Positions 1 through 64,000 of a stretch of 64,000 nt of DNA are shown piece by piece. Source of the DNA: Roseovarius sp. EL26. GTDB taxonomy: Bacteria; Pseudomonadota; Alphaproteobacteria; Rhodobacterales; Rhodobacteraceae. How positions within the stretch are numbered: position 1 is the first letter of the stretch; every line of letters begins with the position of its first letter. The notes below the pieces were generated by a model, which saw only the letters and a list, made by a program, of their open reading frames with translations, did not search any database and was not told the DNA's origin. Made by a program: the position numbers and the translations under genes. The stretch is taken from contig NZ_OUMZ01000007.1 of the NCBI RefSeq assembly GCF_900327775.1, forward strand, positions 2,095,606 through 2,159,605, given 5' to 3'.

Positions 1-488
1 GCATCCACCAACCGGGTGATGATCGGGTGCAGGCGCAGGTCTCCATCTTTGATCACCTGTTTGAAATTGGCAATCACGCTGGTGGTGGTTTTCTGATCGG
101 GCGCGATCACGTCCAGCAGCCAGTTGATCTCGCCGCTGGCCCATTCATCGGCTTTCAGGCGCACCGGGAAGACACTCGCCTTGATCTGCTCACGGATCTT
201 GGCATCCACCTCTTCCGACACGCTCGCCCAGATCGCCATGCCCGCGACATCGGCCATCGGGTTTTCCTTTTCCGCCTGTGCATAGGCGATGGCGATACGG
301 TCGCGGATCAGCGGCTCGAGCACGATATGGTTCAGATCAGCCAGCGTGTTATGCCGGTAGCGCGGCAATGCCATCATCGCCATCGCAACCTTGCCAAAGC
401 TTTCACGCACCTGCGCGCGCAGGACGGCGATCTTTTTGAGGATTTCAGGATCAATGTTGGCTGGGATAGTGGCTTCAAGAGTTTGCAT
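1..488 (-). CDS. HlyC-like toxin-activating lysine acyltransferase (3' end outside window)
   Basis: The gene reads leftward from an ATG at 488 and runs off the window, giving 162 residues. The protein fits the RTX toxin-activating acyltransferase family (HlyC, GNAT-like fold), which moves an acyl chain from acyl-ACP to lysines of a protoxin in the cytoplasm. Visible family landmarks are an early PRYRHNTLAD segment that holds the expected catalytic histidine (about residue 50), the central AIWASVSEEVDAKIRE stretch, and DEWASGEINWLLDVIAP, which matches the family's 'W.SG...W..D.IAP' signature. Its target is not in view; RTX-type partners usually lie close by and may be left of the window. It sits downstream of rplA but beyond a strong terminator, so it is probably a separate transcription unit. 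Family assignment is fairly secure; the substrate is unknown. Confidence 0.75.
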   Translation of the reverse strand, partial: MQTLEATIPANIDPEILKKIAVLRAQVRESFGKVAMAMMALPRYRHNTLADLNHIVLEPLIRDRIAIAYAQAEKENPMADVAGMAIWASVSEEVDAKIREQIKASVFPVRLKADEWASGEINWLLDVIAPDQKTTTSVIANFKQVIKDGDLRLHPIITRLVD

Positions 489-608
489 AGGCAAAGTATG
501 CCCGGGCTTCAAGCGATGCGCAATCTATGAGTGTGACACAAGGACAGATAACAGCCATCTGTGTTTGCGTTCCTATGGGAAAGGTGGGCAGGAATTGCCC
601 ACCCTACA

Positions 609-644
609 AACAAAAACCCCGGAGCGTTTGCACGCTCCGGGGTT
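609..644 (-). terminator. Rho-independent terminator after rplA
   Basis: A perfect 12-bp stem (AACCCCGGAGCG / CGCTCCGGGGTT, 615-626 and 633-644) with a 6-nt loop is followed on the minus strand by a T-rich run. It lies 25 bp past the rplA stop and should end the rplK-rplA transcript. Confidence 0.9.
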
Positions 645-669
645 CTAAATTTCACACTGAGGTGTAAGC

Positions 670-1368
670 TTATTCGGACACTGCGTTTGAGACGTCGATG
701 CTTACGCCTGCGCCCATGGTGGAGCTCAGCGAGATTTTCTTCATGTAGGCACCTTTGGCACCGGCTGGGCGGGCTTTGGCAACCGCACCAACAAGGGCAC
801 GAACGTTTTCGACCAGCTTCGCCTCGTCAAAAGATGCTTTACCAACACCGGCATGCACAACACCCGCTTTTTCAGCTTTGAATTGTACTTCACCGCCTTT
901 GGCGTTTTTCACAGCATCTGCAACATCCATGGTCACCGTGCCAACCCGAGGGTTTGGCATCAGGTTACGTGGACCCAGAACCTTACCCAGACGGCCAACG
1001 ATTGGCATCATGTCTGGTGTGGCGATGCAGCGATCAAATTCGATTGTGCCGCCCTGGATGGTTTCCATCAGGTCTTCGGCGCCAACGATGTCTGCACCAG
1101 CGGCCTGCGCTTCTTCAGCTTTGGGGCCACGGGCGAAAACCGCAACGCGAACGGTTTTGCCGGTGCCGTTTGGCAGACCAACAACACCACGAACCATTTG
1201 GTCAGCGTGACGTGGGTCAACGCCCAGGTTCAGCGCGATCTCAACGGTTTCGTCGAATTTGGCGGTTGCGTTGGCTTTGATCAGCGCAACGGCGTCTTCA
1301 ACGCTCAGGTTCTCTTTGCCAGCTGTGGCTGCGCGAACGGCGGTTGTACGTTTTCCAAATTTTGCCAT
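670..1368 (-). CDS. rplA: 50S ribosomal protein L1
   Basis: This 232-residue protein is full length for bacterial L1, the L1-stalk protein that binds 23S rRNA and helps release E-site tRNA. In many bacteria L1 also represses its own operon by binding a leader mRNA. Recognisable segments are the [12 protein letters not shown] start, the [12 protein letters not shown] stretch and the [17 protein letters not shown] segment. It starts 1 bp after the rplK stop, so the two are co-transcribed and probably translationally coupled. The usual next genes, rplJ and rplL, are absent here; the unit ends at a terminator. Confidence 0.97.
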
Positions 1369-1369
1369 C

Positions 1370-1795
1370 TTACTTCACCTCGATGCCCATGGAACGCGCC
1401 GAGCCTTGAATGATTTTCATGGCTTGTTCTACGTCGTTTGCGTTCAGATCTTTCCACTTTGCTTCTGCGATTTCGCGCAGTTGCTTTGGTGAAACAGAGG
1501 CAACGGTTTCGCGACCCGGCAGTTTTGCACCGGATGTCAGCTTGGCCGCTTTTTTCAGGTAGTAGGACGCTGGTGGCGTCTTGATGTCCATATCAAAGGA
1601 CTTGTCCTGATAATAGGTGATCACGGTTGGGCAAGGTGCGCCTGGCTCCATGTCCTGTGTCTTGGCGTTGAACGCCTTACAGAATTCCATGATGTTGATC
1701 CCGCGCTGACCCAGCGCCGGGCCCACTGGTGGGGATGGGTTAGCTTTACCTGCAGGGACCTGCAGCTTCATCTTACCTGCGAGTTTCTTGGCCAT
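1370..1795 (-). CDS. rplK: 50S ribosomal protein L11
   Basis: L11 binds the GTPase-associated centre of 23S rRNA and takes part in factor binding and the stringent response. The 141-residue protein shows the [20 protein letters not shown] motif and the C-terminal [13 protein letters not shown] typical of L11. I place the start at the ATG at 1795 ([10 protein letters not shown]), which has an AGGAGA ribosome-binding site 8 bp upstream; the reading frame extends six more codons upstream without support. It is the first gene of the rplK-rplA unit. Confidence 0.97.
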
Positions 1796-1814
1796 TGGCC
1801 TTCTCCTTTTCAAC

Positions 1815-1877
1815 TCCGATGGGCGCGCCCAGTCGGATTGGGTTGATGTGGTCCGGTCTTTCAGTCGCGATTGAAAG
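1815..1877 (-). promoter_or_regulatory. Structured 5' leader of rplK-rplA
   Basis: Two hairpins lie in the transcribed leader just upstream of rplK. One is at 1815-1837, with palindromic core TGGGCGCGCCCA inside a TCCGA/TCGGA stem. The other is at 1858-1877 (CTTTCA / TGAAAG). In other bacteria L1 represses this operon by binding such a leader. That this structure is the L1 site is my inference; I could not match it base by base to a known L1 motif. Confidence 0.4.
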
Positions 1878-2073
1878 AACCTCCCACATGGGTGTCGCCC
1901 AAGAGCGACCAGCCGCCTTTACACCACGATAATACGCTTTGCAAGCGGGATGAGCTGCCCAGCGCGGCCTTGCCAGCAATGCAAGAAAACAGCTTGCAAA
2001 AATATATTAGTGTGAAAAAATAATTCCCACCATGAATAGTAACCCTATTAATACAAGTATAAAGGAATCTATT

Positions 2074-2430
2074 ATGTCGCACCCGGTCTTTTCCAAACTT
2101 GCCGATCGTCAAGTCGCCCCATTAGTGGATGATCTTGATGGTTGGAAAAAGGTCAGCGATGACCCCAGCATGAAAACCTGGATTGAATACACTGCGGAAG
2201 ATGGCGGAATCATCAGCGGCTGGTGGGAGGCTACGCCTGGCATCTATCACGCCACATATGCCGCTTGGGAATTTGTGCACCTGATCGAAGGCAAAATTGT
2301 CATCACGCCAGATGGTGGGGAGCCAAATGAAGTCGGCCCCGGAGATGCTTTTGTCGTGGAGGCAAATTTCGCCGGCACATGGGAGATCAAAGAAAAAGTA
2401 CTCAAGCACTTTGTGATCAAGCTCAAGTAG
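2074..2430 (+). CDS. Cupin-domain protein (Cupin_3 type)
   Basis: This 118-residue single-domain beta-barrel protein resembles the Cupin_3 / ureidoglycine-aminohydrolase-like family. The strand pattern EFVHLIEGKIVITPDGGE followed by GPGDAFVVEANFAGTWEI is characteristic. The exact reaction cannot be inferred, because these small cupins act on varied small molecules or may be isomerases. I chose the ATG at 2074 (MSHPVFSK) because AAAGGA sits 7 nt upstream; an in-frame ATG 42 nt earlier lacks this. The gene is on the plus strand, convergent with nusG and divergent from rplK, so it interrupts a normally contiguous ribosomal/transcription gene block. Confidence 0.8.
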   Translation: MSHPVFSKLADRQVAPLVDDLDGWKKVSDDPSMKTWIEYTAEDGGIISGWWEATPGIYHATYAAWEFVHLIEGKIVITPDGGEPNEVGPGDAFVVEANFAGTWEIKEKVLKHFVIKLK

Positions 2431-2437
2431 ATGCTGA

Positions 2438-2476
2438 ACCGTTCCACCGTTGATAGAATCACAACGGCGGAGCGGT
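2438..2476. terminator. Stem-loop between convergent cupin gene and nusG
   Basis: A 15-bp stem (ACCGTTCCACCGTTG with CAACGGCGGAGCGGT, one mismatch and one wobble pair) with a 9-nt loop fills the gap between the two convergent genes. There is no clear T-run on either side, so it may be a bidirectional processing or Rho-assisted end rather than a classical terminator. Confidence 0.55.
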
Positions 2477-2489
2477 CACGCAGACACAA

Positions 2490-3023
2490 TCAGCCTTGTT
2501 TGGTGACCTGTGTGAATTCCAGCTCGACCGGGGTTTCCCGACCAAAGATCGAAACCGTCACCTTGAGGCGCTGATTGTCATCATCAACCTCTTCAACCAG
2601 ACCATCGAAGTCCTCAAACGGACCGTCGTTGACCTTAACCTTTTCACCCACTTCGAAGTGAATCAGGGTACGTGGTGCTTCTTCGCCTTCTTGGACACGG
2701 TTCAGGATCGTGTTCACTTCGGCATCGCGCATCGGCATCGGGCGACCTTGCGGGCCCAGAAAACCTGTGACGCGGTTGATTGAGTTGATCAGGTGATATC
2801 CCTGATCGGACATTTCCATGCGAACCAGAACATAACCAGGCATAAAGCGGCGCTCAGCGGTCACTTTTTTGCCGCGACGCACTTCGATCACTTCTTCGGT
2901 CGGCACGAGAACTTCCTCGATCGAATCTTCCAGACCGCTTTCGATCACCGATGTTCTGATTTGTTCAGCGATTTTCTTCTCAAAGTTCGAGAGAACACTG
3001 ACCGAGTACCACCGCTTCGCCAT
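2490..3023 (-). CDS. nusG: Transcription termination/antitermination protein NusG
   Basis: NusG binds RNA polymerase, reduces pausing, and couples transcription to Rho or to the ribosome. The 177-residue protein has the N-terminal NGN domain (start [17 protein letters not shown], central [11 protein letters not shown]) and a C-terminal KOW domain ([20 protein letters not shown]). Length and order are standard. It lies downstream of secE on the same strand with a 198-bp gap, as in many bacteria. Confidence 0.97.
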
Positions 3024-3221
3024 GTTTGACCTACGTCCTTGCCTTGCTCAGCCCTACGCCGAATTTCATTTTATCGTCAGAGGCTTAAGTACATTCGCCC
3101 CAGACGGTTTGAAACAAAAATCGGCGCGCAACTCGAATCGCCACGCGCCATGTTCCAAAGTGAGCTGCCGAATAGCCCTATTTCCCTCAGATTTCAAGAG
3201 GAAGTCGCGTTTTATCGGCGC

Positions 3222-3419
3222 TTAACCGAAGAACCCCAAGAGGCCTTGCACACCGGTACGGATCAACAGATCTACAAGCGCGAAGAAAATGGCCGTCAGG
3301 GTTGCCATGATCAAAACCATGATCGTGGTCAGCAGAACCTCACGCCGCGTGGGCCAGACAATTTTGCTCGTTTCCGAGCGAACCTGCTGAATAAACTGAA
3401 GCGGATTAGTGATGGCCAT
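3222..3419 (-). CDS. secE: Preprotein translocase subunit SecE
   Basis: SecE is the small membrane subunit that clamps SecY in the Sec translocon. The 65-residue protein has the short single-helix form found in most non-enteric bacteria. It has an amphipathic PLQFIQQVRSETSKIVWPTRREVL segment (residues about 6-29) with the conserved KIVWPTR core, followed by one transmembrane helix. It precedes nusG on the minus strand in the usual arrangement. Confidence 0.95.
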   Translation of the reverse strand: MAITNPLQFIQQVRSETSKIVWPTRREVLLTTIMVLIMATLTAIFFALVDLLIRTGVQGLLGFFG

Positions 3420-3540
3420 GCGCCTGTCTTTCCCGGAAATACAAATGTTCAGGTTCGCGACATACGCCGCGTGCCTGTGGATTTCAAGAACAAAGGCTAT
3501 CCCGTTGCGAACCTACGTTGGTGTGTTGCACGAAAACGGG

Positions 3541-4218
3541 TCATTGACGCTCTTGGGTCCGGAGACGGCCAAAAGGATCAGCCTTAGCTTCGACCTCGGC
3601 GCGCAAAGAATCTGCGAACTCTGGCAAGTTGATCGAATCCCGCCAATTGTCGGGCAAACGATCTAGGCAACGATCGATCCTGAACGCCGCCTCTTCGGCA
3701 TTTTGGCGAAGCTGCGCCGCCATATCCGGACGGCGATATGCCAGCTTGAACCATTTATCTTTTGCCACTTCTGCCACTCGGTCTGGCCCCAGTGAAAGGT
3801 AACTGATCAACACCAACCAAAACGTCAGCAGTAAAATGGTCGGGATCAACAGTGGGAATAAAAACATCAGCATCGCCAGTAGGATGATCCCTCCATGCGC
3901 CCGACTTAAGCGAAATCGCTTATTAGTGCCAGAACGCACCGGGCGGTTCAATTTTCCGTGCTGGGCGAGCCTATACCATCTGTCTGATGCCCTGGGGTGC
4001 TTGACTTCCCTGCGCAGCGGCAGCGATTCTGATATTGCATCTGCTGGTGAAAGCTCTGGTAAACAGTCCCGCTTGGCGGAACGACATTCCTGCGCCATCA
4101 GTTCCCGCACAGATTGCTCGATGCGTTGTGTTTCATGTTTCGGCGTATCATTGCTCTGTTGCGATGTGTCAGCATACCGCGACACCCCGCTATGCGAGTC
4201 TAAAGTTTCTTTAACCAC
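3541..4218 (-). CDS. Hypothetical protein with a central membrane segment
   Basis: I do not recognise a named family in this 225-residue protein. The first 105 residues are polar and probably disordered. A strongly hydrophobic stretch at about residues 109-145 could form one long or two short membrane helices. The C-terminal 80 residues are charged and helical, with RRPDMAAQLRQNAEEAAFRIDR typical of a soluble alpha-helical region. The start is a GTG at 4218 with an AGAGAAG site upstream. It lies upstream of secE on the same strand with a 121-bp gap. Proteins of this shape occur near secE in related bacteria as far as I recall, but no function is known to me. Confidence 0.6.
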   Translation of the reverse strand: MVKETLDSHSGVSRYADTSQQSNDTPKHETQRIEQSVRELMAQECRSAKRDCLPELSPADAISESLPLRREVKHPRASDRWYRLAQHGKLNRPVRSGTNKRFRLSRAHGGIILLAMLMFLFPLLIPTILLLTFWLVLISYLSLGPDRVAEVAKDKWFKLAYRRPDMAAQLRQNAEEAAFRIDRCLDRLPDNWRDSINLPEFADSLRAEVEAKADPFGRLRTQERQ

Positions 4219-4595
4219 GGATCTTCTCTTAAATAAAAAAATTATAAAATCTTAGCCGCAGATGCCGTTCCCCCAGCCCCTACAACACAATGTCATTGTT
4301 GGGATTTAATCATGGCACAATAAAGGCATAAAAGGGGCGTAAATGCATCACGAGGCGAAATCATGAGAAGTTCGGTTTTATTATTCGCACCGCCCTTCAA
4401 AGATTGCGATGTGCCAAACCACTCGCCAAGCAAAATAACCGCTCGGTCTGAAACACATTCCAAGTTACGCACCGTTGCATTTCGGGCAAAATTTGCGCGG
4501 CTTTTTCGGATCGTTACATACTACTGAGCACAGTGTTGTGCATGCCGGTACAGTGTGCGAAAACCAAACCACTGTCGACACATGTGCAGTAGTGT
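4219..4595. other. Intergenic region before tRNA-Arg
   Basis: I see no convincing gene in this 377-bp AT-rich stretch. It presumably holds the promoter of tRNA-Arg and that of the leftward hypothetical gene. Confidence 0.6.
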
Positions 4596-4672
4596 GGCCC
4601 CGTGGCTCAACTGGATAGAGCAGCCCCCTCCTAAGGGGCAGGTTGCAGGTTCGAATCCTGCCGGGGTCACCA
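4596..4672 (+). tRNA. tRNA-Arg (anticodon CCU)
   Basis: A complete cloverleaf can be drawn. The acceptor is GGCCCCG with CGGGGTC, the D-arm is GCTC/GAGC (4605-4621), the anticodon stem is GCCCC/GGGGC (4623-4627, 4635-4639) with loop CTCCTAA (anticodon CCT, reading AGG), and the T-arm is GCAGG-TTCGAAT-CCTGC. Discriminator A and an encoded CCA end at 4672. The 3' part is the attachment site of the island that starts immediately downstream; integration leaves this tRNA intact. Confidence 0.96.
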
Positions 4673-4674
4673 AA
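4626..4674 (+). repeat. attL: left copy of the 49-bp direct repeat
   Basis: Positions 4626-4674 (anticodon loop to 2 bp past the CCA of tRNA-Arg) are identical to 28550-28598. This is the classical signature of integration into the 3' end of a tRNA gene. Confidence 0.93.
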
Positions 4675-4720
4675 CCTGCCAATAAATACAGTGTCTTACA
4701 GAGCTTGCTGCAATTCGATT

Positions 4721-4743
4721 TGCAAGATTGTGCAGGATTGTGC
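4721..4743 (+). repeat. Short tandem 10-bp repeats near attL
   Basis: TGCAAGATTG, TGCAGGATTG and a partial TGCGG follow each other head to tail about 50 bp inside the left end. They could be accessory binding sites for the recombination proteins; this is inference from position. Confidence 0.4.
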
Positions 4744-4774
4744 GGTTCATATACGAGAACATGTAAAGAACACT

Positions 4775-4792
4775 CGTACAAAACCCGTACAG
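4775..4792 (+). repeat. Putative integrase/Xis arm site, left
   Basis: CGTACAAAACCCGTACAG matches CGTACAAAACTTGTACAG at 28470-28487 in 16 of 18 positions. One copy lies about 100 bp inside attL and the other about 60 bp inside attR, the placement expected of arm-type sites. Confidence 0.5.
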
Positions 4793-4833
4793 TCAGCATT
4801 GTGGAGCAAAGAATGCGAGCGACTCCATAAACA

Positions 4834-4905
4834 GAAAAATCCCGGCTCGGCGGCAACCGAAACCGGGATCAATTCGATAGTAAAAGCCTCCAGCTTTCTC
4901 GATCT
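4834..4905 (-). ncRNA. Candidate antisense RNA controlling repC (ctRNA-like)
   Basis: On the minus strand a strong hairpin at 4839-4869 (outer stem ATCCCGG/CCGGGAT, inner TCGG/CCGA) is followed by TTTTTCTGTTT, a textbook intrinsic terminator pointing away from repC. A possible promoter (CTGGAC, 17 bp, GTTATG) lies at about 4934-4906 on the same strand. RepC-type replicons in alphaproteobacteria are controlled by a small antisense RNA in exactly this position. The terminator is clear; the promoter is weak and the 5' end is approximate. Confidence 0.55.
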
Positions 4906-4925
4906 TCATAACATCGCGAGAGACC

Positions 4926-4943
4926 CCTCGTCCAGTGGCGAGG
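4926..4943 (+). promoter_or_regulatory. Hairpin sequestering the repC ribosome-binding site
   Basis: CCTCG (4926-4930) can pair with CGAGG (4939-4943), which contains the GAGG of the repC Shine-Dalgarno site 7 bp before the ATG. Such a structure would let an antisense RNA control RepC synthesis by changing the fold of the leader. Confidence 0.5.
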
Positions 4944-4950
4944 TGCGACA

Positions 4951-6051
4951 ATGACACGACACCTTACCCACAACGGCTTGCCTGAGGGCATGACACGCTG
5001 GCAGTTCTTTGGGTTGATTGAGGCTGCACGCCAACAGCTCGGCCTCAGTAAGGGTGCAATCGCCTATCTGAAGGTCGCGATTTCAAACACAATGGATGAG
5101 GATTTTGCAGCAGGCAGGATTTGCAGCTTCTGGACCTCAGTCACAAAGATCGCCGCACGAGCGAGGCTAGACCGGCGGCAGGTTGCTCGGATCGAGGCGT
5201 GGCTTATTGAAAATGGCTTTCTCATCAAGACAGCCTCAGATCACAGCCGTCGTGCTGGATCACGTAAAGATGGCAAGATTGGACATGAGTTCGGCATCAA
5301 TCTTGCGCCATTGATTGCGCGCGCCACCGAGATTCAGGCTGCCGCACGGAAGGCTGCCTTCGAGGAAGCGGAAGCCGAACGGCTTCGCAACCGGATCAAA
5401 ACGTTGTTTGGGGACATTCGTAGACTTTGCTTCGAAGGTGCGATGGAGGCCGCTGAGGAGGTCCTGCCCAATCGTCGTCCCTCGACCATTCAAAGCTTCG
5501 AACGACTGAGGCAGGTGGCCGAAGCGCTGGAAGCTGTCTGGGAGGATTTTTCCGCACGAATTGGTATGGGTGAAAAGTCCCACCAGTGCGACATTTCACC
5601 CACACTCAATACAAGTAAGGAAAATAATAACAAAACCTGTATGCCTGAGAAACGGCATGATGTTCAGCCGCTCCGTACAACGCCTGCGCAAGTGGCGCTG
5701 CTAGCGAGCGAGCCGCTGCGAGCGATCATCGAGTTTTACTGGAGCGCGCTAGACAACCGTGGCGCGCTCAGTCCGCAAACAATCCAGAGGGCGGCAAAGG
5801 AGCGAGCATATCAGCTTGGGGTAAACCCCAGCGTCTGGGAACGACTTAGCAGAGTGTTGGGTGAGGAACGCACGGCGCTTTGCTTTATGATCGCAGATCG
5901 CAATGCCGAACGTCTGGATGGCTATCGAGTGCGGGATGCCGCAGCTGCGTTCATTGGCATGGCACGTTCAGAAGCGCGTCAGGGCTTAGTCGTCAACAGC
6001 CTGCTCGGGGAACTGATTGGCACCGTGGGAGAGCAACGAAATGGCGCATGA
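4951..6051 (+). CDS. repC: RepC-like plasmid replication initiator
   Basis: The 366-residue protein resembles RepC, the initiator of repABC-type plasmids of alphaproteobacteria. The N-terminal half (about 10-130) carries a winged-helix region with RHLTHNGLPEGMTRWQFF, SFWTSVTKIAARARLDRRQ and ARIEAWLIENGFLIKT. A charged coiled-coil stretch and a variable linker (about 205-245) follow, and then a helical C-terminal domain. RepC binds an AT-rich origin inside its own gene; an AT-rich block lies at about 5600-5642. No repA or repB partition genes are present, so the element has an initiator but no visible partition system. The start ATG at 4951 has a GAGGTG site that a hairpin can mask. Whether it still fires in the chromosome is unknown. 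Confidence 0.82.
   Translation: MTRHLTHNGLPEGMTRWQFFGLIEAARQQLGLSKGAIAYLKVAISNTMDEDFAAGRICSFWTSVTKIAARARLDRRQVARIEAWLIENGFLIKTASDHSRRAGSRKDGKIGHEFGINLAPLIARATEIQAAARKAAFEEAEAERLRNRIKTLFGDIRRLCFEGAMEAAEEVLPNRRPSTIQSFERLRQVAEALEAVWEDFSARIGMGEKSHQCDISPTLNTSKENNNKTCMPEKRHDVQPLRTTPAQVALLASEPLRAIIEFYWSALDNRGALSPQTIQRAAKERAYQLGVNPSVWERLSRVLGEERTALCFMIADRNAERLDGYRVRDAAAAFIGMARSEARQGLVVNSLLGELIGTVGEQRNGA
5600..5642. other. Candidate AT-rich replication origin inside repC
   Basis: This is the most AT-rich block of the gene (it reads AGGAAAATAATAACAAAACC at its core). It falls in the linker between the two RepC domains, the place where oriV lies in known repABC plasmids. The assignment rests on position and base composition only. 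Confidence 0.4.
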
Positions 6052-6227
6052 TACATCGCTTCCACGTGCTTTCATTTGTCATCGAGACCTCGTCGCAACA
6101 TCAGACCGTGCGCCCACGACAAGGCTGGCGCGGGATGAGGTTGCAGTCGCCACCGGCGGCTTCGATTCGGGACGGATCGGCGGCGTAGCCGCTTGGTTGG
6201 GTGCAGGGGCGCAGCGCCTTGCCCGGC

Positions 6228-6244
6228 GAGTTGTTTATCAACTC
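6228..6244 (+). other. Candidate oriT inverted repeat upstream of the relaxase
   Basis: GAGTTG (6228-6233) and CAACTC (6239-6244) form a perfect inverted repeat with a 5-bp loop, 44 bp before the relaxase start. MobV-type relaxases nick near such repeats upstream of their own gene. A GC-rich palindrome (GGCGCAGCGCC) lies just to the left. Confidence 0.4.
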
Positions 6245-6288
6245 AATAGTCGGTCAGTATTGTGTTTCTTTTGGCGGGACAGCTGATC

Positions 6289-7641
6289 ATGTCTGGCCCG
6301 CAGTTTTTGCACCTTCAAAGCTATTCACGCAAACCCAACAAGATTGGCCAAAGCGCCCAACAGGTCTTGGATGAGGCGGCACGTGAGCCTGAATTTTCCG
6401 TACACGTCGAAAGCCCAAAACCGCCGAACATTGTCTACGGCATTACGCCGCAACAGGTCCGCAAGAAGCATGACGAAATCGTAGCGACTGGATATGTCGA
6501 TGTGACGTTGAAGGATGGCACCGTTGCGAGGCGGGGCATCCGAAAGGATCGCCATACCCTTCTGACTGCCGTCGCTTCCTATCCCTTGCCGACTGCGAAG
6601 GTCGAGGAGGGTTCTGCTGACCGAGCGGAATATGAACGCTGGATTGAGCTGAATATTCGCTGGCTGAAGGAAATGTTTGGCGATCGACTTGTTTCAGTTG
6701 TTGAGCATGTAGATGAGGAGTACCCGCACGTCCACGCGTTCATTTTGCCTCTGGGAGATGCCAGTTGTTCTGCCCGTCATTTGAACCCAGCCTGGGAGGT
6801 CAAAGAAGAAGCCGAAGCGTTGGCCAGAGAGAGCGGCAAGCCAGCCAAGGAAGCCGTTAAGCTTGGCAATCGCGCCTACCGCGCGCGTGGTCGTGAACTA
6901 CAGGATGAGTATTTTGCCGAGGTTGGATTGCCTGCTGGTTTGACCCGCTTAGGGCCCAAGCGAGAGCGTTTATCGCGAGAACAGTGGAAGAAACGAAAAG
7001 AGCAGGCTCGGCGCGATGCTGAATTGCACAAGCAAATGTCTGAACGTGTTGAGAACCTCGCCGATGCTGAGGCCCAGTTTGATGCGGACGCCGATCAAAA
7101 GGCAGCCGAGGTCGCGGATAAGTTGGCACGTGTCGAGGCGCTTTACGAAGAGGCGTTGTTGGCAAGAGGCGATGCTGAGGCGGAAGCTCAAGAGATCCTA
7201 AGGCGGGCTGAGACTGAGAGTGCAGAAATGAAGCAGATGACGCGAACTGAGCTGGCCCAGAAAACGGAAACACTGGAACAGCAGGCATCAAGCCTTCTAT
7301 CTGACCGTTTCGCGTTTGAAGATGAAAAACGGACGTTCTTAAGGGAAGTTGTGTTACGCGCAGCGTCTGTGACAGCGCGGGTTCTGATCGGCGTCCTTAC
7401 CGGGAGTGTTCGCTTCGATGACAAAAAATCAGAACTACAATTCGATGATCCTAGACTCGCCCAGGATGTGGAGCGGTTGGAAATTGCACCGGTGATCGAA
7501 AAGGTCGTCGTATTGGTCAGTAAGGTCTGGGCCAAGCTTACCGGGAAGCTGTCCACCTTAGAGGCTGAGCATGAACGTGAACAAATCTCTGAGGTGCTCA
7601 AGCCTATTTCAAGGCCACAATCGGGAGGAATGCAGCCATGA
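6289..7641 (+). CDS. MobV/Pre-type relaxase (plasmid mobilization)
   Basis: The 450-residue protein should nick the transfer origin and lead the strand into a recipient, using a helper secretion system. The MobV/Pre family signature HxDExxPHxH is present as HVDEEYPHVH at residues 140-149, with the family's early HLQSYSRK segment at residues 8-15. Residues from about 235 to 350 are charged and strongly coiled-coil, a common tail in this family. I start at the ATG at 6289 (MSGPQFLHLQ), because nine upstream codons add a non-family extension. The stop overlaps the start of the next gene by 4 bp, so the two are translationally coupled. A possible oriT lies just upstream. Confidence 0.83.
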   Translation: MSGPQFLHLQSYSRKPNKIGQSAQQVLDEAAREPEFSVHVESPKPPNIVYGITPQQVRKKHDEIVATGYVDVTLKDGTVARRGIRKDRHTLLTAVASYPLPTAKVEEGSADRAEYERWIELNIRWLKEMFGDRLVSVVEHVDEEYPHVHAFILPLGDASCSARHLNPAWEVKEEAEALARESGKPAKEAVKLGNRAYRARGRELQDEYFAEVGLPAGLTRLGPKRERLSREQWKKRKEQARRDAELHKQMSERVENLADAEAQFDADADQKAAEVADKLARVEALYEEALLARGDAEAEAQEILRRAETESAEMKQMTRTELAQKTETLEQQASSLLSDRFAFEDEKRTFLREVVLRAASVTARVLIGVLTGSVRFDDKKSELQFDDPRLAQDVERLEIAPVIEKVVVLVSKVWAKLTGKLSTLEAEHEREQISEVLKPISRPQSGGMQP

Positions 7642-8303
7642 CAAATGATCTCGACAATCGGATTGCTACCCTTGAAGCAAAGCGGCGGACGAACAGCTTG
7701 GCGACGGTGCGTGACGCTGAACAAGTTGTTGGGGAACTACACGAGGCCGTCCGTCAGGCGTCCTTTACCGTTGGAGGTCTGAATGCACGGACAGATCTGA
7801 TTGATGAACGCGCCTCCTCTTTAGAACGACGCATTCGGCAGATCTGGGTGCTTGTTGGTGCTGGAGTTGTTGTCTCTGTTGTTGCAGCAGCATTTGTCGT
7901 CGCTTTTGCGTTCTGGTCTGCGGCAAAGGTCAAAGCTGCTGCCGAGATTGAAACTTCCCTTCTTCGTGAAACAATTTCTGCCGAAGTTGAGGCATCACGT
8001 CTGGACGGTGAAATGGCGTTGGCTGAACTGGAAAGCAATGTGTTGCGTCAGAGTGAACTAGCCGCTGAACAGCTTACCCAAATCGGGGAGGACATTTCTG
8101 CAATGTCTCAAGAAAGAGATGCTGTACGGCAAGAGCTTGAGCATTTCATCACACTACGGGACAGGGTTGGTATCCAGTTGTTGGATTTTCGTGGCCATAC
8201 GTTAGTTGTTATCCCAGAAGGAGCTCGTATCAGGCGTTGGCAGGCGGATGATCTGTCCGAAGTCGCACATTTGAACGGACGCATGTATCGGCTCTCAGAC
8301 TAA
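7638..8303 (+). CDS. Membrane-anchored coiled-coil protein coupled to the relaxase
   Basis: This 221-residue protein starts inside the relaxase stop (ATGA overlap). Residues 1-65 are polar helix, one transmembrane segment lies at about 69-93, and residues 95-165 form a long coiled coil rich in Glu, Leu and Arg. The last 50 residues form a small globular end with VVIPEGARIRRW. I do not recognise a named family. Its position and coupling suggest an accessory mobilization protein that tethers the relaxase complex at the membrane, as MobB-like proteins do in other systems. That role is inference. Confidence 0.6.
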   Translation: MTNDLDNRIATLEAKRRTNSLATVRDAEQVVGELHEAVRQASFTVGGLNARTDLIDERASSLERRIRQIWVLVGAGVVVSVVAAAFVVAFAFWSAAKVKAAAEIETSLLRETISAEVEASRLDGEMALAELESNVLRQSELAAEQLTQIGEDISAMSQERDAVRQELEHFITLRDRVGIQLLDFRGHTLVVIPEGARIRRWQADDLSEVAHLNGRMYRLSD

Positions 8304-8752
8304 ACCAGTGTTCCCCCTGTTTAGCGCCATCAATCGCAACGACTTAAATATATTGGCGTTAATTTCGAATATGATGAGCTCCGGAAGCTCAGGCGCGGAG
8401 GCAATGCCAACATTTATCTCCAGTATCGCGACTGTCGGCTATGCGGACTTTCCGGACTTGTGCAGGCGCAGCTATTGCTCACGCAGCATTAGCCAACACA
8501 TGCAGCGGCGTTCATGCGGCGTCGCAATTCAAATCGTCGAAGCGGTCATCCCCAGCCGGTCTCGGCGTCACCATTCAAACTGCACTTCGCCGCATGATAT
8601 CCGGACAAGAGAGACGCGTGTCCGATTGGACTTGGACAGCTTTTTTACTTGTGGCGCGCGTCAGCCAATGCAAATAGGTCCGCCCAGCCGGACAAGTACT
8701 ATGGTCATCTCATGTGAATTTTGAAGTCTTGTTTTGCTGTTCGGCGTCCAGT
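8304..8752. other. Non-coding junction between mobilization and catabolic modules
   Basis: About 450 bp hold no frame with convincing protein character on either strand. The stretch separates the plus-strand mobilization genes from the minus-strand catabolic genes and is a probable module boundary. No inverted terminal repeats or transposase remnants were seen. Confidence 0.55.
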
Positions 8753-11023
8753 TCACCTTTTTAGACGATGATCTTTGCCTGCAATAGTCTCTACTTTGAC
8801 AAGGCAAGAATGCGCCACGGGACCCTGGGCCAGTCTTGATGTGCCTTTGTCACGGGTCAGCACGTTCGGGTTGCCATTGCGGCAGAGGTCGCCGTCAGAA
8901 TAGAGCCATGCGCCGGTCGCAATCTGGATAACGCCGGGTCGGGTCATGTCGCTGATCCGCAGTTCAGCAAGGCATGCGCCGCGGGTGTTGTGAATTTTGA
9001 CAATCTGACCTTCGATCAGCCCGCGCACCGCAGCGTCTCTCGGGTGCATCGTCATCGGTTCAACGCCCTTTGGCCGGTCAGCCTGGCTGACCGCGCCGTG
9101 ATCTAACTGGCTGTGCAGCTTGTTGCGGGGCTGGTTAGATATCATGTGCAGGTCATCCGGGGCAGCAGCGCCCAGCCATTCGGTCGGTTCCATCCACGCG
9201 GGGTGGCCGGGACAATCGTCATAGCCGAAGTCTGCGATGGTCTGCGAAAAGATTTCGATCCTGCCCGACGGTGTGGCGAGCGGGTTGGCCTCTGGGTCGG
9301 TGCGAAAAGCGTCCAGCATGACAGTGGGCTTGTCCGGCACCGGTACCTTGACCCAGCCGTCGCGCTGCAAGCTCTCCCAACCGGGCAGCTCAACACGTTG
9401 TCCTGCGGCCTGTTGGCGCGAAACCTCCCAGATCCAGCGTTGCCAATCCTGCGGGCTGCGCCCTTCGGTAAACGCCTCTTCCACGCCCATTTCAGCGGCA
9501 ATGCCACGTAGGATTTCGTGATCATCACGCGCCTGTCCCACGGGTTTGATGGCGCGGTCCATCACCACTTGATAGGGGTCTTTGGGCGTCAGTGCGATGT
9601 CGCTGCGCTCCAGCGGCGTGGTGCAGGGCAGCACTATATCGGCATGTTTGGCCAGTGCGTTCCAGCACCATTCATTGGCGATGATGGTCTCGGGCTTGGC
9701 CCAGGCCCGCCGCATACGGTTCAGATCCTGATGGTGGTGGAAAGGGTTGCCACCGGCCCACCAGACGAGCCGGATGTCGGGATACTTGTAAGACGCGCCG
9801 TCATAGTCGAATTTCCCCCCGGGGGTCTCCAGCATGTCTGTCACGCGCGCCACGGGGATGAAATCCGGCACAGGATTATGGCCTTGCGGAAAGGACGCAT
9901 AGTGGATTGGCGTGCGGTTCAATCCGGTGTTGTTCATCGCCGAATAGCCAAAACCCAGGCCCGTCCCCGGCAGGCCGATCTGCCCCAGCATCGCCGCAAG
10001 TGCGATGGCCGCCCAAAACGGTTGTTCGCCGTGATCCTGACGTGTCAAAGCCCAAGCTGTTGAGATCATGGTCCGGCTGCGCGCCATGCGACGGGCCAAA
10101 TCACGGATGGTGTCGGCAGGAATCTCGCAAATGTCTGCGGCCCATTCAGGTGATTTGGGAATGCCATCCGTTTTGCCCAACAGATAGTCAGCAAAACGCG
10201 CAAAACCGACGGTGTAGCGGTCAAGGAACGCTTGATCGTGCAGGTCTTCGTTGAGCAACACATGGGCCAGCGACAGCATCAGTGCCACGTCTGTATTGGG
10301 CCGGATGGGCAGCCAATCTGCGTTGACCCGGTCCAGCAGGTCCGCCCTGAGAGGGGAGATATTGACGAACTTGACGCCTGCCTTGTGTGCCGCAAGCAAT
10401 CCGCCTTTCTGTACGTGTGCGCCGGTCCCACCCTGGCTGATTTGCCCGTTCTTCAGAGGCACACCGCCGAAAGCGACGAACAGGTCACAATCTGATGCAA
10501 TGCTTTCCCAGCTTGTGGTTGTATCCAAATGCCCGCGGAAGGTGCCGAGGACATGAGGTACGAGCACCTCTGCCGCAGCGAAGGAATACGTGTTTTTGGA
10601 ACCGGTATATCCACCGATACAGTTCAGAAACCGTTTGAGTTGGCTTTGCGCGTGGTGAAACCGCCCAGCACTTGCCCAGCCGTAAGACCCGGCATAAATC
10701 GCGCGGTTGCAATGGGTAGAGCGCACGCGGGTAAGCTCTGCAGCGACCAGCCGGTTGGCTTCCTCCCAGGTAACCTCCACGAATGCGTCCGACCCGCGTT
10801 TGTCACCCGCCGTGCCCGGGCCACCTTCCAGCCAGCTCTTGCGCACCATCGGGGCCGTGATCCGTGTTGGGCCGTCAAGCACATCCACTATCCCCGGCCC
10901 AATTGGCGAGGGATCTGGGTCATGCTCAAACCCACGAAGGTTGGTGACACGACCATTCTCAACATCCACCCGGTAGGTGCCCCAATGCGTGCTTGTGAGC
11001 AGATCCCGTTCGGATTTCGTCAT
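8753..11023 (-). CDS. Molybdopterin oxidoreductase, BisC/DMSO-reductase type (cytoplasmic)
   Basis: The 756-residue enzyme belongs to the type III (serine-ligated) branch of the DMSO reductase family, which reduces S-oxides or N-oxides using a bis-MGD molybdenum centre. By its own numbering it has Tyr114 and Trp116 in GSYGW, and Ser147 in NTYSFAAAE, at the same spacing as the active-site Tyr114, Trp116 and Ser147 of mature Rhodobacter DMSO reductase. There is no twin-arginine signal and no N-terminal Fe-S cysteine motif, so it should act in the cytoplasm like biotin sulfoxide reductase. It starts 8 bp after the acyl-CoA ligase stop with an AGGTGA site, so the two form an operon. The substrate is unknown. 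Confidence 0.87.
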   Translation of the reverse strand: MTKSERDLLTSTHWGTYRVDVENGRVTNLRGFEHDPDPSPIGPGIVDVLDGPTRITAPMVRKSWLEGGPGTAGDKRGSDAFVEVTWEEANRLVAAELTRVRSTHCNRAIYAGSYGWASAGRFHHAQSQLKRFLNCIGGYTGSKNTYSFAAAEVLVPHVLGTFRGHLDTTTSWESIASDCDLFVAFGGVPLKNGQISQGGTGAHVQKGGLLAAHKAGVKFVNISPLRADLLDRVNADWLPIRPNTDVALMLSLAHVLLNEDLHDQAFLDRYTVGFARFADYLLGKTDGIPKSPEWAADICEIPADTIRDLARRMARSRTMISTAWALTRQDHGEQPFWAAIALAAMLGQIGLPGTGLGFGYSAMNNTGLNRTPIHYASFPQGHNPVPDFIPVARVTDMLETPGGKFDYDGASYKYPDIRLVWWAGGNPFHHHQDLNRMRRAWAKPETIIANEWCWNALAKHADIVLPCTTPLERSDIALTPKDPYQVVMDRAIKPVGQARDDHEILRGIAAEMGVEEAFTEGRSPQDWQRWIWEVSRQQAAGQRVELPGWESLQRDGWVKVPVPDKPTVMLDAFRTDPEANPLATPSGRIEIFSQTIADFGYDDCPGHPAWMEPTEWLGAAAPDDLHMISNQPRNKLHSQLDHGAVSQADRPKGVEPMTMHPRDAAVRGLIEGQIVKIHNTRGACLAELRISDMTRPGVIQIATGAWLYSDGDLCRNGNPNVLTRDKGTSRLAQGPVAHSCLVKVETIAGKDHRLKR

Positions 11024-11031
11024 TGGATCAC

Positions 11032-12651
11032 CTATGCCGTTAAAGGTGTGAGTTCACCGCGTTCGAACATATCGCGCAAGGCGAATTTCTGGATCTTGCC
11101 GGACCCGGTCATCGGAAAGCTTTTGACCTCAATCCAAAGATTTGGCGTTTTTTGTGGAGACAATTCGGATCGGCAATGAGATTTCAGTTCCGCCGCGCTC
11201 AAAGTTGCATCGCCCGATGGCCGGAGGAAACACGCAATTAACTCGCCCCACTTCTCGTCGGCGATACCGACCACAGCGACTTCTTGAATCTCTGGATGTG
11301 TTAGCATCGCATTCTCGATTTCCGCAGGGAAGTGGTTCTCTCCGCCACGAATAATCATCTCTTTGACCCGACCGGTGATCTTTAGATAGCCTCGATCGTC
11401 CATTGTGCCCAAATCACCAGTATGAAGCCAACCATCTGCGTCAATCGTCGCCTGCGTGGCTTTCGGGTTGTCGTGATATTCAAGCATAGTGCACGGACCG
11501 CGCGCGCAGATTTCACCTGGCTCGTTCAGCTCAGCGCAGGAATTGTCGCTCAAACGTCGGATGGACACGTCTGTTCGCGGGATCGGCTGGCCAATCGTCT
11601 TGCAGATATCATCAATGCTGTCGTCCAAGTGGTGCTGGGTGATAACTGGGCAGTGCTCCGTTTGGCCATAGAGGGTCGAAAATCCGCATCCAAACGCTTT
11701 CTTCACCCGTCGTACCAAATCCGCGGCGACATTTGCACCGCCGCAGCTGATCACGCGCAGCGCAGTTGTATCACGTGGGTTAAGTTCCTGTTCCTCAAGG
11801 AGGGCGACCACCATTGTCGGAACGCCCAGAATGACATCGGCCTTTTCGCTTTCAAGTAGATCGACGATGCGCGGCGCGTCAAACAAACTGACAAGTACCA
11901 TATGCGCGCCTACCTGCATTGCGCCCAGCGTCACCATCCCACAGCCGGATGTGTGAAACATCTGCATAATATTGATCCAGATGCTGTTTTGTGTGACGCC
12001 GCAGCGGTTTGCATAGAAGTGCGCATTGTTCAACAGCCCCCTATGGGATAAAAGTGCTGCCTTTGGAAACCCGGTCGTTCCTGACGTGTATTGAATTTGT
12101 GCCGGATCGGAGGTCGACACTTCTGGAAGACGTGCCTCGTTTGAGCCTCGTGCGAACAAAACGTCGTGATCATCAAGATCAGTTACTTCCCGCAGGGTCG
12201 TATTGCCGTCGCTGGCAAGCGTGGCGATCTGTGCCATAGGGTTGCCCCTGAATTCCTGAACATGGAACAGGCCAACAGCGCCAGACTGCTCGAGTACATA
12301 CCGAAGTTCTTTGGCTTGCAGCGATGGATTGGCCGTTACAAGCACCAGACCGGCAAGCGCACAGGCATATTCCATCAAAACCCATTCAGGGCTGTTTGGA
12401 GACCAGACCACAATCTTTTCGCCCTTGGTAAAACGCGAACTCAAAGCAAGCGCTAGTCGTTCGCAATCATCCCAAAGCGCGCCGTATGTCCAGGAGCGTC
12501 CCCGAGACCCATCTTGACGGATCTCAGTCAGTGCCGGCCTGTAGATGTTGCTTGCTGTGACCTCCCTTAGGCCTTCGCCAATAGGCACATCGATTGCATC
12601 CATGTCTGACTGAGCTGGGAAATACGCTTTTTCGAGGTGTAAGTTGTACAT
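11032..12651 (-). CDS. Acyl-CoA synthetase (AMP-forming ligase)
   Basis: The 539-residue protein activates a carboxylic acid to its CoA thioester through an acyl-AMP. The P-loop signature YTSGTTGFPK is at residues 188-197, the adenylate-binding region follows (STLYGQTEH), and the hinge segment GYLKITGRVKEMIIRGGE and the catalytic C-terminal lysine in GSGKIQKFALR are intact. Length is standard for fatty-acid, aryl or methylmercaptopropionate ligases, and substrate class cannot be read from the sequence by eye. It heads a two-gene unit with the molybdoenzyme and lies downstream of a same-strand LysR gene. A motif shared with the divergent promoter of the crotonase operon (AAAATATCAG) lies 30 bp upstream. 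Confidence 0.9.
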   Translation of the reverse strand: MYNLHLEKAYFPAQSDMDAIDVPIGEGLREVTASNIYRPALTEIRQDGSRGRSWTYGALWDDCERLALALSSRFTKGEKIVVWSPNSPEWVLMEYACALAGLVLVTANPSLQAKELRYVLEQSGAVGLFHVQEFRGNPMAQIATLASDGNTTLREVTDLDDHDVLFARGSNEARLPEVSTSDPAQIQYTSGTTGFPKAALLSHRGLLNNAHFYANRCGVTQNSIWINIMQMFHTSGCGMVTLGAMQVGAHMVLVSLFDAPRIVDLLESEKADVILGVPTMVVALLEEQELNPRDTTALRVISCGGANVAADLVRRVKKAFGCGFSTLYGQTEHCPVITQHHLDDSIDDICKTIGQPIPRTDVSIRRLSDNSCAELNEPGEICARGPCTMLEYHDNPKATQATIDADGWLHTGDLGTMDDRGYLKITGRVKEMIIRGGENHFPAEIENAMLTHPEIQEVAVVGIADEKWGELIACFLRPSGDATLSAAELKSHCRSELSPQKTPNLWIEVKSFPMTGSGKIQKFALRDMFERGELTPLTA

Positions 12652-12680
12652 TTGTGGCTCTGATTATTCATTGTTCTCAT

Positions 12681-12690
12681 AAAATATCAG
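12681..12690. promoter_or_regulatory. AAAATATCAG motif upstream of the acyl-CoA ligase
   Basis: The 10-bp AAAATATCAG recurs exactly at 13693-13702 upstream of the crotonase/TRAP operon, and a related AAATATCA lies at about 12713-12720. It is a candidate site for the LysR regulator between the two units. Confidence 0.4.
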
Positions 12691-12739
12691 AGGCAACGTG
12701 CCGCGAATTCTCAAATATCAAAAATCTATGTATTGATAA

Positions 12740-13648
12740 TTACTTTGTATCAACGGCGTTGGCTAACGACTTGCGCACAGCGTCGACAAACGGGGCTACA
12801 ATTGGGTTCGCGCTGTCGCTGCGCCAAATCAGTGAGGTCGTGATAACATCGCCAACATCGCTGATCGGAATAGCCCGCAAACCAAAGCGCGCGGCGTTCA
12901 TGATGCAATTGGGATAGATTAGAACCCCCATGCCGCCCAGAACGAGGGACAGCATCTCGTCGCGCAAGTAAGCCCGCTGAGAAATCTCGAGCGAGAAGCC
13001 ACGGGCAATACAATGCTCGTTGACCATATCCGTATACCGCTCCCATCTGGCGTCGCCCGCAATGATGGGTTCGCCTTTGAGCTCTTCCAGCTCCAGCGTG
13101 GCCCTCTTGGCCAACCGATGCGCTCTGGGCACAACAGCGGCAAGTCCTTCAACACTGAAAACCAATCGCCGGAAATCCGGCGGAATAGGCGTGTCCATGT
13201 CAAAAATAAACCCGATATCTATCTGGCCTTTCTGCATTTTTTCAATCTGTTCAAGCGTGCGGGCGAAACCTATGTCAATCTGTATCTTCGGGTTTTTCGA
13301 CCGAAAATTTTCCAGCACATCGGGCAATCCACCCAGGATCGCAAAATCCACGTAATTTAGTCGTAGCCTGCCGCCTTTGCCGTCTGCCGCATCGCGGGCT
13401 TCCAATGTGGCAGTCTCAACCATCTCAAAAATCTGATCGATGCGCGCATAAAGCGCGGTGCCAGCCGCAGTCAGTTCCACAGATCGTGTTGTTCGGAAGA
13501 ACACCGACGTTCCCAGAACATCCTCCAGCGCCTTAACAGAGTTCGACAGCGCTGGCTGGGATGTGTTCAGGACGTCAGCGCTTTTTCGAAAACTGCCTTG
13601 CTCAACTACGGTTTTGAAGACGAGGAGTTGGCGAAGTGTTGGTAGCAT
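12740..13648 (-). CDS. LysR-family transcriptional regulator
   Basis: The 302-residue regulator has an N-terminal winged helix-turn-helix (about 1-60: LPTLRQLLVFKTVVEQGSF, then SQPALSNSVKALE) and a periplasmic-binding-like effector domain (about 90-300). The start at 13648 (MLPTLRQLLVF) fits the family; the frame runs 25 codons further upstream with no homologous character. It is transcribed divergently from the crotonase-TRAP-SDR operon and lies upstream of the ligase-reductase unit on its own strand, so it is well placed to control both. The inducer is probably the cassette's substrate or an intermediate. Confidence 0.9.
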   Translation of the reverse strand: MLPTLRQLLVFKTVVEQGSFRKSADVLNTSQPALSNSVKALEDVLGTSVFFRTTRSVELTAAGTALYARIDQIFEMVETATLEARDAADGKGGRLRLNYVDFAILGGLPDVLENFRSKNPKIQIDIGFARTLEQIEKMQKGQIDIGFIFDMDTPIPPDFRRLVFSVEGLAAVVPRAHRLAKRATLELEELKGEPIIAGDARWERYTDMVNEHCIARGFSLEISQRAYLRDEMLSLVLGGMGVLIYPNCIMNAARFGLRAIPISDVGDVITTSLIWRSDSANPIVAPFVDAVRKSLANAVDTK

Positions 13649-13652
13649 TATT

Positions 13653-13702
13653 GATATTCCAAAGTTATCAAAACATAGAAAACTAATAATGGAAAATATC
13701 AG
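13653..13702. promoter_or_regulatory. Divergent promoter region with LysR-type motifs
   Basis: GATATTCC (13653-13660) faces GGAAAATATC (13691-13700) as an imperfect inverted repeat in the 117-bp gap between the LysR gene and the crotonase gene. The right arm contains the AAAATATCAG motif found upstream of the ligase. LysR proteins bind such AT-rich dyads near divergent promoters. Confidence 0.45.
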
Positions 13703-13765
13703 GTTTGCCAACCATGCTCCCATAACCGGTCAGCGAACCGAGAGTCACAACTGGAGCAACGCACC

Positions 13766-14623
13766 TTGCCAAAAGTTCTTTACGAGAAAGACGGCCGCAT
13801 TGGTCGGATCACCCTGAACCGTCCCGAGGTGATGAATGCCATCGACGATGACTTGCCCGGCGAGTTGGCTGCGGCGGTGGCGCAAGCGGATGCCGACAGG
13901 GACGTGCATGTGATGGTCTTGTCGGGTGCGGGCAAGGCTTTCTGTTCGGGCTATGACCTGGCGCATTACGCCGAAGGCAAGGGCACAAATCAGGTTGTGC
14001 AGGAGATGCCTTGGGATCCGATGCAGGATTTCCAGTTTATGTGGGCCAATACGCAGGCCTTCATGTCTCTCTTTCGAGCGATGAAACCAGTTATCTGCAA
14101 GGTGCATGGTTTCGCCGTTGCTGGCGGGTCAGACATCGCGCTCTGCGCGGATCTTACGATTATGGGAGACACAGCGCAGATCGGCTACATGCCCACCCGT
14201 GTTTGGGGCTGCCCGACGACGGCGATGTGGGTGCATCGGTTGGGGCCGGAAAAAGCCAAGCGCATGATGTTTACGGGCGACAAGATCACCGGGATTGAGG
14301 CTGCCGAGATGGGGCTGGTGCTGAAATCCGTGCCAGATGCGCAATTGGATACCGAGGTCGAGGCGCTGGCGCAGCGAATGGCGAGCGTTCCGATCAACCA
14401 GCTGGCGATGCAGAAGATGGTGATCAACGCGGCTGTGGAAGAAAAGATCAACCAGACCCAAAGATTGGCCACCGTCTTTGACGGGATCACCCGCCATTCG
14501 CCCGAAGGGATGAATTTCAAGGCCCGCGTCGAGGCGGTCGGCTGGAAACAGGCCGTTCAGGAACGCGACACGGGCCGTTTTGACTGGACCACCAACACAC
14601 CCATCAACGACCGCTCGGAATAA
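13766..14623 (+). CDS. Enoyl-CoA hydratase/isomerase (crotonase) family protein
   Basis: The 285-residue protein has the crotonase fold: IGRITLNRPEVMNAID at the N-terminus, the oxyanion-hole segment GAGKAFCSGYDLAHYAEG, and the second hole motif VHGFAVAGGSDIALCADL. Family members hydrate enoyl-CoAs, isomerise double bonds or hydrolyse CoA esters; DmdD of the DMSP pathway is also a crotonase. The start is TTG at 13766 with GGAG 10 bp upstream. It is the first gene of the plus-strand unit that continues into the TRAP transporter, and it probably acts on a CoA thioester made by the ligase at 11032-12651. Confidence 0.88.
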   Translation: MPKVLYEKDGRIGRITLNRPEVMNAIDDDLPGELAAAVAQADADRDVHVMVLSGAGKAFCSGYDLAHYAEGKGTNQVVQEMPWDPMQDFQFMWANTQAFMSLFRAMKPVICKVHGFAVAGGSDIALCADLTIMGDTAQIGYMPTRVWGCPTTAMWVHRLGPEKAKRMMFTGDKITGIEAAEMGLVLKSVPDAQLDTEVEALAQRMASVPINQLAMQKMVINAAVEEKINQTQRLATVFDGITRHSPEGMNFKARVEAVGWKQAVQERDTGRFDWTTNTPINDRSE

Positions 14624-14664
14624 CCGCAGCGGCACATATTCAACACATCCAAGGGAGGAAACTT

Positions 14665-15714
14665 ATGTTGAAATCACTCGCCACCATCGCAGGGCTAAGT
14701 CTTGCAGTCGCCGCTGGAACGGCAGAGGCAGACGACATCCAGCCGCACCAGTTTAAGGTGCTTGGGACCTGGAGTAGTCTCAGCCAGTTCAAAAACTACG
14801 AAGCGCCGTTCTGGACCGAAACCTTGTCTGCAAACACCGAAGGTCAGATGAGCGGCGAAATCGTCTCCATCTCTGTCATGGGCTTGAAAGGGTACGAGAC
14901 GCTCAACTTGCTACAAAACGGTGTGTTCGATATGGGCAACATGGTTGTTGCCTATGTCACCGGATCGACGCCCGAGATGGAAGGCATCGATCTTGCTGGT
15001 GTCGCAACCGATATGGCCAGCGCACGCGCGAACGCCGATGCCTACCGCGACGTGATCAATGCACGTCTGGCGGAGCAGAACCTGATCATGCTGGCGCATT
15101 ACCCCTTTGGTCGCCAGTTCGTGTTCTGCAAGGACGAGTTCGATGGCTTGGCCGGACTTGAAGGCCGTAAGATCAGAACTTCAAGCGCCACCCACGCAGA
15201 CTTCTTGTCCGGCGCAGGGGCGACGAACGTGACGATTGCATTCGGTGAAGTTGTTCCTGCCATTCAGAACGGCGTCGTCGATTGCGCGGTCACTGGTGCG
15301 ATCCCAGCCTATGACGCTAGCTGGCACGAGGTGATCAACTATGTTGGCGAACTGCCGATTAACATGGGCATGGCGGGGCTCTACGCGAACCTTTCCAAAT
15401 GGCAGAGCATTGATGACGCATCTCGCGCCGCACTGGCCGAGCAGATCAGCAATTGGGAAGACACGACCTGGACGAACTATGTCACCGAAGAAAACGAGGG
15501 GTTGGCCTGTCTGACGGGTGATGACGCGGGTTGTTCCAAAGGTGATGCCGTCGGCATGAGCCTTATCCCGATGACCGAAGAAGATAGCGCGCAGGCCAAA
15601 GGGATCCTGCAAAGCCATGTCTTCCCAGGCTGGCTCGAGCGCTGCGGCGACGCGGACTGCGCAGGCCCGTGGAACGCCACGATCGGCGCGGCCAACGGTC
15701 TATCCATTCAGTAA
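14665..15714 (+). CDS. dctP: TRAP transporter solute-binding protein (DctP type)
   Basis: This 349-residue periplasmic protein binds the substrate for uptake by the adjacent DctQ-DctM pair. A signal peptide spans residues 1-22 (cleavage after AEA), and the body has the DctP-family pattern, including the conserved arginine-bearing segment FDGLAGLEGRKIRTSSATHADFL split around residue 170. Four extra cysteines occur in the C-terminal third and may form disulfides. TRAP systems use a sodium gradient to import organic acids. A GGAGG site precedes the ATG. Confidence 0.92.
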   Translation: MLKSLATIAGLSLAVAAGTAEADDIQPHQFKVLGTWSSLSQFKNYEAPFWTETLSANTEGQMSGEIVSISVMGLKGYETLNLLQNGVFDMGNMVVAYVTGSTPEMEGIDLAGVATDMASARANADAYRDVINARLAEQNLIMLAHYPFGRQFVFCKDEFDGLAGLEGRKIRTSSATHADFLSGAGATNVTIAFGEVVPAIQNGVVDCAVTGAIPAYDASWHEVINYVGELPINMGMAGLYANLSKWQSIDDASRAALAEQISNWEDTTWTNYVTEENEGLACLTGDDAGCSKGDAVGMSLIPMTEEDSAQAKGILQSHVFPGWLERCGDADCAGPWNATIGAANGLSIQ

Positions 15715-15771
15715 CGCGCTTGGCGGCACTGGCATGCTGGTGCCGCCATCCAACTTTGCAGGGGGTTTACC

Positions 15772-16353
15772 ATGTTGATCCGAACACAAGGCGCGCTTGA
15801 CCGTGTCTCAGAAATTGCCGTTTGGGTCGCAGGGGCGGCCCTTTTGATGACAGCTTTCATGGTTGGATTGGAAGTCATCATGCGTAAGCTTTTTAACTCG
15901 TCGCTTGGGGGTGCGGATGAAATTTCAGGCTATGTCTTCGCGGCAGCTACGGCCTGGTCCTACGCCGCCGTGATCAGAAAGAAAGGAAATGTGCGGATCG
16001 ACGTTGTCTATAATCTGATGCCGCGCCCTTTGCGTATTGCATTGGACATTCTCAGCTTTCTCGCACTTGGCGCGCTGTTCGCCCTTATTGGCTGGTACGG
16101 GTTTGAATTGGTCAAAGGGACGGTTGAAACCGGCCGTATCTCGGTCACGCCCCTACGCACACCGCTATCTATTCCTCAGATTGTCTGGATCAGCGGGATC
16201 GGACTTGCTTTGGCGATGTGGGTTTTGATTGCGCTTCGCGTTACAGGCAATGTCCTGCGCCGCAACTGGGATGCAGTCTCTGAGCTTATCGGTTCCGAAG
16301 GCATCGAAGGCGAAATCAAAGCGGAGCTGGTCGAGACGGAGGGCAAATCATGA
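15772..16353 (+). CDS. dctQ: TRAP transporter small permease (DctQ)
   Basis: The 193-residue membrane protein has four predicted transmembrane helices and the DctQ signature around VGLEVIMRKLFNSSLGGADE and AVIRKKGNVRID. It pairs with the large permease, whose start overlaps its stop by 4 bp (ATGA), so the two are translationally coupled. The C-terminal 40 residues are charged and cytoplasmic. Confidence 0.93.
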   Translation: MLIRTQGALDRVSEIAVWVAGAALLMTAFMVGLEVIMRKLFNSSLGGADEISGYVFAAATAWSYAAVIRKKGNVRIDVVYNLMPRPLRIALDILSFLALGALFALIGWYGFELVKGTVETGRISVTPLRTPLSIPQIVWISGIGLALAMWVLIALRVTGNVLRRNWDAVSELIGSEGIEGEIKAELVETEGKS

Positions 16354-17633
16354 TCCTTATCGTCACTTTCTCACTTCTACTTCTGTTCATCTTCCTTGCA
16401 ATTCCGGTTGCTGCAGCACTTGGCCTGTTGGGTGTGGTGCTGGACGAGAGCTTTTCCATCATGCCTTTGCGTCGCGCCATTGGTGACATGATGTGGGAAA
16501 ACTCGATCGAATTTCTGCTCGTTGCGGTGCCCATGTTTGTTATGCTGGGCGAGATCATGCTGCGCTCGGACATCGCTGAAAAGATGTATGATGCGATGGC
16601 AAAATGGCTGTCATGGCTGCCGGGCGGGCTAATGCATTCCAATATCGGTTCCAGCGCTATCTTTGCGGCGACCTCTGGGTCTTCCGTTGCCACGGCGGCC
16701 ACCGTTGGGACGGTTGCGGTGCCGCAGATCGACAAGCGCGGCTATCACACACCCCTGTTTCTTGGCTCGCTTGCCGCCGGTGGGACACTTGGCATTCTGA
16801 TACCGCCTTCCGTTGGCCTGATCATCTACGGGCTTTTGACCAATACATCCGTGCCCAAGCTTTACCTCGCGGGAATCTTACCGGGGCTGGTTTTGGCGGG
16901 GCTCTACAGTCTTACCATCGTCCTTCTCTGCCTCGCCAACAAAGGCTGGGGCGGCGAAAAGATCTCAATTTCGTGGTCTGAGCGTTTCGCGAGCCTGCCA
17001 AATCTGTTGCAACCTTTGTTCATTTTCATTGTGGTCATCGGCTCCATTTATGCGGGTTGGGCGACGCCGACGGAAAGTGCCTCTCTGGGCGTTCTTGCGG
17101 CACTCTTGCTGTCGTGGAAAAACGGCAAGCTGACACGGGATATGCTTCTGAAATCATTCGAAGGCACCATGCGGACAACAGCGATGATCATGCTGATCAT
17201 TCTGGCAGCGGCCTTCTTGAACTTCGTGCTTGCCGTCATCGGCCTCGCGGCCGCATTCCAAAGCTTTATCGAAGGCCTGGGCCTGTCCCCGTTTCAGGTG
17301 TTGTTGATCATTATCGCCATCTATCTAGTGATGGGGTGTTTCATGGAGAGCCTGTCCATGTTGATCACAACGACCCCCATTGTCGTGCCGGTGATCGTCG
17401 CCCTTGGGTACGATCCGATCTGGTTCGGTGTGGTGCTGATGTTGCTGCTGGAAACCGCTTTGATCACACCGCCTATTGGGCTGAACCTCTATGTTGTGCA
17501 ATCCATCCGCCAAAGCGGACCAATCAAAGACGTAATCAAAGGGGCGATCCCGTTCGTTTTCGCCATGTTCGTGATGATTGGCCTTGTGATTGCATTTCCC
17601 TCGATGGCGCTGTGGCTGCCATCTCTTCTGTAA
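16350..17633 (+). CDS. dctM: TRAP transporter large permease (DctM)
   Basis: The 427-residue protein is the transport subunit, with about 12 transmembrane helices. Family landmarks include the IPVAAALGLLG start region, SSAIFAATSGSSVATAATVG, the GGTLGILIPPS turn, ITTTPIVVPV and ITPPIGLNLYVVQ. It follows dctQ with a 4-bp overlap and precedes the SDR gene by 22 bp, consistent with one operon. Confidence 0.94.
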   Translation: MILIVTFSLLLLFIFLAIPVAAALGLLGVVLDESFSIMPLRRAIGDMMWENSIEFLLVAVPMFVMLGEIMLRSDIAEKMYDAMAKWLSWLPGGLMHSNIGSSAIFAATSGSSVATAATVGTVAVPQIDKRGYHTPLFLGSLAAGGTLGILIPPSVGLIIYGLLTNTSVPKLYLAGILPGLVLAGLYSLTIVLLCLANKGWGGEKISISWSERFASLPNLLQPLFIFIVVIGSIYAGWATPTESASLGVLAALLLSWKNGKLTRDMLLKSFEGTMRTTAMIMLIILAAAFLNFVLAVIGLAAAFQSFIEGLGLSPFQVLLIIIAIYLVMGCFMESLSMLITTTPIVVPVIVALGYDPIWFGVVLMLLLETALITPPIGLNLYVVQSIRQSGPIKDVIKGAIPFVFAMFVMIGLVIAFPSMALWLPSLL

Positions 17634-17655
17634 AAATTTGCGATAGGAAAGTCCC

Positions 17656-18471
17656 ATGGATCTTAAGAATAAGACGATCATTATCACCGGCGGTGCACGC
17701 GGCATTGGTGCGGCCTTAGCCACTCGGTTCGCCAAGGAGGGTGCAAAGGTTGTTGTCGCCGATCTGGACGAAGGTGCGGCTCGTGCAACCGCGGCCGTGA
17801 TTGATGGTTTGGCTGTGGCATGCGACGTCACCAAGGAGGCCGATGTGCAGGCGTTGGTTCAGCAGGCAGAGCAGCACTTTGGCCCGGTGGATATGTTCTG
17901 CTCAAACGCGGGTGTGTGTTTAGGCGAGCCATCACATTCAGCCTCGGCCAGCAATGACACCTGGGGCCTTTGCTGGGACGTTCATGTGATGGCGCATGTC
18001 TATGCCGCCCGCGCGGTTCTGCCAGGCATGATCGAACGCGGGAGCGGCTATCTGTTGCAGATGTCTTCGGCTGCCGGGTTGCTGAGCCAAATCGGTGATG
18101 CGGCTTATTCCGCGACCAAACATGCGGCCATTGGGTTCGCTGAATCCGTCGCGATCACCCATGGCGGTGACGGGATCAAGGTTTCGGTCATTTGTCCGCA
18201 ATATGTGGCAACCCCGATGCTGGGGTATGCCGATAAAGGCGCATCAAGCGATCTGCCGGGTGTGATCACACCAGAAGCACTTGCTCAAACCGTGGTTGAG
18301 GGTGTTGCGCAGGAAAGCTTCCTGATTTTGCCGCACGCGGATGTCGCGCAATTCATCCAATTCAAGTCTGCCAACTACGACAAATGGCTGGGCGCGATGC
18401 GAAAACTGCGCAGCAAAATTGTAGACGAGATCGGGTCCACAGATCTGGAAGCCATGCACAAGCTGGTGTGA
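17656..18471 (+). CDS. Short-chain dehydrogenase/reductase (SDR)
   Basis: The 271-residue enzyme has the classical SDR plan: the cofactor motif TGGARGIG near residues 11-18, the NAG motif in CSNAGV, the catalytic Ser in LQMSSAAG, and YSATK as the catalytic Tyr and Lys. An Asp after the second strand (VVADLDEG) favours NAD over NADP. It would oxidise a hydroxyl group, fitting a beta-oxidation-like step after the crotonase. It sits between the TRAP genes and the hydrolase in the same operon. Confidence 0.9.
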   Translation: MDLKNKTIIITGGARGIGAALATRFAKEGAKVVVADLDEGAARATAAVIDGLAVACDVTKEADVQALVQQAEQHFGPVDMFCSNAGVCLGEPSHSASASNDTWGLCWDVHVMAHVYAARAVLPGMIERGSGYLLQMSSAAGLLSQIGDAAYSATKHAAIGFAESVAITHGGDGIKVSVICPQYVATPMLGYADKGASSDLPGVITPEALAQTVVEGVAQESFLILPHADVAQFIQFKSANYDKWLGAMRKLRSKIVDEIGSTDLEAMHKLV

Positions 18472-18476
18472 TCGTT

Positions 18477-19352
18477 ATGACGCCTCACCCTCGCTTTGAG
18501 ACATACGCCAACCAAAAAGTCAGCATCGGCGGGCAAAAAATCTGCTTTAGCACCAACGGAATTGCAGTGACGCCGGAGCGGCCCACACTTGTTCTGGTGC
18601 ACGGTGCCGGAGGGTCCAAACTCGACTGGCCGCAATCTTGGCGGAGTGTGGCCGAGGCGACTGCCCCGTTTGGCCTTCCCTCAATGACGGCTGTTCTGCC
18701 CGGTCAAGGGGGGCAAGCGCTGCACGCGCATCCCGTGATTGCGATTGATCTTCCGGGCCATGGTGGCTCGGGTGGCCTAAGCTTGCCTGATATCACTGGC
18801 CATAGCCGCGCAGTCACCGGTTTCCTGCAGGCGCTCAATCTGGAAAACGTCTGTCTGGTGGGGCACTCAATGGGTGTCGGCGTTGTCTTGTCAGCCGCGT
18901 TGCAATCTAGCGAGCGGATTTCCTCACTATGCCTGATCGCCGGGGCGGCGCGAATGCCAGTCACACCCGAATTGCTGAAGGGGTTGCAGAACCAAACCGA
19001 AGATACCGTCGCCGCCATCGCCCGCTCTTGCTGGCACAAATCAACGCCAGAACACTTCGTGAAGACCACACAGCAAAGGATGATGTCTGCAGGAGGAAAC
19101 GTTCTGCTGAACGATTTCACTGCATGTTCAAAACTGGACCTGAGCGCAAAGTTGGCAGCGCTTCAAGTCCCGACATTGATCCTTGCATCGCAGGAAGATC
19201 GCTTGGTGAAAACCGCTGAAATCAATGCCATGGCGCAAGCTATTCCAAAGGCTCAGCTTCAAATCTTCCATGAATGCGGACATTTCCTTCATGTTGAACG
19301 CGCGTCAGTGGCCGCGGCTGCACTCGCAGGGTTCCTTGCGAACGCAGCCTAG
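18477..19352 (+). CDS. Alpha/beta hydrolase
   Basis: The 291-residue protein has the alpha/beta-hydrolase fold: oxyanion motif VLVHGAGGSKLDW, strand IDLPGHGGSG, nucleophile elbow GHSMG (about residue 128), an acid in ASQEDRL and the catalytic His in HECGHFLHVE. Substrates may be thioesters, esters or C-C bonds of diketones. It starts 5 bp after the SDR stop and ends 8 bp from the convergent GcvT-like gene. I chose the ATG at 18477; the frame extends upstream into the SDR gene without support. Confidence 0.88.
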   Translation: MTPHPRFETYANQKVSIGGQKICFSTNGIAVTPERPTLVLVHGAGGSKLDWPQSWRSVAEATAPFGLPSMTAVLPGQGGQALHAHPVIAIDLPGHGGSGGLSLPDITGHSRAVTGFLQALNLENVCLVGHSMGVGVVLSAALQSSERISSLCLIAGAARMPVTPELLKGLQNQTEDTVAAIARSCWHKSTPEHFVKTTQQRMMSAGGNVLLNDFTACSKLDLSAKLAALQVPTLILASQEDRLVKTAEINAMAQAIPKAQLQIFHECGHFLHVERASVAAAALAGFLANAA

Positions 19353-19360
19353 TTGCCAAG

Positions 19361-20572
19361 TCATTCTGCAGCAATGGGTTTGGTTGGAACGTCCACCAGC
19401 TTGCCGCGTGGTATCAGGCGGTCGGCGTCGTACATCGGCAGGGTGCAGAGTTCACCGTTTTGAGTGGAGCCATCGGCGCAGAGCACATCGACATGCGTGC
19501 CCGGACCCTGCGCCGGGACATCCATGCGCACGATGCAGACACCGCAGCCCTGATAGGGCGAATAGCCCGAAGAACAGACCCGGCCGACCTCTTCGCCATC
19601 AATGGTCATGACGCGGCCAAGCTGTGCGACACCGCTGGTGACCCGCATGCCCCAGGTTCGGCAGGATTTGTCCGCTGCCTCCAGCGCTTTGCGGCCAACA
19701 AAATCGCGATCATCAAACTCGACAAAACCACCAAGCCCTGCCTCAAACGGCGTGGTGTCCGCCCCGAAATCCGACCCGGCATTGAGCAACCCGGCCTCGA
19801 TCCGCCGTCCCCGGAACACTGGCGTTCCGGTCAGCAGAATACCGAAGGCAGCACCTGCCTCCATGATCTTGTCACCGATGGCGGGGATATCAGTGTCGGG
19901 TAACATGTAGACTTCCCAGCCCAGTTCATTGGTGAAGCCCGAGCGGCTGATCCAGCAGGTCTGGCCTGCGATGGAAACCTCGGCGCAATCGAAATAGCGG
20001 AATGGGTCGGGCACCCCACCGTCAAGCACGGCAGCCAGCAGGTCCAGTGATCGTGGGCCTTGAATCTGGCTGACCCAGACATTCGGGTCGTGGATTTTCA
20101 CGTCCAGCCCTTCGGCGTGTGCCTTGTACCAACTGAAGAGATCGCCGTCTGCCTGCGCCATCCAGAACCTGTCCTGCGACAACCGCAGCAACACCCCATC
20201 GGTGATCATGCCGCCATCATGGTAGCAAGCAAACTGATAGGAACAGCGGCCCGGCTTCACCTTGCTGACACTCCGGGTGAACACTTTGTTCAGCAGGGCC
20301 TCAGAATCCGGCCCGCTAATCTCGATCGGCAATTCTCCGGTGTGGCGGAAAATGACGCTGGTGCGCACCGCCCAATACATTTCGTCATCTGTGGCCGTGT
20401 CGAGTTTCTCCGGCGTCAAGCGCGAGTTATAGAGCGTGTACTCGGGATCATAGGGCAGTTCCATGTAGCTCAGCGGATGGGCAGGCATGGTGCGGGCAAG
20501 CTCGCGCGGGCGCGCGCCCTGATTGGGGAGAGCCTTGGCGACGAAGCGGAAGTGGGAAAGGTCAGTTGTCAT
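19361..20572 (-). CDS. GcvT-fold (aminomethyltransferase-like) protein, probable folate-dependent demethylase
   Basis: The 403-residue protein belongs to the GcvT/DmdA/LigM superfamily, whose members move a methyl or methylene group to tetrahydrofolate. Segments matching the fold are GPDSEALLNKVFTRSV, IQGPRSLDLL, SRSGFTNELGWEVYM and the C-terminal barrel with FVGRKALEAA. It is a lone protein rather than part of a glycine cleavage operon, which argues for a demethylase role within the catabolic cassette. It is neither clearly DmdA nor clearly a vanillate demethylase by eye. ATG at 20572 is preferred over an in-frame GTG three codons upstream. It is divergent from the next LysR gene, across a perfect palindrome. 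Confidence 0.82.
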   Translation of the reverse strand: MTTDLSHFRFVAKALPNQGARPRELARTMPAHPLSYMELPYDPEYTLYNSRLTPEKLDTATDDEMYWAVRTSVIFRHTGELPIEISGPDSEALLNKVFTRSVSKVKPGRCSYQFACYHDGGMITDGVLLRLSQDRFWMAQADGDLFSWYKAHAEGLDVKIHDPNVWVSQIQGPRSLDLLAAVLDGGVPDPFRYFDCAEVSIAGQTCWISRSGFTNELGWEVYMLPDTDIPAIGDKIMEAGAAFGILLTGTPVFRGRRIEAGLLNAGSDFGADTTPFEAGLGGFVEFDDRDFVGRKALEAADKSCRTWGMRVTSGVAQLGRVMTIDGEEVGRVCSSGYSPYQGCGVCIVRMDVPAQGPGTHVDVLCADGSTQNGELCTLPMYDADRLIPRGKLVDVPTKPIAAE

Positions 20573-20675
20573 ATTGTTCACCGTTCAGAGTTGTTAGACG
20601 CCTGCGGGTGATCTTCGACAAGGACAGATGGGTGCCACGCATTGAGTTGGTGATATTGGACCGACTGCGCTCAGC

Positions 20676-20693
20676 GCAAATCTAATGATTTGC
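20676..20693. promoter_or_regulatory. Palindromic operator between GcvT-like gene and LysR gene
   Basis: GCAAATCTAATGATTTGC has perfect 7-bp arms around TAAT and lies 31 bp before the LysR start. This is the usual position and form of a LysR autoregulatory site that also controls the divergent gene. Confidence 0.6.
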
Positions 20694-20724
20694 ACAAGTC
20701 GTTCGAAAAAATTAGACAATATTC

Positions 20725-21609
20725 ATGCGCTTTCGTTCTTATGATGCCCTCAAGATCTTTGATGCCGTTGCCCGCACTCTGTCGATGACCAAGGCGGCGG
20801 ACGAGATGCATCAATCGAAAGGGTCGATCAGTTACCAAATCAACAAGCTTGAAGCCGAGCTTGGGTTTCGACTGTTCGAGCGCGCGCACGCAAAACTGGG
20901 ACTGACAGAAGAAGGGCGCAGATTGTGGCATGTGTCCCAGACGTCCCTGAGCCAGATCGACCGTGAAATCGAAGACCTGCGCGGAACGGCCTCGGGTGCC
21001 GTGACCGTTGGCGCGCTGACCTACTTCTCTTCACGCTGGCTGTCGCCAAGGCTCACCCGCTTTTTTGAGGCCAATCCCGGTATCAGCCTGCGCATTGAGC
21101 CGATCAATTCGGTCGACATGATGAGATCGGTCAAGGTCGACATGGCAATCCTCTGGGGAATTGACGGCTGGGAGGGTCACCAGAGCGAACTTCTTCTGTC
21201 CCTGCCTGCCGTGCCAACCGCCAGCCGTGCAGTTGCTGAGCAGGTAAGCCAACTTGGATTGGCTGAGGCGGTCAAGCAGCTTCCGCTCTTGGGTGACAGC
21301 TCCGGCGATGCGGGGTGGCGCGCCTGGCACAAAGCTGCAGGGCTGCCGTACGCACCCAGTCGGTCCAGCTTGACGGTTCCTGACTCAAACAGCCGCGTTC
21401 AGGCGGTGGTGGATGGTCAGGGGTTGGCGCTTTGGGATGATCTGATCGCGCCAGAAATTGACGATGGCACGCTTGTCCGCTTGTCCGATGTCAGAGTTGA
21501 AAACGCGGGTTACTTTGTCGTTTTCACGGACCAGCCGATGTCTCAGGGCGCAGAGGCATTCTTGGACTGGTTGCGGGCTGAAAATGATCGCAGCGAGAGG
21601 CGGGCTTGA
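20725..21609 (+). CDS. LysR-family regulator (GcvA-like)
   Basis: The 294-residue regulator has an N-terminal winged helix (SYDALKIFDAVARTLSMTKA, then SKGSISYQINKLEAELGFRL) and a LysR effector domain from about residue 88. The RFRSYDALKIFDAVART opening resembles the GcvA subgroup. Its divergent partner is the GcvT-like protein, so it most likely controls that gene in response to the methylated substrate or to folate one-carbon state; the latter is inference. Confidence 0.9.
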   Translation: MRFRSYDALKIFDAVARTLSMTKAADEMHQSKGSISYQINKLEAELGFRLFERAHAKLGLTEEGRRLWHVSQTSLSQIDREIEDLRGTASGAVTVGALTYFSSRWLSPRLTRFFEANPGISLRIEPINSVDMMRSVKVDMAILWGIDGWEGHQSELLLSLPAVPTASRAVAEQVSQLGLAEAVKQLPLLGDSSGDAGWRAWHKAAGLPYAPSRSSLTVPDSNSRVQAVVDGQGLALWDDLIAPEIDDGTLVRLSDVRVENAGYFVVFTDQPMSQGAEAFLDWLRAENDRSERRA

Positions 21610-22075
21610 AATCCTGTGGACGTTCAGCTCATGAACGGCGGTTTTGGGGAAATTTGCAAGAACACCGCGCTCTGCGCCGAATTTACCAAGGTTTTCTGCG
21701 TCAGCGAAAGAGGCAAAAGCAAAAAGGCGGGATTGTTCCGCAATTTTCGAATTCATGGTTTCAGATTTGCTGCGCGTTGCATGAACGGCTGCTGTTTCCG
21801 CCGCCAGGCAGCATAAAATCTTTCGCCGCTTCGTAAAAATCTCTGCTGCGCGCGCATGCAGCGAAATTTTGACACTTCTGCAATGGGCTCTGAGGAGACC
21901 TTCGCCGCGCGTAGCACGAACGTCCGGTTTTCCTTTTCAGGATATAGCGTGACGCTGGTTTGAATGTCGCGAGCGATAAGAACTCCGTCCACTGTCGCAG
22001 ACGAATTGCGTTGTTAAAAGTGGCCCCAGAATTCATCATGCAGGTCACTCCAGACCAGAAAACGCGCCATCAGTT
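21610..22075. other. Non-coding spacer
   Basis: About 466 bp hold no persuasive gene on either strand. Short open frames exist but lack ribosome-binding sites and protein-like composition. It separates the catabolic cassette from the phosphoesterase block and may be a former insertion boundary. Confidence 0.5.
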
Positions 22076-22303
22076 TCACTTTCTCATGATCTCAGGAAAA
22101 CGACGGGGGTCGATCCACTGCTTGCCATCTTTGGGTGCGCCCCAAGGGTTGCCAAACGCCTTTGCCGCGGGTGGATCGTCGAGGGTCAAGTCACGTGCGT
22201 TTAGAGCACGCCGCGCCTGTCTGTGCGCTGCTTTCTTGAACGGCTTGTCGCTGTCTTTCGTGGTCATCCCACAAATGGGTGTTTTGCGGTAAGATCGGGA
22301 CAT
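22076..22303 (-). CDS. Small basic hypothetical protein (SRSYRKTPI type)
   Basis: This 75-residue basic protein begins MSRSYRKTPICGMTT and ends with DGKQWIDPRRFPEIMRK. I have seen short proteins of this kind in alphaproteobacteria but know no function. It is very rich in Lys and Arg and could bind nucleic acid. It starts 1 bp after the phosphoesterase stop with an AAGGAG site, so it is the second gene of that pair. Confidence 0.65.
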   Translation of the reverse strand: MSRSYRKTPICGMTTKDSDKPFKKAAHRQARRALNARDLTLDDPPAAKAFGNPWGAPKDGKQWIDPRRFPEIMRK

Positions 22304-22304
22304 C

Positions 22305-22871
22305 TTAAATCTCCTTCGCATTGTGTTCGACGTCCTGCCAGTGCTTGTTCACCGGCAGCGTCTTTGCCCGCCGCGCAATGTCCTCGAAGCGAACAGGCAT
22401 GAAGTCCCAGACGTCCACACCGGCGTTGACGCTGTTCCTCGAACCTTTCCAGTTCCCGTGAACATGGCCGAAGATCTGGAGCGCATCCCTGCGGGCGTGG
22501 TTCCAGGTAATCATCGGGTAGTGGCACAGCGTATGCGCCTGGTTCTTAGGGCCGTCCCTGACCTCTGCGATGTGCGAGATACTGTCCCATGGCAACGCCA
22601 GCGTCGGTTCCAGATCATGGTTGCCGACGATCAAATGTTTGCGCGCTCTGGGGAGCTGACCGAAGAGCCCTTCGAGGTAGGTTGCATCTTTGGCGTTCGG
22701 GCCAAACGCGAAGTCTCCGACGATCCAGAGATCATCGTCTGGGCCAACCTTCGACCATAGGTTTTCGATCAGGATCGCGTCCATCTGTCCGGCGCTGCGG
22801 AAGGGGCGGCCACAGAACGCGATGACGTTCTCATGCCCGAAGTGGGTGTCTGCTGTATACCAATTGGTCAT
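22305..22871 (-). CDS. Metallophosphoesterase
   Basis: The 188-residue protein has the calcineurin-like metallophosphoesterase motifs in order: DTHFGHEN (D-x-H with a bound metal, about residues 7-14), GDFAF, GNHD (about 90), a lone His in CHYPMI, and GHVHGNW. It should hydrolyse phosphodiesters or phosphomonoesters with two metal ions in the cytoplasm. Start ATG at 22871 gives MTNWYTADTHFG, the usual family opening; 21 further codons upstream have no family character. Its partner is the small basic protein. Confidence 0.88.
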   Translation of the reverse strand: MTNWYTADTHFGHENVIAFCGRPFRSAGQMDAILIENLWSKVGPDDDLWIVGDFAFGPNAKDATYLEGLFGQLPRARKHLIVGNHDLEPTLALPWDSISHIAEVRDGPKNQAHTLCHYPMITWNHARRDALQIFGHVHGNWKGSRNSVNAGVDVWDFMPVRFEDIARRAKTLPVNKHWQDVEHNAKEI

Positions 22872-23076
22872 GTGTTTTTTCCGTCGTGCGTTGGTAGCGC
22901 GGACGGCGACGGCGAATGCGGAGATGACGATCATCAGAGGCGAACAGCGCGAAGCCGCCCGCCAGTTTGGGGGCGCTAGGTTTGGGTGATATGTTTGCGC
23001 AATGTGATCATTCGGGTCTCATAGCTGCTTTGAGCCATTCTGGCTATCCCTCATCACAGGTCCATGACCTAGTTCC

Positions 23077-23535
23077 CTACTGTTCGCCCGGCGTGAAGCT
23101 GAGAATTCCGTAGGTGTCATCCGGATCGGCACCAATCTCGCTGTAGAAAAGGCTACATATCGTACCGATTACCGCAGCCAGCTTTAGGCCTTTGTGATGC
23201 AGCCAGTTTTCTTCGTTTTCGGCACGTACCACCAGATCGTAGCCAGCGAACTGGTTCACAGAAATCAGGAAGTCGTGTTCTCCAACAAACCCAATAACCT
23301 CACGAGCGGTCAAGGCGCTCTGCTCTTGGTCTGGTGGGTCCATAACGTATTGGGGCATGCGCTCACATAACAACAAGAGGGCCATGTCCAACTTGTCCGC
23401 GTCATATTGCAGCTCAGACAAGTTGGTTCGCGGCTTCATTCCGAGCAAGCTAAACTGACGCTCGTCAAAAATTTCAAATATGGGATTCAGGGCCTCTTCC
23501 ATGCGCGAACGCAGATGCCAGATGTTATCTTTCAT
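23077..23535 (-). CDS. Hypothetical protein
   Basis: This 152-residue soluble, acidic protein has no motif I recognise and no signal peptide. It has an amphipathic helical start and a mixed C-terminal half. Its ATG overlaps the stop of the upstream exported-protein gene by 4 bp, so the two are translationally coupled and probably act together. Confidence 0.6.
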   Translation of the reverse strand: MKDNIWHLRSRMEEALNPIFEIFDERQFSLLGMKPRTNLSELQYDADKLDMALLLLCERMPQYVMDPPDQEQSALTAREVIGFVGEHDFLISVNQFAGYDLVVRAENEENWLHHKGLKLAAVIGTICSLFYSEIGADPDDTYGILSFTPGEQ

Positions 23536-24401
23536 AGCTTTATCCTGCTTGGTGCCTGCTCCTCATCAAGAGCCTCTAGTATTTGCTGGTCGGTTGCAGC
23601 GCGGTTAGCCCTGATCAGTCGATAGTCCATGAGATCAAAGTGGATCATGGTTTTCAGACCTGAACTTTGCACACGTATCCTTAAGACAGTGTCGCAAGAT
23701 GCTAGCGGATCCTCGGGTCGAGGCATTCGAAATTCATAGAATGCGTCTCGCCCTATGGCGTTAATACACGGCACATCATCATGGAAGAATGAACCAAACC
23801 GCGAAATTGAGGCCGTCATTGGTTGCCCTGCGACGACAGGATGCATCGACGCCTCGAGCGCTGGTAGATCAGGGATGAATCCATCTGTTCCATATGCATA
23901 GATCAACTCGGAATCGTAGGACCCAGTCACCATAGCCGAGGGCTGACCGTAGCTCTCGATCAACTGAGCAAAAACGGCCTCTGCAGAGGGACGATCGTTG
24001 CCGAATATTGCAATTGTCCGATGAATTGCGAGGACTCGTCCATCAAGCACGTCTGTTGCGAGGTCTACGGTAATCTCCTCATAGTCATCACTGCCCATCC
24101 GCACGAACGGGTCCACCCAAGGGGTCGTCAGGCGCTGTGTGTACACATATTGGAACTGGCGGCCCTCTGGCGATTGTATGCTCAGAGTAACTTGTTCTGG
24201 AACAAGATCGCGTTCTAAGTGAGCCGACAATGCAGTTAGCGCAGATTCAGCATCCATATTCGGCGACACACCTAGAATGGCATGCGGATGAGCCGTTGCT
24301 GCAGCAGGGGGTGTAAGGGCGTGCAAATCATCTGAAGTATCGTCAGCTAGCGCAGACGTTACCGACAGTGTTGAGCATAAGAAAACAGTTAATAGTCGCA
24401 T
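23532..24401 (-). CDS. Hypothetical exported protein
   Basis: The protein has about 289 residues and starts with a clear Sec signal peptide (MRLLTVFLCSTLSVTSALA, cleavage after ALA), so it is periplasmic. The mature part has no family I recognise; two cysteine pairs in the C-terminal third may form disulfides. The start could be the GTG four codons upstream. It lies upstream of the 152-residue partner and is divergent from an XRE regulator across a palindromic site. Confidence 0.62.
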   Translation of the reverse strand: MRLLTVFLCSTLSVTSALADDTSDDLHALTPPAAATAHPHAILGVSPNMDAESALTALSAHLERDLVPEQVTLSIQSPEGRQFQYVYTQRLTTPWVDPFVRMGSDDYEEITVDLATDVLDGRVLAIHRTIAIFGNDRPSAEAVFAQLIESYGQPSAMVTGSYDSELIYAYGTDGFIPDLPALEASMHPVVAGQPMTASISRFGSFFHDDVPCINAIGRDAFYEFRMPRPEDPLASCDTVLRIRVQSSGLKTMIHFDLMDYRLIRANRAATDQQILEALDEEQAPSRIKL

Positions 24402-24430
24402 GATGATCACCACAAATTATCTACTTTTAA

Positions 24431-24453
24431 GATAATCTATTTTTAAGATTATC
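24431..24453. promoter_or_regulatory. Inverted-repeat operator between exported-protein gene and XRE gene
   Basis: GATAATCT (24431-24438) and AGATTATC (24446-24453) are perfect 8-bp arms around a 7-bp AT spacer in the 84-bp divergent gap. This is the probable binding site of the adjacent XRE regulator. Confidence 0.55.
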
Positions 24454-24485
24454 GGAAGTACCCAAAGCTACGAATTGGGTACAAA

Positions 24486-24743
24486 GTGACGAAATCTCTT
24501 AGATCAGAAGGCCATATCGCTCTCATCAGGGCTCTGGTCGAGGCAAGGAAGGCCAAAGGCATTTCTCAAGCCGAGTTAGCGACATTATTGAAGTGTCATC
24601 AGTCATTCGTCGCCCGGATTGAGTCGGGTCAACGTCGGATCGATGTCCCCGAGCTTGTTATTTTATCGCGAGCACTTGACGCTGACGCATCAGTCTTGTT
24701 GACGAAGGTATCTAGCGCTGTACCACTTGGAGCCCGGATTTAG
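24486..24743 (+). CDS. XRE-family helix-turn-helix regulator
   Basis: The 85-residue protein is essentially one Cro/CI-type DNA-binding domain: ARKAKGISQAELATLLKCHQ followed by SFVARIESGQRRIDVPEL. It starts with GTG at 24486. It is divergent from the exported-protein pair across an inverted repeat and is likely their repressor and its own. Confidence 0.85.
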   Translation: MTKSLRSEGHIALIRALVEARKAKGISQAELATLLKCHQSFVARIESGQRRIDVPELVILSRALDADASVLLTKVSSAVPLGARI

Positions 24744-24855
24744 GGATATAGTTAATAACATCAAAGACGGCCCATAGCGGCCATTGGTGGTCTTCGCAGC
24801 CAAGGTCTGCATCGAGCCCATAGCTACCAAATTGCTGCGACGTCGCGAACGACTG

Positions 24856-25080
24856 CTATGCGCAGCAAGACTTGCCCTCTTGGATCGGTGGGCAAGGAAC
24901 AGTTGCGTATGAGCAATACACGCAACAGTCACCCTCAAGCGGTTTCAGCACTGTCTGACAGGACTTGCATTCATAGAACCACTGGCAGGCATCTGTGGGC
25001 ATGGTTTCGGTCTCCACATGCCCACAAGACGGACAGGTCAAAGTGGATTCCAAGACTACTTTTGTTTCTTCTGTCGCCAT
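24856..25080 (-). CDS. Cysteine-rich GDCCxxC protein of mer operons
   Basis: The 74-residue protein has a zinc-ribbon-like CPSCGH...CKSC pair and then GDCCVYCSYATVPCPPIQ, the signature of small GDCCxxC-domain proteins that travel with mercury-resistance genes. Twelve cysteines in 74 residues suggest metal binding. Its start overlaps the merF stop by 25 bp. The family's usual Gly in 'SYG' is Ala here. A role in mercury handling is inferred from context. Confidence 0.82.
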   Translation of the reverse strand: MATEETKVVLESTLTCPSCGHVETETMPTDACQWFYECKSCQTVLKPLEGDCCVYCSYATVPCPPIQEGKSCCA

Positions 25081-25265
25081 AGCGCGTACCCCGTCAACAT
25101 GAGAAAACCTGCCAAAACCGGCAGTAGAACGGCATCGTTGTATAGAACGCCGAGTAATCCGGTAAGGCCAAGTGCCGTCAGTACGACCGGCAAGAGCGGT
25201 GTGAAGCAGCACAGGGTCGCCAAGATCGTGCCGCCGATTCCAAGTGCCAGTAACTTGTTCTTCAT
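25056..25265 (-). CDS. merF: Mercury transport protein MerF
   Basis: This small inner-membrane protein (69 residues, two transmembrane helices) carries the vicinal cysteine pair of MerF in ATLCCFTPLLPVVL near the end of the first helix. It passes Hg(II) into the cytoplasm. I use the ATG at 25265 (MKNKLLALGIGG). It overlaps merT by 4 bp and the GDCCxxC gene by 25 bp. No merA gene is present to reduce the imported ion. Confidence 0.87.
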   Translation of the reverse strand: MKNKLLALGIGGTILATLCCFTPLLPVVLTALGLTGLLGVLYNDAVLLPVLAGFLMLTGYALWRQKKQK

Positions 25266-25648
25266 CGGGTCGATCTCCACAAATCCCACATGAACCTTTG
25301 CGCTGAGGCCTCCCAATATGGCGAAGACAGCGCGAGCAAAAAGGCAATACTTGCAAGAGAGGTCCAGACGATAGCGGACCGCCTACGCGTCACGCATGGT
25401 TTTGGCCGAGCAACCCGATACCATGCCCAGACAAGCGCAATGGCAACACCTAACAAAATGAAACCGCGATAAGCGATGAACGGTCCAAGCATCGTCAACC
25501 ATGAGCCACCAAGGCCAATGATCGATAGACCGATAGGCAGAACGCAACATGACGCTGACAACAAAGCGAGGGCTGCTGCGAGGGGCATGAGCATCCGACC
25601 GATCAAGCCGGGTTCAGTCGCTGTTTGTTCATTTGCATTCACGTTCAT
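25262..25648 (-). CDS. merT: Mercuric ion transporter MerT
   Basis: The 128-residue protein has three transmembrane helices and the vicinal cysteine motif SASCCVLPIGLS in the first helix, which accepts Hg(II) from the periplasm. The C-terminal part carries one further Cys (KPCVTRR) between helices two and three. It is the first gene of the minus-strand mer unit and is divergent from merR across a MerR-type operator. No merP gene for the periplasmic shuttle is seen. Confidence 0.87.
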   Translation of the reverse strand: MNVNANEQTATEPGLIGRMLMPLAAALALLSASCCVLPIGLSIIGLGGSWLTMLGPFIAYRGFILLGVAIALVWAWYRVARPKPCVTRRRSAIVWTSLASIAFLLALSSPYWEASAQRFMWDLWRSTR

Positions 25649-25663
25649 TTTGCCCTTCTAATT

Positions 25664-25680
25664 CCTGTAGTGGCTACAGG
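25664..25680. promoter_or_regulatory. MerR-type operator between merT and merR
   Basis: CCTGTAG and CTACAGG are perfect 7-bp arms around TGG. On the minus strand a TTGCTC -35 and a TAGAAG -10 flank the dyad at the long spacing typical of MerR-controlled promoters, reading toward merT. Confidence 0.75.
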
Positions 25681-25690
25681 AGCAAGCAAA

Positions 25691-26116
25691 ATGTTCACGA
25701 TTGGGAAGGCATCAGAACAAAGCGGCGTGAAGATCGAAACGATCCGCTATTATGAACGCGAAGGCGTTGTGCCTAAGCCGGGACGAACCGCAGGCGGACG
25801 CAGGCTCTATTCACCCGATGAGATCGCAAAACTGAGGTTTGTTCGCCGATGCAGAGATTTGGGTTTCCCTATCTCGATCATCCGAACCTTCCTGTCTTTG
25901 ACCGTGCAAAAAGATCGTTCATGTGGCGAGGTGAAAACCTTGGCGGAAGATCACTTGGTTGAGATCAACGCCAAAATAGAAAACCTGGTGCTTCTTCGCG
26001 AAGCGCTTCTAAACCTATCTGCGAACTGCGATGATGGGACAGCGGCCTGTCCGATGCTCGATGCTCTGATGAAAGATGGTTTTGGGGAATTGGGATCAGA
26101 GCAAAGCAGACCTTAG
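25691..26116 (+). CDS. merR: MerR-family mercury-responsive regulator
   Basis: The 141-residue regulator has the MerR winged helix (FTIGKASEQSGVKIETIRYY, then RTAGGRRLYSPDEI), a dimer helix and a metal-binding loop. Cysteines 78, 113 and 120 match the Hg(II) triad of MerR (82, 117, 126 in the Tn501 protein; the first two have the same 35-residue spacing, but the last loop is shorter). The start at 25691 (MFTIGKASEQ) fits the family. It is divergent from merT and should distort the shared promoter to activate it when metal binds. Confidence 0.87.
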   Translation: MFTIGKASEQSGVKIETIRYYEREGVVPKPGRTAGGRRLYSPDEIAKLRFVRRCRDLGFPISIIRTFLSLTVQKDRSCGEVKTLAEDHLVEINAKIENLVLLREALLNLSANCDDGTAACPMLDALMKDGFGELGSEQSRP

Positions 26117-26225
26117 ATAGACTTTCATAAACGGCAGCAAAGTCCGCACAGCTGACCTTAGCGCAATGCGCAGCGAAAGGCCGCTCCCCGCCGAATGCTG
26201 CATAAACTCCATTGACTTCAATGCC

Positions 26226-26882
26226 TTAGAGATGGGCAGCTTCTTCGTCCTGAGGAGGAAAATCTCTATCAATCTTTGCCTGCCACTCTGTCATTGCTTC
26301 TTCGTACTCATCTGTTCTTCCTTCATATTCTTCCCAATATGGAGGCGCAGGTATGTCTTCAGGATGAAAGCGATAACACGTCACCATTCTCACGGCATCT
26401 CGGATCACTGATGGATGCATTCGGGACCACCCTTGCCAATCGGTTGTAACTGCGAACCGGGCGACTTTTGTCCGTGTTGGTTCGTCCATTTCAGGGTATT
26501 CGCTAACTAAGTAGGCTCTGATCGACATTAGATCATCAACGGCATGACGAACAGTTTCAAAGTTTGTCCGAGCAGGGCGGCCCAGCAAAATTTCATTGAG
26601 ATCTGCCCCAGTGACCATCGCGAGTTTTACGAGTGTCGTGGATGGTATCGGTCGCAATCCACGCTCGTACGCATAATACGTGCGTGACGTTACCCCCAGC
26701 AGTTCGGCCATTTCATTTTTTTGCAGCCCAAGTTTTTCGCGTAAGGCTTGCACGTTTGTGTGCACAGCTGAGGTGGGAGTGTTCCGAACGTAGCCCTCTC
26801 TGAAGTTCTCCAGCTTATCCAGTCTGTCCGTAATCTTCCTGATGGTAGCTGTATTTTCTGACCTTAACTTGAATTTAGCCAA
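26226..26882 (-). CDS. XRE-type regulator of the island's right end
   Basis: The 218-residue protein has a helix-turn-helix at about residues 45-100 (REKLGLQKNEMAELLGVTSR, then TYYAYERGLRPIPSTTLVKL) and an unassigned acidic C-terminal domain that may sense a signal or form multimers. It is divergent from the Xis-like genes and integrase, and several inverted repeats lie in the gap, so it probably represses excision and integration functions like an immunity repressor. That role is inferred. Confidence 0.75.
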   Translation of the reverse strand: MAKFKLRSENTATIRKITDRLDKLENFREGYVRNTPTSAVHTNVQALREKLGLQKNEMAELLGVTSRTYYAYERGLRPIPSTTLVKLAMVTGADLNEILLGRPARTNFETVRHAVDDLMSIRAYLVSEYPEMDEPTRTKVARFAVTTDWQGWSRMHPSVIRDAVRMVTCYRFHPEDIPAPPYWEEYEGRTDEYEEAMTEWQAKIDRDFPPQDEEAAHL

Positions 26883-26899
26883 AGCTCGCCCTCCCGATG

Positions 26900-26941
26900 A
26901 TCGGAACGAACGTACCGATTAATATGCGTTGCGTGAGCAAC
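26900..26941. promoter_or_regulatory. Operator cluster between XRE repressor and Xis genes
   Basis: Two dyads lie side by side. ATCGGAACG/CGTACCGAT (26900-26919) has one mismatch, and GTTGC/GCAAC (26928-26941) is perfect. They occupy the 122-bp divergent gap and are likely control sites for excision genes. Confidence 0.45.
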
Positions 26942-27004
26942 TTGTAACTCATTACATCAGGGTGACAAGTCTCTGCAAGAGATTGCAATTTTTGCGAGGA
27001 AGCT

Positions 27005-27223
27005 ATGCCAGATCTACTTTCAAAAGGCCAAACCCCTGAAGCTTGGAGTAAGCAGCTAATGGAGCACGGGGTGCATGTTTCACCTCGTTTGATCCGAGCA
27101 AAAGCGCACAAGACTGGGCATTTCCACAAAATCGGTAGGTTGATGCTTCTTACGCCGCTCCAGATCGAAAATTTGATCATCGCATCTTCCGAGACCGTCG
27201 ACGGTCAACCGTCGGGAGGCTGA
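27005..27223 (+). CDS. Xis-like small DNA-binding protein A
   Basis: The 72-residue protein has the size and layout of a recombination directionality factor: a helix-turn-helix-like centre (TPEAWSKQLMEHGVHVSPRL, then IRAKAHKTGHFHKIGRLMLL). It aligns over about 55 residues with the next gene (shared G-x-[TS]-P-x-x-W, [LI]-R-x-K-A and HK[IL]G), so the two arose by tandem duplication. It lies 2 bp upstream of its copy and then the integrase. Direct assignment to excisionase is inference from position and form. Confidence 0.65.
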   Translation: MPDLLSKGQTPEAWSKQLMEHGVHVSPRLIRAKAHKTGHFHKIGRLMLLTPLQIENLIIASSETVDGQPSGG

Positions 27224-27225
27224 GA

Positions 27226-27576
27226 ATGCCAAAGCAATCTATCGAGCCCCTTGGGTCGGAAGTTCTGGATAACGGAAAGTCGCCGACCCAGTGGGTGGCG
27301 GTCCTTTCATCTCGGGGTCTCGCAATCACCGAACGAACGCTTCGTGAGAAAGCCAACAGGCTCGGTGCCTGCCACAAGCTTGGCAATGCAATGATCATCA
27401 CAGCGGCCCAAATCGATACAATTTTAAAGGAGGGCACCCATTGCCGCTCGAACCGAGGAAAAGGGACCGCATCTACTATGCGGTCGGCTGGATCGAATAC
27501 AACGGTCGCCCGATCGCCGGTCCATATCGAAAAAGCACGGAGTCGACTACAGAAGCTGGCGCGCGGGACTGGATAG
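27226..27576 (+). CDS. Xis-like small DNA-binding protein B (overlaps the integrase start)
   Basis: Residues 1-70 are a second copy of the Xis-like fold of the preceding gene (SPTQWVAVLSSRGLAITERT, then LREKANRLGACHKLGNAMII). The frame continues to 27576, so its last 45 residues are encoded by the first 136 bp of the integrase gene in another frame. That tail has unnatural composition and is probably a by-product of the overlap. The overlap may couple synthesis of the two proteins. Confidence 0.6.
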   Translation: MPKQSIEPLGSEVLDNGKSPTQWVAVLSSRGLAITERTLREKANRLGACHKLGNAMIITAAQIDTILKEGTHCRSNRGKGTASTMRSAGSNTTVARSPVHIEKARSRLQKLARGTG

Positions 27577-28514
27577 CTCAGGAAACTGAATACCAAATCC
27601 GAAAGCATCTTGTTGGAGAGGATAAAGCACTCAGGTTCTTAGATGCCCTTGAGCTTTATGATCCCGACCCCAAGACTGCGGCTCGAATAGAAAAGTTGCT
27701 CGACGAAATTGGGGAGGTGCCACTATCCGATATCACTGGAGCCTTTCTCAAGAGCTTAGGCCCTAAGCTAATGCCAGACGTGTCAGTTGATACATGGCTG
27801 CGGGAGATAATCACACCCGTCCGTGCGGTCGTTAACAATGCCCACGAACTGAAGAGAACACCCTATTTGAAAGTTCGAGCTTTCAAGACAAGCGAAGTTG
27901 TCGCTCAAGACACAAAGCGCGGGAAAACAAGCCGTGTAAAGCGGGTCCCAGCAACTAGAGGATGGATCGAAGCATTCTGTCGAGAGGCTGACCCCTATAA
28001 TGCGGCACTTGTTCGCTTCATGTTTGAGACTGCAGCAAGGATTGATCAGGCCATCTCAGTGAAACCGGCGGAAGTCTTCCCGGAATCGCTTGCGGTGAGC
28101 CTCAAAGCCCAAAAAGGGCATCCAAAATGCCTGGTCGCAGTCAGCCCCGAGATGATGGACGAACTCACAGCGTTAAAGCCAAAGAGGCCAAGGAACCGGA
28201 AGACCGGCGGTTTCATAGAAGAAAGGCTATTCGGTTATGGGAGTTCGACAGGCTACAATGGTAGGTGGAAGACGATCTGCAACGCGGCGGACATACCTTA
28301 TCTTTCCGCACATGCCGCTGGCAGACATGGATTCTATACCGAACTGGTTGTGCGACAGGGTGTTGACCCAGTGACTGCAGCTGAAGCCGGACGTTGGTCC
28401 GACGTTTCCTTGCCGCTAAGAGTTTATGCGCATTCAGAAACCGATGAAGCGCAGATTAGGGCGCTGTTTCGTACAAAACTTGTACAGCTGCAGGCCAAAG
28501 ACGACGGCAAATAA
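27441..28514 (+). CDS. int: Tyrosine recombinase (island integrase)
   Basis: The 357-residue protein has the catalytic set of a phage-type integrase: Arg in FETAARIDQAIS, Lys in KAQKGHPKC, the HAAGRH box, a Trp in GRWSDVS and the nucleophile Tyr in RVYAH. The N-terminal part (about 1-130) should be the arm and core-binding regions. It starts with TTG at 27441 behind a strong AAGGAGG site, inside the preceding Xis-like frame. Its 3' end lies 35 bp from attR. It should recombine the 49-bp repeat in tRNA-Arg(CCU). Confidence 0.9.
   Translation: MPLEPRKRDRIYYAVGWIEYNGRPIAGPYRKSTESTTEAGARDWIAQETEYQIRKHLVGEDKALRFLDALELYDPDPKTAARIEKLLDEIGEVPLSDITGAFLKSLGPKLMPDVSVDTWLREIITPVRAVVNNAHELKRTPYLKVRAFKTSEVVAQDTKRGKTSRVKRVPATRGWIEAFCREADPYNAALVRFMFETAARIDQAISVKPAEVFPESLAVSLKAQKGHPKCLVAVSPEMMDELTALKPKRPRNRKTGGFIEERLFGYGSSTGYNGRWKTICNAADIPYLSAHAAGRHGFYTELVVRQGVDPVTAAEAGRWSDVSLPLRVYAHSETDEAQIRALFRTKLVQLQAKDDGK
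28470..28487 (+). repeat. Putative integrase/Xis arm site, right
   Basis: CGTACAAAACTTGTACAG lies in the last codons of the integrase gene and matches the left copy at 4775-4792 in 16 of 18 positions. Inside it GTACAA/TTGTAC is a perfect dyad. Confidence 0.5.
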
Positions 28515-28549
28515 CTGAAATCAAATAAGGAATATGCATATGACTAACT

Positions 28550-28598
28550 CCCTCCTAAGGGGCAGGTTGCAGGTTCGAATCCTGCCGGGGTCACCAAA
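28550..28598 (+). repeat. attR: right copy of the 49-bp direct repeat
   Basis: This is the displaced 3' part of tRNA-Arg(CCU), identical to 4626-4674. It lacks the 5' half of a tRNA and is not a functional tRNA gene. Confidence 0.93.
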
Positions 28599-28699
28599 TT
28601 TATTTTATAACAAATACTTAGGGCACACCAAAGCGATTGAACCTTTACCCCAAAGCTGGCCTCAGCCAACCCAGAAAATCCTCAAAACATCACGATCGT

Positions 28700-29389
28700 T
28701 TACACTTCCGCGCGGGGAAAGCGGCACAAGATCATATCGCGCATCATTACGTTGTTGTTCTGTGGCTCTTTGAAAATCAGGTCGATCCATGCCCGTTCAA
28801 GCCGCTTTTCATTCAGATCACTATAGCCAAGGTCGAACTCTACAGTCATTTCAGTCGGCTTTAACGTTAATTCCCGGATGACCTGAACGACATTGGGGCC
28901 GTGTTTGATATTTAGCCGCGCGAAAAGGGGTAGCGGTTTTTCCAGGTCAATCATCGCATCGAGCCGGATCAGATGCCGTTTCTGCAATCCTTGCAGAGCC
29001 TCCTCGGGCAAGTCCAGAACCAGTGACAGAAATGATCCATCAAACCCAGACACCTCTAGACTGAGTCCATAAGGCGCGGCATCAGCGATTTCGCCGCTCG
29101 GCACTTGGCCCAGCGAAATTTCAGCCAAGCGGCAATCGTGAAACAACTTCACTTCAGATCCCAATTTTGCACCGTTCTGAACCGATTTCGGGCGAGGTTC
29201 AGACAAGGCGGACCGCCACATCTCAGGGCGCCAGAACCAATCTGTACCATGGGGTATGAGAAATTTGTCGGAGCCAATGTGTCGCTGGATTGACGACGTC
29301 GCAGCAGGGAGGTGCCCGGAGGGCAATCCGGATTGTGTTCCCGCCCATGAACCGAGCCATTTCTTCAACGATTTGCGCAGCTCGCTCAT
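28700..29389 (-). CDS. Conserved hypothetical protein (possibly DUF6478 family)
   Basis: This 229-residue soluble protein resembles an uncharacterised family I associate with Rhodobacterales (DUF6478). The start at 29389 (MSELRKSLKKWLGSW) is preferred; the upstream frame is unlikely. The N-terminus is basic, the middle has DWFWRPEMWRSAL, and the remainder is mostly beta-strand and hydrophobic. It is the first chromosomal gene right of the island and lies downstream of ilvD. Function unknown. Confidence 0.6.
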   Translation of the reverse strand: MSELRKSLKKWLGSWAGTQSGLPSGHLPAATSSIQRHIGSDKFLIPHGTDWFWRPEMWRSALSEPRPKSVQNGAKLGSEVKLFHDCRLAEISLGQVPSGEIADAAPYGLSLEVSGFDGSFLSLVLDLPEEALQGLQKRHLIRLDAMIDLEKPLPLFARLNIKHGPNVVQVIRELTLKPTEMTVEFDLGYSDLNEKRLERAWIDLIFKEPQNNNVMMRDMILCRFPRAEV

Positions 29390-29478
29390 ATTGGGTCTAT
29401 CCTGCTTGCCTTGCCTGCACCATTTCCGGTCCGGGCACGTTAACATCCTTAACGTTTTGTCAGCAATGCAAAGTGGGT

Positions 29479-29506
29479 TGGCCCGGCGACAACAGCGGCC
29501 GGGCCA
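29479..29506 (-). terminator. Stem-loop after ilvD
   Basis: TGGCCCGGC (29479-29487) pairs perfectly with GCCGGGCCA (29498-29506), starting 8 bp past the ilvD stop. The T-run after it on the minus strand is poor, so termination may be inefficient. Confidence 0.6.
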
Positions 29507-29514
29507 GTGAGGTT

Positions 29515-31245
29515 TTAGATATCGTCAAAATAGGTGTGACGTTCGGCCTGGCCACCGGGGTGGGTTACGGCACCTTTGTAGGTCTCACCTACAAGCTGCG
29601 CATATTTCCACAAAGCACCACTGGCGTAGATCGTTTCGCGCGGGCCAGCCCAGTTTTTCTTGCGCTCAGCCAGATCGTCTTCGCTCAGGTCAACGCTGAT
29701 CTCGCCGGTGAGGGCGTTGATCGTGATCATGTCGCCGTTGTTCAGCATGGCAATCGGTCCGCCATGCGCGGCCTCTGGTCCGACGTGACCCACGCAGAAC
29801 CCGCGGGTTGCGCCGCTGAAACGGCCATCGGTGATCAAGGCAACCTTTTTGCCCATGCCTTGCCCGCTGAGTGCGGCGGTGGTGGAGAGCATTTCACGCA
29901 TGCCCGGGCCGCCTGCGGGGCCTTCATTGCGGATAACCAGAACTTCGCCTTCTTCATAGGCGCGCTCTTGCACAGCGGCGAAAGCATCTTCTTCGCATTC
30001 AAACACCCGTGCAGGGCCCGTGAACACTTGCTGTTCATCGCTCATACCCGCGACCTTCACGATGGCACCGGCTGGCGCCAGATTACCTTTGAGACCAACA
30101 ACACCACCGGTTTTGGTGATTGGTGTCGCAACCGGATAGATCACTTTGCCGTCGGCTTCGCGTTCAACCAGATCTAGCTCTTCACCCATGGTGCGGCCGG
30201 TTGCGGTGATGCAGTCTTCGTGGATCAGGCCCGCTTTGCGCAGTTCTTTCATCACGACAGGAACGCCGCCCGCCTCGTAAAGGTCTTTGGCGACATAGGC
30301 CCCACCGGGTTTCAGGTCGACGAAATACGGCGTGTCTTTGAAGATCTCACAGACGTCATCAAGGAAGAACTCAAGCCCCGCCTCATGCGCAATCGCAGGC
30401 AGGTGCAGACCAGCGTTGGTTGAGCCACCTGTGCAGGCCACAACACGCGCTGCATTTTCCAGCGACTTCAATGTCACGATGTCCCGCGCACGGATGTTTT
30501 TCGCGATCAGGTTCATCACGGCACGGCCCGAGGCCTCGCCATATTGGTCACGGCTTTCATATGGCGCAGGTGCGCCAGATGAGTTTGGCAGTGCAAGACC
30601 GATCGCCTCGGATACGCAAGCCATGGTGTTGGCAGTAAACTGACCACCACAAGCACCCGCAGATGGGCAGGCCACGGCTTCGAGCTTTTCCAGCTCGCAG
30701 GTCGACAGATTGCCCGCTTGGTGCTGACCGACGGCTTCGAATACGTCCTGAACGGTCACATCGCGCCCTTCATAGCGGCCCGGAAGGATCGACCCACCGT
30801 AGATGAAAACCGATGGCGTGTTCAGACGCACCATCGCCATCATCATGCCGGGCAGGGATTTATCACAACCGGCAAGGCCGACAATCGCGTCATAGGCGTG
30901 GCCGCGCATGGTTAGCTCAACAGTGTCGGCAATCGCCTCACGGCTGGCCAGTGACGAGCGCATGCCCTCGTGGCCCATCGCGATGCCGTCGGTGACGGTG
31001 ATGGTGGTGAACTCACGTGGTGTCCCCATCGCTTGTTTGACGCCCATCTTCACCGATTGCGCCTGACGGTTCAGGGCGATGTTACAAGGGGCCGCCTCGT
31101 TCCAACAGGTGGCAACACCTACCAGTGGTTGGTGAATTTCTTCCTCACTCAGGCCCATCGCATAAAGATACGAACGGTGCGGCGCGCGCGCAGGACCTTC
31201 GGTCACATAGCGGCTGGGAAGTTTTGCTTTATCAAATTTGGTCAT
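29515..31245 (-). CDS. ilvD: Dihydroxy-acid dehydratase
   Basis: IlvD dehydrates 2,3-dihydroxy-3-methylbutanoate and its homologue in valine, isoleucine and pantothenate synthesis, using an Fe-S cluster. The 576-residue protein shows the three cysteine motifs of the family: [17 protein letters not shown] and CPSAGACGG. The start at 31245 ([12 protein letters not shown]) has a GGGAG site; 19 upstream codons are unsupported. Length is standard and no defect is visible. Confidence 0.96.
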
Positions 31246-31403
31246 GGCGGGCTCCCGAAATCTTGTCACAAAGGGCATAGACGCGCCGCGCGCGCGATAC
31301 AAGCGGCACTAAACGATCTGCGGCTTGATTTCGCACCGTTTTGCCCCCTGATCTGCGCAAACATCCGATTGTAACTGCCAGAACACCGCAATAGCGTGAT
31401 GTT

Positions 31404-32285
31404 ATGCGATATGATGCTCATTGCTTTTTGACGGACCCTGCCCGACCCAGCGCTGGGTTACCACGCCTTGCTGGCGGGATGATGGTGGTATTCATCACAC
31501 TGATCTTGTTGCAATCCTTTATGTCACAGGCGATCAGTCCATTTCTGCCCTCCGACCAGAGCGCGCGGGATCATCTGATTTATGGCACTTCGCCCGGTGG
31601 AGCACTGTTGACGCTATATGGCTTCACTTTGGCTTTTATATCGTTATGGCTGGCGTTGCGGCTTGTGCATGATCGTCCTCTTTGGACAATTTTTGGGCCA
31701 CCGCGTCTGGTCATCTTTCAGTTTCGTCGGGCCCTTGGGCCGTTGATACTGTTGTCACTTGTGATCCTACTTTTGCCATCACCCGATACAATGGAGCCAC
31801 AACGAAATCTTTCAACCACCCTGTGGTTGGCGTTTTTGGCTCCGGGGCTGTTCGGGGTCCTGATCCAGACCACCGCAGAAGAGGCGCTGTTTCGAGGGTA
31901 TATGCAAAGCCAGTTGGCCGCGCGTTTTGCCAACCCTCTGATCTGGCTGGGCTTGCCGTCAATACTGTTCGGACTGGTACACTATGATCCGAGCTTAAAC
32001 GGCGCACACAGCTGGCTGATCGTGGGCTGGGCCACGCTCTTTGGTCTTGCTGCAGCGGATCTGACAGCGCGCGCAGGCTCTCTTGGTCCAGCGATGGCGT
32101 TTCATTTCATCAATAACGCCGGTGCAATCTTGATTGCAGCACCCACCGGGTGGTTGGATGGGCTGGCGCTTTATACCTATCCGTTCTCGATGGATGATGC
32201 TGATGCCGTTTTGATCTGGGCTCCCGTCGATATTCTCTGGATTTTCTGCGCTTGGCTTGCCATACGCCTCACGTTGCAACGTTGA
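31404..32285 (+). CDS. CPBP-family intramembrane metalloprotease
   Basis: This 293-residue membrane protein has about eight hydrophobic helices. The CAAX/CPBP protease motifs are complete: EEALFR (Glu159, Glu160, Arg164), a His in FGLVHYDP (residue 193) and HFINN near 232. Family members cut membrane or prenylated substrates or act in bacteriocin immunity. Substrate unknown. It is divergent from ilvD and 61 bp upstream of accD. Confidence 0.87.
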   Translation: MRYDAHCFLTDPARPSAGLPRLAGGMMVVFITLILLQSFMSQAISPFLPSDQSARDHLIYGTSPGGALLTLYGFTLAFISLWLALRLVHDRPLWTIFGPPRLVIFQFRRALGPLILLSLVILLLPSPDTMEPQRNLSTTLWLAFLAPGLFGVLIQTTAEEALFRGYMQSQLAARFANPLIWLGLPSILFGLVHYDPSLNGAHSWLIVGWATLFGLAAADLTARAGSLGPAMAFHFINNAGAILIAAPTGWLDGLALYTYPFSMDDADAVLIWAPVDILWIFCAWLAIRLTLQR

Positions 32286-32346
32286 TTGCAATTCGAGACA
32301 TTGACCATTATCTCAGTGCGATAACATTACCTAGGGACAGCAGCCC

Positions 32347-33297
32347 ATGAACTGGATCACAAATTACGTCCGCCCGCGGATCAACTCGATTTTCTCGCGG
32401 CGTGAAGTCCCTGAGAACCTCTGGACCAAATGTGATGGCTGCAGCACCATGCTGTTTCACCGTGAGTTAAAAGACAACTTGAACGTCTGCACCAATTGCG
32501 GCCACCACATGAACATCACCCCGCGTGATCGTTTTATCGGTCTGTTTGATGGTGGTGCCTTCGCCGAGATCGACGTCCCTGCCCCAACAACCGACCCGTT
32601 GCAATTTCGCGATCAGAAAAAATACCCGGATCGGATGAAAGCCGCACAGCGCAAGACCGGCGAAAAAGAAGCCATGCTGGTCGCCACTGGCGATATGGGC
32701 CGCACGCCGATTGTGGCCGCAGCGCAGGATTTCTCGTTCATGGGCGGATCGATGGGCATGTATGTTGGCAACGCCATCATCGCAGCCGCTGAAAAGGCGG
32801 TTGAGCTGAACCGCCCACTGATCCTGTTTTCCGCCGCTGGTGGCGCACGCATGCAAGAGGGCATTCTGTCCTTGATGCAGATGCCGCGCACCACCGTGGC
32901 CCTGCAGATGCTGAAAGAGGCAAACCTGCCTTATATTGTCGTGCTGACACACCCCACCACCGGCGGCGTAACTGCCAGCTATGCCATGCTGGGCGACGTG
33001 CACATTGCCGAACCCAATGCACTGATCTGCTTTGCTGGCCCACGGGTGATTGAGCAGACCATTCGCGAAAAACTACCCGACGGGTTCCAACGCGCTGAAT
33101 ACCTGCTGGATCACGGCATGCTGGACCGCGTCACATCGCGGACCGAGATGCGCGACGAGCTGATCACCATCACCCGCATGTTGATGGGTCTGCCCCCGGC
33201 AGTTGCCGGTGACCTACCGCCCCCTGACGACGCGCCTGAGGCCGCATTGGAAGCCCCGGCTGAGGCCGACGCCAGCGAAGAGACCACCGAGAAATGA
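32347..33297 (+). CDS. accD: Acetyl-CoA carboxylase carboxyltransferase subunit beta
   Basis: AccD carries out, with AccA, the transfer of CO2 from biotin to acetyl-CoA in fatty acid synthesis. The 316-residue protein has the zinc ribbon Cys29, Cys32, Cys48 and Cys51 and the crotonase-fold core ([26 protein letters not shown]-type segment as [13 protein letters not shown]). The C-terminus is a short acidic Ala/Glu-rich tail. Its stop overlaps the folC start by 4 bp. Confidence 0.96.
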
Positions 33298-34568
33298 CCA
33301 CACAGACATCGGATGTCGTCCTTGAACGGATGATGGCGCTGCACCCCAAGATCATTGATCTGACACTGGATCGCGTCTGGCGTCTGCTTGATGCGCTTGG
33401 AAATCCGCAAAATGACCTGCCACCTGTGATTCATCTGGCGGGCACCAATGGCAAAGGCTCGACGCAAGCGATGATCCGTGCCGGGCTTGAGGCGGCAGGC
33501 AAACACGTTCACGCCTATACCTCGCCACATCTGGCGCGCTTTCATGAGCGCATCCGTCTGGCCGGGGAGCTGATTTCAGAACCTGACCTAACCGCCGTGC
33601 TGGATGAATGTTATGCTGCCAATGATGGCGGCAATATCACCTACTTTGAGATCACCACCTGCGCGGCGCTACTGGCCATGGCGCGTACACCTGCAGATTT
33701 CACCTTGCTTGAGGTTGGCCTTGGCGGCCGTCTGGACGCAACCAATGTGATGGATCAACCTGCACTGTCGGTGATCACGCCGATCTCGATCGATCATGAG
33801 CAGTTCCTTGGTGACACGCTGACCAAAATTGCCACCGAAAAAGCAGGCATCATCAAACGCGGTGTACCCTGCGTTGTCGGCCCACAGCCCGATGAGGCGA
33901 TGGACGTCATCGAGGCTACTGCCGCCCGCCTTGGTGCGCCACTGATTGCCCATGGGCAGCATTGGCATATCTCTGAAGAACGCGGGCGGCTGATTTATCA
34001 GGACGAAACCGGCCTGCGCGATCTGCCCCTGCCCAACCTGCCCGGCGCACACCAGATCCAGAACGCTGGAGCCGCGCTTGCTGCCCTGCGTTATCTTGAG
34101 ATGGGTGACAAAGCTTATGAGGCTGCGGTTTCTCAGGCGCGATGGCTTGCCCGTATGCAAAAGCTGGCTACTGGCCCATTGATTGATGCGGCACCTGAGG
34201 CCGAGTTGTGGCTGGATGGCGGTCATAATGCCGCTGCGGGGCAAGCTTTGGGTCAGCATCTTGGCACCCTGCCCCCACGTCCAACTTATCTGATCTGTGG
34301 GATGCTCAACACCAAGGATATCTCGGGGTATCTGAACCCACTGGTCGCACGAGCGCAAAAGCTAATCGCCATTTCGATCCCCGGTGAGGCAAATACACTT
34401 CCGGCAGATGAAACAGCCGCAGCCGCCAAAGCTGTGGGCATGACTGCAGATACGGCAGATACGGCGCTTAGCGCGGTCCAGCAGATTGCAAAAGAGGACC
34501 CGCAAGCGCGGATCCTCATCTGTGGGTCACTTTATCTGGCCGGGGCCATTTTACGCGAAAACGGCTGA
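33294..34568 (+). CDS. folC: Folylpolyglutamate / dihydrofolate synthase
   Basis: FolC adds glutamates to folates and also makes dihydrofolate. The 424-residue enzyme shows the ATP-binding [14 protein letters not shown] motif near residue 45, the [14 protein letters not shown] loop and [11 protein letters not shown]. It is coupled to accD, a pairing common in proteobacteria. Its stop codon abuts the stop codon of the convergent helicase gene in the palindrome TGATCA. Confidence 0.94.
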
Positions 34569-35873
34569 TCAGGCGGCGCGTCTGCGCCGTCCGCCACCAC
34601 CGTTTCCACCGCCGCCGTTGCCACCACCATGACCACGGCCGCCATTTCCGCCGCCACTGTGTCCACCACCGCCACCACGACGACGGTTACGGCCGGGACC
34701 ACCACGGCCACCGCCAGGCTTTTTGTTTCCGGCGTCTTTCAACTCGGCCCAGACCGTGCCGCTTGCGACAGGAATGTCAGCCTTTAGAACCTTTTGGATA
34801 GCTTTGAATTCTGACACTTCATCGGTTGAACAAAACGCAATGGCCTCACCTTCGGCACCGGCACGTGCGGTCCGGCCAATCCGGTGGACATAGTTTTCAG
34901 CCACGTTGGGCAGATCGAAGTTAAAGACATATTTGACATCACTGATGTCAATACCGCGCGCTGCCACATCGGTGGCCACAAGCACAGTGATCTGACCATC
35001 TTTGAAGGCTTTGATCGCGCGGTCCCGTTGACCCTGACTTTTGTTGCCATGGATCGAGCCGGCCTTAAAACCGTCACGCTCAAGGTTTTTCATCATCTTT
35101 TCAGCACCGTGTTTGGTGCGGGAAAATACGATGGCGCGCTCGCCAATCTTGGTTGACAGCAACTCGCGCAGCAGGCCGTATTTTTCTTTCTGGGCCACAA
35201 AATGCACGGACTGCTGGATTTTCGCAACCGGCAGGCCGGGGCGCGCAACCTCTACCCGGACCGGGCTCGTCAGATAGCTTGTTGACAGCTCTGCCATCTG
35301 CTTTGGCATTGTCGCGGAAAACAACATGGTCTGGCGCTCTTTGCGCAGCAGTGGTGCAATCCGACGCAGGGCATGAATAAAGCCAAGATCAAGCATTTGA
35401 TCCGCCTCATCCAGCACCAGAAAACGGGTCTGGCCCAGATCAACAGCCTTGCGTTCGATCAGATCGATCAGACGACCGGGCGTGGCCACAACCAGATCCG
35501 CGCCTTTGCGCATCACTTCAACCTGACGGTTCAATGATACACCGCCAACAATCAACTTAGTTGAGATGTGCGCGCCTTTGGTCATAGCGATGATGTTGTC
35601 TTGGATCTGCTTGGCCAGCTCGCGCGTGGGTGCCAAAATTAGACCATGCGATGATTTCGGCGCCGGCTTGGTGCCCATCTTGGTGATGGCATCAATCAAT
35701 GGCAGGGCAAAGGCCGCCGTCTTACCGGTGCCGGTCTGCGCCAGCCCCATAATGTCACGTCCGTCCAAGGCAAGGGGGATCGCCTTATACTGGATCGGAG
35801 TCGGTTCAGTGATGCCTTGTGCAGCCAATTGGGCCACAAGGCGGGGCTTGAGCCCCAGTTCTTCAAAGTTCAT
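34569..35873 (-). CDS. DEAD-box RNA helicase (RhlE-like)
   Basis: The 434-residue helicase has all core motifs: Q motif (EPTPIQYKAIP), AQTGTGKT, PTRELA, DEAD in VLDEADQML, SAT, and HRIGRTARAG. The last 55 residues are Gly/Arg/Asn-rich with RRG repeats, an RNA-binding tail typical of RhlE proteins that remodel ribosomal or structured RNA. Its start has weak upstream signals and a long upstream gap that may hold a structured leader. Confidence 0.92.
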   Translation of the reverse strand: MNFEELGLKPRLVAQLAAQGITEPTPIQYKAIPLALDGRDIMGLAQTGTGKTAAFALPLIDAITKMGTKPAPKSSHGLILAPTRELAKQIQDNIIAMTKGAHISTKLIVGGVSLNRQVEVMRKGADLVVATPGRLIDLIERKAVDLGQTRFLVLDEADQMLDLGFIHALRRIAPLLRKERQTMLFSATMPKQMAELSTSYLTSPVRVEVARPGLPVAKIQQSVHFVAQKEKYGLLRELLSTKIGERAIVFSRTKHGAEKMMKNLERDGFKAGSIHGNKSQGQRDRAIKAFKDGQITVLVATDVAARGIDISDVKYVFNFDLPNVAENYVHRIGRTARAGAEGEAIAFCSTDEVSEFKAIQKVLKADIPVASGTVWAELKDAGNKKPGGGRGGPGRNRRRGGGGGHSGGGNGGRGHGGGNGGGGNGGGGRRRRAA

Positions 35874-36317
35874 TCAACAGGTTCCTGTCTGCCAGCTGCG
35901 CGCCGGAAATTACATAGCACGGCCCTAAGCGGTGCTCAGGCCGTATCGTCGGGGCGCGTTGGTAGAAAACATCGTGCAAGAACAAGATGCATCCAGATCA
36001 GTACCACTGCGCAATGTGGAAAAGGGAAATTTGATTGCAATGCCCCCTGATCATCAATGGGCATGCTGCACTGAGGGCCATATCGGGGTGTTAGGGGAAT
36101 AAGTCAAGGGGAGTATGCAAAGGTAAAATAATGTAGGTCGCCTGCAACACAGCCCGCCGCCAAAGATTTAGTGTAGATTTTTGCCCATAATCTATGCTTC
36201 ATCTTATACCGCTCCGTTAAGTTGCAACGCGATGCAGAGCTACACGCATCCAAAAAAATTGACTTTCACGGGCCCGGCGGCTCATACTTATCTCAATCGT
36301 TTTTTGAGCATTATTAA
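35874..36317. other. Intergenic region with promoter of the channel gene
   Basis: This 444-bp gap between divergent genes holds no CDS. At 36259-36264 a TTGACT, 17 bp, and TCATAC (36282-36287) form a good sigma70-type promoter reading toward the channel gene; the spacer is GC-rich. The left half presumably carries the helicase promoter and leader. Confidence 0.55.
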
Positions 36318-38381
36318 ATGTATGTAATTCTTTGCCGAATGGCAGCCTTATTCATGTTTCCGTTTTTGCTCATTTTACGATTTCTTTTACGACCATTCCA
36401 GATTTTCTTAGCCTACGCTAAGAAACGCGATGCGGAAATAGCGCGCGAAACGCCCCCCCGCGCCCGTGATTGGCATTGGTTTTTGGTAAAGTTCTATCCA
36501 AGATCTCGCCGAAAAATCGCTCCTGCTGACAAATGTATCGCACCTGTTGTAGTGATAGCCATCATATTCGCGATTTGGGAACTATTGGTTCTGGCCGCCC
36601 CTGTCTTTGAATATTTCGAGTTCCCCCCGCTAAAAGACAAACCAAATTTGTTCGGATGGGTAACCGTCTCATTTTTCATAATCTTTTGTCTCGAGTTTTG
36701 TATACGTTTCTTCTTAAAGGGTTGGCAGTACATGCGGCCCTGGGGTTTGATCGACCTTCTGGTGATCCTAATTGACGGCGTTTCGAGCGCGTTTTTCCTT
36801 GGTTTATTTGGCACAAGTCACGGGACCGGCGCAGGCGGCGTGCTTCGTGCACTCCGGTTATTCCGTCTAATCCGCATCGCGAAAATTTTCCGCTATCTCG
36901 CTGAATGGCGGCACATACGAAGATTCATTCGATCTGCTCGGCCCTATGCAACAGCCTTGCTTAGCTGCGCCTTATTTGCAGTCCTCATTGTGATTGTCAT
37001 ACTGTTTTGTGCGTTTCTGATTGCAGGTAGTGACCCTTGGCTAAAATTTGCAGAATTGATCGCACAGGTGATCGACGCACTAAAACCCAATAGCGCAGCT
37101 TCGGGAACCACAACCATTGCATCAATCTTCGTGCTTGCGGCTATTGCAAACATGATCGCAATTATCTTCATGCCCATTATGGGCAAAATTTCCGAACAAC
37201 AAAAGCAACTTGCGGCAACGGAATTGGTCGAAGCGCACATAATTTTCTGTTTGAACGATATTGAAGGTTATGAAGGGACTCTGGAAGAGTTCGTACATGT
37301 ATTTCACAAAAATGCGCAGCGAGATATTTTCATACTCGTGGACGAGGAGACAGATGGCGTAGAGCAGTTAGATTTAGATTTTGGGCAGAGTGTTCAGGTC
37401 GTTTCAGGAGATTTGACAGAGCCAAAAATCTGGCGACAGGCCATTGCAAGCCGTGCCTCAGCAATTTTCATGCTGGGAAGCAAAGATGACTTGTCAGCAA
37501 GCGATATTGTTTTGCTGTCTCACGATAGCCAATCCCAACGCCCAGGGCCCTTGACCATCTTTGAGCTACATAATGACAGCACGAAAAGCTATCAGCGCAA
37601 ACAATACGAATTTTCAGAAGACATTGATATTGTAGGGCTTTCGTTTCAAACACTGAGAGATCGAATTGAAACATACGCTTGGAACAGGCGGAGCTTGCAA
37701 TATGCATACCTTCAAAGTTTAGCCGACGATTACGAAGAGGAAATCGAATTTCCTGAGCTGGCCTATGTTGAGGGCAATACTCAATCAGCCCAAGCACTTG
37801 CTAAAGTTTTCAGTGATGATCCTTCTCTGAAAGTTGAGATACGCACCCATAATTTACTGATCCAATCAACTGAACATAGTTTGGAAACCTCGGATGATCC
37901 TATTGATGAACTGCGGATGCTAGAAAAAGTGCGCCGCACTCTTGCGTCACACCCTGAAGAGGCCAGTGGGACCTGCGTATTTGTATATGTAGAAACCTTA
38001 GAACTCGTAGAGTGGAATTCACGCTTCAGCGCGATGGGCAATGCAAATGTTTCTGTTATTGCAGTCGAAATCACATCGGCATTCGCTCTTTTACACGAGA
38101 TGGAATACCCAGGTATCCTCACTGGGTGGTTTTGTGAACTCGACGACACGAATGGTGTTGCACAGCCCCGCGTAAATTTTGAAAATCGCTACAAGGTACA
38201 CTCGCCTGAGGTGCGACGTAATACAACTCCGTCGCGATTGGGATCGTTGATCGGCCTAGAAGGCGAATGGGTCGTACTCGGTCAACAAGGAAGCACGCCA
38301 ACACCAAAAGTCGCTTCGAAACCGTCAGACCGCATCGAGGTTGATGACACCGGAACAATTTTGATTGGTCGAAAACATTAA
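36318..38381 (+). CDS. Voltage-sensor channel-like membrane protein with RCK-like cytoplasmic region
   Basis: The 687-residue protein resembles a six-helix ion channel joined to a cytoplasmic nucleotide-binding (TrkA/RCK-like) region. Helices lie at about 8-33, 73-95, 112-133 and 142-164. A voltage-sensor S4 with Arg every third or fourth residue follows (about 177-192: RALRLFRLIRIAKI), then S5 (211-236), a pore-loop region (238-268) and S6 (269-288). From about 300 to 660 two RCK-like halves follow (start AAHIIFCLND-type strand at about 305). The pore loop has no TVGYG or similar filter, so ion selectivity is unclear. The gene is visibly more AT-rich than its neighbours, a hint of transfer. 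The start ATG has no clear ribosome-binding site. Confidence 0.7.
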   Translation: MYVILCRMAALFMFPFLLILRFLLRPFQIFLAYAKKRDAEIARETPPRARDWHWFLVKFYPRSRRKIAPADKCIAPVVVIAIIFAIWELLVLAAPVFEYFEFPPLKDKPNLFGWVTVSFFIIFCLEFCIRFFLKGWQYMRPWGLIDLLVILIDGVSSAFFLGLFGTSHGTGAGGVLRALRLFRLIRIAKIFRYLAEWRHIRRFIRSARPYATALLSCALFAVLIVIVILFCAFLIAGSDPWLKFAELIAQVIDALKPNSAASGTTTIASIFVLAAIANMIAIIFMPIMGKISEQQKQLAATELVEAHIIFCLNDIEGYEGTLEEFVHVFHKNAQRDIFILVDEETDGVEQLDLDFGQSVQVVSGDLTEPKIWRQAIASRASAIFMLGSKDDLSASDIVLLSHDSQSQRPGPLTIFELHNDSTKSYQRKQYEFSEDIDIVGLSFQTLRDRIETYAWNRRSLQYAYLQSLADDYEEEIEFPELAYVEGNTQSAQALAKVFSDDPSLKVEIRTHNLLIQSTEHSLETSDDPIDELRMLEKVRRTLASHPEEASGTCVFVYVETLELVEWNSRFSAMGNANVSVIAVEITSAFALLHEMEYPGILTGWFCELDDTNGVAQPRVNFENRYKVHSPEVRRNTTPSRLGSLIGLEGEWVVLGQQGSTPTPKVASKPSDRIEVDDTGTILIGRKH

Positions 38382-38508
38382 CCGTTTACTTGTGTAAATT
38401 TTCGTCACTTTTGCCACTATAGTATACACTATACAACGCGTGCATTGTTTTAGTTTGATCAGACCACACGGAACGTCCAACGGAAGAGAAAACCCAAATC
38501 ACTTTCTA

Positions 38509-38537
38509 TTGACCGATTCGGTATGATTCGCTTATAC
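38509..38537 (+). promoter_or_regulatory. Sigma70-type promoter of a probable small RNA
   Basis: TTGACC (38509-38514), a 17-bp spacer and TTATAC (38532-38537) make a near-consensus promoter that does not serve any protein gene in this direction. Confidence 0.7.
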
Positions 38538-38543
38538 ATTGAT

Positions 38544-38702
38544 GCAACAGATAACCTGCGCTTGAGTGTACATACGCATCCCGCGCAACGCGTTGATAGG
38601 TGTGCCCAATTCCTTGATGACAAAGGAAAACGCCACCGAAGGTCTGACACGAATACCGTGGCAGGAACGAATGAGGGGCCGATCAACGGCCCCCTTTCTT
38701 TT
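38544..38702 (+). ncRNA. Candidate small RNA of about 155 nt
   Basis: The stretch between a strong promoter and an intrinsic terminator lacks a convincing reading frame but can fold into clear hairpins: TTCCTT/AAGGAA (38610-38628), CTGaCACG/CGTGgCAG (38644-38664) and the terminator itself. Size is near that of 6S RNA, but I could not confirm the 6S open-bubble structure. The 5' end is estimated from the -10 box. Confidence 0.65.
38675..38702 (+). terminator. Rho-independent terminator of the small RNA
   Basis: GGGGCCG (38675-38681) pairs with CGGCCCC (38687-38693) across ATCAA and is followed by CTTTCTTTTTG. The same hairpin lies 20 bp past the flotillin stop and may also help end that leftward transcript. 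Confidence 0.85.
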
Positions 38703-38713
38703 TGTATGTGTGT

Positions 38714-40459
38714 TTATTCTGCGGCCTTGCCATTGGGTTTGGCATCTGTGCCCGCGGGTTTGCTGGATGGCGCAAAGTTATCGCCCAACACACCATTGAT
38801 GCCATTATCCAAATTCACGCCAACAGATTCACCAATGGATTTGAGCGCGGGCATTTGAAAGGCCATGGCGCGCAATTCATCAAACGCCTGATTGACCAGT
38901 CCGGTTTCACCGTTTCCACCGCTTCCGCCGTTTGATCCACCGCCAGCACCCAGGCCATCAACTTTATGAATAGTGATGCCGTTGATTTTCTCAGCGGGCT
39001 TGACCATTTCACGCACGATTTCAGGCAGAACCGTATATTTCTCGATATCCAGACGGTACTGAATAACGGCCTCAGACAGCGTATTTTCCGCCGCGATCTG
39101 CTCGCGTTTACCCTCGGCATCAGCCAGCTTCTCTTTCTTGAGGGCCTCTGCGCGAATGGTGATCTCTTCGGCTTGCGCCTGTGCCATTTCACGCAAAGCG
39201 GCTGCCCTATCAACCGCCTCTTCTTTGGCGGCGGCCGCAGAGACACGAATGGCGATCGCTTTTTCGTCCGCTTCCGCCTGCGCCATTTCACGCAGGGCTG
39301 CACCGCGGTCCACAGCCGCTTCTTTTTCTGCAGCAGCAGTCACCCGAATACCCGTGGCCTTTTCCTCGGCCTCCTGCTCGGCAATCAGAATGGTCACGCG
39401 TTTCTGACGTTCAGCCTCGGCCACGTCGCGTTCGGTTTTAACCTGTTCCTCAGCTTTCACTGCCTCTGCGCGCGCAGTATCAGCGGCGGCTTTGGCCCGG
39501 CTTTCTTCCTCAGACTTTTGCTGGATGGCGATCTGGCGATCTTGTTCGGCGATTTCCAATTCTTTCGTGCGCTCAATCTGCGCCGCCTCAACCGATTTCT
39601 CACGCGCAATCCGGGCTTGTTCCGCCTCACGCTCGGCCTCTTGAGTTTTCTTCGCACGGTCGATGGCTTCGCGTGATCTTAGGGTTTCCAGCTCAATCGC
39701 TTGGGCAACGCGGGCTTCTTCCTGCTGGCGTTCAATCTCATAGGCTTTGATCTCACCCTCTTGCACAGAACGCAAAACAGCAACCTTGGTTTCGGCATCA
39801 ATCTCGGCGCGGCGTTTTTTGCTTTCGGCGATACGCTCTACCTGGTTTTTCATACCGGTCGCGTTGAAGACGTTGTCTTCGTCCAATGTGTCCATCGGCG
39901 TCTGGTCAAGCGCAGTCAATGAAACGGATTCCAGTTCAAGACCGTTTTTGGTCAGATCTTCGGCCACTGTCTGTTGCACCTGCTGGACAAAGTCCGAACG
40001 GTTTTCATGCAGCTCATCCAACGACATCTGCGCCGCAACCGAGCGCAGGGCATCAACCAGCTTACCTTCGACCATTTCACGCAGAGCATCGGTGTTAAAT
40101 GTGCGATCGCCCAATGTTTGCGCTGCACGGGCAATCCCTTCTGACGATCCCTGCACCGTGACGTAGAATTCCACGCCAACATCAACCCGCATCCGGTCTT
40201 TGGTGATCAGCGCTGACACCCCATCACGGCGAACCTCCAGCCGGGTGGTCTTCATGTTTATAAACGTAATTTCGTGCAGCACTGGCACGACAAAGACACC
40301 GCCATCCATGATCACCTTGCGGCCACCGGCCCCGGTCCGCACCAGGCTGACCTCACGGGTTGAGCGACGATACATGCGGGTCATGACAAACCCAAGGATC
40401 ATAAAGGCGATCAGAACCAGTACCACTGGGAACAATATGCCTGTAATTAAAGCTTCCAT
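38714..40459 (-). CDS. Flotillin-like SPFH-domain protein (YqiK type)
   Basis: The 581-residue protein has an N-terminal membrane helix (about 5-27), an SPFH domain (about 30-230, with VLHEITFINMKTTRLEVRRD) and a long coiled coil rich in Glu/Ala/Arg/Lys (about 230-480). The coiled coil contains an internal near-repeat (AAALREMAQAEADEKAIAIR-like blocks occur twice or more). The C-terminus has a Gly/Ser linker. Flotillins organise membrane microdomains. It is downstream of a YqiJ-like gene with a 19-bp gap, the usual pairing. Confidence 0.9.
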   Translation of the reverse strand: MEALITGILFPVVLVLIAFMILGFVMTRMYRRSTREVSLVRTGAGGRKVIMDGGVFVVPVLHEITFINMKTTRLEVRRDGVSALITKDRMRVDVGVEFYVTVQGSSEGIARAAQTLGDRTFNTDALREMVEGKLVDALRSVAAQMSLDELHENRSDFVQQVQQTVAEDLTKNGLELESVSLTALDQTPMDTLDEDNVFNATGMKNQVERIAESKKRRAEIDAETKVAVLRSVQEGEIKAYEIERQQEEARVAQAIELETLRSREAIDRAKKTQEAEREAEQARIAREKSVEAAQIERTKELEIAEQDRQIAIQQKSEEESRAKAAADTARAEAVKAEEQVKTERDVAEAERQKRVTILIAEQEAEEKATGIRVTAAAEKEAAVDRGAALREMAQAEADEKAIAIRVSAAAAKEEAVDRAAALREMAQAQAEEITIRAEALKKEKLADAEGKREQIAAENTLSEAVIQYRLDIEKYTVLPEIVREMVKPAEKINGITIHKVDGLGAGGGSNGGSGGNGETGLVNQAFDELRAMAFQMPALKSIGESVGVNLDNGINGVLGDNFAPSSKPAGTDAKPNGKAAE

Positions 40460-40478
40460 TCAGTTTTCCTTTCAATTT

Positions 40479-41222
40479 TTACGAAATGCGGACAAGTTTC
40501 AGATCACCCTGACGTCGGCGCAAGATCAGCACCTCTGTCCCTTCGGGCAGGGTATCTTCATCTGACAAAGGTTCGGCCATGACGTAATGCATGTTGCCGT
40601 GCCCATCCGTGAACCGGACCTGTGCCGGCTTCCCCCGGCGGGCAGCACCAACTGTTATCACACCTTTACGACGGCCATAGCTGCGCTCAGAAATGGCGCT
40701 GGTTTCAACGCGTGGAACCCAGTTGCCCACCGCTTCGGCGCAGTAGCGTGTCAAAAACAATGCTACAGGCAGCACCATCAGGGCAGCGATTCTAGCCGGG
40801 AGCACCGCCCCCGTCACAACCGAAATCAATGTTTGCCCAGACAGGCCAACCCCGGCAAAGAACGTCGAGAACAACGCCAGCCAGACTGTGAGTGGCAGTT
40901 TGCGCAGACCGATCAGATCAAGAAAGCCCCCACTCGTCTCAAGTCTGGGTTTAACGCCAGCCTCTGCATCGAGATCAGCACTGACATCGAATTCAATATC
41001 AGGGCCCAGGTCGGTGGGCATACTGGGGTCAAAATCGGCGTCTATGTCTGCATCTATATCGGCATCAAAATCCGCATCCAGATCGAAATCCGCATCTGCG
41101 TCGCCGCCGATCTGCGTATCGACCCCGATGGACATCAGCAACACTTCGAGTAGCAGAAAGCCAATCACCAAAGCGCCAAAAAACACAAACGGCTTCAGAC
41201 CCGGCTCCAACAATAGATCCAT
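40479..41222 (-). CDS. YqiJ/NfeD-like membrane protein with Asp-rich insert
   Basis: The 247-residue protein has transmembrane helices at about 8-32 and in the middle (about 110-160) and a C-terminal OB-fold (about 175-247: RRGKPAQVRFTDGHG) like NfeD/YqiJ partners of flotillins. Between helices one and two, residues 38-65 are a regular acidic repeat of D-A-D, D-F-D and D-I-D units. Such a repeat could bind cations or act as a charged linker in the periplasm; this is inference. Confidence 0.83.
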   Translation of the reverse strand: MDLLLEPGLKPFVFFGALVIGFLLLEVLLMSIGVDTQIGGDADADFDLDADFDADIDADIDADFDPSMPTDLGPDIEFDVSADLDAEAGVKPRLETSGGFLDLIGLRKLPLTVWLALFSTFFAGVGLSGQTLISVVTGAVLPARIAALMVLPVALFLTRYCAEAVGNWVPRVETSAISERSYGRRKGVITVGAARRGKPAQVRFTDGHGNMHYVMAEPLSDEDTLPEGTEVLILRRRQGDLKLVRIS

Positions 41223-41383
41223 TCACGTCCCCCTCGCATCGGCCCTCTTGGCGAGACACGCCAAAGCAGAGCCAGTCACAACCCATGATACAAGCAGAAT
41301 GCCCACCCAAAGATGTCAAGTACAAGTCATGCTTGTGTCAGATTTTGGAAAAGCGGAATAAATCTATGGCGCTCATTTATGCT

Positions 41384-42688
41384 TCAAAGATTAGAAAAGG
41401 CCCTGTCCAGCCCATCCGCTACCTGAGCGACATCGTCCATCGATAAACACATCGGTGGAACCATTCGCAGGCATGACTGATATGGGCCTGATTTCGATAA
41501 AATCAACCCCTGCGTGCGACATTGCTCAAAAACAGCTGAGGTTGTTTCCCGGTCAGGTTCCTTGGTTTTGCGGTCTTTGACCATCTCAATCGCCAGCATC
41601 AACCCGCGCCCCCGGACATCGCCGATGACGGGATACTTGTCTTTCAGCTCATTCAGACGCGTAAGCAATGCGCCGCCAACGACCTGCGCATTTTCTTGCA
41701 CCTTGTCTTCGCGGATCACCTGAAGAACTGCACGTCCGGCGGCGCAGCTGGTTGGATTGGCACCATAGGTGTGGAACATGAATTTTTCAGCCATCGGGGC
41801 GGCAATTTCTTTGCGTGCTACCACCGCGCCCAGAGGGAAGCCATTACCGATGCCCTTGGCCATGACAACGATGTCGGGAATGACGCCGTCAGCCTCAAAT
41901 CCCCACATGTGATCGCCGGTACGGCCAAAGCCGGATTGCACTTCGTCGGCAATATACAGGCCACCTGCGGCACGCACACGCTCTGCCGCGCCGGACATAT
42001 AACCCTTGGGCATCTCAATGATGCCGCCGTACCCTTGAACAGACTCGATTAGCATGCCCGCGATTTGGCCCGTCGTGGCACTGGCGATGGTACGTTCGAT
42101 TTCCTCCAGATAGGGCGCGGCACCGGCGTTTTCACCAAAGATGCCGCGATACTGGTTTGGCTCCGCGACAAAGGCCACATTGCCCGGCATGCCCGGGTGA
42201 CGCCAGCCGCTAATGCCCGTGGCCGATTGCGCCGCGGCGGTGGGACCATGATAAGCCGTGCGAAGCGCCAATAGATCAGGGTTGCCGGTATAGGTGCGCG
42301 CCATGGTCATCGCCAGATCCACCGCCTCGGAACCCGAGTTGGTGAAGTGGACAACCCATTCGGGGCCTGCGGGCATGGTGGCGGCCAATTCCTCGGCCAG
42401 ATGTGCAGGTGTGGGATGATAGAACATTGTCGTGCAGTGGGTCAGGGTCTGGGCCTGCTCCATTGCGGCGGCGACCACCTTGGGGTGCGAGTGACCAACC
42501 GAGATGCAGACGTTCATGCCCAACAGGTCGATATATTTGCGATCTTCGGCATCCCACAGGTATTGCATTGAACCGCGCTTGAACACCATCGGCTCTGCAA
42601 AGGGGACAAACTTGCGCTGGCTTGCCGCATAGTAGGTGTCGCGTCGCTTGGCGGTTGCGTCAATTGACCAATCAGTTGTCAGTGTCAT
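41384..42688 (-). CDS. Class III aminotransferase
   Basis: The 434-residue PLP enzyme belongs to the acetylornithine/GABA/omega-amino-acid aminotransferase group. Visible motifs are the cofactor-binding TNSGSEAVDLAM, ADEVQSGFGRTG with the conserved Asp, and the Schiff-base lysine in VVMAKGIGNGFPLGA. It starts 15 bp after the first FAD-GcvT gene stop and is last in the four-gene methylamine-type unit. It would transaminate an amine or amino acid freed by demethylation; the substrate is not known. Confidence 0.9.
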   Translation of the reverse strand: MTLTTDWSIDATAKRRDTYYAASQRKFVPFAEPMVFKRGSMQYLWDAEDRKYIDLLGMNVCISVGHSHPKVVAAAMEQAQTLTHCTTMFYHPTPAHLAEELAATMPAGPEWVVHFTNSGSEAVDLAMTMARTYTGNPDLLALRTAYHGPTAAAQSATGISGWRHPGMPGNVAFVAEPNQYRGIFGENAGAAPYLEEIERTIASATTGQIAGMLIESVQGYGGIIEMPKGYMSGAAERVRAAGGLYIADEVQSGFGRTGDHMWGFEADGVIPDIVVMAKGIGNGFPLGAVVARKEIAAPMAEKFMFHTYGANPTSCAAGRAVLQVIREDKVQENAQVVGGALLTRLNELKDKYPVIGDVRGRGLMLAIEMVKDRKTKEPDRETTSAVFEQCRTQGLILSKSGPYQSCLRMVPPMCLSMDDVAQVADGLDRAFSNL

Positions 42689-42703
42689 GTCTTGTCCCTC
42701 ACG

Positions 42704-45103
42704 TCAGGCTTTCAGTCGTTTATTTTGCGGATCAAACGGCGGCTCAGACAGGATCTCTGCCGTTCGTCGTTTTCCCAGGATTTCAATACTCAGATTGTCG
42801 CGCGCACTTGCATCGCGCAGATAAGCCAGCGCCAACACCTTGCCGGTCCGGTGGCCATAGGCGCCCGAGGTGACCACACCGACCACTCGGTCACCTTGGT
42901 ACACCGGATGGGCATAGAACGGATCTACCTCGTCGGGTTCGGCTTCGAGCAAAACCATATCCCATGCTGCGTCACCGCGCCGTGCCAGCATGGCCTCGCG
43001 CCCGGTAAAATCGCGCCCTTCGGGACGGGCCAGAAAACCCACGCCACTTTCGTCGGGTGTGCGTTCCGTCGTCAGGTCACTGCCCCAACCGCGATAACCT
43101 TTCTCGAGCCGCATGGCGTTGGCAGCATAAGCCCCGTAAAGCCCTACGCCATGAGGTTTTCCAGCCTCTTCAAGCGCAAGGAACAGTTTGGCGGCGTCAT
43201 CGCGTGCGACATGCAGTTCCCACCCCAACTCGCCCACATAAGACACGCGCAGGGCCCGGGCAGGGATGCCCGCCACAGTGATCTGTTGCACACTGAGCCA
43301 CGGGCCAAGATCCTCCGAGCATAAGGCTTGCAGGATCTCGCGTGATTTCGGCCCCATCAGGCCAATCACCGCCAGTTCTTCGCAGCGGTTGTGGATTTCA
43401 ACGTCGAAGTTTTCGGCATGTGCCTGCAGCGCATCCCAGTCCCGTTCTTCCGCTGCGGCCGCTGACGTCAGGTAGACCAGTTCATCCGACAGCATCGCCA
43501 CGGTGAATTCTGAAGTCACCCCGCCCGCTGGTGTCAAAACATGGGTCAGCCCAACCCGGCCACTTGTAGGGGCGTGATTGGCCCCAAGACTGTCCACAAA
43601 AGCGAGCGCCCCTGAGCCCGTCACCTCAAATTTCGCAAAGACCGACAGGTCGGCCAGTGCAGCGGCTTCGGTCACTGCTTGGCATTCGCGTGCGACGAGG
43701 TCAAACCAATTGGCGCGACGGAAGGTTTCATCGGCCACAACTTCAGATGTGTCCGCGAACCAATTGGGCCGTTCCCAACCATAAGCCGCGCCCATAACGG
43801 CGCCACGCTCGACCATCAAGTTATGCAGGGGCGATAGGCGCAGGCCACGCCCGGCAGGGCGTTCTTCGTGCGGGTAGTGCACGCCGAACTGCAAGCCAAA
43901 GCATTCGATTGCCTTTTCAACCCGGTAATCACGATCGGCCCACTTCCCGAACCGGCGACTATCAACAGCCAGTGCATCCATTGGCGGCGCGCCATGGGTC
44001 ATCCAATGGGCCAGGAACCAGCCCGATCCGCCGCCCTCCATCACGCCCATTGAGGAGCCAGTCAGGAGCCAGACGTTTTCCAAGCCATGCGCCGGGCCGA
44101 TCAGCGGGTTGGCATCGGGGGTAAAGGTGATTGGGCCGTTGATCACCGATTTCACACCGCCATTCCCAACGGCGGGCACGCGGCTCATCGCCGCCTCGAT
44201 GATATGCTCAACCCGGTCCAAATCCGGCGGCATCAGGTCTGCACCGAATTCAGGCGGCACGCCATCAACTGACCAGACCTGTGCGTCCTTCTCGTAGGGG
44301 CCAAGGATCAGACCATCGCGTTCCTGCCGGATATACCAGCTTTCCTCTGGGTCGCGAATCATTGGTAGTTCGGGCAGGCCTGCCGCAATCCGTTCAGATA
44401 CTTCTGGCACGGTGTCCGTGACCAGATACTGGTGAAGCACGGGAACGGAGGGGATGTTCAGCCCCATCATGTGGCCAATTTCCCAGCCCCATGTGCCCGC
44501 CGCATTCACAATGTGCGTGGTGTGATAGGTTTCTTTGGCGGTCTCAACTATCCATTCATTGCCCTCGCGCCGGATCGTATGGACCGGATTGTAGCGTTTG
44601 ATTGTTGCCCCGCCCCGAACTGCAACCTGCGCCATCGCGTTGGTGGCCAGAGTAGGATCAACGTGACCGTCATCCGGCTCGTATATTCCACCTAGTAGAC
44701 CATCGAGCTCGGTCAAGGGATGTAGCTCAGCGATCCGCTCGGGCGTCAGCACTTCAAGCGGGTAGCCGGTGAACTCTGACAGGCCCGCGACATGGGCGAA
44801 CTCATCCATGCGATCCGGGTTGCGAGTGATCCGCATCGCACCCGAACGGTGGAAGCCACAGCTTTGGCCGGTCTCTTCGGGCAAGATATCCCGATAGAGC
44901 CGCACGGACGTGGCACGCAGTTCCTGAATGGTCGGGTTGTGGGCGAAATGCGTGCACAGACCGGCGGCATGCCAAGTTGAGCCATGCGTCAGGTCGTTCT
45001 TTTCGACCAAAACAACATCAGACCACCCAGCTTTGACCAGATGATAGAGCAGCGAGGTGCCCATCGCACCGCCACCAATGATGACAACCTGCGCCTTGAT
45101 CAT
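42704..45103 (-). CDS. FAD-dependent dehydrogenase with C-terminal GcvT domain (copy 1)
   Basis: The 799-residue protein has the layout of dimethylglycine/sarcosine dehydrogenases: a DAO-type FAD domain (about 1-390, GGGAMGTSLLYHLVKAGW for FAD binding and STWHAAGL at the flavin site), then a folate-binding GcvT domain (about 420-799). It oxidises an N-methyl group and passes the one-carbon unit to tetrahydrofolate. It overlaps its paralogue at 45100-47502 by 4 bp. The two are similar over their length and arose by tandem duplication. The amine substrate is not known. Confidence 0.9.
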   Translation of the reverse strand: MIKAQVVIIGGGAMGTSLLYHLVKAGWSDVVLVEKNDLTHGSTWHAAGLCTHFAHNPTIQELRATSVRLYRDILPEETGQSCGFHRSGAMRITRNPDRMDEFAHVAGLSEFTGYPLEVLTPERIAELHPLTELDGLLGGIYEPDDGHVDPTLATNAMAQVAVRGGATIKRYNPVHTIRREGNEWIVETAKETYHTTHIVNAAGTWGWEIGHMMGLNIPSVPVLHQYLVTDTVPEVSERIAAGLPELPMIRDPEESWYIRQERDGLILGPYEKDAQVWSVDGVPPEFGADLMPPDLDRVEHIIEAAMSRVPAVGNGGVKSVINGPITFTPDANPLIGPAHGLENVWLLTGSSMGVMEGGGSGWFLAHWMTHGAPPMDALAVDSRRFGKWADRDYRVEKAIECFGLQFGVHYPHEERPAGRGLRLSPLHNLMVERGAVMGAAYGWERPNWFADTSEVVADETFRRANWFDLVARECQAVTEAAALADLSVFAKFEVTGSGALAFVDSLGANHAPTSGRVGLTHVLTPAGGVTSEFTVAMLSDELVYLTSAAAAEERDWDALQAHAENFDVEIHNRCEELAVIGLMGPKSREILQALCSEDLGPWLSVQQITVAGIPARALRVSYVGELGWELHVARDDAAKLFLALEEAGKPHGVGLYGAYAANAMRLEKGYRGWGSDLTTERTPDESGVGFLARPEGRDFTGREAMLARRGDAAWDMVLLEAEPDEVDPFYAHPVYQGDRVVGVVTSGAYGHRTGKVLALAYLRDASARDNLSIEILGKRRTAEILSEPPFDPQNKRLKA

Positions 45104-47502
45104 CCGCGCATCCTTTCTGATTTCGGGTCAAATGGCGGTTGCAACAGCGCCTGTGCCGGGTAGCGCTTTCCGGCCACTTCAATCTCAAACTCTCGTGCAC
45201 AAGTGTCGGCCTGTGTCTCATCTGGGACCACGCGGATCAGACCAAAGGCCAGTGTTTCCCCCGTGCGCGGCCCGCGCCCGCCTGAGGTGGTCAGGCCGAC
45301 GACCTGCCCAGCCTCAACGATCAGTTCATCATGCAGCATCAGCGGCCCGCCAGAGACCTTAAACAGACACAAACGCTGGGAAACACCGCTCTCGTGTTGC
45401 TGTACAAGACTTGATTTTCCGATGAAGGTCTTATCCCAGTTGATGGCAAATCCCAGACCGGCCTCAAGCGGTGTGATTTCAGGTCCCAGATCATGGCCCC
45501 AGTGTTTGAAGCCCTTCTCTAACCGGCAACCATCCAGTGCGTAGTGACCAAGCGGTTTCGCCCCGGCCTTGGTCAGCGCATTGAACACTGCCCCTGCTTC
45601 TTCTGCGGGAAGCGAAAGCTCCCACCCCAGTTCGCCGACAAAACTCATCCGGGTGGCGCGGCATTGAATGCCTACAATTGTGATTTCCTGACAGGTTGAA
45701 AATGGGAATTGGGTCCAGTCATCAGGCGACAAATCAGATAACATATCACGCGATCCTGCGCCCATGACGCCAATAACGGCCTCTGCTTCTGTGACATCTG
45801 TAATGGTCACATCAAAACCCTGCGCGCGCCGCCGGAGCAGCCCAGCATCGCGCCAACGGGTTGCCGCGCCAGAAGTCACCCGGAAGGTATGTTCCCCGAG
45901 CCGTGTGACAGCTGCATCCAGTTCGATCCCGCCAGCATCATTGAGGGCCAGCGTGTAGATCGCCCGCCCATGAGGCCGGTCAATCCTGGCCGTACAGAGC
46001 AGTTCCAAAAAGCTCAGCGCCTCTGGGCCTTCTATGTCAAACTTGCCAAATGGTGTCAGATCAAGCAGTGCGGTCCCCGTTTGCATTGTTGCGGCTTCGC
46101 GCTCTGCCAGTGGCCACCACGGTTGATCAGCGATGGAATAAGGCAGATCCCGCTCGGATGCATCATTAGCGTAATATAGCCCGCGTTCCCAACCGCCAGC
46201 CAAGCCAAAGACCGCGCCCTGTGCTGACCAATGATCATGCAGGGCGGATTGGCGCAAACCACGCCCGGCCTTAGGCTGTTTGAACGGCCAGTGCATCGCC
46301 ATTAGATCAGACACCGCCTCTTGCATCCGCGCATCCATATGGTCTTGCGTAGCGGTCTTGGGGTCAGCGCGGGCGATGTCGACCTCCCACAGATCCATGG
46401 CAGGCGTTTGATCCACCATCCAATCGGCCAGTGCGCGGCCAATTCCAGCCGAAGACATGATGCCAACAGAATTCATTCCGGCCGCCACAAAGAGTCCGTC
46501 CACCGATGGGGCCTCACCCACCAAGGGTCGGGTATCGTTGGTAAAGCTTTCCGGACCGTTCATGAAATGCTGAATGCCGACGTCTGCCAGTGCGGGCATC
46601 AGCTCAAGCGCTGCTTCCATGAAGGGCATGAACTGATCCCAGTCTTCGGGCATTTCAAGAAACGGGCGATTGCCCTCGGGGCCAAAGGCGTCCCAGCATT
46701 TGGCGTTCGGCTCAAACCCACCGATCACCAGTTTACCAGCGTCGCCTTTGATATAAATCCCTGTATCCATATCCCGCAGAACCGGGAACGGATCGGGCAA
46801 GCCCAGCATCGGTTCGGTCACCACATACATGTGCTCGACCGCCTGTAGCGGCAGCGCCAGACCCGCCGTTGCAGCCAATGGTTTCGACCACGCGCCAGCA
46901 CAGATTGCCACCTGATCAGCTTCGATTACGCTGCCGTCTTCCAACATGACGCCTGTCACCTGACCCGCCGTGGTGACGACCCCAGAAACCGCAACATTTT
47001 CCCGGATCTCCACGCCCGTATTCTTGGCAGCGCGGGCGTAGACCATACACAGATCAACCGGGTTGACGTTCGCATCCTCGGCCACGGCCATCGCCCCGGC
47101 GTGACTGGCCACATTCAGCCCGGGAACGGCCTTCGCTGCCACCTCGGGCGTGACGATCTCAGGTGTCAGCCCAAAGTGACGACCCAAAGAGGCGATACGC
47201 TTGAGTTCATCCATCCGCTCTGGACGGCGCGCTAACCAATAGCCCCCAGTGCGCTTGTACCCCGTACTCATCCCGGTTTCGGCCTCAAGCTGTGGGAACA
47301 GCTCGACCGCGTACATCGCAAGCTTTGTCATATTCGGGGTCGCTCGCAACGGGCCAACAATGCCCGCTGCATGCCAACTGGTGCCGCTGGTCAGTTGGTT
47401 ACGCTCCAGCAAAACCACATCTTCGGCTCCACGTCTGGCCAGATGATAGGCAAGGCTGAGGCCGATGGCCCCGCCACCGATGATGACTGTTCGGCCCATC
47501 AA
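45100..47502 (-). CDS. FAD-dependent dehydrogenase with C-terminal GcvT domain (copy 2)
   Basis: The 800-residue paralogue has the same two-domain plan: FAD motif GGGAIGLSLAYHLARRGA, flavin-site TSGTSWHAAGI, then a GcvT region from about 400 with SFVGELGWELSLPA. The pair could form a heteromeric enzyme or take successive methyl groups (for example from a dimethylated and a monomethylated amine). It overlaps both neighbours by 4 bp, so mttB-like, this gene and copy 1 are translationally coupled. Confidence 0.9.
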   Translation of the reverse strand: MMGRTVIIGGGAIGLSLAYHLARRGAEDVVLLERNQLTSGTSWHAAGIVGPLRATPNMTKLAMYAVELFPQLEAETGMSTGYKRTGGYWLARRPERMDELKRIASLGRHFGLTPEIVTPEVAAKAVPGLNVASHAGAMAVAEDANVNPVDLCMVYARAAKNTGVEIRENVAVSGVVTTAGQVTGVMLEDGSVIEADQVAICAGAWSKPLAATAGLALPLQAVEHMYVVTEPMLGLPDPFPVLRDMDTGIYIKGDAGKLVIGGFEPNAKCWDAFGPEGNRPFLEMPEDWDQFMPFMEAALELMPALADVGIQHFMNGPESFTNDTRPLVGEAPSVDGLFVAAGMNSVGIMSSAGIGRALADWMVDQTPAMDLWEVDIARADPKTATQDHMDARMQEAVSDLMAMHWPFKQPKAGRGLRQSALHDHWSAQGAVFGLAGGWERGLYYANDASERDLPYSIADQPWWPLAEREAATMQTGTALLDLTPFGKFDIEGPEALSFLELLCTARIDRPHGRAIYTLALNDAGGIELDAAVTRLGEHTFRVTSGAATRWRDAGLLRRRAQGFDVTITDVTEAEAVIGVMGAGSRDMLSDLSPDDWTQFPFSTCQEITIVGIQCRATRMSFVGELGWELSLPAEEAGAVFNALTKAGAKPLGHYALDGCRLEKGFKHWGHDLGPEITPLEAGLGFAINWDKTFIGKSSLVQQHESGVSQRLCLFKVSGGPLMLHDELIVEAGQVVGLTTSGGRGPRTGETLAFGLIRVVPDETQADTCAREFEIEVAGKRYPAQALLQPPFDPKSERMRG

Positions 47503-49025
47503 AAATACTCCTGATCAGGCACTTCGGCCTTACGACGCGCGATATAATCCTGAAGTTCCTCATCAATGGCCGGGTCGAGCCCCGGATCCTCATAAGCCTC
47601 CAGGTGTGATTTCCAGAGGGCGTTGGCGCGTTGGGCCGCATCAAGGCCGCCGGCTGCCTGCCATTGCTCGTAAGAATTGTTATCTGGCGTTTCAGGGCGA
47701 AAGAGTGCAGTCATGAAGTTCGCCTGCGTGTGATCGGAACCAAGGAAATGCTGCCCTGGCCCGGTCTGGGCGATCGCATCCATCGCTTGTGCGTTTTCAC
47801 TCAGGTCAATGCCCTCAAAGAACCGACCAAGTTTGCCGCAAAGATCAGCGTCAATCATGGTTTTCTCGAAGCCAGTGACCAGGCCACCCTCCAACCAGCC
47901 CGTGGCATGGTTTATCAAGTTCGCACCTGCGAACATCGACATCATCAACCCCCAAGTGGCCTCTTGCTGGCTTTGAGCATCCGGAATCTTGGAAGCAGAC
48001 AACGTGCCCACCGTATGGAGCGGCACGCCCAAGCGTCGCGCCAATTGCCCAGCAGCCAGCACCATTTGCCCGGCTTCCGGCGTGCCAAACGTGGGCGCAC
48101 CGGATTGCATCGACATGGTCGACGCAAAGCTACCCATTAGTACCGGCGCCCCGGGCTTGATCAGTTGCGCAAGCGTCAGACAAGCGAGCGCCTCTGCCAG
48201 AACCTGCGCCATTGTGCCCGCCACGGTGCAGGGGCTCATTGCGCCAGCCAGAACCCAAGGGGCCGTGGCCACGGGTTGACCGGCGCGGGCATATGTTTTC
48301 AATGCGCCGGACATGTGGCTGTCCATCACCAACGGGGCGTTGGTGTTCGAGACGCAGTAGAGCACGGGATTGTTGGCAACATATTCCTCGCCAAACACGA
48401 TCCGCGCCATATCGATAGCGTGACCTGCCCGTTCTGCCCCGATGAAGGCCCCCATGAAAGGGCGGTCTGAATAACGGATGTGGGTGTAGAGCATATCCAG
48501 ATGGCGTTTGTTGGCGGGCAGATCGACTGGTTCGCACACCACGCCACCGGAATGGTGCAGCCAAGGGATTGTCTGGTGCAGTTTCACCAGCGTTTGAAAA
48601 TCATCATAGGTCGCATAACGCCGCCCTTTGTCCAGATCGTGCACGAAGGGTGGCCCCCATGATGGACAAAACACTGTGGCATTACCGCCCATCTTGACCG
48701 ATTTCTTTGAATTACGGGCGTGCTGCATGAACTCATTTGGCGCCGTTGCCTGAATGGTATTGCGGCAAAATCCCGGCTCGAACCGCACGCGCGTCTCCTG
48801 CACATCGCAGCCCGCGTCGCGGAATATTTGCAAGATCTCAGGATCATCATGGAACTCCATTCCGGTATCTTGCAAGATCCGGTCGGCGTTTTCTTCGATC
48901 AAACACAGGCCCTCCTCGCTGAGGATATTCAGCGGGCCGATATTGCGGGTGACATAGGGCGGCGCGGATTGCTGCACCTTTACCCGTGCACCGCGCCGTC
49001 TTTTTCTCGCTGCTGTGTCCGCCAT
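47499..49025 (-). CDS. MttB-superfamily methyltransferase (trimethylamine methyltransferase-like)
   Basis: The 508-residue protein belongs to the MttB superfamily, whose non-pyrrolysine members demethylate quaternary amines such as glycine betaine, proline betaine or carnitine and hand the methyl group to a corrinoid protein. The frame is open throughout, with no in-frame amber codon, so it is not a pyrrolysine enzyme. Typical segments are LSEEGLCLIEENADRILQDTG, the FCPSWGPPFVHDL loop and the INHATGWLEGGL stretch near residue 380. No corrinoid protein gene is adjacent. It is the first gene of the leftward unit and divergent from a LysR gene. Confidence 0.85.
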   Translation of the reverse strand: MADTAARKRRRGARVKVQQSAPPYVTRNIGPLNILSEEGLCLIEENADRILQDTGMEFHDDPEILQIFRDAGCDVQETRVRFEPGFCRNTIQATAPNEFMQHARNSKKSVKMGGNATVFCPSWGPPFVHDLDKGRRYATYDDFQTLVKLHQTIPWLHHSGGVVCEPVDLPANKRHLDMLYTHIRYSDRPFMGAFIGAERAGHAIDMARIVFGEEYVANNPVLYCVSNTNAPLVMDSHMSGALKTYARAGQPVATAPWVLAGAMSPCTVAGTMAQVLAEALACLTLAQLIKPGAPVLMGSFASTMSMQSGAPTFGTPEAGQMVLAAGQLARRLGVPLHTVGTLSASKIPDAQSQQEATWGLMMSMFAGANLINHATGWLEGGLVTGFEKTMIDADLCGKLGRFFEGIDLSENAQAMDAIAQTGPGQHFLGSDHTQANFMTALFRPETPDNNSYEQWQAAGGLDAAQRANALWKSHLEAYEDPGLDPAIDEELQDYIARRKAEVPDQEYF

Positions 49026-49136
49026 GATCTGGTGATCCTCCTGACGGACATATTGCTTAGGGCAGGCGTTTCGATCAATTGACTTCGCGCATCATAAGGA
49101 TTTCTAATACTGTTAAATTTTCTTGGGGGTTCTTGC

Positions 49137-50096
49137 ATGTCTAATCGCATTTCAACCGATACCAATCTAATCAAGGCGATGGAGGTCTTTGTCGCGGTTG
49201 TAGAAACCCGCCAGATGACGGCGGCTGCACGTCTGCTGGGCATGACGCAACCGGCGGCCTCACAGCATCTGGCCAATCTAGAGCGGGCGTACGACACCCA
49301 GTTGATTGACCGCTCTACCCGCCCAATCAAGACCACACAAGCCGGGGCGTTGATGTATCGCCATGCCACGCGCATTCTGAATTCTGTCGCTGATTTGGCC
49401 ACCGACCTGCGACATCAGGGACCACATCCAATCAGCGTATTACGCGTTGGAATGCTGGCGTCAATTGCAACGACAATTACGGTGCCGTTGGTGAAACTGG
49501 CCAAGGACAAATTCGGGGTTCAGGATATATCCCTGCGTGCCGGACAAAGTGGTGATCATGAGGGGCTGTTGCGGACCAAGAAGGCGGACATCGTAATCAG
49601 TTCGAATCCATTTTACGACATGGACGGTTTGGAGCGGCATCCGGTGCTGAGTGAATCGTTTCTGCTGGTTTTACCTGCCTCCTATGATGGTCCGACGGAT
49701 AGCCTGGAGGAAATCCTGACACGTCTGCCATTGGTGCGCTTTGCTGATACCACAAGTGTGGGTCGTCAGATCGAACAGCATTTGCGGAGATTGAAATTGC
49801 CAGTACCCCGATTGATCCAAGCGGATCGGTCCAGCATGGTCACGGCCTGTGTGGCACAAGGATTGGGGTTTACCTTTCTGACGCCGACGCTGTTGATTGA
49901 TGGTTTTGTCGAGCAGATGCCCATGAACATCCGCCCTTTGCCCGTGGCGGGCCTGTCGCGGAAAATTACGGTGGTAGCACGCACCAAGGAACTGGGTGCT
50001 CTGCCAAATGAATTTGCATCAGCAACACGAAACACTTTGACCAAACAGATCGAAGCGCAGATGGGGGCGACGGGGTTGAGAGCCGTTGAGGTATGA
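49137..50096 (+). CDS. LysR-family regulator of the methylamine-type cluster
   Basis: The 319-residue regulator has an N-terminal winged helix (about 10-70: AMEVFVAVVETRQMTAAARL, then GMTQPAASQHLANLERAYD) and a LysR effector domain. It is divergent from the MttB-like gene over a 111-bp gap, so it likely controls that four-gene unit in response to a methylated amine. Confidence 0.9.
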   Translation: MSNRISTDTNLIKAMEVFVAVVETRQMTAAARLLGMTQPAASQHLANLERAYDTQLIDRSTRPIKTTQAGALMYRHATRILNSVADLATDLRHQGPHPISVLRVGMLASIATTITVPLVKLAKDKFGVQDISLRAGQSGDHEGLLRTKKADIVISSNPFYDMDGLERHPVLSESFLLVLPASYDGPTDSLEEILTRLPLVRFADTTSVGRQIEQHLRRLKLPVPRLIQADRSSMVTACVAQGLGFTFLTPTLLIDGFVEQMPMNIRPLPVAGLSRKITVVARTKELGALPNEFASATRNTLTKQIEAQMGATGLRAVEV

Positions 50097-50210
50097 AACC
50101 GGTACACGTGGGAAGTCATTCGTGTGGACACAAGAGTATGTCCGTCGCACCATCGTCCCTTCGTGGTCCGGCACAGCAATGCTTTACCATTGTGGGCAAG
50201 CCACAAACAT

Positions 50211-50237
50211 AAAACCCGGGCACATGGCCCGGGTTTT
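50211..50237 (-). terminator. Terminator of the F0 ATP synthase operon
   Basis: AAAACCCGGGC (50211-50221) pairs with GCCCGGGTTTT (50227-50237) over a 5-nt loop. On the minus strand it continues into TTTTATGTTTG, starting 24 bp past the atpF stop. Confidence 0.85.
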
Positions 50238-50260
50238 ATAAATCAAAATCAAACCTGATC

Positions 50261-50821
50261 TTAGTGCAGCTTGGCGTCTACGTCACCAATTGCGGCATCG
50301 ATCAGCTTGTTGCCTTCAGCAGCTGTCATCTTCTTGGCGACCACATCTTTTGTTGCAGCAATCGCGATGTTGATGGCGCTATCACGCACTTCTTTCACCG
50401 CATTAGTTTCTGCAGATGCAATCTGATCTTCAGCTGCTTGCAAACGACGTGCGATCGAGGCTTTCAGATCGGATTTGGCTTGTTCAGCAGCTTCAGCTGC
50501 CTCACTGCTGGCCTGTTTCACGATCCGGTCAGCTTGCTCTTGCACTTCTTTTTGCTTGCGCTCGTAACTGGCCAGCAGGCTTTGGGCCTCATCGCGCAGG
50601 GCGCGAGCTTCATCCAGCTCGGACTTGATGCCTTCGGCACGTTTGTCCAGCAGGCCACCAATCATCGATGGCACGTTCAGCTTGAGCAGAACGCCGATGA
50701 ACAGCAAGAACGCCAGAAGTACAACAAAGTTGGTGTTTCCGAGCGAAAAGAACGGGCCAGACGCCGCCAGAGCCGGGCTTGCGGCAGTCAGGGCAAGAAA
50801 AGTCGCAGTTATACGTAGCAT
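50261..50821 (-). CDS. atpF: ATP synthase F0 subunit b
   Basis: This is one of two b-type stator subunits. The 186-residue protein has one N-terminal membrane helix (about 27-46; an upstream hydrophobic stretch may be a signal-like segment) and a long charged coiled coil that reaches F1. It lies 4 bp after the b' gene and is last in the F0 unit. F1 genes are not in the window. Confidence 0.92.
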   Translation of the reverse strand: MLRITATFLALTAASPALAASGPFFSLGNTNFVVLLAFLLFIGVLLKLNVPSMIGGLLDKRAEGIKSELDEARALRDEAQSLLASYERKQKEVQEQADRIVKQASSEAAEAAEQAKSDLKASIARRLQAAEDQIASAETNAVKEVRDSAINIAIAATKDVVAKKMTAAEGNKLIDAAIGDVDAKLH

Positions 50822-50825
50822 CTCG

Positions 50826-51386
50826 TTACCCTTTCATCCGTGCAGTCACAGCCGCGGTGATCGTGCGCGCATCAGCGTCGACACCCAGTGACGCAGCCAA
50901 TGCTTTGGCCGTGTCCTTGGCAACCACGTTGATGCTCTCAACAGCGCCTGCACGTATTTCTGCAATGGCTTTTTCACCTTCCGCAGCTTTGGCTGAAATT
51001 TCAGCGTCGGCCTTGGCAGTGGCTTCGTCCAATTCGGTTTTGATCTCTGCCTTGGTGGCAGCGACAATATTCTGAGCTTCAGCACGGGCATCAGCCAATG
51101 CTTGTTTGTAGGCCTCTTCGGCGTTTTGCGCCTGAGCCTTCAGATCTTCGGCAGCGGCCAGATCATTTGTGATCGTACCCTGACGTTCGGCAAGAATTGC
51201 AGCAATACGCGGCAAAGCGATCCGGGTCAGGATAAAGAAGATCACGATCAGAGTAATCGCGAGCCAAAAGATTTGGTTACCAAAGGTCCCAAAATCCAGC
51301 TGTGGCATGCCGACAGCTTCTGCTGCGCCATGTGCTTCTTCAGCTTTGTGGGCAAGGTCTTCGGCAGTATGCGTCGTGTTTGCCAT
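50826..51386 (-). CDS. atpF': ATP synthase F0 subunit b'
   Basis: Alphaproteobacteria carry a second, divergent b subunit that pairs with b in the stator. The 186-residue protein has a hydrophilic N-terminal stretch, a membrane helix at about 37-56 ([20 protein letters not shown]) and a coiled coil. I start at the ATG at 51386 (MANTTHTAE), with GGAGG 6 nt upstream; an in-frame ATG 21 nt further up is not supported. Confidence 0.92.
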
Positions 51387-51463
51387 TTCGTCCTCCAGGA
51401 ACCTCAATTACTACGGGGGGCCCTATTATCGGGCCACCCGCACGTAAGGATGCTCTGTCAGGA

Positions 51464-51700
51464 TTAAACGGCGAACATCAGCAGAAGCGCGACGAGGAAC
51501 GAGAAGATCCCCAGAGCTTCGGCAAACGCGATACCGATGAACAGAGTGGCTGTTTGGCCACCAGCGGCAGATGGGTTACGCAGAGCGCCTGACAGGAAGT
51601 TGCCAGCAACGTGGCCCACACCGATTGCAGCTGCGCCAGAACCGATTGCGGCCAGGCCTGCGCCGATGAATTGACCCATTTGTGCGATATCGCCTTCCAT
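51464..51700 (-). CDS. atpE: ATP synthase F0 subunit c
   Basis: The 78-residue proteolipid forms the rotor ring. Two helices flank the polar loop RNPSAAGG, and the proton-binding glutamate is Glu61 in [13 protein letters not shown]. It lies between the a and b' genes. Confidence 0.96.
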
Positions 51701-51753
51701 TGAATTTCTCCTTACGTTGGAATTAGCAGATGAGGGTTCAGACCGATCCGATC

Positions 51754-52557
51754 TTAGTGTGACGGATGCAATGCGTCTTTCAGATAGACACAGGTCAGAA
51801 TGGTGAAAACGTAGGCCTGAATGAAGGCCACGAGCAATTCGAGCGCATAAACAGCGGTGATTGCAAAGATTGATACGGGTGCGATGATCGCCGACGCCGC
51901 AGCAAAGCCGGCGAAAACTTTCAAAACAGCGTGACCCGCCATAACGTTACCCGCAAGACGAATAGAATGGCTAACAGGGCGTACGAAGTAGGAAATCAAT
52001 TCGATGATTGCCAGGATGGGACGCAGCGCGAGAGGTGCAGACGACACCCAGAACAGGCCTAGGAAGCCGAAACCGTTTTTGACGAAACCAACGATTGTAA
52101 CTGTCAGGAATACCAACATCGCCAGTACCGCCGTTACAGCAATGTGCGAGGTTGTGGTGAAGCTGCTTGGGATCAGACCCAGGAAGTTGGCTGTCACGAT
52201 AAACATGAACAGTGTCATGATGTATGGGAAGAACTTGATCGCGTCTTTACCGGCGACGTCTTCAACCATTTTATAGACAAAACCATAAGCCATCTCGGCG
52301 ATGGATTGCATCCGCGTCGGGATTGTGGCTCGCTTTGAGGTGCTCAGCACAAGCAGGCCGATCGTCGCGACGACCGACAGAGCCATCCACAAGGTTACAT
52401 TGGTGATCGTAAAGGTTCCGATCTCACCGTGACCAAACAGTGGAGCAACTTCGAACTGGTCCATCGGATGGATAACAAGACCGGCGTGCTCTGGTGCAAA
52501 CAGGAAGCCTGATGTAACGGCCAGTGCGACCATGATCCAAAAGAATACCTTACCCAT
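51754..52557 (-). CDS. atpB: ATP synthase F0 subunit a
   Basis: The a subunit forms the proton channel beside the c ring. The protein has about 267 residues and several membrane helices, and carries the essential arginine in [12 protein letters not shown] and the C-terminal [16 protein letters not shown] start at the ATG at 52557 (MGKVFFWIM), behind an AAGGAGA site; 34 upstream codons are a very basic stretch with no family character and overlap atpI. Confidence 0.93.
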
Positions 52558-52621
52558 TTCTTCCGTCTCTCCTTCGCGAGGCCTCGCCTCGTCTTGTTCT
52601 TTTATGCGACGCTTTGGCCGC

Positions 52622-52921
52622 CTATTCGTTGTCCTTCTGGATCTCTGCGGCGCTGGCAATCATTACTTTGACGCCGGCCGCGAGGCCTAGAAGTGTAAAC
52701 AGCACGAGGAAAATCGGCATCGTCCCAAACAGGACATCCAAGCCGTACCCCATACCAAAACCGATCAGCAGACCGGCAACAAGTTCGATCACCATTCGCC
52801 AAGCATGTTGCGCCTGACTGTAGTGTTCTTCCTGTTGGGGTTTCGGTGTGTCTTTGCTTTTCAGCGCATCGATCCGTTTCTCAAGCTGCGCCATGCGCTC
52901 GCTTTGCTCAGGATCTGTCAC
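52622..52921 (-). CDS. atpI: ATP synthase assembly factor AtpI
   Basis: AtpI helps assemble the c ring or handle Mg2+ in F0 assembly. The 99-residue protein has a charged N-terminal half and two hydrophobic helices (about 44-65 and 68-90, with [13 protein letters not shown]). It leads the leftward F0 operon. Confidence 0.88.
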
Positions 52922-53102
52922 ACCGGCCCCCTCGGAATATCTGCCCCTGTGCTAAGGTGCGGAGGGCAATGAGTCAACCCAAGTGATTGCAAACAAATAA
53001 TCCGCCTAATGTGCTGAAATAAAACAATAATAATACGCATACTTGACGCCGAATTCTTTCAGGTATGGATGAATCCAGCTAACCGCTCCTACAATCCTAT
53101 AT

Positions 53103-53118
53103 TCAACCGATTGGTTGA
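53103..53118. promoter_or_regulatory. Inverted repeat upstream of the ArsR gene
   Basis: TCAACC and GGTTGA (perfect 6-bp arms, GATT spacer) lie 64 bp before the ArsR start in an AT-rich 260-bp gap. They form a plausible ArsR-family operator. Confidence 0.4.
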
Positions 53119-53181
53119 TCTTTATCAGGCCTTTATGAAGCATGGTTGACGACCTCACCTTGCAGCCGATAACCAGACACC

Positions 53182-53511
53182 ATGTCAGACCCCCTTGATA
53201 CCGTATTTGCCGCATTGGCCGACCCAACCCGCCGGGCAATCCTTGCCATGCTGCTAGAGGATGATATGGCCGTCAGCGATGTAGCTGACCCGTTTGAGAT
53301 GTCACTTGCCGCCATTTCCAAGCATTTAGGCATCCTGACCCGCGCAGGTCTGATAAGTCAGGAACAGCGTGGGCGCGTCAAATGGTGCAAACTGGAACCC
53401 GACGCCTTACGCGGCACGAGCATTTGGATGCAGGGGTTTGGCCAATTTGAGGCGATTAACCTCGACGACTTCGAACGCTTTCTCAAAGCAGAGCTATCGA
53501 ATGACAGCTGA
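53182..53511 (+). CDS. ArsR-family transcriptional regulator
   Basis: The 109-residue protein is a single winged-helix domain: PLDTVFAALADPTRRAILAM at the start and SLAAISKHLGILTRAGLISQ as the recognition helix. The C-terminal end (FGQFEAINLDDFERFLKAE) recalls the self-dimerising, non-metal ArsR subgroup; there is no CVC metal motif. Its stop overlaps the next gene. Confidence 0.9.
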   Translation: MSDPLDTVFAALADPTRRAILAMLLEDDMAVSDVADPFEMSLAAISKHLGILTRAGLISQEQRGRVKWCKLEPDALRGTSIWMQGFGQFEAINLDDFERFLKAELSNDS

Positions 53512-54526
53512 CAAATCCGGGCGTGCTTCTCAGGCCCTTGACCCTAACAACGTAGAGCTTTCCGCACGTCACTTACCAACGGCTGCGATCGAGACCATTG
53601 ATCAGGCAATCATTGCCCCGATCCAAGATGGCGCGTGTCTTCCCTATGGCGTCTTTCGCCCTGATGGTTCCTCCTGCCAAATGGCACGCAGCTTGCTAGG
53701 GCACCGGCGATTTTCAGACATGGCAAGACATCCCGACACCCCAACCAAGCAGCTCAAAGGGCAATACTTGTTTGGTGGCGTTGCTCGCGTTCACTTTGGT
53801 CATTTCCTATTGGAAAGTCTCACTCGCCTTTGGGCGAGCACTCAAATTCGGGGTGATATTGACGGTATCATTTTTCTACACCGCCCGACGCATGAACCGC
53901 AGAGGGCCCTGACAAAAAATTATGCCTTTCTTTATTCCGCCTTAGGCCAAGGCATACCATTTCATTTCGTCACGCATCCCACACAGATCGAGAAATTGCA
54001 TGTTCCCACACCCGGCTTTGGTCACGGTCACTGGATCACTGGAACGCCAGAGTTTCGCAAACACGTCAGAGACACGCTGGTTTCGAAAGTGACTGCCAAC
54101 GGCCCCGCGCGGCTTTATATTTCCCGCTCACGCCTGAAAGAAGGGCTTCCAGCCGTTGATCAGGAAGACAGGATAGAAAGGCTAATGCAGGCCGCGGGGT
54201 ATACGATCTTTCATCCTCAACTCCACTCAATCCAAGAGCAATGCGAACATTACCGTGCCGCCCGCATAATTGTTGGCGGAGACGGGTCGGCCTTTCATTT
54301 GGCTGGTTTCTTCCTTTCGCCAGATTGCAAGGTTGGATTGATCCAACGTCGCAACCGGCAAAATGTGTACAACTCCTTCGTTGCACAAATTGCAGCATTC
54401 AGTGATGCCGAAGTTACCGCAATCAACTGCCTACTGGACAACTCGCCGCCTCACACAACACTTGAAGAGCCGATTAACTTTCAAAAGCTCCAGGCCGAAC
54501 TGACATCTGCAGGGTTTCTGAGTTAA
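53501..54526 (+). CDS. Glycosyltransferase family 61 protein
   Basis: This 341-residue protein has the pattern of GT61 (DUF563) enzymes: VHFGHFLLESLTRLWA, then ARLYISRSRL, and near the end IIVGGDGSAFHLAGFFL with the EQC segment before it. It would transfer a sugar in polysaccharide or glycan synthesis. I take the ATG at 53501 (MTADKSGRAS), which overlaps the arsR stop; the frame runs 44 codons upstream inside arsR with no GT61 character. Coupling to an ArsR regulator is unusual. Confidence 0.82.
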   Translation: MTADKSGRASQALDPNNVELSARHLPTAAIETIDQAIIAPIQDGACLPYGVFRPDGSSCQMARSLLGHRRFSDMARHPDTPTKQLKGQYLFGGVARVHFGHFLLESLTRLWASTQIRGDIDGIIFLHRPTHEPQRALTKNYAFLYSALGQGIPFHFVTHPTQIEKLHVPTPGFGHGHWITGTPEFRKHVRDTLVSKVTANGPARLYISRSRLKEGLPAVDQEDRIERLMQAAGYTIFHPQLHSIQEQCEHYRAARIIVGGDGSAFHLAGFFLSPDCKVGLIQRRNRQNVYNSFVAQIAAFSDAEVTAINCLLDNSPPHTTLEEPINFQKLQAELTSAGFLS

Positions 54527-54612
54527 GTCACAACCTGCCCCCAACACCCAGAAATGCATATCAGGCAATAAAATTCTTTACTTTCTCAGGACATCACGCG
54601 ACATCTTGCAGC

Positions 54613-55485
54613 ATGGATGAGCATTTCAAAGGCTTGATAATTACGGCGCTAGGCGTTCTGTTTGTAGTACCCGATTCATTATTCGTTCGCCTGATTGACG
54701 CCGAACCACTTGCAACGGCCTTTTGGCGTGGGCTTAGCTCTGGCAGCATGATTCTAATCGGATTGCTATTACTTCAAAGAGGCAAAGGGTTTGGGGCAGT
54801 TCTGCGCGGTGGATGGCCCTCGTTTATCTACATAACATTAATTGGCTTCACCACAGCGGGATTTGTTCTGGCTGTTGCTAATACGAGTGTCGCCAATGTC
54901 GTTTTCATCTTTGCCACAATGCCAGTATTTGCTGCCATATTCGGACGCGTCTTTTTGAACGAATCTGTCAGCCTGCGCATGACCCTCACCATGATTGTTG
55001 TCATCATCGGCATGGGCATTATCGCTTATGGTTCTACGGAATCTGATATCGCCTCGTGGCAAGGTGATCTCTGGGCCGTCGCTGTTTCTGCCGCATACGC
55101 GGCTGCATTAACGGCTGTGCGTCGGCTTAAGGATATTTCGATGATCCCGGCGATCCCGATCGCCTATATCGGTGCTGCTGTGATTTTGGCATTTTTCACG
55201 ACACCTTTGGAGGCGGCACAAACCCAATGGGGGCTGATTTTAGCGCATGGCGCGTTCATCGCAATTGCCACGTGTTTTCTGACCCTTGGCCCGCGCTACA
55301 TCAGTTCAGCAGAGGTCTCTTTGCTGATATTGCTGGAATCTGTCTTGGCCCCATTACTGGTCTGGGCAGTGCTGGATGAGAACCCCGGCAAATGGGCGCT
55401 GGCGGGTGGTTTTGTGGTGATTGGCGCGCTGATCGTCTCAAACCTGGTGGTTATGTTTAGGCCACGCAAAGCACGCCAATCTTAA
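54613..55485 (+). CDS. EamA-type DMT transporter
   Basis: The 290-residue membrane protein has ten predicted helices in two EamA halves (about 5-135 and 145-285), the plan of drug/metabolite exporters. The substrate is not known. It lies 86 bp after the GT61 gene, so a link is possible but not shown. Confidence 0.87.
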   Translation: MDEHFKGLIITALGVLFVVPDSLFVRLIDAEPLATAFWRGLSSGSMILIGLLLLQRGKGFGAVLRGGWPSFIYITLIGFTTAGFVLAVANTSVANVVFIFATMPVFAAIFGRVFLNESVSLRMTLTMIVVIIGMGIIAYGSTESDIASWQGDLWAVAVSAAYAAALTAVRRLKDISMIPAIPIAYIGAAVILAFFTTPLEAAQTQWGLILAHGAFIAIATCFLTLGPRYISSAEVSLLILLESVLAPLLVWAVLDENPGKWALAGGFVVIGALIVSNLVVMFRPRKARQS

Positions 55486-55494
55486 CTCGATGGT

Positions 55495-56304
55495 TTAGAA
55501 ATCGACTTCGACACCGGGCAGTTCCAGTGCGCGGATCAGATCACGCAATTCCTGACGGGCCGCTACATTGGAAATGTTCAGCCCCTGTACGCCAATGTCT
55601 TTCAAATCAAGAAGGGTCAGGCCACGTGGAAACAGTTCACGGAAGATCACCCGCTCATTGAAACCGGGCGCAGTTCTGAAGCCAATGCGTTTTGCCAGAT
55701 TATCCAGCGCATCGCCCATTTTCTTTTTGTTCACCATCTGTTGTGCGCCCAGACGGTTGCGTACCACGATCCAGTCAATCGGTTTCAACCCAGCCTGCGC
55801 CCGCAGCTGGCGCGCATTCCAAACCATTTCGGAATAAACAGAAGGGCCAAGGATCTTAACACCGTCCGTATCAATATGCGCTAGCAGATCAAAATCGATG
55901 AAACTGTCATTGAGAGGCGTAACCAATGTATCCGCCAGACTGTGTGCCACTTGGCTCAACCGCGTATGGGAACCGGGGCAGTCGATAATGATGAAATCCG
56001 ACTCTGGCTCAAGAGCGGCAACCGCCGCCGACAAACGTCGGTCAAAGATGTTCTCGCCGGGCTGCAGGCCTTCCTGATCAACCTCGGGCAAGTCGTGATA
56101 CCGAGGGCTGGGCAGTTCAAGGCCTGATTGTTCCAGAAATTTCTGGCGGTTGCTGGCATAACGACCAAAGGTCTTTTGCCGCAGGTCCAGATCAAGCGCG
56201 CTGACCTTATGTCCCATACGTGCCAGCGCCGTTGCCACATGCATCGATACCGTGGACTTGCCCGCGCCGCCCTTTTCATTTCCGACGACGATGATATGCG
56301 CCAT
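55495..56304 (-). CDS. mipZ: Division-plane positioning ATPase MipZ
   Basis: MipZ is a ParA-type ATPase that forms gradients from the chromosome poles and inhibits FtsZ in alphaproteobacteria. The 269-residue protein has the deviant Walker A GNEKGGAGKST near residue 8, DLDLRQKTFGRYASNR (a MipZ hallmark), IIIDCPGSHTRLSQ (Walker B) and VNKKKMGDAL. No parB gene is beside it. Confidence 0.93.
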   Translation of the reverse strand: MAHIIVVGNEKGGAGKSTVSMHVATALARMGHKVSALDLDLRQKTFGRYASNRQKFLEQSGLELPSPRYHDLPEVDQEGLQPGENIFDRRLSAAVAALEPESDFIIIDCPGSHTRLSQVAHSLADTLVTPLNDSFIDFDLLAHIDTDGVKILGPSVYSEMVWNARQLRAQAGLKPIDWIVVRNRLGAQQMVNKKKMGDALDNLAKRIGFRTAPGFNERVIFRELFPRGLTLLDLKDIGVQGLNISNVAARQELRDLIRALELPGVEVDF

Positions 56305-56425
56305 GACCCGTTCCTTTGTTCCACGTTATGGTTCGTGAGTTTCGCGGCACAATATATTGTGGTTACCTGTTTGGAAAGCCATTGAACTGGGCATTTCTGT
56401 GGAAAATTCGAACTCCCCACCCAAA

Positions 56426-56456
56426 TGAAAAACGCCACCCCGGTTGGGATGGCGTT
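56426..56456 (-). terminator. Terminator after rpmE
   Basis: On the minus strand AACGCCATCCC pairs with GGGGTGGCGTT (56431-56456, one wobble), then TTTTTC follows. It lies 24 bp past the rpmE stop and should end the rplS-rpmE transcript. Confidence 0.88.
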
Positions 56457-56479
56457 GAAACACTCGCGTGGTGAAAAGC

Positions 56480-56701
56480 TTAGAAGCCCAGACCAGCGTA
56501 TTTGTTTTTGAACTTGGATACACGACCACCAGCGTCCAGCAGACGGGTGCCGCCACCGGTCCAGGCCGGGTGTACGGTTGGGTCGATGTCCAGTGCCAGC
56601 GTGTCGCCTTCTTTGCCGTAGGTCGAACGCATCTGAATGATCGTACCATCGGTCATTTTGACGTCGATGATGTGATAGTCGGGGTGGATATCTTTTTTCA
56701 T
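56480..56701 (-). CDS. rpmE: 50S ribosomal protein L31 (cysteine-free form)
   Basis: The 73-residue protein starts [20 protein letters not shown] and ends with KYAGLGF. It has no cysteines, so it is the C-minus type that needs no zinc; bacteria often use this form when zinc is scarce or as their only copy. It follows rplS by 11 bp. Confidence 0.93.
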
Positions 56702-56712
56702 CGTGCCACTCC

Positions 56713-57096
56713 TTACGCAGATTTGTCTGTTTTGGGTTTGTATGTTGTATCTTCGGCGATACGTGCGGATTTACCGCGACGAGCACGCAGATAATACAGT
56801 TTCGCACGACGAACACGACCGCGGCGAATGACAGTGATGCTGTCGATGTTGGTCGAATGCAGCGGGAACATACGCTCTACGCCTTCGCCGAACGAGATCT
56901 TACGAACGGTGAATGCGCCGGCAATGCCCGATCCGCCTTTACGGCTGATGCAAACGCCTTCGAAATTCTGAACACGTGACCGGCTACCTTCGGTCACTTT
57001 AAAGCCTACGCGCACGGTGTCGCCGGCTTTGAAATCGGGAATGTCTTTCCCGAGGGCGGCAATTTGCTCCGCCTCTAGCTGTGCGATCAGGTCCAT
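56713..57096 (-). CDS. rplS: 50S ribosomal protein L19
   Basis: L19 sits at the 30S-50S interface. The 127-residue protein has [20 protein letters not shown] and [20 protein letters not shown], as expected. The start at 57096 ([11 protein letters not shown]) has an AGGAGAT site; 47 upstream codons are unsupported. Confidence 0.95.
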
Positions 57097-57416
57097 CTGA
57101 TCATCTCCTAATTCTGCTTGCGGTTTGGTCCGCAAAGGTGTGCACGTCTCAGAGCTCCTAGTCTTCAATCGGGTCCGCCAAAGCGCCCGCAGGAGATACA
57201 GTCGTATGTTCTTTATAATCTGTTTCGAGACAACCAACGTCAGAAGAAGAACGCATCAGCCATATAAAACAGGTCCGCGACTCAAAAGAGTGGCGGACAG
57301 GCGGTGTATAAAAAGAATAAGTGAGTTAATCAAGGGTGTTTGTGGCGCTAACAACCCATGATGCAACAAGGCCCCAAAGGCGGGCCCTGTGCCTGTTCAT
57401 TGATGAGCCTTGAGGC
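57097..57416. other. Leader and intergenic region upstream of rplS
   Basis: The 320-bp gap holds no CDS. It includes the rplS promoter and leader. Near its right end (about 57370-57388) is a short GC stem (GGCCC/GGGCC) past the yegP-like stop that may act as a weak terminator. Confidence 0.45.
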
Positions 57417-57749
57417 TTAGGTTTGATCGTCAATCTTTGCATCGGGCGCGTTCTTTTTGACCGACTCAATGCCGCCATCACGACCAGAAGCACTTGCATA
57501 GCTCTGCGATGTGCCGATGACCTGACCATTTGTGGCCTTGAGGTTGAACATGTGCTTGCCAGCTGCGGTTTCTTTGCGCTCGTACCGTGCATCGTCACCT
57601 GCGTTGCTGCGGACAGAAGCAATGCCATTTTCTGCACTGGCCTTTTGCTTGTAGCCTTCGCTGGCCAGAATATTTTCGCCATTGCCCGCTTTTAGACGGA
57701 AACGGAATTCGCCTGCATTGTCAGTATATAGTTCAAACTTTCCGGCCAC
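57417..57749 (-). CDS. YegP-like protein (two DUF1508 repeats)
   Basis: The 110-residue protein consists of two copies of the small DUF1508 fold (about 3-52 and 55-104). FELYTDNAGEFRFRLKAGNG in the first repeat corresponds to KHMFNLKATNGQVIGTSQSY in the second. Function is not known. It lies between trmD and rplS on the same strand. Confidence 0.87.
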   Translation of the reverse strand: MAGKFELYTDNAGEFRFRLKAGNGENILASEGYKQKASAENGIASVRSNAGDDARYERKETAAGKHMFNLKATNGQVIGTSQSYASASGRDGGIESVKKNAPDAKIDDQT

Positions 57750-57825
57750 AGCCCATACTCCTGTTGGTTACAAATTATGCCGGAACTTAATCATGACTTC
57801 GGCAAAGCCGCAATGGTCACGATTT

Positions 57826-58635
57826 TCAGGTGCCTTTGTTGCCACTTTTTGCCAGATGCGCTGTCCATAAATCAGGGCGGCGGTCTTTGGTGATTTGCTC
57901 GCTCATGTCGCGGCGCCACTCGGCCACCTTGCCGTGATGTCCAGACATCAGAACATCAGGGATCACACGCCCCTTCCATTCGGAGGGGCGGGTATATTGT
58001 GGGTGTTCCAGCAAGCCAGAAGAAAAGCTCTCTTCCTCGATCGAGGCCTGATTTCCCAATACTCCGGGGCGCAGGCGCACGATGGCGTCAATCATCGCCT
58101 GCGCGGCAATCTCGCCGCCGGTCAGGACAAAATCGCCAAGACTGACCTCTTGAATGCCGTAATGCTCGATGACCCGTTCATCCATGCCTTCAAACCGGCC
58201 ACAGATCATTGTCAGCCCTGGCTTTTGTGCCAAATCCTGCGCCATCGCCTGATCAAAGCGTTTACCGCGCGGGCTGAGGTAAATGATGGGCCAGTCAGAA
58301 GGCGTTCCCATCATCGCCTGATCAATCGCACGCCCCATAACATCCGGGCGCAGGACCATCCCAGCCCCGCCACCAGCGGGGGTATCATCAACATTCCTAT
58401 GCTTTCCATCCCCAAAAGGACGCAGATCAATCGGATGCAATGACCACAGCCCATCCTTAAGGGCCTTGCCGGTCAGGCTTTCACCCAGCACGCCCGGAAA
58501 GGCCTGCGGAAACAGGGTGATGATCCGTGCCTGCCACGCGCCATGCAACTCCTCCACGGGATTGATCAGTTCACGAGGTTGCAATGTGGGACGTATGGTT
58601 TTGCGGCCGTGGGATTTTGATGGGCCTTCAGCCAT
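57826..58635 (-). CDS. trmD: tRNA (guanine37-N1)-methyltransferase
   Basis: TrmD methylates G37 of tRNAs to prevent frameshifting, using a deep trefoil knot to bind SAM. The 269-residue protein has ARIITLFPQAFPGVLG, the DDTPAGGGAGMVL loop and GDFVLTGGEIAAQAMIDAI. About 30 residues precede the usual start, rich in charged residues; a later start near residue 35 would give the standard length. It follows rimM directly. Confidence 0.94.
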   Translation of the reverse strand: MAEGPSKSHGRKTIRPTLQPRELINPVEELHGAWQARIITLFPQAFPGVLGESLTGKALKDGLWSLHPIDLRPFGDGKHRNVDDTPAGGGAGMVLRPDVMGRAIDQAMMGTPSDWPIIYLSPRGKRFDQAMAQDLAQKPGLTMICGRFEGMDERVIEHYGIQEVSLGDFVLTGGEIAAQAMIDAIVRLRPGVLGNQASIEEESFSSGLLEHPQYTRPSEWKGRVIPDVLMSGHHGKVAEWRRDMSEQITKDRRPDLWTAHLAKSGNKGT

Positions 58636-59139
58636 TCAAAACACCCCTTCTGGCGGGTCGGCTACAATCCGGCCCGAAGATAGGTCAACCGTTGGTACAG
58701 CTTCTTGCGTGAAGGGCAGCAAAACCTCAGTTTTCAGACCTGGCCCCTGAATTTCAAGCAGGTCCGCCGCGCCGTGATTCTGCACCGATTTGACCCGCCC
58801 CAAAAGTGAGCCACCGGTGTCATAGACCTCAAGCCCGACCAGATCATTGTGGTAAAATTCATCATCGGGCAGCGACGGCAAGGTATCACGCGCGACGTAA
58901 AGCTTGGTGCCCTGCAGGGCATCGGCCTGCTCTTTCGTGGACACGCCAGTGATCTGCGCCGAAAAGCCGTTCTTCAGCTGGTGGGTCAGTTCAATCTCAA
59001 ACGTTTGTGCACCGTCTTCAGACCGCAAAGGCCCATAGGTGGCGATCGCATCAGGCTCAGCCGTGAAGCTCTTGAGGCGTACCTCGCCCTTTACGCCATA
59101 TGCCCCGGCAATTGCGCCCACACAGATATAGTCGTCCAT
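58636..59139 (-). CDS. rimM: Ribosome maturation factor RimM
   Basis: RimM binds S19 and helps mature the 30S head. The 167-residue protein has the [19 protein letters not shown] opening and a C-terminal PRC-barrel (about 95-165, with [18 protein letters not shown]). The ATG at 59139 overlaps the stop of the 48-residue gene upstream. trmD follows without a gap. Confidence 0.94.
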
Positions 59140-59285
59140 CAGTTTGCCCCCACTTGGCAAAAACCACTGCGGCTCCAATTTCCATTGGCCTCAGTGCATT
59201 GTTCTTTTTGGCCGTTGCGCTCAAAGAAAACGCCCGCAATGAACGCAAACAGGCACAGTACGACCAGACGGATCAGTCGAAACAT
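59139..59285 (-). CDS. Small membrane protein (48 residues) coupled to rimM
   Basis: A 48-codon frame from the ATG at 59285 ends in TGA whose A starts the rimM ATG (TGATG), a sign of translational coupling. Residues 1-21 form a membrane helix ([20 protein letters not shown]), and the rest is a short loop with two cysteines around NGNW ([14 protein letters not shown]). I know no family name. It was found by reading the 150-bp gap and may be missed by length filters. Confidence 0.6.
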
Positions 59286-59288
59286 CGC

Positions 59289-59918
59289 CTAGCGCTCCTC
59301 AACCGGCAGGCCATTACGCCGCTCTTCCCAACCTGCGGTTTCAAGTTCGGGTGTCAAGCTTTCGTCCTCGGGCCAGCCAATACATAGATAGGCCACCAGA
59401 GACCATGTCTCCGGCACAGATAAGTCACGCGATAATTGCTTAGGGTCCAGAATGGACACCCAACCAACGCCAATGCCCTGCGCACGAGCCGCCAGCCAGA
59501 ACTGAGTGATCGCGCCAACCACAGAATAGCGGCGCATTTCGGGCATGGTGGCCGCGCCCAAGCCCGCGCCTTTTTCCGTATCTTCGTCGCAGAAAATAGC
59601 GAGCTGTACAGGTGCATCCTGCATGCCGGATAGTTTTAGATTACTGTAAAGTTTGGCTTTTTCGCCTTGGTACCCATTCAGGGCCTCGGCATTGGCAGCC
59701 TCAAAATTTGTCAGCACCTTCGCCAAAGCATCGGAACTTGTGACGCGCACAACACGCCATGGCTCGGACAGTCCAACAGAGGGGGCCAACAAAAAAGTGT
59801 CGAGGCAGGCTTGCAGCACAACCTCGTCCACCGGATCAGTGCGGAAGCGGCGCACATCGCGCCGCCACCGCATCAGATCAAGCAAGTTGTTCTGGAAGTC
59901 TGCGGAAAATGATGACAT
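59289..59918 (-). CDS. bluB: 5,6-dimethylbenzimidazole synthase
   Basis: BluB breaks down reduced FMN with oxygen to make the lower ligand of vitamin B12. The 209-residue protein belongs to the nitroreductase fold and has RRDVRRF (FMN phosphate site), LAPSVGLSEPWRVVRV and GWVSILDP, which match BluB rather than general nitroreductases. It supports aerobic cobalamin synthesis. Confidence 0.9.
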   Translation of the reverse strand: MSSFSADFQNNLLDLMRWRRDVRRFRTDPVDEVVLQACLDTFLLAPSVGLSEPWRVVRVTSSDALAKVLTNFEAANAEALNGYQGEKAKLYSNLKLSGMQDAPVQLAIFCDEDTEKGAGLGAATMPEMRRYSVVGAITQFWLAARAQGIGVGWVSILDPKQLSRDLSVPETWSLVAYLCIGWPEDESLTPELETAGWEERRNGLPVEER

Positions 59919-59936
59919 TCCAGTTCGTTACCTGTC

Positions 59937-60329
59937 TTATTCTTCGGCTGCAGCAGCTTCTTCAGCAGGCGCAGCAGCGGCTTCAGCAGCAGCGGCGGCT
60001 TTAGCAGCTTTCTCTTCAACACGTTCCTGAGCTTTCTTGCCAGGCGTACCTTTGTTCGGGTTGTTGCGCTCTTTTTTCGCAATAACGCCAGCTGCTTCCA
60101 GCATACGGCTGATACGATCGGTTGGCTGCGCGCCTTCGTTCAACCAGTGCTGAACGCGCTCCATGTCCATTTTCACGCGGTCTTCGCTGTCTTTTGGCAG
60201 CAGTGGGTTGTAGGTACCCAGTTTCTCGATGAAACGACCATCACGCGGCATACGGCTGTCAGCCGCAACAATGCGATAGAAAGGGCGTTTCTTGGAACCG
60301 CCGCGGGCGAGACGAATTTTCATAGCCAT
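59937..60329 (-). CDS. rpsP: 30S ribosomal protein S16
   Basis: The first 80 residues are a standard S16 ([20 protein letters not shown], then [11 protein letters not shown]). The remaining 50 are an Ala/Glu/Lys-rich extension ([20 protein letters not shown]) of low complexity, as seen in other alphaproteobacteria. It lies between the chorismate mutase and bluB genes. Confidence 0.95.
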
Positions 60330-60375
60330 GATGTTTTCTCCTATTACGTAGCTATTTGAAGGGCTTACAAGCCCG

Positions 60376-60672
60376 TCATTCCTGATGTTTCTTATGATGT
60401 TGGATCACTTCGCCAATGATGAAGTTCAGGAACTTCTTGGCAAATTCGGGGTCTAGTTCTGCATCCAGCGCCATGCGCTGAAGGCGTTCAACCTGCTGGC
60501 TTTCGCGCAGCGGGTCAGAAGGTGGCAGGGTGTGCTGAGCCTTAAGCTCGCCAACCGCCTGCGTGTGCTTGAAGCGTTCAGCCAACGTGTAAACCAGCAC
60601 AGCGTCCAGCCGGTCGATCGATTTGCGGTGCTCTTTCAAAAGCTCCGCCGCACGGGTGCTTGCATCAGACAT
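60376..60672 (-). CDS. Chorismate mutase (AroQ type)
   Basis: The 98-residue all-helical protein matches monofunctional AroQ chorismate mutases, which turn chorismate into prephenate for Phe and Tyr synthesis. Landmarks are the [20 protein letters not shown] helix and the conserved Lys in AVGELKA. The start at 60672 has GGAGG 6 nt upstream. Upstream is a cluster of TGTAC motifs. Confidence 0.88.
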
Positions 60673-60698
60673 TGGCGCCTCCTGCACAGGTAAAATTG

Positions 60699-60734
60699 TG
60701 TACATCCTGTACAGGCTGTACGCGGGTTGTGTAC
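60699..60734. promoter_or_regulatory. Cluster of TGTAC repeats upstream of chorismate mutase
   Basis: TGTAC occurs at 60699, 60708, 60717 and 60730, the first three at 9-bp spacing, and CCTGTACAGG (60706-60715) is a full palindrome. A near copy, CCTGCACAGG, lies at 60681-60690 next to the ribosome-binding site. It looks like an operator with several half-sites. Confidence 0.5.
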
Positions 60735-60762
60735 GCAAATCGGGTTTTCTGGCATAGCGTAA

Positions 60763-61317
60763 TCATGACGCAGCCTCCGGCCCCGGGTGGCGGTACATGT
60801 GATCATGACCCATGTGCGGATTGTCATAGGCTTTCTCGAACCACGCACCCATACGTTCGGCCAGTGCAACCGAGCGATCATTCCCGGGCAAAATATTTGA
60901 CGTCAGTGTGGTAAACCCAAGATCCTCAAAGGCCCATTGGCGAGCGCGCAAGGCCCCCTCCATCGCGAGGCCTTTGCCTTCAAAACCGTCAAACATGAGC
61001 CAGCCGATTTCTGGTTCAGGCCAGCCATCCGGGTCCCAGATGCCAGTCATGCCGCAGGCTTCGCCGGATTCTTTCAGCTCCATGGTCAGGAAGCCATATC
61101 CGCGCATCGCCCAATGGCCGACAGAAAGCGCAAACCAACGCCATGCATCCGCGCGGGAAATAGGCCCGCCAAAGCCCCAAGACCGGTCCTTGTCGGCGTA
61201 AAAGGCAATGACCTTTTCCGCATCTTCGGGCTCAGGTCCACGCAGGATCAGACGCTCGGTCTCTAACCGAGGGGCGTTTGGCGTCAGGCACCGATCATGT
61301 GGCGCAGCCATTGTCAT
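60763..61317 (-). CDS. GNAT-family N-acetyltransferase
   Basis: The 184-residue protein has the RimJ/RimL-type GNAT fold: LETERLILRGPEPED at the N-terminus, EIGWLMFDGFEGKGLAMEGA with the acetyl-CoA loop, and NILPGNDRSVALAERMGA. It would acetylate a protein N-terminus or small molecule. Its start overlaps the ffh stop by 4 bp. Confidence 0.9.
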   Translation of the reverse strand: MTMAAPHDRCLTPNAPRLETERLILRGPEPEDAEKVIAFYADKDRSWGFGGPISRADAWRWFALSVGHWAMRGYGFLTMELKESGEACGMTGIWDPDGWPEPEIGWLMFDGFEGKGLAMEGALRARQWAFEDLGFTTLTSNILPGNDRSVALAERMGAWFEKAYDNPHMGHDHMYRHPGPEAAS

Positions 61318-62831
61318 TTCTTTTTGCCAAATCCAGACAGGCCGGGAGGTAATCCGCCGCCGCCCAAACCGGGCAGGCCACCGGGAAGACCGCCGGGCAT
61401 TTTGCCGCCCATGGCCTTGGCCGCTTGTTCCAGTGCTTTGGGGTCCATACCTGCGGCCATCTCTTCTGGTGAAGGGCCACCTTTGCCGAACATGCCTTTC
61501 ATGGCCTGTTTCAGCATGCCGCCTTTGCCCATTTTGCCCATTTTCTTCATCATGTCGCCCATCTGGCGATGCATCTTGAGCAGTTTGTTCAGCTCGCTCA
61601 CTTCTTGACCCGCGCCTTTGGCGATACGCTTTTTGCGGTTGGCCTGCAGCAGCTTTGGATTGGCGCGTTCTTTTTTGGTCATCGACTGGATCAGGGCGAT
61701 CTGACGGACAATGATCTTGTCGTCAAAACCGGCATCCTGCACCTGCTTGGCCATTTTCCCCATGCCGGGCATCATGCCCATCATGCCTTCCATGCCGCCC
61801 ATCTTGAGCATCTGCTCAAGCTGCATTTTCAGGTCGTTCATATTGAACTGACCCTTCTGGAAGCGCTTCATCATGCGCTCGGCCTGTTCGGCCTCGATGG
61901 TTTCCTGAGCTTTCTCGACAAGGCTGACGATGTCGCCCATGCCAAGGATACGGCCAGCGATCCGATCAGGCTCGAACGTCTCGATCGCGTCCATTTTCTC
62001 GCCAAGGCCGACAAAGCGGATCGGCTTGCCGGTGACAGCACGCATTGAAAGCGCCGCACCACCGCGACCGTCACCATCCATCCGGGTCAGGACCACGCCG
62101 GAAACACCGATCTTATCGTCGAACTCGGTCGCGACATTGACCGCATCCTGACCAGTCAGGCCATCGACCACCAGCAAGGTTTCACGTGGGTTGGCAACAT
62201 CGCGGACATCGGCGGCCTGCTGGGTCAGCTCTGCATCGATGTGCAAGCGACCAGCGGTGTCGAGCATATAAACATCATAGCCACCCAGCGCGGCCTGCGT
62301 TTTGGCACGTTTGGCGATGGCAACCGGGTCTTCGCCCTTGACAATGGGCAGCGTGTCGACGCCGATCTGACGGCCCAAGATCTCTAGCTGTTCCATCGCG
62401 GCGGGGCGGTTAACGTCCAAAGACGCCATCAGCACGCGCTTGCCTTCGCGCTCTTTCAAACGCTTGGCCAGTTTGGCGGTGGTGGTGGTTTTACCCGAAC
62501 CTTGCAAACCGACCATCAGGATCGGCGCAGGGGGGCTATCAATTTTCAAGGCGCCGGGATCAACATCACCGGTCAGCGTGTCAACCAGTGCATCGTGCAC
62601 GATTTTGACAACCTGCTGGCCAGGGGTGATGGATTTGGTGACGGCTTGACCCGTGGCCTGATCCTGAACTTTCTTTATAAATTCGCGGGCAACGGGAAGG
62701 GAAACGTCGGCCTCAAGCAGGGCCACGCGGACCTCGCGCAGGGCGGTTTTGACATCATCCTCGGACAGGGCGCCCTGTTTGGTCAGCCGGTCAAAGACAC
62801 CTGAGAGGCGTTCGGATAGGTTTTCAAACAT
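61314..62831 (-). CDS. ffh: Signal recognition particle protein Ffh
   Basis: Ffh binds signal sequences and 4.5S RNA and targets membrane proteins through FtsY. The 505-residue GTPase has the N domain (about 1-85), GTPase motifs GLQGSGKTTTTAKLA, DTAGRLHID and TRMDGDGRGGAAL, and a methionine-rich M domain. The C-terminus is a Gly/Pro/Leu-rich tail. The start at 62831 (MFENLSERL) is standard; 20 upstream codons are not supported. Confidence 0.96.
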   Translation of the reverse strand: MFENLSERLSGVFDRLTKQGALSEDDVKTALREVRVALLEADVSLPVAREFIKKVQDQATGQAVTKSITPGQQVVKIVHDALVDTLTGDVDPGALKIDSPPAPILMVGLQGSGKTTTTAKLAKRLKEREGKRVLMASLDVNRPAAMEQLEILGRQIGVDTLPIVKGEDPVAIAKRAKTQAALGGYDVYMLDTAGRLHIDAELTQQAADVRDVANPRETLLVVDGLTGQDAVNVATEFDDKIGVSGVVLTRMDGDGRGGAALSMRAVTGKPIRFVGLGEKMDAIETFEPDRIAGRILGMGDIVSLVEKAQETIEAEQAERMMKRFQKGQFNMNDLKMQLEQMLKMGGMEGMMGMMPGMGKMAKQVQDAGFDDKIIVRQIALIQSMTKKERANPKLLQANRKKRIAKGAGQEVSELNKLLKMHRQMGDMMKKMGKMGKGGMLKQAMKGMFGKGGPSPEEMAAGMDPKALEQAAKAMGGKMPGGLPGGLPGLGGGGLPPGLSGFGKKK

Positions 62832-63067
62832 CTCGGCGGCTCCTTTATCACCGTTTCCATCTGGCCCGAAGATAGGATCGGACCGGCCCAATTGCCAAGG
62901 TCAAAGACCGTCCCAAACATGATTGCCCCCGTGGGCGCAACGCGCTGACGGAGGGCGATCCCGGCATAAGCCATGGGACCGGAAGTTTGACGGACTTCCG
63001 GATAATTGAGAGAGCTGATACTGACATGTGACGTAAGAGTCAACAGATGCTGGGTTAGAGGTGGATT

Positions 63068-63763
63068 ATGGATAATGGGTGGGAAGCCTCGGCCGAGGCA
63101 TGGGTCAACAGTATGGGCAAGCACGGCGATTTCAGCCGCTGGGCCGTACTGGATTCGCCGATGTTGGAACGGGTGCGATTGGCAGCCCCCCTGCGCGTGC
63201 TGGACGTGGGCTGCGGCGAAGGGCGGTTCTGCAGAAAGATGGCAGAGACTATTCCGGAGGTGTTTGGCATTGATCCGACTGTCAGGCTGTTAGAGCTGGC
63301 GCGCGGCAAAGGTGGTGCAGAATACGTAGAGGGCGTCGCCGAGGCGCTCCCGTTTAAAGACGGGCATTTCGATCTTGTTGTCAGCTATCTGTCACTGATT
63401 GATATATCTGACGTTTCGACCGCGTTGCGTGAAATGATACGTGTCCTGCGCCCCGGTGGACGGGTGTTGATTACCAATCTGACCGGTTGGGTGACCGCAT
63501 CGCAAGAGCACGGCGGCTGGAGCCGGGACGAACGTGGCGCAACAACGATGACAATAGATCGCTATTTGGAAGAGCACGCCCATTGGGGAGAGTGGGATGG
63601 CATTCGGATACAGAACTGGCACCGCCCCCTATCGTTTTACATGCAGCACTTTTTGGAGTTGGGGCTAACATTGACGCATTTTGATGAGCCGCGCGCCAAT
63701 GCCGTAGATGACCAACGGTACGACGCCTGCCCGTATCTGATGTTGATGGAATGGCGGAAATAG
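63068..63763 (+). CDS. Class I SAM-dependent methyltransferase
   Basis: The 231-residue protein has a Rossmann methyltransferase core: motif I VLDVGCGEGRF (about residue 40), an acidic residue after strand 2 (FGIDPTV), and DLVVSYLSLIDI and LRPGGRVLITNL as motifs II-III. The substrate is not known. A GAGGTG site precedes the ATG. It is divergent from ffh. Confidence 0.88.
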   Translation: MDNGWEASAEAWVNSMGKHGDFSRWAVLDSPMLERVRLAAPLRVLDVGCGEGRFCRKMAETIPEVFGIDPTVRLLELARGKGGAEYVEGVAEALPFKDGHFDLVVSYLSLIDISDVSTALREMIRVLRPGGRVLITNLTGWVTASQEHGGWSRDERGATTMTIDRYLEEHAHWGEWDGIRIQNWHRPLSFYMQHFLELGLTLTHFDEPRANAVDDQRYDACPYLMLMEWRK

Positions 63764-63838
63764 AGATACAACTGCCTCGCTCGCTTGCCTTTCACCGCGA
63801 ATTCTCTAGAGCAGAGTCAAACCTAGGAGAACGCGCCC

Positions 63839-64000
63839 ATGGATGCCTCATCTACCTATCAAGATACCTTGCCCGTCAGTTCAGACGCGCTGCTGGAGAC
63901 GCTGCGCGGCTGGGGCATTGCGCTTGAGTATTACGAGCATACCCCCCTGCGCACAGTGGAGGATGCCAAGTCTTTGCAAGGCAGTGTGATCCCGGCAGGC
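63839..64000 (+). CDS. YbaK/aminoacyl-tRNA deacylase-like protein (start only)
   Basis: The window ends after 54 codons. The opening, with LPVSSDALLETLRGWGIALE and then EHTPLRTVEDAKSLQGSV, resembles prolyl-tRNA synthetase-associated (ProX/YbaK) editing proteins that deacylate mischarged tRNA. AGGAGA lies 9 bp before the ATG. Confidence 0.72.
   Translation, partial: MDASSTYQDTLPVSSDALLETLRGWGIALEYYEHTPLRTVEDAKSLQGSVIPAG

Follow-up and report, generated by a model that had tools for sequence, protein, structure and literature searches.

A probable integrative and mobilizable element with a solitary RepC replicon in the tRNA-Arg(CCU) gene of Roseovarius sp. EL26

Ends of the element and its recombination genes

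The analysed stretch of Roseovarius sp. EL26 DNA, 64,000 nucleotides long and called here the window, contains at 4596-4672 (+) a tRNA-Arg gene with the anticodon CCT, the integration target. A 49 bp sequence starting within this gene (4626-4674, +; left direct repeat, att core) recurs in identical form at 28550-28598 (+, right direct repeat). It was the sole direct repeat of at least 30 nt reported in the window (seed 16), and we estimate that the probability of 49 bases matching by chance within 64 kb is of the order of 1e-20. The repeat spans the region from the anticodon stem-loop to beyond the 3' end of the tRNA; insertion therefore rebuilds the tRNA, the 3' part being restored by the element. 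An insertion in tRNA-Arg(CCU) with exact 49 bp terminal repeats had been proposed in a preliminary description of this DNA, and was confirmed by the tRNA call and the repeat search. The 23.9 kb bounded by the repeats carry genes for a tyrosine recombinase, two Xis-like proteins, a solitary RepC of the RepABC type and a MobV relaxase.

The integrase (357 aa; 27441-28514, +) scored 27.0 bits against Pfam Phage_integrase, just below the cut-off of 27.1. The usual tyrosine recombinase box is HxxR; in all eight aligned sequences, the one from the window included, the box is HxxxRH and thus one residue longer. Residues R200, K225, H291, R295, H296, W319 and Y329 are invariant in this alignment, which bears out the earlier claim of a catalytically intact recombinase. 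The two Xis-like ORFs (27005-27223, +, and 27226-27576, +, the latter overlapping the start of int) are paralogous and match no Pfam family at cut-off. Both have relatives that adjoin related integrases, in agreement with the earlier assignment. The excision module is adjoined by a gene for an HTH repressor-like regulator (26226-26882, -).

Sites of the arm type were found at both ends. The right one, GTACAAAACTTGTACAG (28471-28487, +), lies within the 3' end of int, a position occupied in 21 of 21 loci. The left one, GTACAAAACCCGTACAG (4776-4792, +), is probably an arm site of the integrase, and a second copy near the tRNA was present in all four other islands checked with both ends; 100,562 bases of control DNA contained none. 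A tRNA-Arg tail follows int at a distance of about 60 bp in 19 of 20 close integrase relatives (matches of at least 221 residues and at least 46%), the exception being locus L033. The arm-type sites, the hairpin array with its oriT and the catabolic cargo were absent from the preliminary description.

We looked for an empty site with both of the same flanks among relatives via the right-hand neighbour gene, and found none. The gene is present in 58 of 60 genomes of the genus and loci were obtained for 30; tRNA-Arg occurred within the 1.5 kb flank in none of the 29 loci other than that of the window. In genome G420 (IlvD 97% identical) another element occupies the site, and the DNA on the other side is different.

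The integrase is related at about 30% to phage integrases and an HTH protein resembles a phage-type repressor, as would be expected if the element were a prophage or a phage satellite. This is extremely improbable: the scanned ORFs include no structural or packaging gene (Pfam; PHROGs on nine window proteins), a relaxase and an oriT are present, and RepC matches a single one of 50,697 phage records, with 25% identity.

The RepC replicon

The repC gene (4951-6051, +) codes for a solitary initiator of the RepABC type of 366 aa. Its match to Pfam RP-C (1.5e-22) bears out the RepC-like initiator of the preliminary description; against NCBIfam RepABC_RepC the E-value was 1.2e-24, yet the score stayed below the family cut-off. 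Neither repA nor repB lies beside repC (the tRNA ends 279 bp upstream and mob follows), and the 30 Pfam-scanned ORFs, 27 of which are within the element, yielded neither repAB nor any other gene recognised as serving partition. The dN/dS of repC was about 0.1 (0.08-0.16 in 13 of 14 comparisons, the fourteenth being saturated), and the replicon looks to be under selection.

Two sequence features resembling those of RepABC replicons can be recognised in and before the gene. Codons 203-235 (5557-5655, +) form an AT-rich, DNA-constrained block, the candidate oriV: synonymous identity peaks at 0.96 vs 0.53 overall, and in seven other RepC genes the peak is 0.93. Upstream, a covarying, terminator-like hairpin (4838-4873, -) belongs to a candidate ctRNA that would be antisense to the leader of repC. 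A strand test (A-C 18 vs T-G 2 cells) favours the minus strand, mainly owing to two columns. A promoter-like pair for the candidate ctRNA was read by eye at 4907-4935 (-), and the promoter scan detected none. An Rfam gathering scan of the window returned only the tRNA and the ffh sRNA, and neither the ctRNA nor the array described below; apart from the tRNA, a loose scan of 4500-6400 produced two matches that look like chance. The antisense-type control suggested earlier is supported as a sequence feature.

The RepC_soli plasmid type was reportedly defined in Birmes 2021. In our RepC tree, which has few plasmid rows and in which long branches were flagged, 23 rows of the window's kind fall on one side of a branch (97/93) and two RepC rows from plasmids with a solitary RepC, one of which we classed as such ourselves, stand apart (100/100). 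RepC of the window did not group with the RepC_soli replicases, and the window-type proteins appear to branch apart from both RepABC and RepC_soli. A PDB sequence search with the RepC profile gave nothing significant, and Foldseek gave no match at E 0.001, the best being DnaD (4.1e-3), followed by winged-helix regulators. Compared with five RepC rows of RepABC-type plasmids, p42d RepC not among them, identity was 23-29% over 154-366 residues. The RepC_soli plasmids (pGal_E78) also have RepC without repAB in Rhodobacterales, but pGal_E78 itself is described as free and conjugative, with a RepC of 401 aa (PMC4148982, PMC9025767). The candidate origin and ctRNA have reported counterparts in R. 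etli p42d, whose initiator gene harbours its own AT-rich origin with a ctRNA upstream; there, however, the gene belongs to a complete repABC operon of a large plasmid (PMC3155836).

RepC, Mob and Int served as queries in the search for relatives on free plasmids. In a tblastn search of 72,556 plasmid records RepC matched 189, all below 60% identity; among the 30 of these that were listed, one reached 57.5% and the others at most 28.7%, and none was a small free plasmid whose RepC is close to that of the window. The 57.5% match is flanked by a 20 bp tRNA-Glu repeat pair on a 1.46 Mb replicon and therefore looks integrated too. RepC relatives occur in 32 named genome loci, seven of which lie 279-303 bp from tRNA-Arg(CCU); the context was settled for some of the others. 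The same backbone, which the preliminary description proposed to seek at this tRNA or on free plasmids, was found at tRNA-Arg(CCU) (in Roseovarius mucosus) but not, with a close RepC, among the listed plasmid matches.

These observations bear on whether the element is a true episome with a long, stable life as a low-copy plasmid and occasional integration. Its minimal replicon looks complete (repC, in-gene origin and ctRNA-like hairpin), and repC of R. etli p42d is reported to suffice for replication by itself (PMC3155836). We nevertheless consider such an episome unlikely, given the lack of partition genes in the scanned ORFs, the single listed plasmid match above 29%, apparently integrated, and the seven loci adjoining tRNA-Arg(CCU). 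Of the plasmid-or-integrated lifestyle suggested earlier, the plasmid-type replicon stands as a set of sequence features, whereas stable plasmid life is unsupported by the plasmid matches listed. Transient replication of an excised circle is the safer reading.

The relaxase gene and the helix array

The mob gene (6289-7641, +; the ORF is listed from a GTG at 6262) codes for a relaxase that continues into a long coiled coil. Scores remained below the cut-offs of Pfam Mob_Pre (24.8 vs 25.5 bits) and NCBIfam MobV (45.5 of 100 bits), and a PDB sequence search with the Mob profile found coiled coils only. In a Foldseek search with the Mob model, MobM (MOBV) of pMV158 took all of the top seven places, once with E<0.001 (best 3.7e-4), and a histidine motif of the HxDExxPHxH type is present in 17 of 18 Mob sequences, including that of the window. 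The MobV assignment made earlier is borne out by motif and matches in spite of the cut-offs, the predicted fold being MobV-like and the sequence divergent.

Between repC and mob lies an array of seven helices (6095-6253, +), five of which covary: 21 of 56 pairs were changed on both sides, against 0 of 500 shuffles. The array ends in the invariant ATAGTCGGTC (6246-6255, +), a candidate nic region, within which we predict, by analogy with MobV, a nick at 6253/6254. Blastn of the array DNA against the plasmid collection gave no match, nor did a loose Rfam scan of 6040-6300. Two free plasmids, pDSM107133_l (RepW) and pDSM109990_i, also carry ATAGTCGGTC upstream of a related mob (44-46% over about half of it); they differ from the element in having another Rep, which we take to be of the rolling-circle type, no annotated integrase and no match to the array model. 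The array region ending in ATAGTCGGTC is very probably the oriT, and it may be a single-strand origin as well.

Alternatively, the array could act as an RNA regulator in the leader of the mob mRNA. The folding signal (G-T 43 vs A-C 2 cells) points to the plus strand, and this would suit a sense RNA and single-stranded DNA equally. At five loci (L147, L150, L152, L043 and L044), however, a related core (29-48 bits) lies 0.4-3.1 kb past the mob match in the opposite orientation and therefore cannot be the leader of that mob. Six regions have mob and array side by side with a different, G278-type rep gene upstream in place of repC, and eight RepC loci with another relaxase had no array match at E 0.01. 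A leader function is thus improbable, and the array is more probably part of the transfer origin.

Cargo, relatives and the nature of the element

Downstream of mob, a backbone gene of 221 aa (7638-8303, +) precedes the cargo (8441-21890), which codes for an S/N-oxide reductase, a CoA ligase, a LysR regulator, a crotonase, TRAP DctPQM, an SDR, a hydrolase, a GcvT-like protein and a further LysR. The cargo is common to plasmids: modules on plasmids of Phaeobacter and Tritonibacter match most of its length at about 95% identity; where the plasmid copies have 2.8 kb, it has 72 bp. It is followed by a metallophosphoesterase-like backbone gene (22305-22934, -), a small ORF (23077-23535, -), a gene and an HTH regulator recurrent in the element family (23532-24413, -, and 24486-24743, +), and MerT-like (25262-25648, -) and MerR-like (25625-26116, +) genes.

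A sibling in R. mucosus has the entire backbone, including the repeats, with defence genes as cargo, and one in Aliiroseovarius sediminis has another mob type. The earlier description of the element as integrative and mobilizable is well supported by siblings that share backbone, repeats and site. Comparison of the sequences shows that Rhodobacterales elements swap modules with one another, namely Rep, mob/oriT, cargo and int/att.

The element combines a site-specific recombinase with its catalytic residues, att repeats flanking a specific site and, judging by sequence, covariation and model, its own relaxase and oriT. No T4SS was found among the element ORFs scanned with Pfam, and neither these ORFs nor a VirB4 search of the genome revealed the own conjugation machinery of an ICE. 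VirB4 had no match in the Roseovarius sp. EL26 genome, hence there is no resident helper of the VirB4 kind. This, together with the 72 bp stretch in the cargo and the existence of remnants such as locus L213 (a repC fragment, no mob match), could mean that a formerly mobile island is now fixed in the chromosome, merely bearing catabolic genes. Stranding is quite unlikely, since the 49 bp repeats are exact, the int, xis, repC and mob frames are open with conserved catalytic residues, and repC is under purifying selection.

The element is probably a canonical integrative and mobilizable element (IME): once excised, its circle would replicate by way of RepC and depend on a helper for its transfer. 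Int and the Xis-like proteins would recombine the 49 bp tRNA repeats into a 23.9 kb circle and an intact tRNA, as anatomy and siblings suggest. RepC would start theta replication of the circle at the AT-rich origin inside its own gene, restrained by a short antisense RNA from just upstream. The MobV relaxase would nick the plus strand at ATAGTCGGTC, a helper conjugation system would take the strand to a recipient, and replication there may buy the circle time to integrate.

The earlier statement that most IMEs lack a RepC initiator has to be tempered, because replication initiators are known in IMEs: RepA and RepC are named for GISul2, IncP islands and a tet(O) fragment, in a passage that does not give the RepC family (PMC5704250). 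Tn4451 and IMESag-rpsI, canonical MobV IMEs, likewise have an integrase, att sites, their own MobV relaxase and no T4SS, but such IMEs are described from Firmicutes, Bacteroidetes and Actinobacteria, whereas the replicon of the Roseovarius element is of the RepABC-type RepC kind; the account of the canonical class in this 2017 review includes none from Proteobacteria (PMC5704250). SGI1, according to PMC7826253, is similarly a helper-dependent chromosomal island with an excised form that replicates plasmid-like. It differs in its RepA of the IncN2/N3 type, iteron-like repeats and helper-controlled expression (PMC7826253), and, as published abstracts report, in its mobilization proteins MpsA/MpsB and its site, trmE.

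It is conceivable, though doubtful, that these elements form a widespread, apparently unnamed Rhodobacterales IME family, with a self-contained replicon, an origin in the disordered linker of RepC and a seven-helix single-strand oriT doubling as the start of the complementary strand in the recipient, i.e. a new combined oriT/conversion origin common to elements with different initiators. Being short and precise, the constrained blocks (the candidate oriV within repC and the oriT array) lend themselves to tests of replication and transfer of an integrated element. Gene exchange by way of many plasmids is well known in marine Rhodobacterales. The element family would add a second route that has drawn little notice: replicons of the plasmid type lying silent in tRNA genes and trading their cargo, which comprises anti-phage systems in one sibling and, here, a catabolic module common to plasmids.

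Organization of the island and its relatives

The window belongs to a 3.9-Mb genome in 7 contigs. tRNA-Arg(CCU) occupies 4596-4672, and the two 49-bp repeat copies span 4626-4674 and 28550-28598. Reading rightwards, repC is followed by mob, a gene for a 221-aa protein and the cargo; beyond the cargo come a gene resembling phosphoesterases, small genes, a pair of mer-like genes, a gene for an HTH regulator, two Xis-like genes and, last, int (27441-28514). The mer-like group (24856-26116) is small, with MerR and MerT-like members; no MerA was found among the ORFs scanned, and the minus-strand ORF 24856-25356 ends in cysteine-rich sequence that we take to be of the GDCC type.

Three records of a 112-kb P. 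inhibens plasmid and a 241-kb plasmid of T. scottomollicae carry modules that match the cargo (8441-21890), ends included, at 95.5% identity along 10.9 kb and 88-91% along 2.5 kb. In place of 72 bp in the window, these plasmids have a 2.8-kb stretch encoding an aldehyde dehydrogenase and a GlxA-type regulator. This catabolic module, common to plasmids of other genera at about 95% with matching ends, looks like a separately moving unit. The nearest relatives of its GcvT-like protein are TMAO and DMSP demethylases (under their cut-offs) and those of its reductase are DMSO/TMAO reductases; our guess is that the module serves to catabolize a methylated compound of sulphur or nitrogen.

The sibling in R. 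mucosus shares repC (78%), mob (46%), the phosphoesterase (82%) and Int (67%), as well as the 221-aa gene, the HTH gene, both Xis genes and the 49-bp repeat (100%, copies 18 kb apart), and its cargo matches Septu PtuA/PtuB, type I HsdM/HsdS and cytosine methylases. The A. sediminis element has repC, a different mob, Xis-like genes, Int at 60% and a tRNA repeat of 43 nt. Genome G278 combines an integrase of the window's type with a different relaxase and a rep-like gene matching phage replication initiators; G420 and G442 also have such an integrase, their other genes being similar by eye. Because the window and G420 (locus L125) share the right-hand flank (IlvD 97%) and not the left, the chromosome seems to have been rearranged at tRNA-Arg(CCU) in one of the two genomes.

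Among the titles, abstracts and passages listed from the open-licence literature, none describes RepC-bearing IMEs of Rhodobacterales. A point against novelty is that an IME review counts RepC, with its family not given, as one of the proteins for maintenance of GISul2 and other elements (PMC5704250). The available text of a 2026 study of Sulfitobacter plasmids describes an integrated plasmid devoid of integrase and flanking repeats (PMC13386836), and that of the R. mucosus genome paper gives plasmid replicases and DnaA, with no mention of a chromosomal solitary repC.

Integration site and putative integrase arm sites

At E 1e-20 the integrase had 36 matches in 35 of 394 family genomes, the window's genome counted, and 30 loci listed among these were searched for the tail of tRNA-Arg. 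Apart from the window's own locus, 20 listed loci matched over at least 221 residues at 46% identity or more; 19 of them have the tail roughly 60 bp beyond int, with no more than 6 of 46 positions mismatched, L033 being the sole exception. Among the nine other listed loci the tail was present only in L040 (74% identity over 68 residues), with 7 mismatches.

The sequence GTACAAAACnnGTACA was found, with up to 2 mismatches, at the 3' end of int in all 21 loci inspected (L013-L033), and a second copy lies near the tRNA end in each of the four other islands examined at both ends, in A. sediminis too. It was absent from 100,562 bases of control loci; an extra copy with 2 mismatches occurs at 50091 of the window, beyond the element. 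Since the int copy overlaps conserved codons, the argument rests on the tRNA-side copies. These sequences look like integrase arm sites.

A full match to tRNA-Arg(CCU) (at least 92% identity) was found in 52 of 60 genomes of the genus, the window's included, and among those listed 8 of the 52 have its 3' half a second time. The tRNA-Arg tail is repeated just 2.1 kb from the tRNA in L129 (G405:C4:99860-102045), perhaps a minimal or decayed element. An apparent remnant at tRNA-Arg(CCU) is L213 (G374, 9679-11597), with a repC fragment, the candidate oriT array and a recombinase match, and no mob match.

RepC, its candidate origin and upstream hairpin

RepC was detected at E 1e-20 in 8 of 394 family genomes, the window's counted; in the window's genome it is the sole match above the cut-off. 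It was also found at 32 named loci of genomes and on two contigs of the viral collection. The tRNA-Arg(CCU) end precedes repC by 279-303 bp in 7 of the 32 named loci (279 in the window). RepC relatives were likewise seen at tRNA-Cys (52-bp repeat), tRNA-Pro (46-nt repeat) and, on pFER4, tRNA-Glu (20-bp repeat). In L144 (8935-11098), from a Pelagimonas draft, one complete repC match and a partial one of 173 residues point in opposite directions, approximately 550 bp apart. A tree was built from the window's RepC, those of 22 of the 34 loci, two solitary RepC proteins encoded on plasmids and five from plasmids of RepABC type; the record from S. meliloti starts at repC, leaving repAB unseen there. 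In this tree the window's kind forms one side of a branch with support of 97/93, long branches being flagged.

Against 14 relatives, dN/dS of repC was 0.08-0.16 in 13 and saturated in one. Codon agreement at matching amino acids was 0.53 overall and peaked at 0.96 in sliding stretches that begin at codons 203-213; at the same place it reached 0.93 in a further seven RepC genes of greater distance. Twelve of 15 genes have their AT maximum beginning at nt 643, and in the remaining three it begins no more than 15 nt away. Confidence in the predicted RepC structure (pLDDT 83.5) is low over residues 207-239, so the constrained DNA would coincide with a loose-looking stretch of protein. In p42d an AT-rich region of repC is reported to be the origin and silent changes to abolish replication; the relative place of the origin varies from one repABC plasmid to another (PMC3155836).

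Upstream of repC, the minus strand has a hairpin with a run of U after it (4838-4873), the one terminator-like site found there against 0.4 expected; a promoter scan found no sigma-70-type promoter at this candidate antisense RNA. In an alignment of sixteen sequences, which keeps the poorly aligning row L146, 8 of 12 pairs changed on both sides (36 cells); none of 500 shuffles matched the cells or the score and 44 matched the number of pairs. Because there are two main sequence types, this covariation represents few independent events.

The array between repC and mob

The region 6095-6253 was aligned over 14 loci picked for repC-mob gene order. Seven common helices were obtained with 97.4% of cells paired, at most 46.5% being paired when the partner was slid. 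Two-sided changes were seen in 21 of 56 pairs (62 cells), spread over five helices; of the remaining two, one is invariant and one varies on one side. On each of the five measures 0 of 500 shuffles reached the observed value, and G-T cells (43) against A-C cells (2) indicate that the plus strand folds. The structure leads into an invariant ATAGTCGGTC, which resembles the MobV nick sequence TAGTGTG/TTA. Two free plasmids of the Sulfitobacter group also have this sequence upstream of mob, as does S. meliloti pRm1132f with one mismatch. On that free plasmid (L186) a weak match to the array covariance model (E 0.0044) lies at 4335-4495, upstream of a MobV gene.

The model scored its 14 training loci, which are not independent, at 163-206 bits; a further six loci scored 29-48 bits. 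In L147, L150, L152, L043 and L044 the array core lies past another mob and on the opposite strand, and in L144, the remaining one of the six, no mob was matched. For the eight RepC loci with the other relaxase (L157-L164) the best match was at E 0.014. At E 0.001, matches, several of them weak, were obtained in 16 of 394 family genomes. Ten regions were fetched from these; four have no mob match, and in six a mob (43-46%) adjoins the array, all six with a G278-type rep match (33-52%) upstream. Thus the array travels with mob and ATAGTCGGTC, and not with repC.
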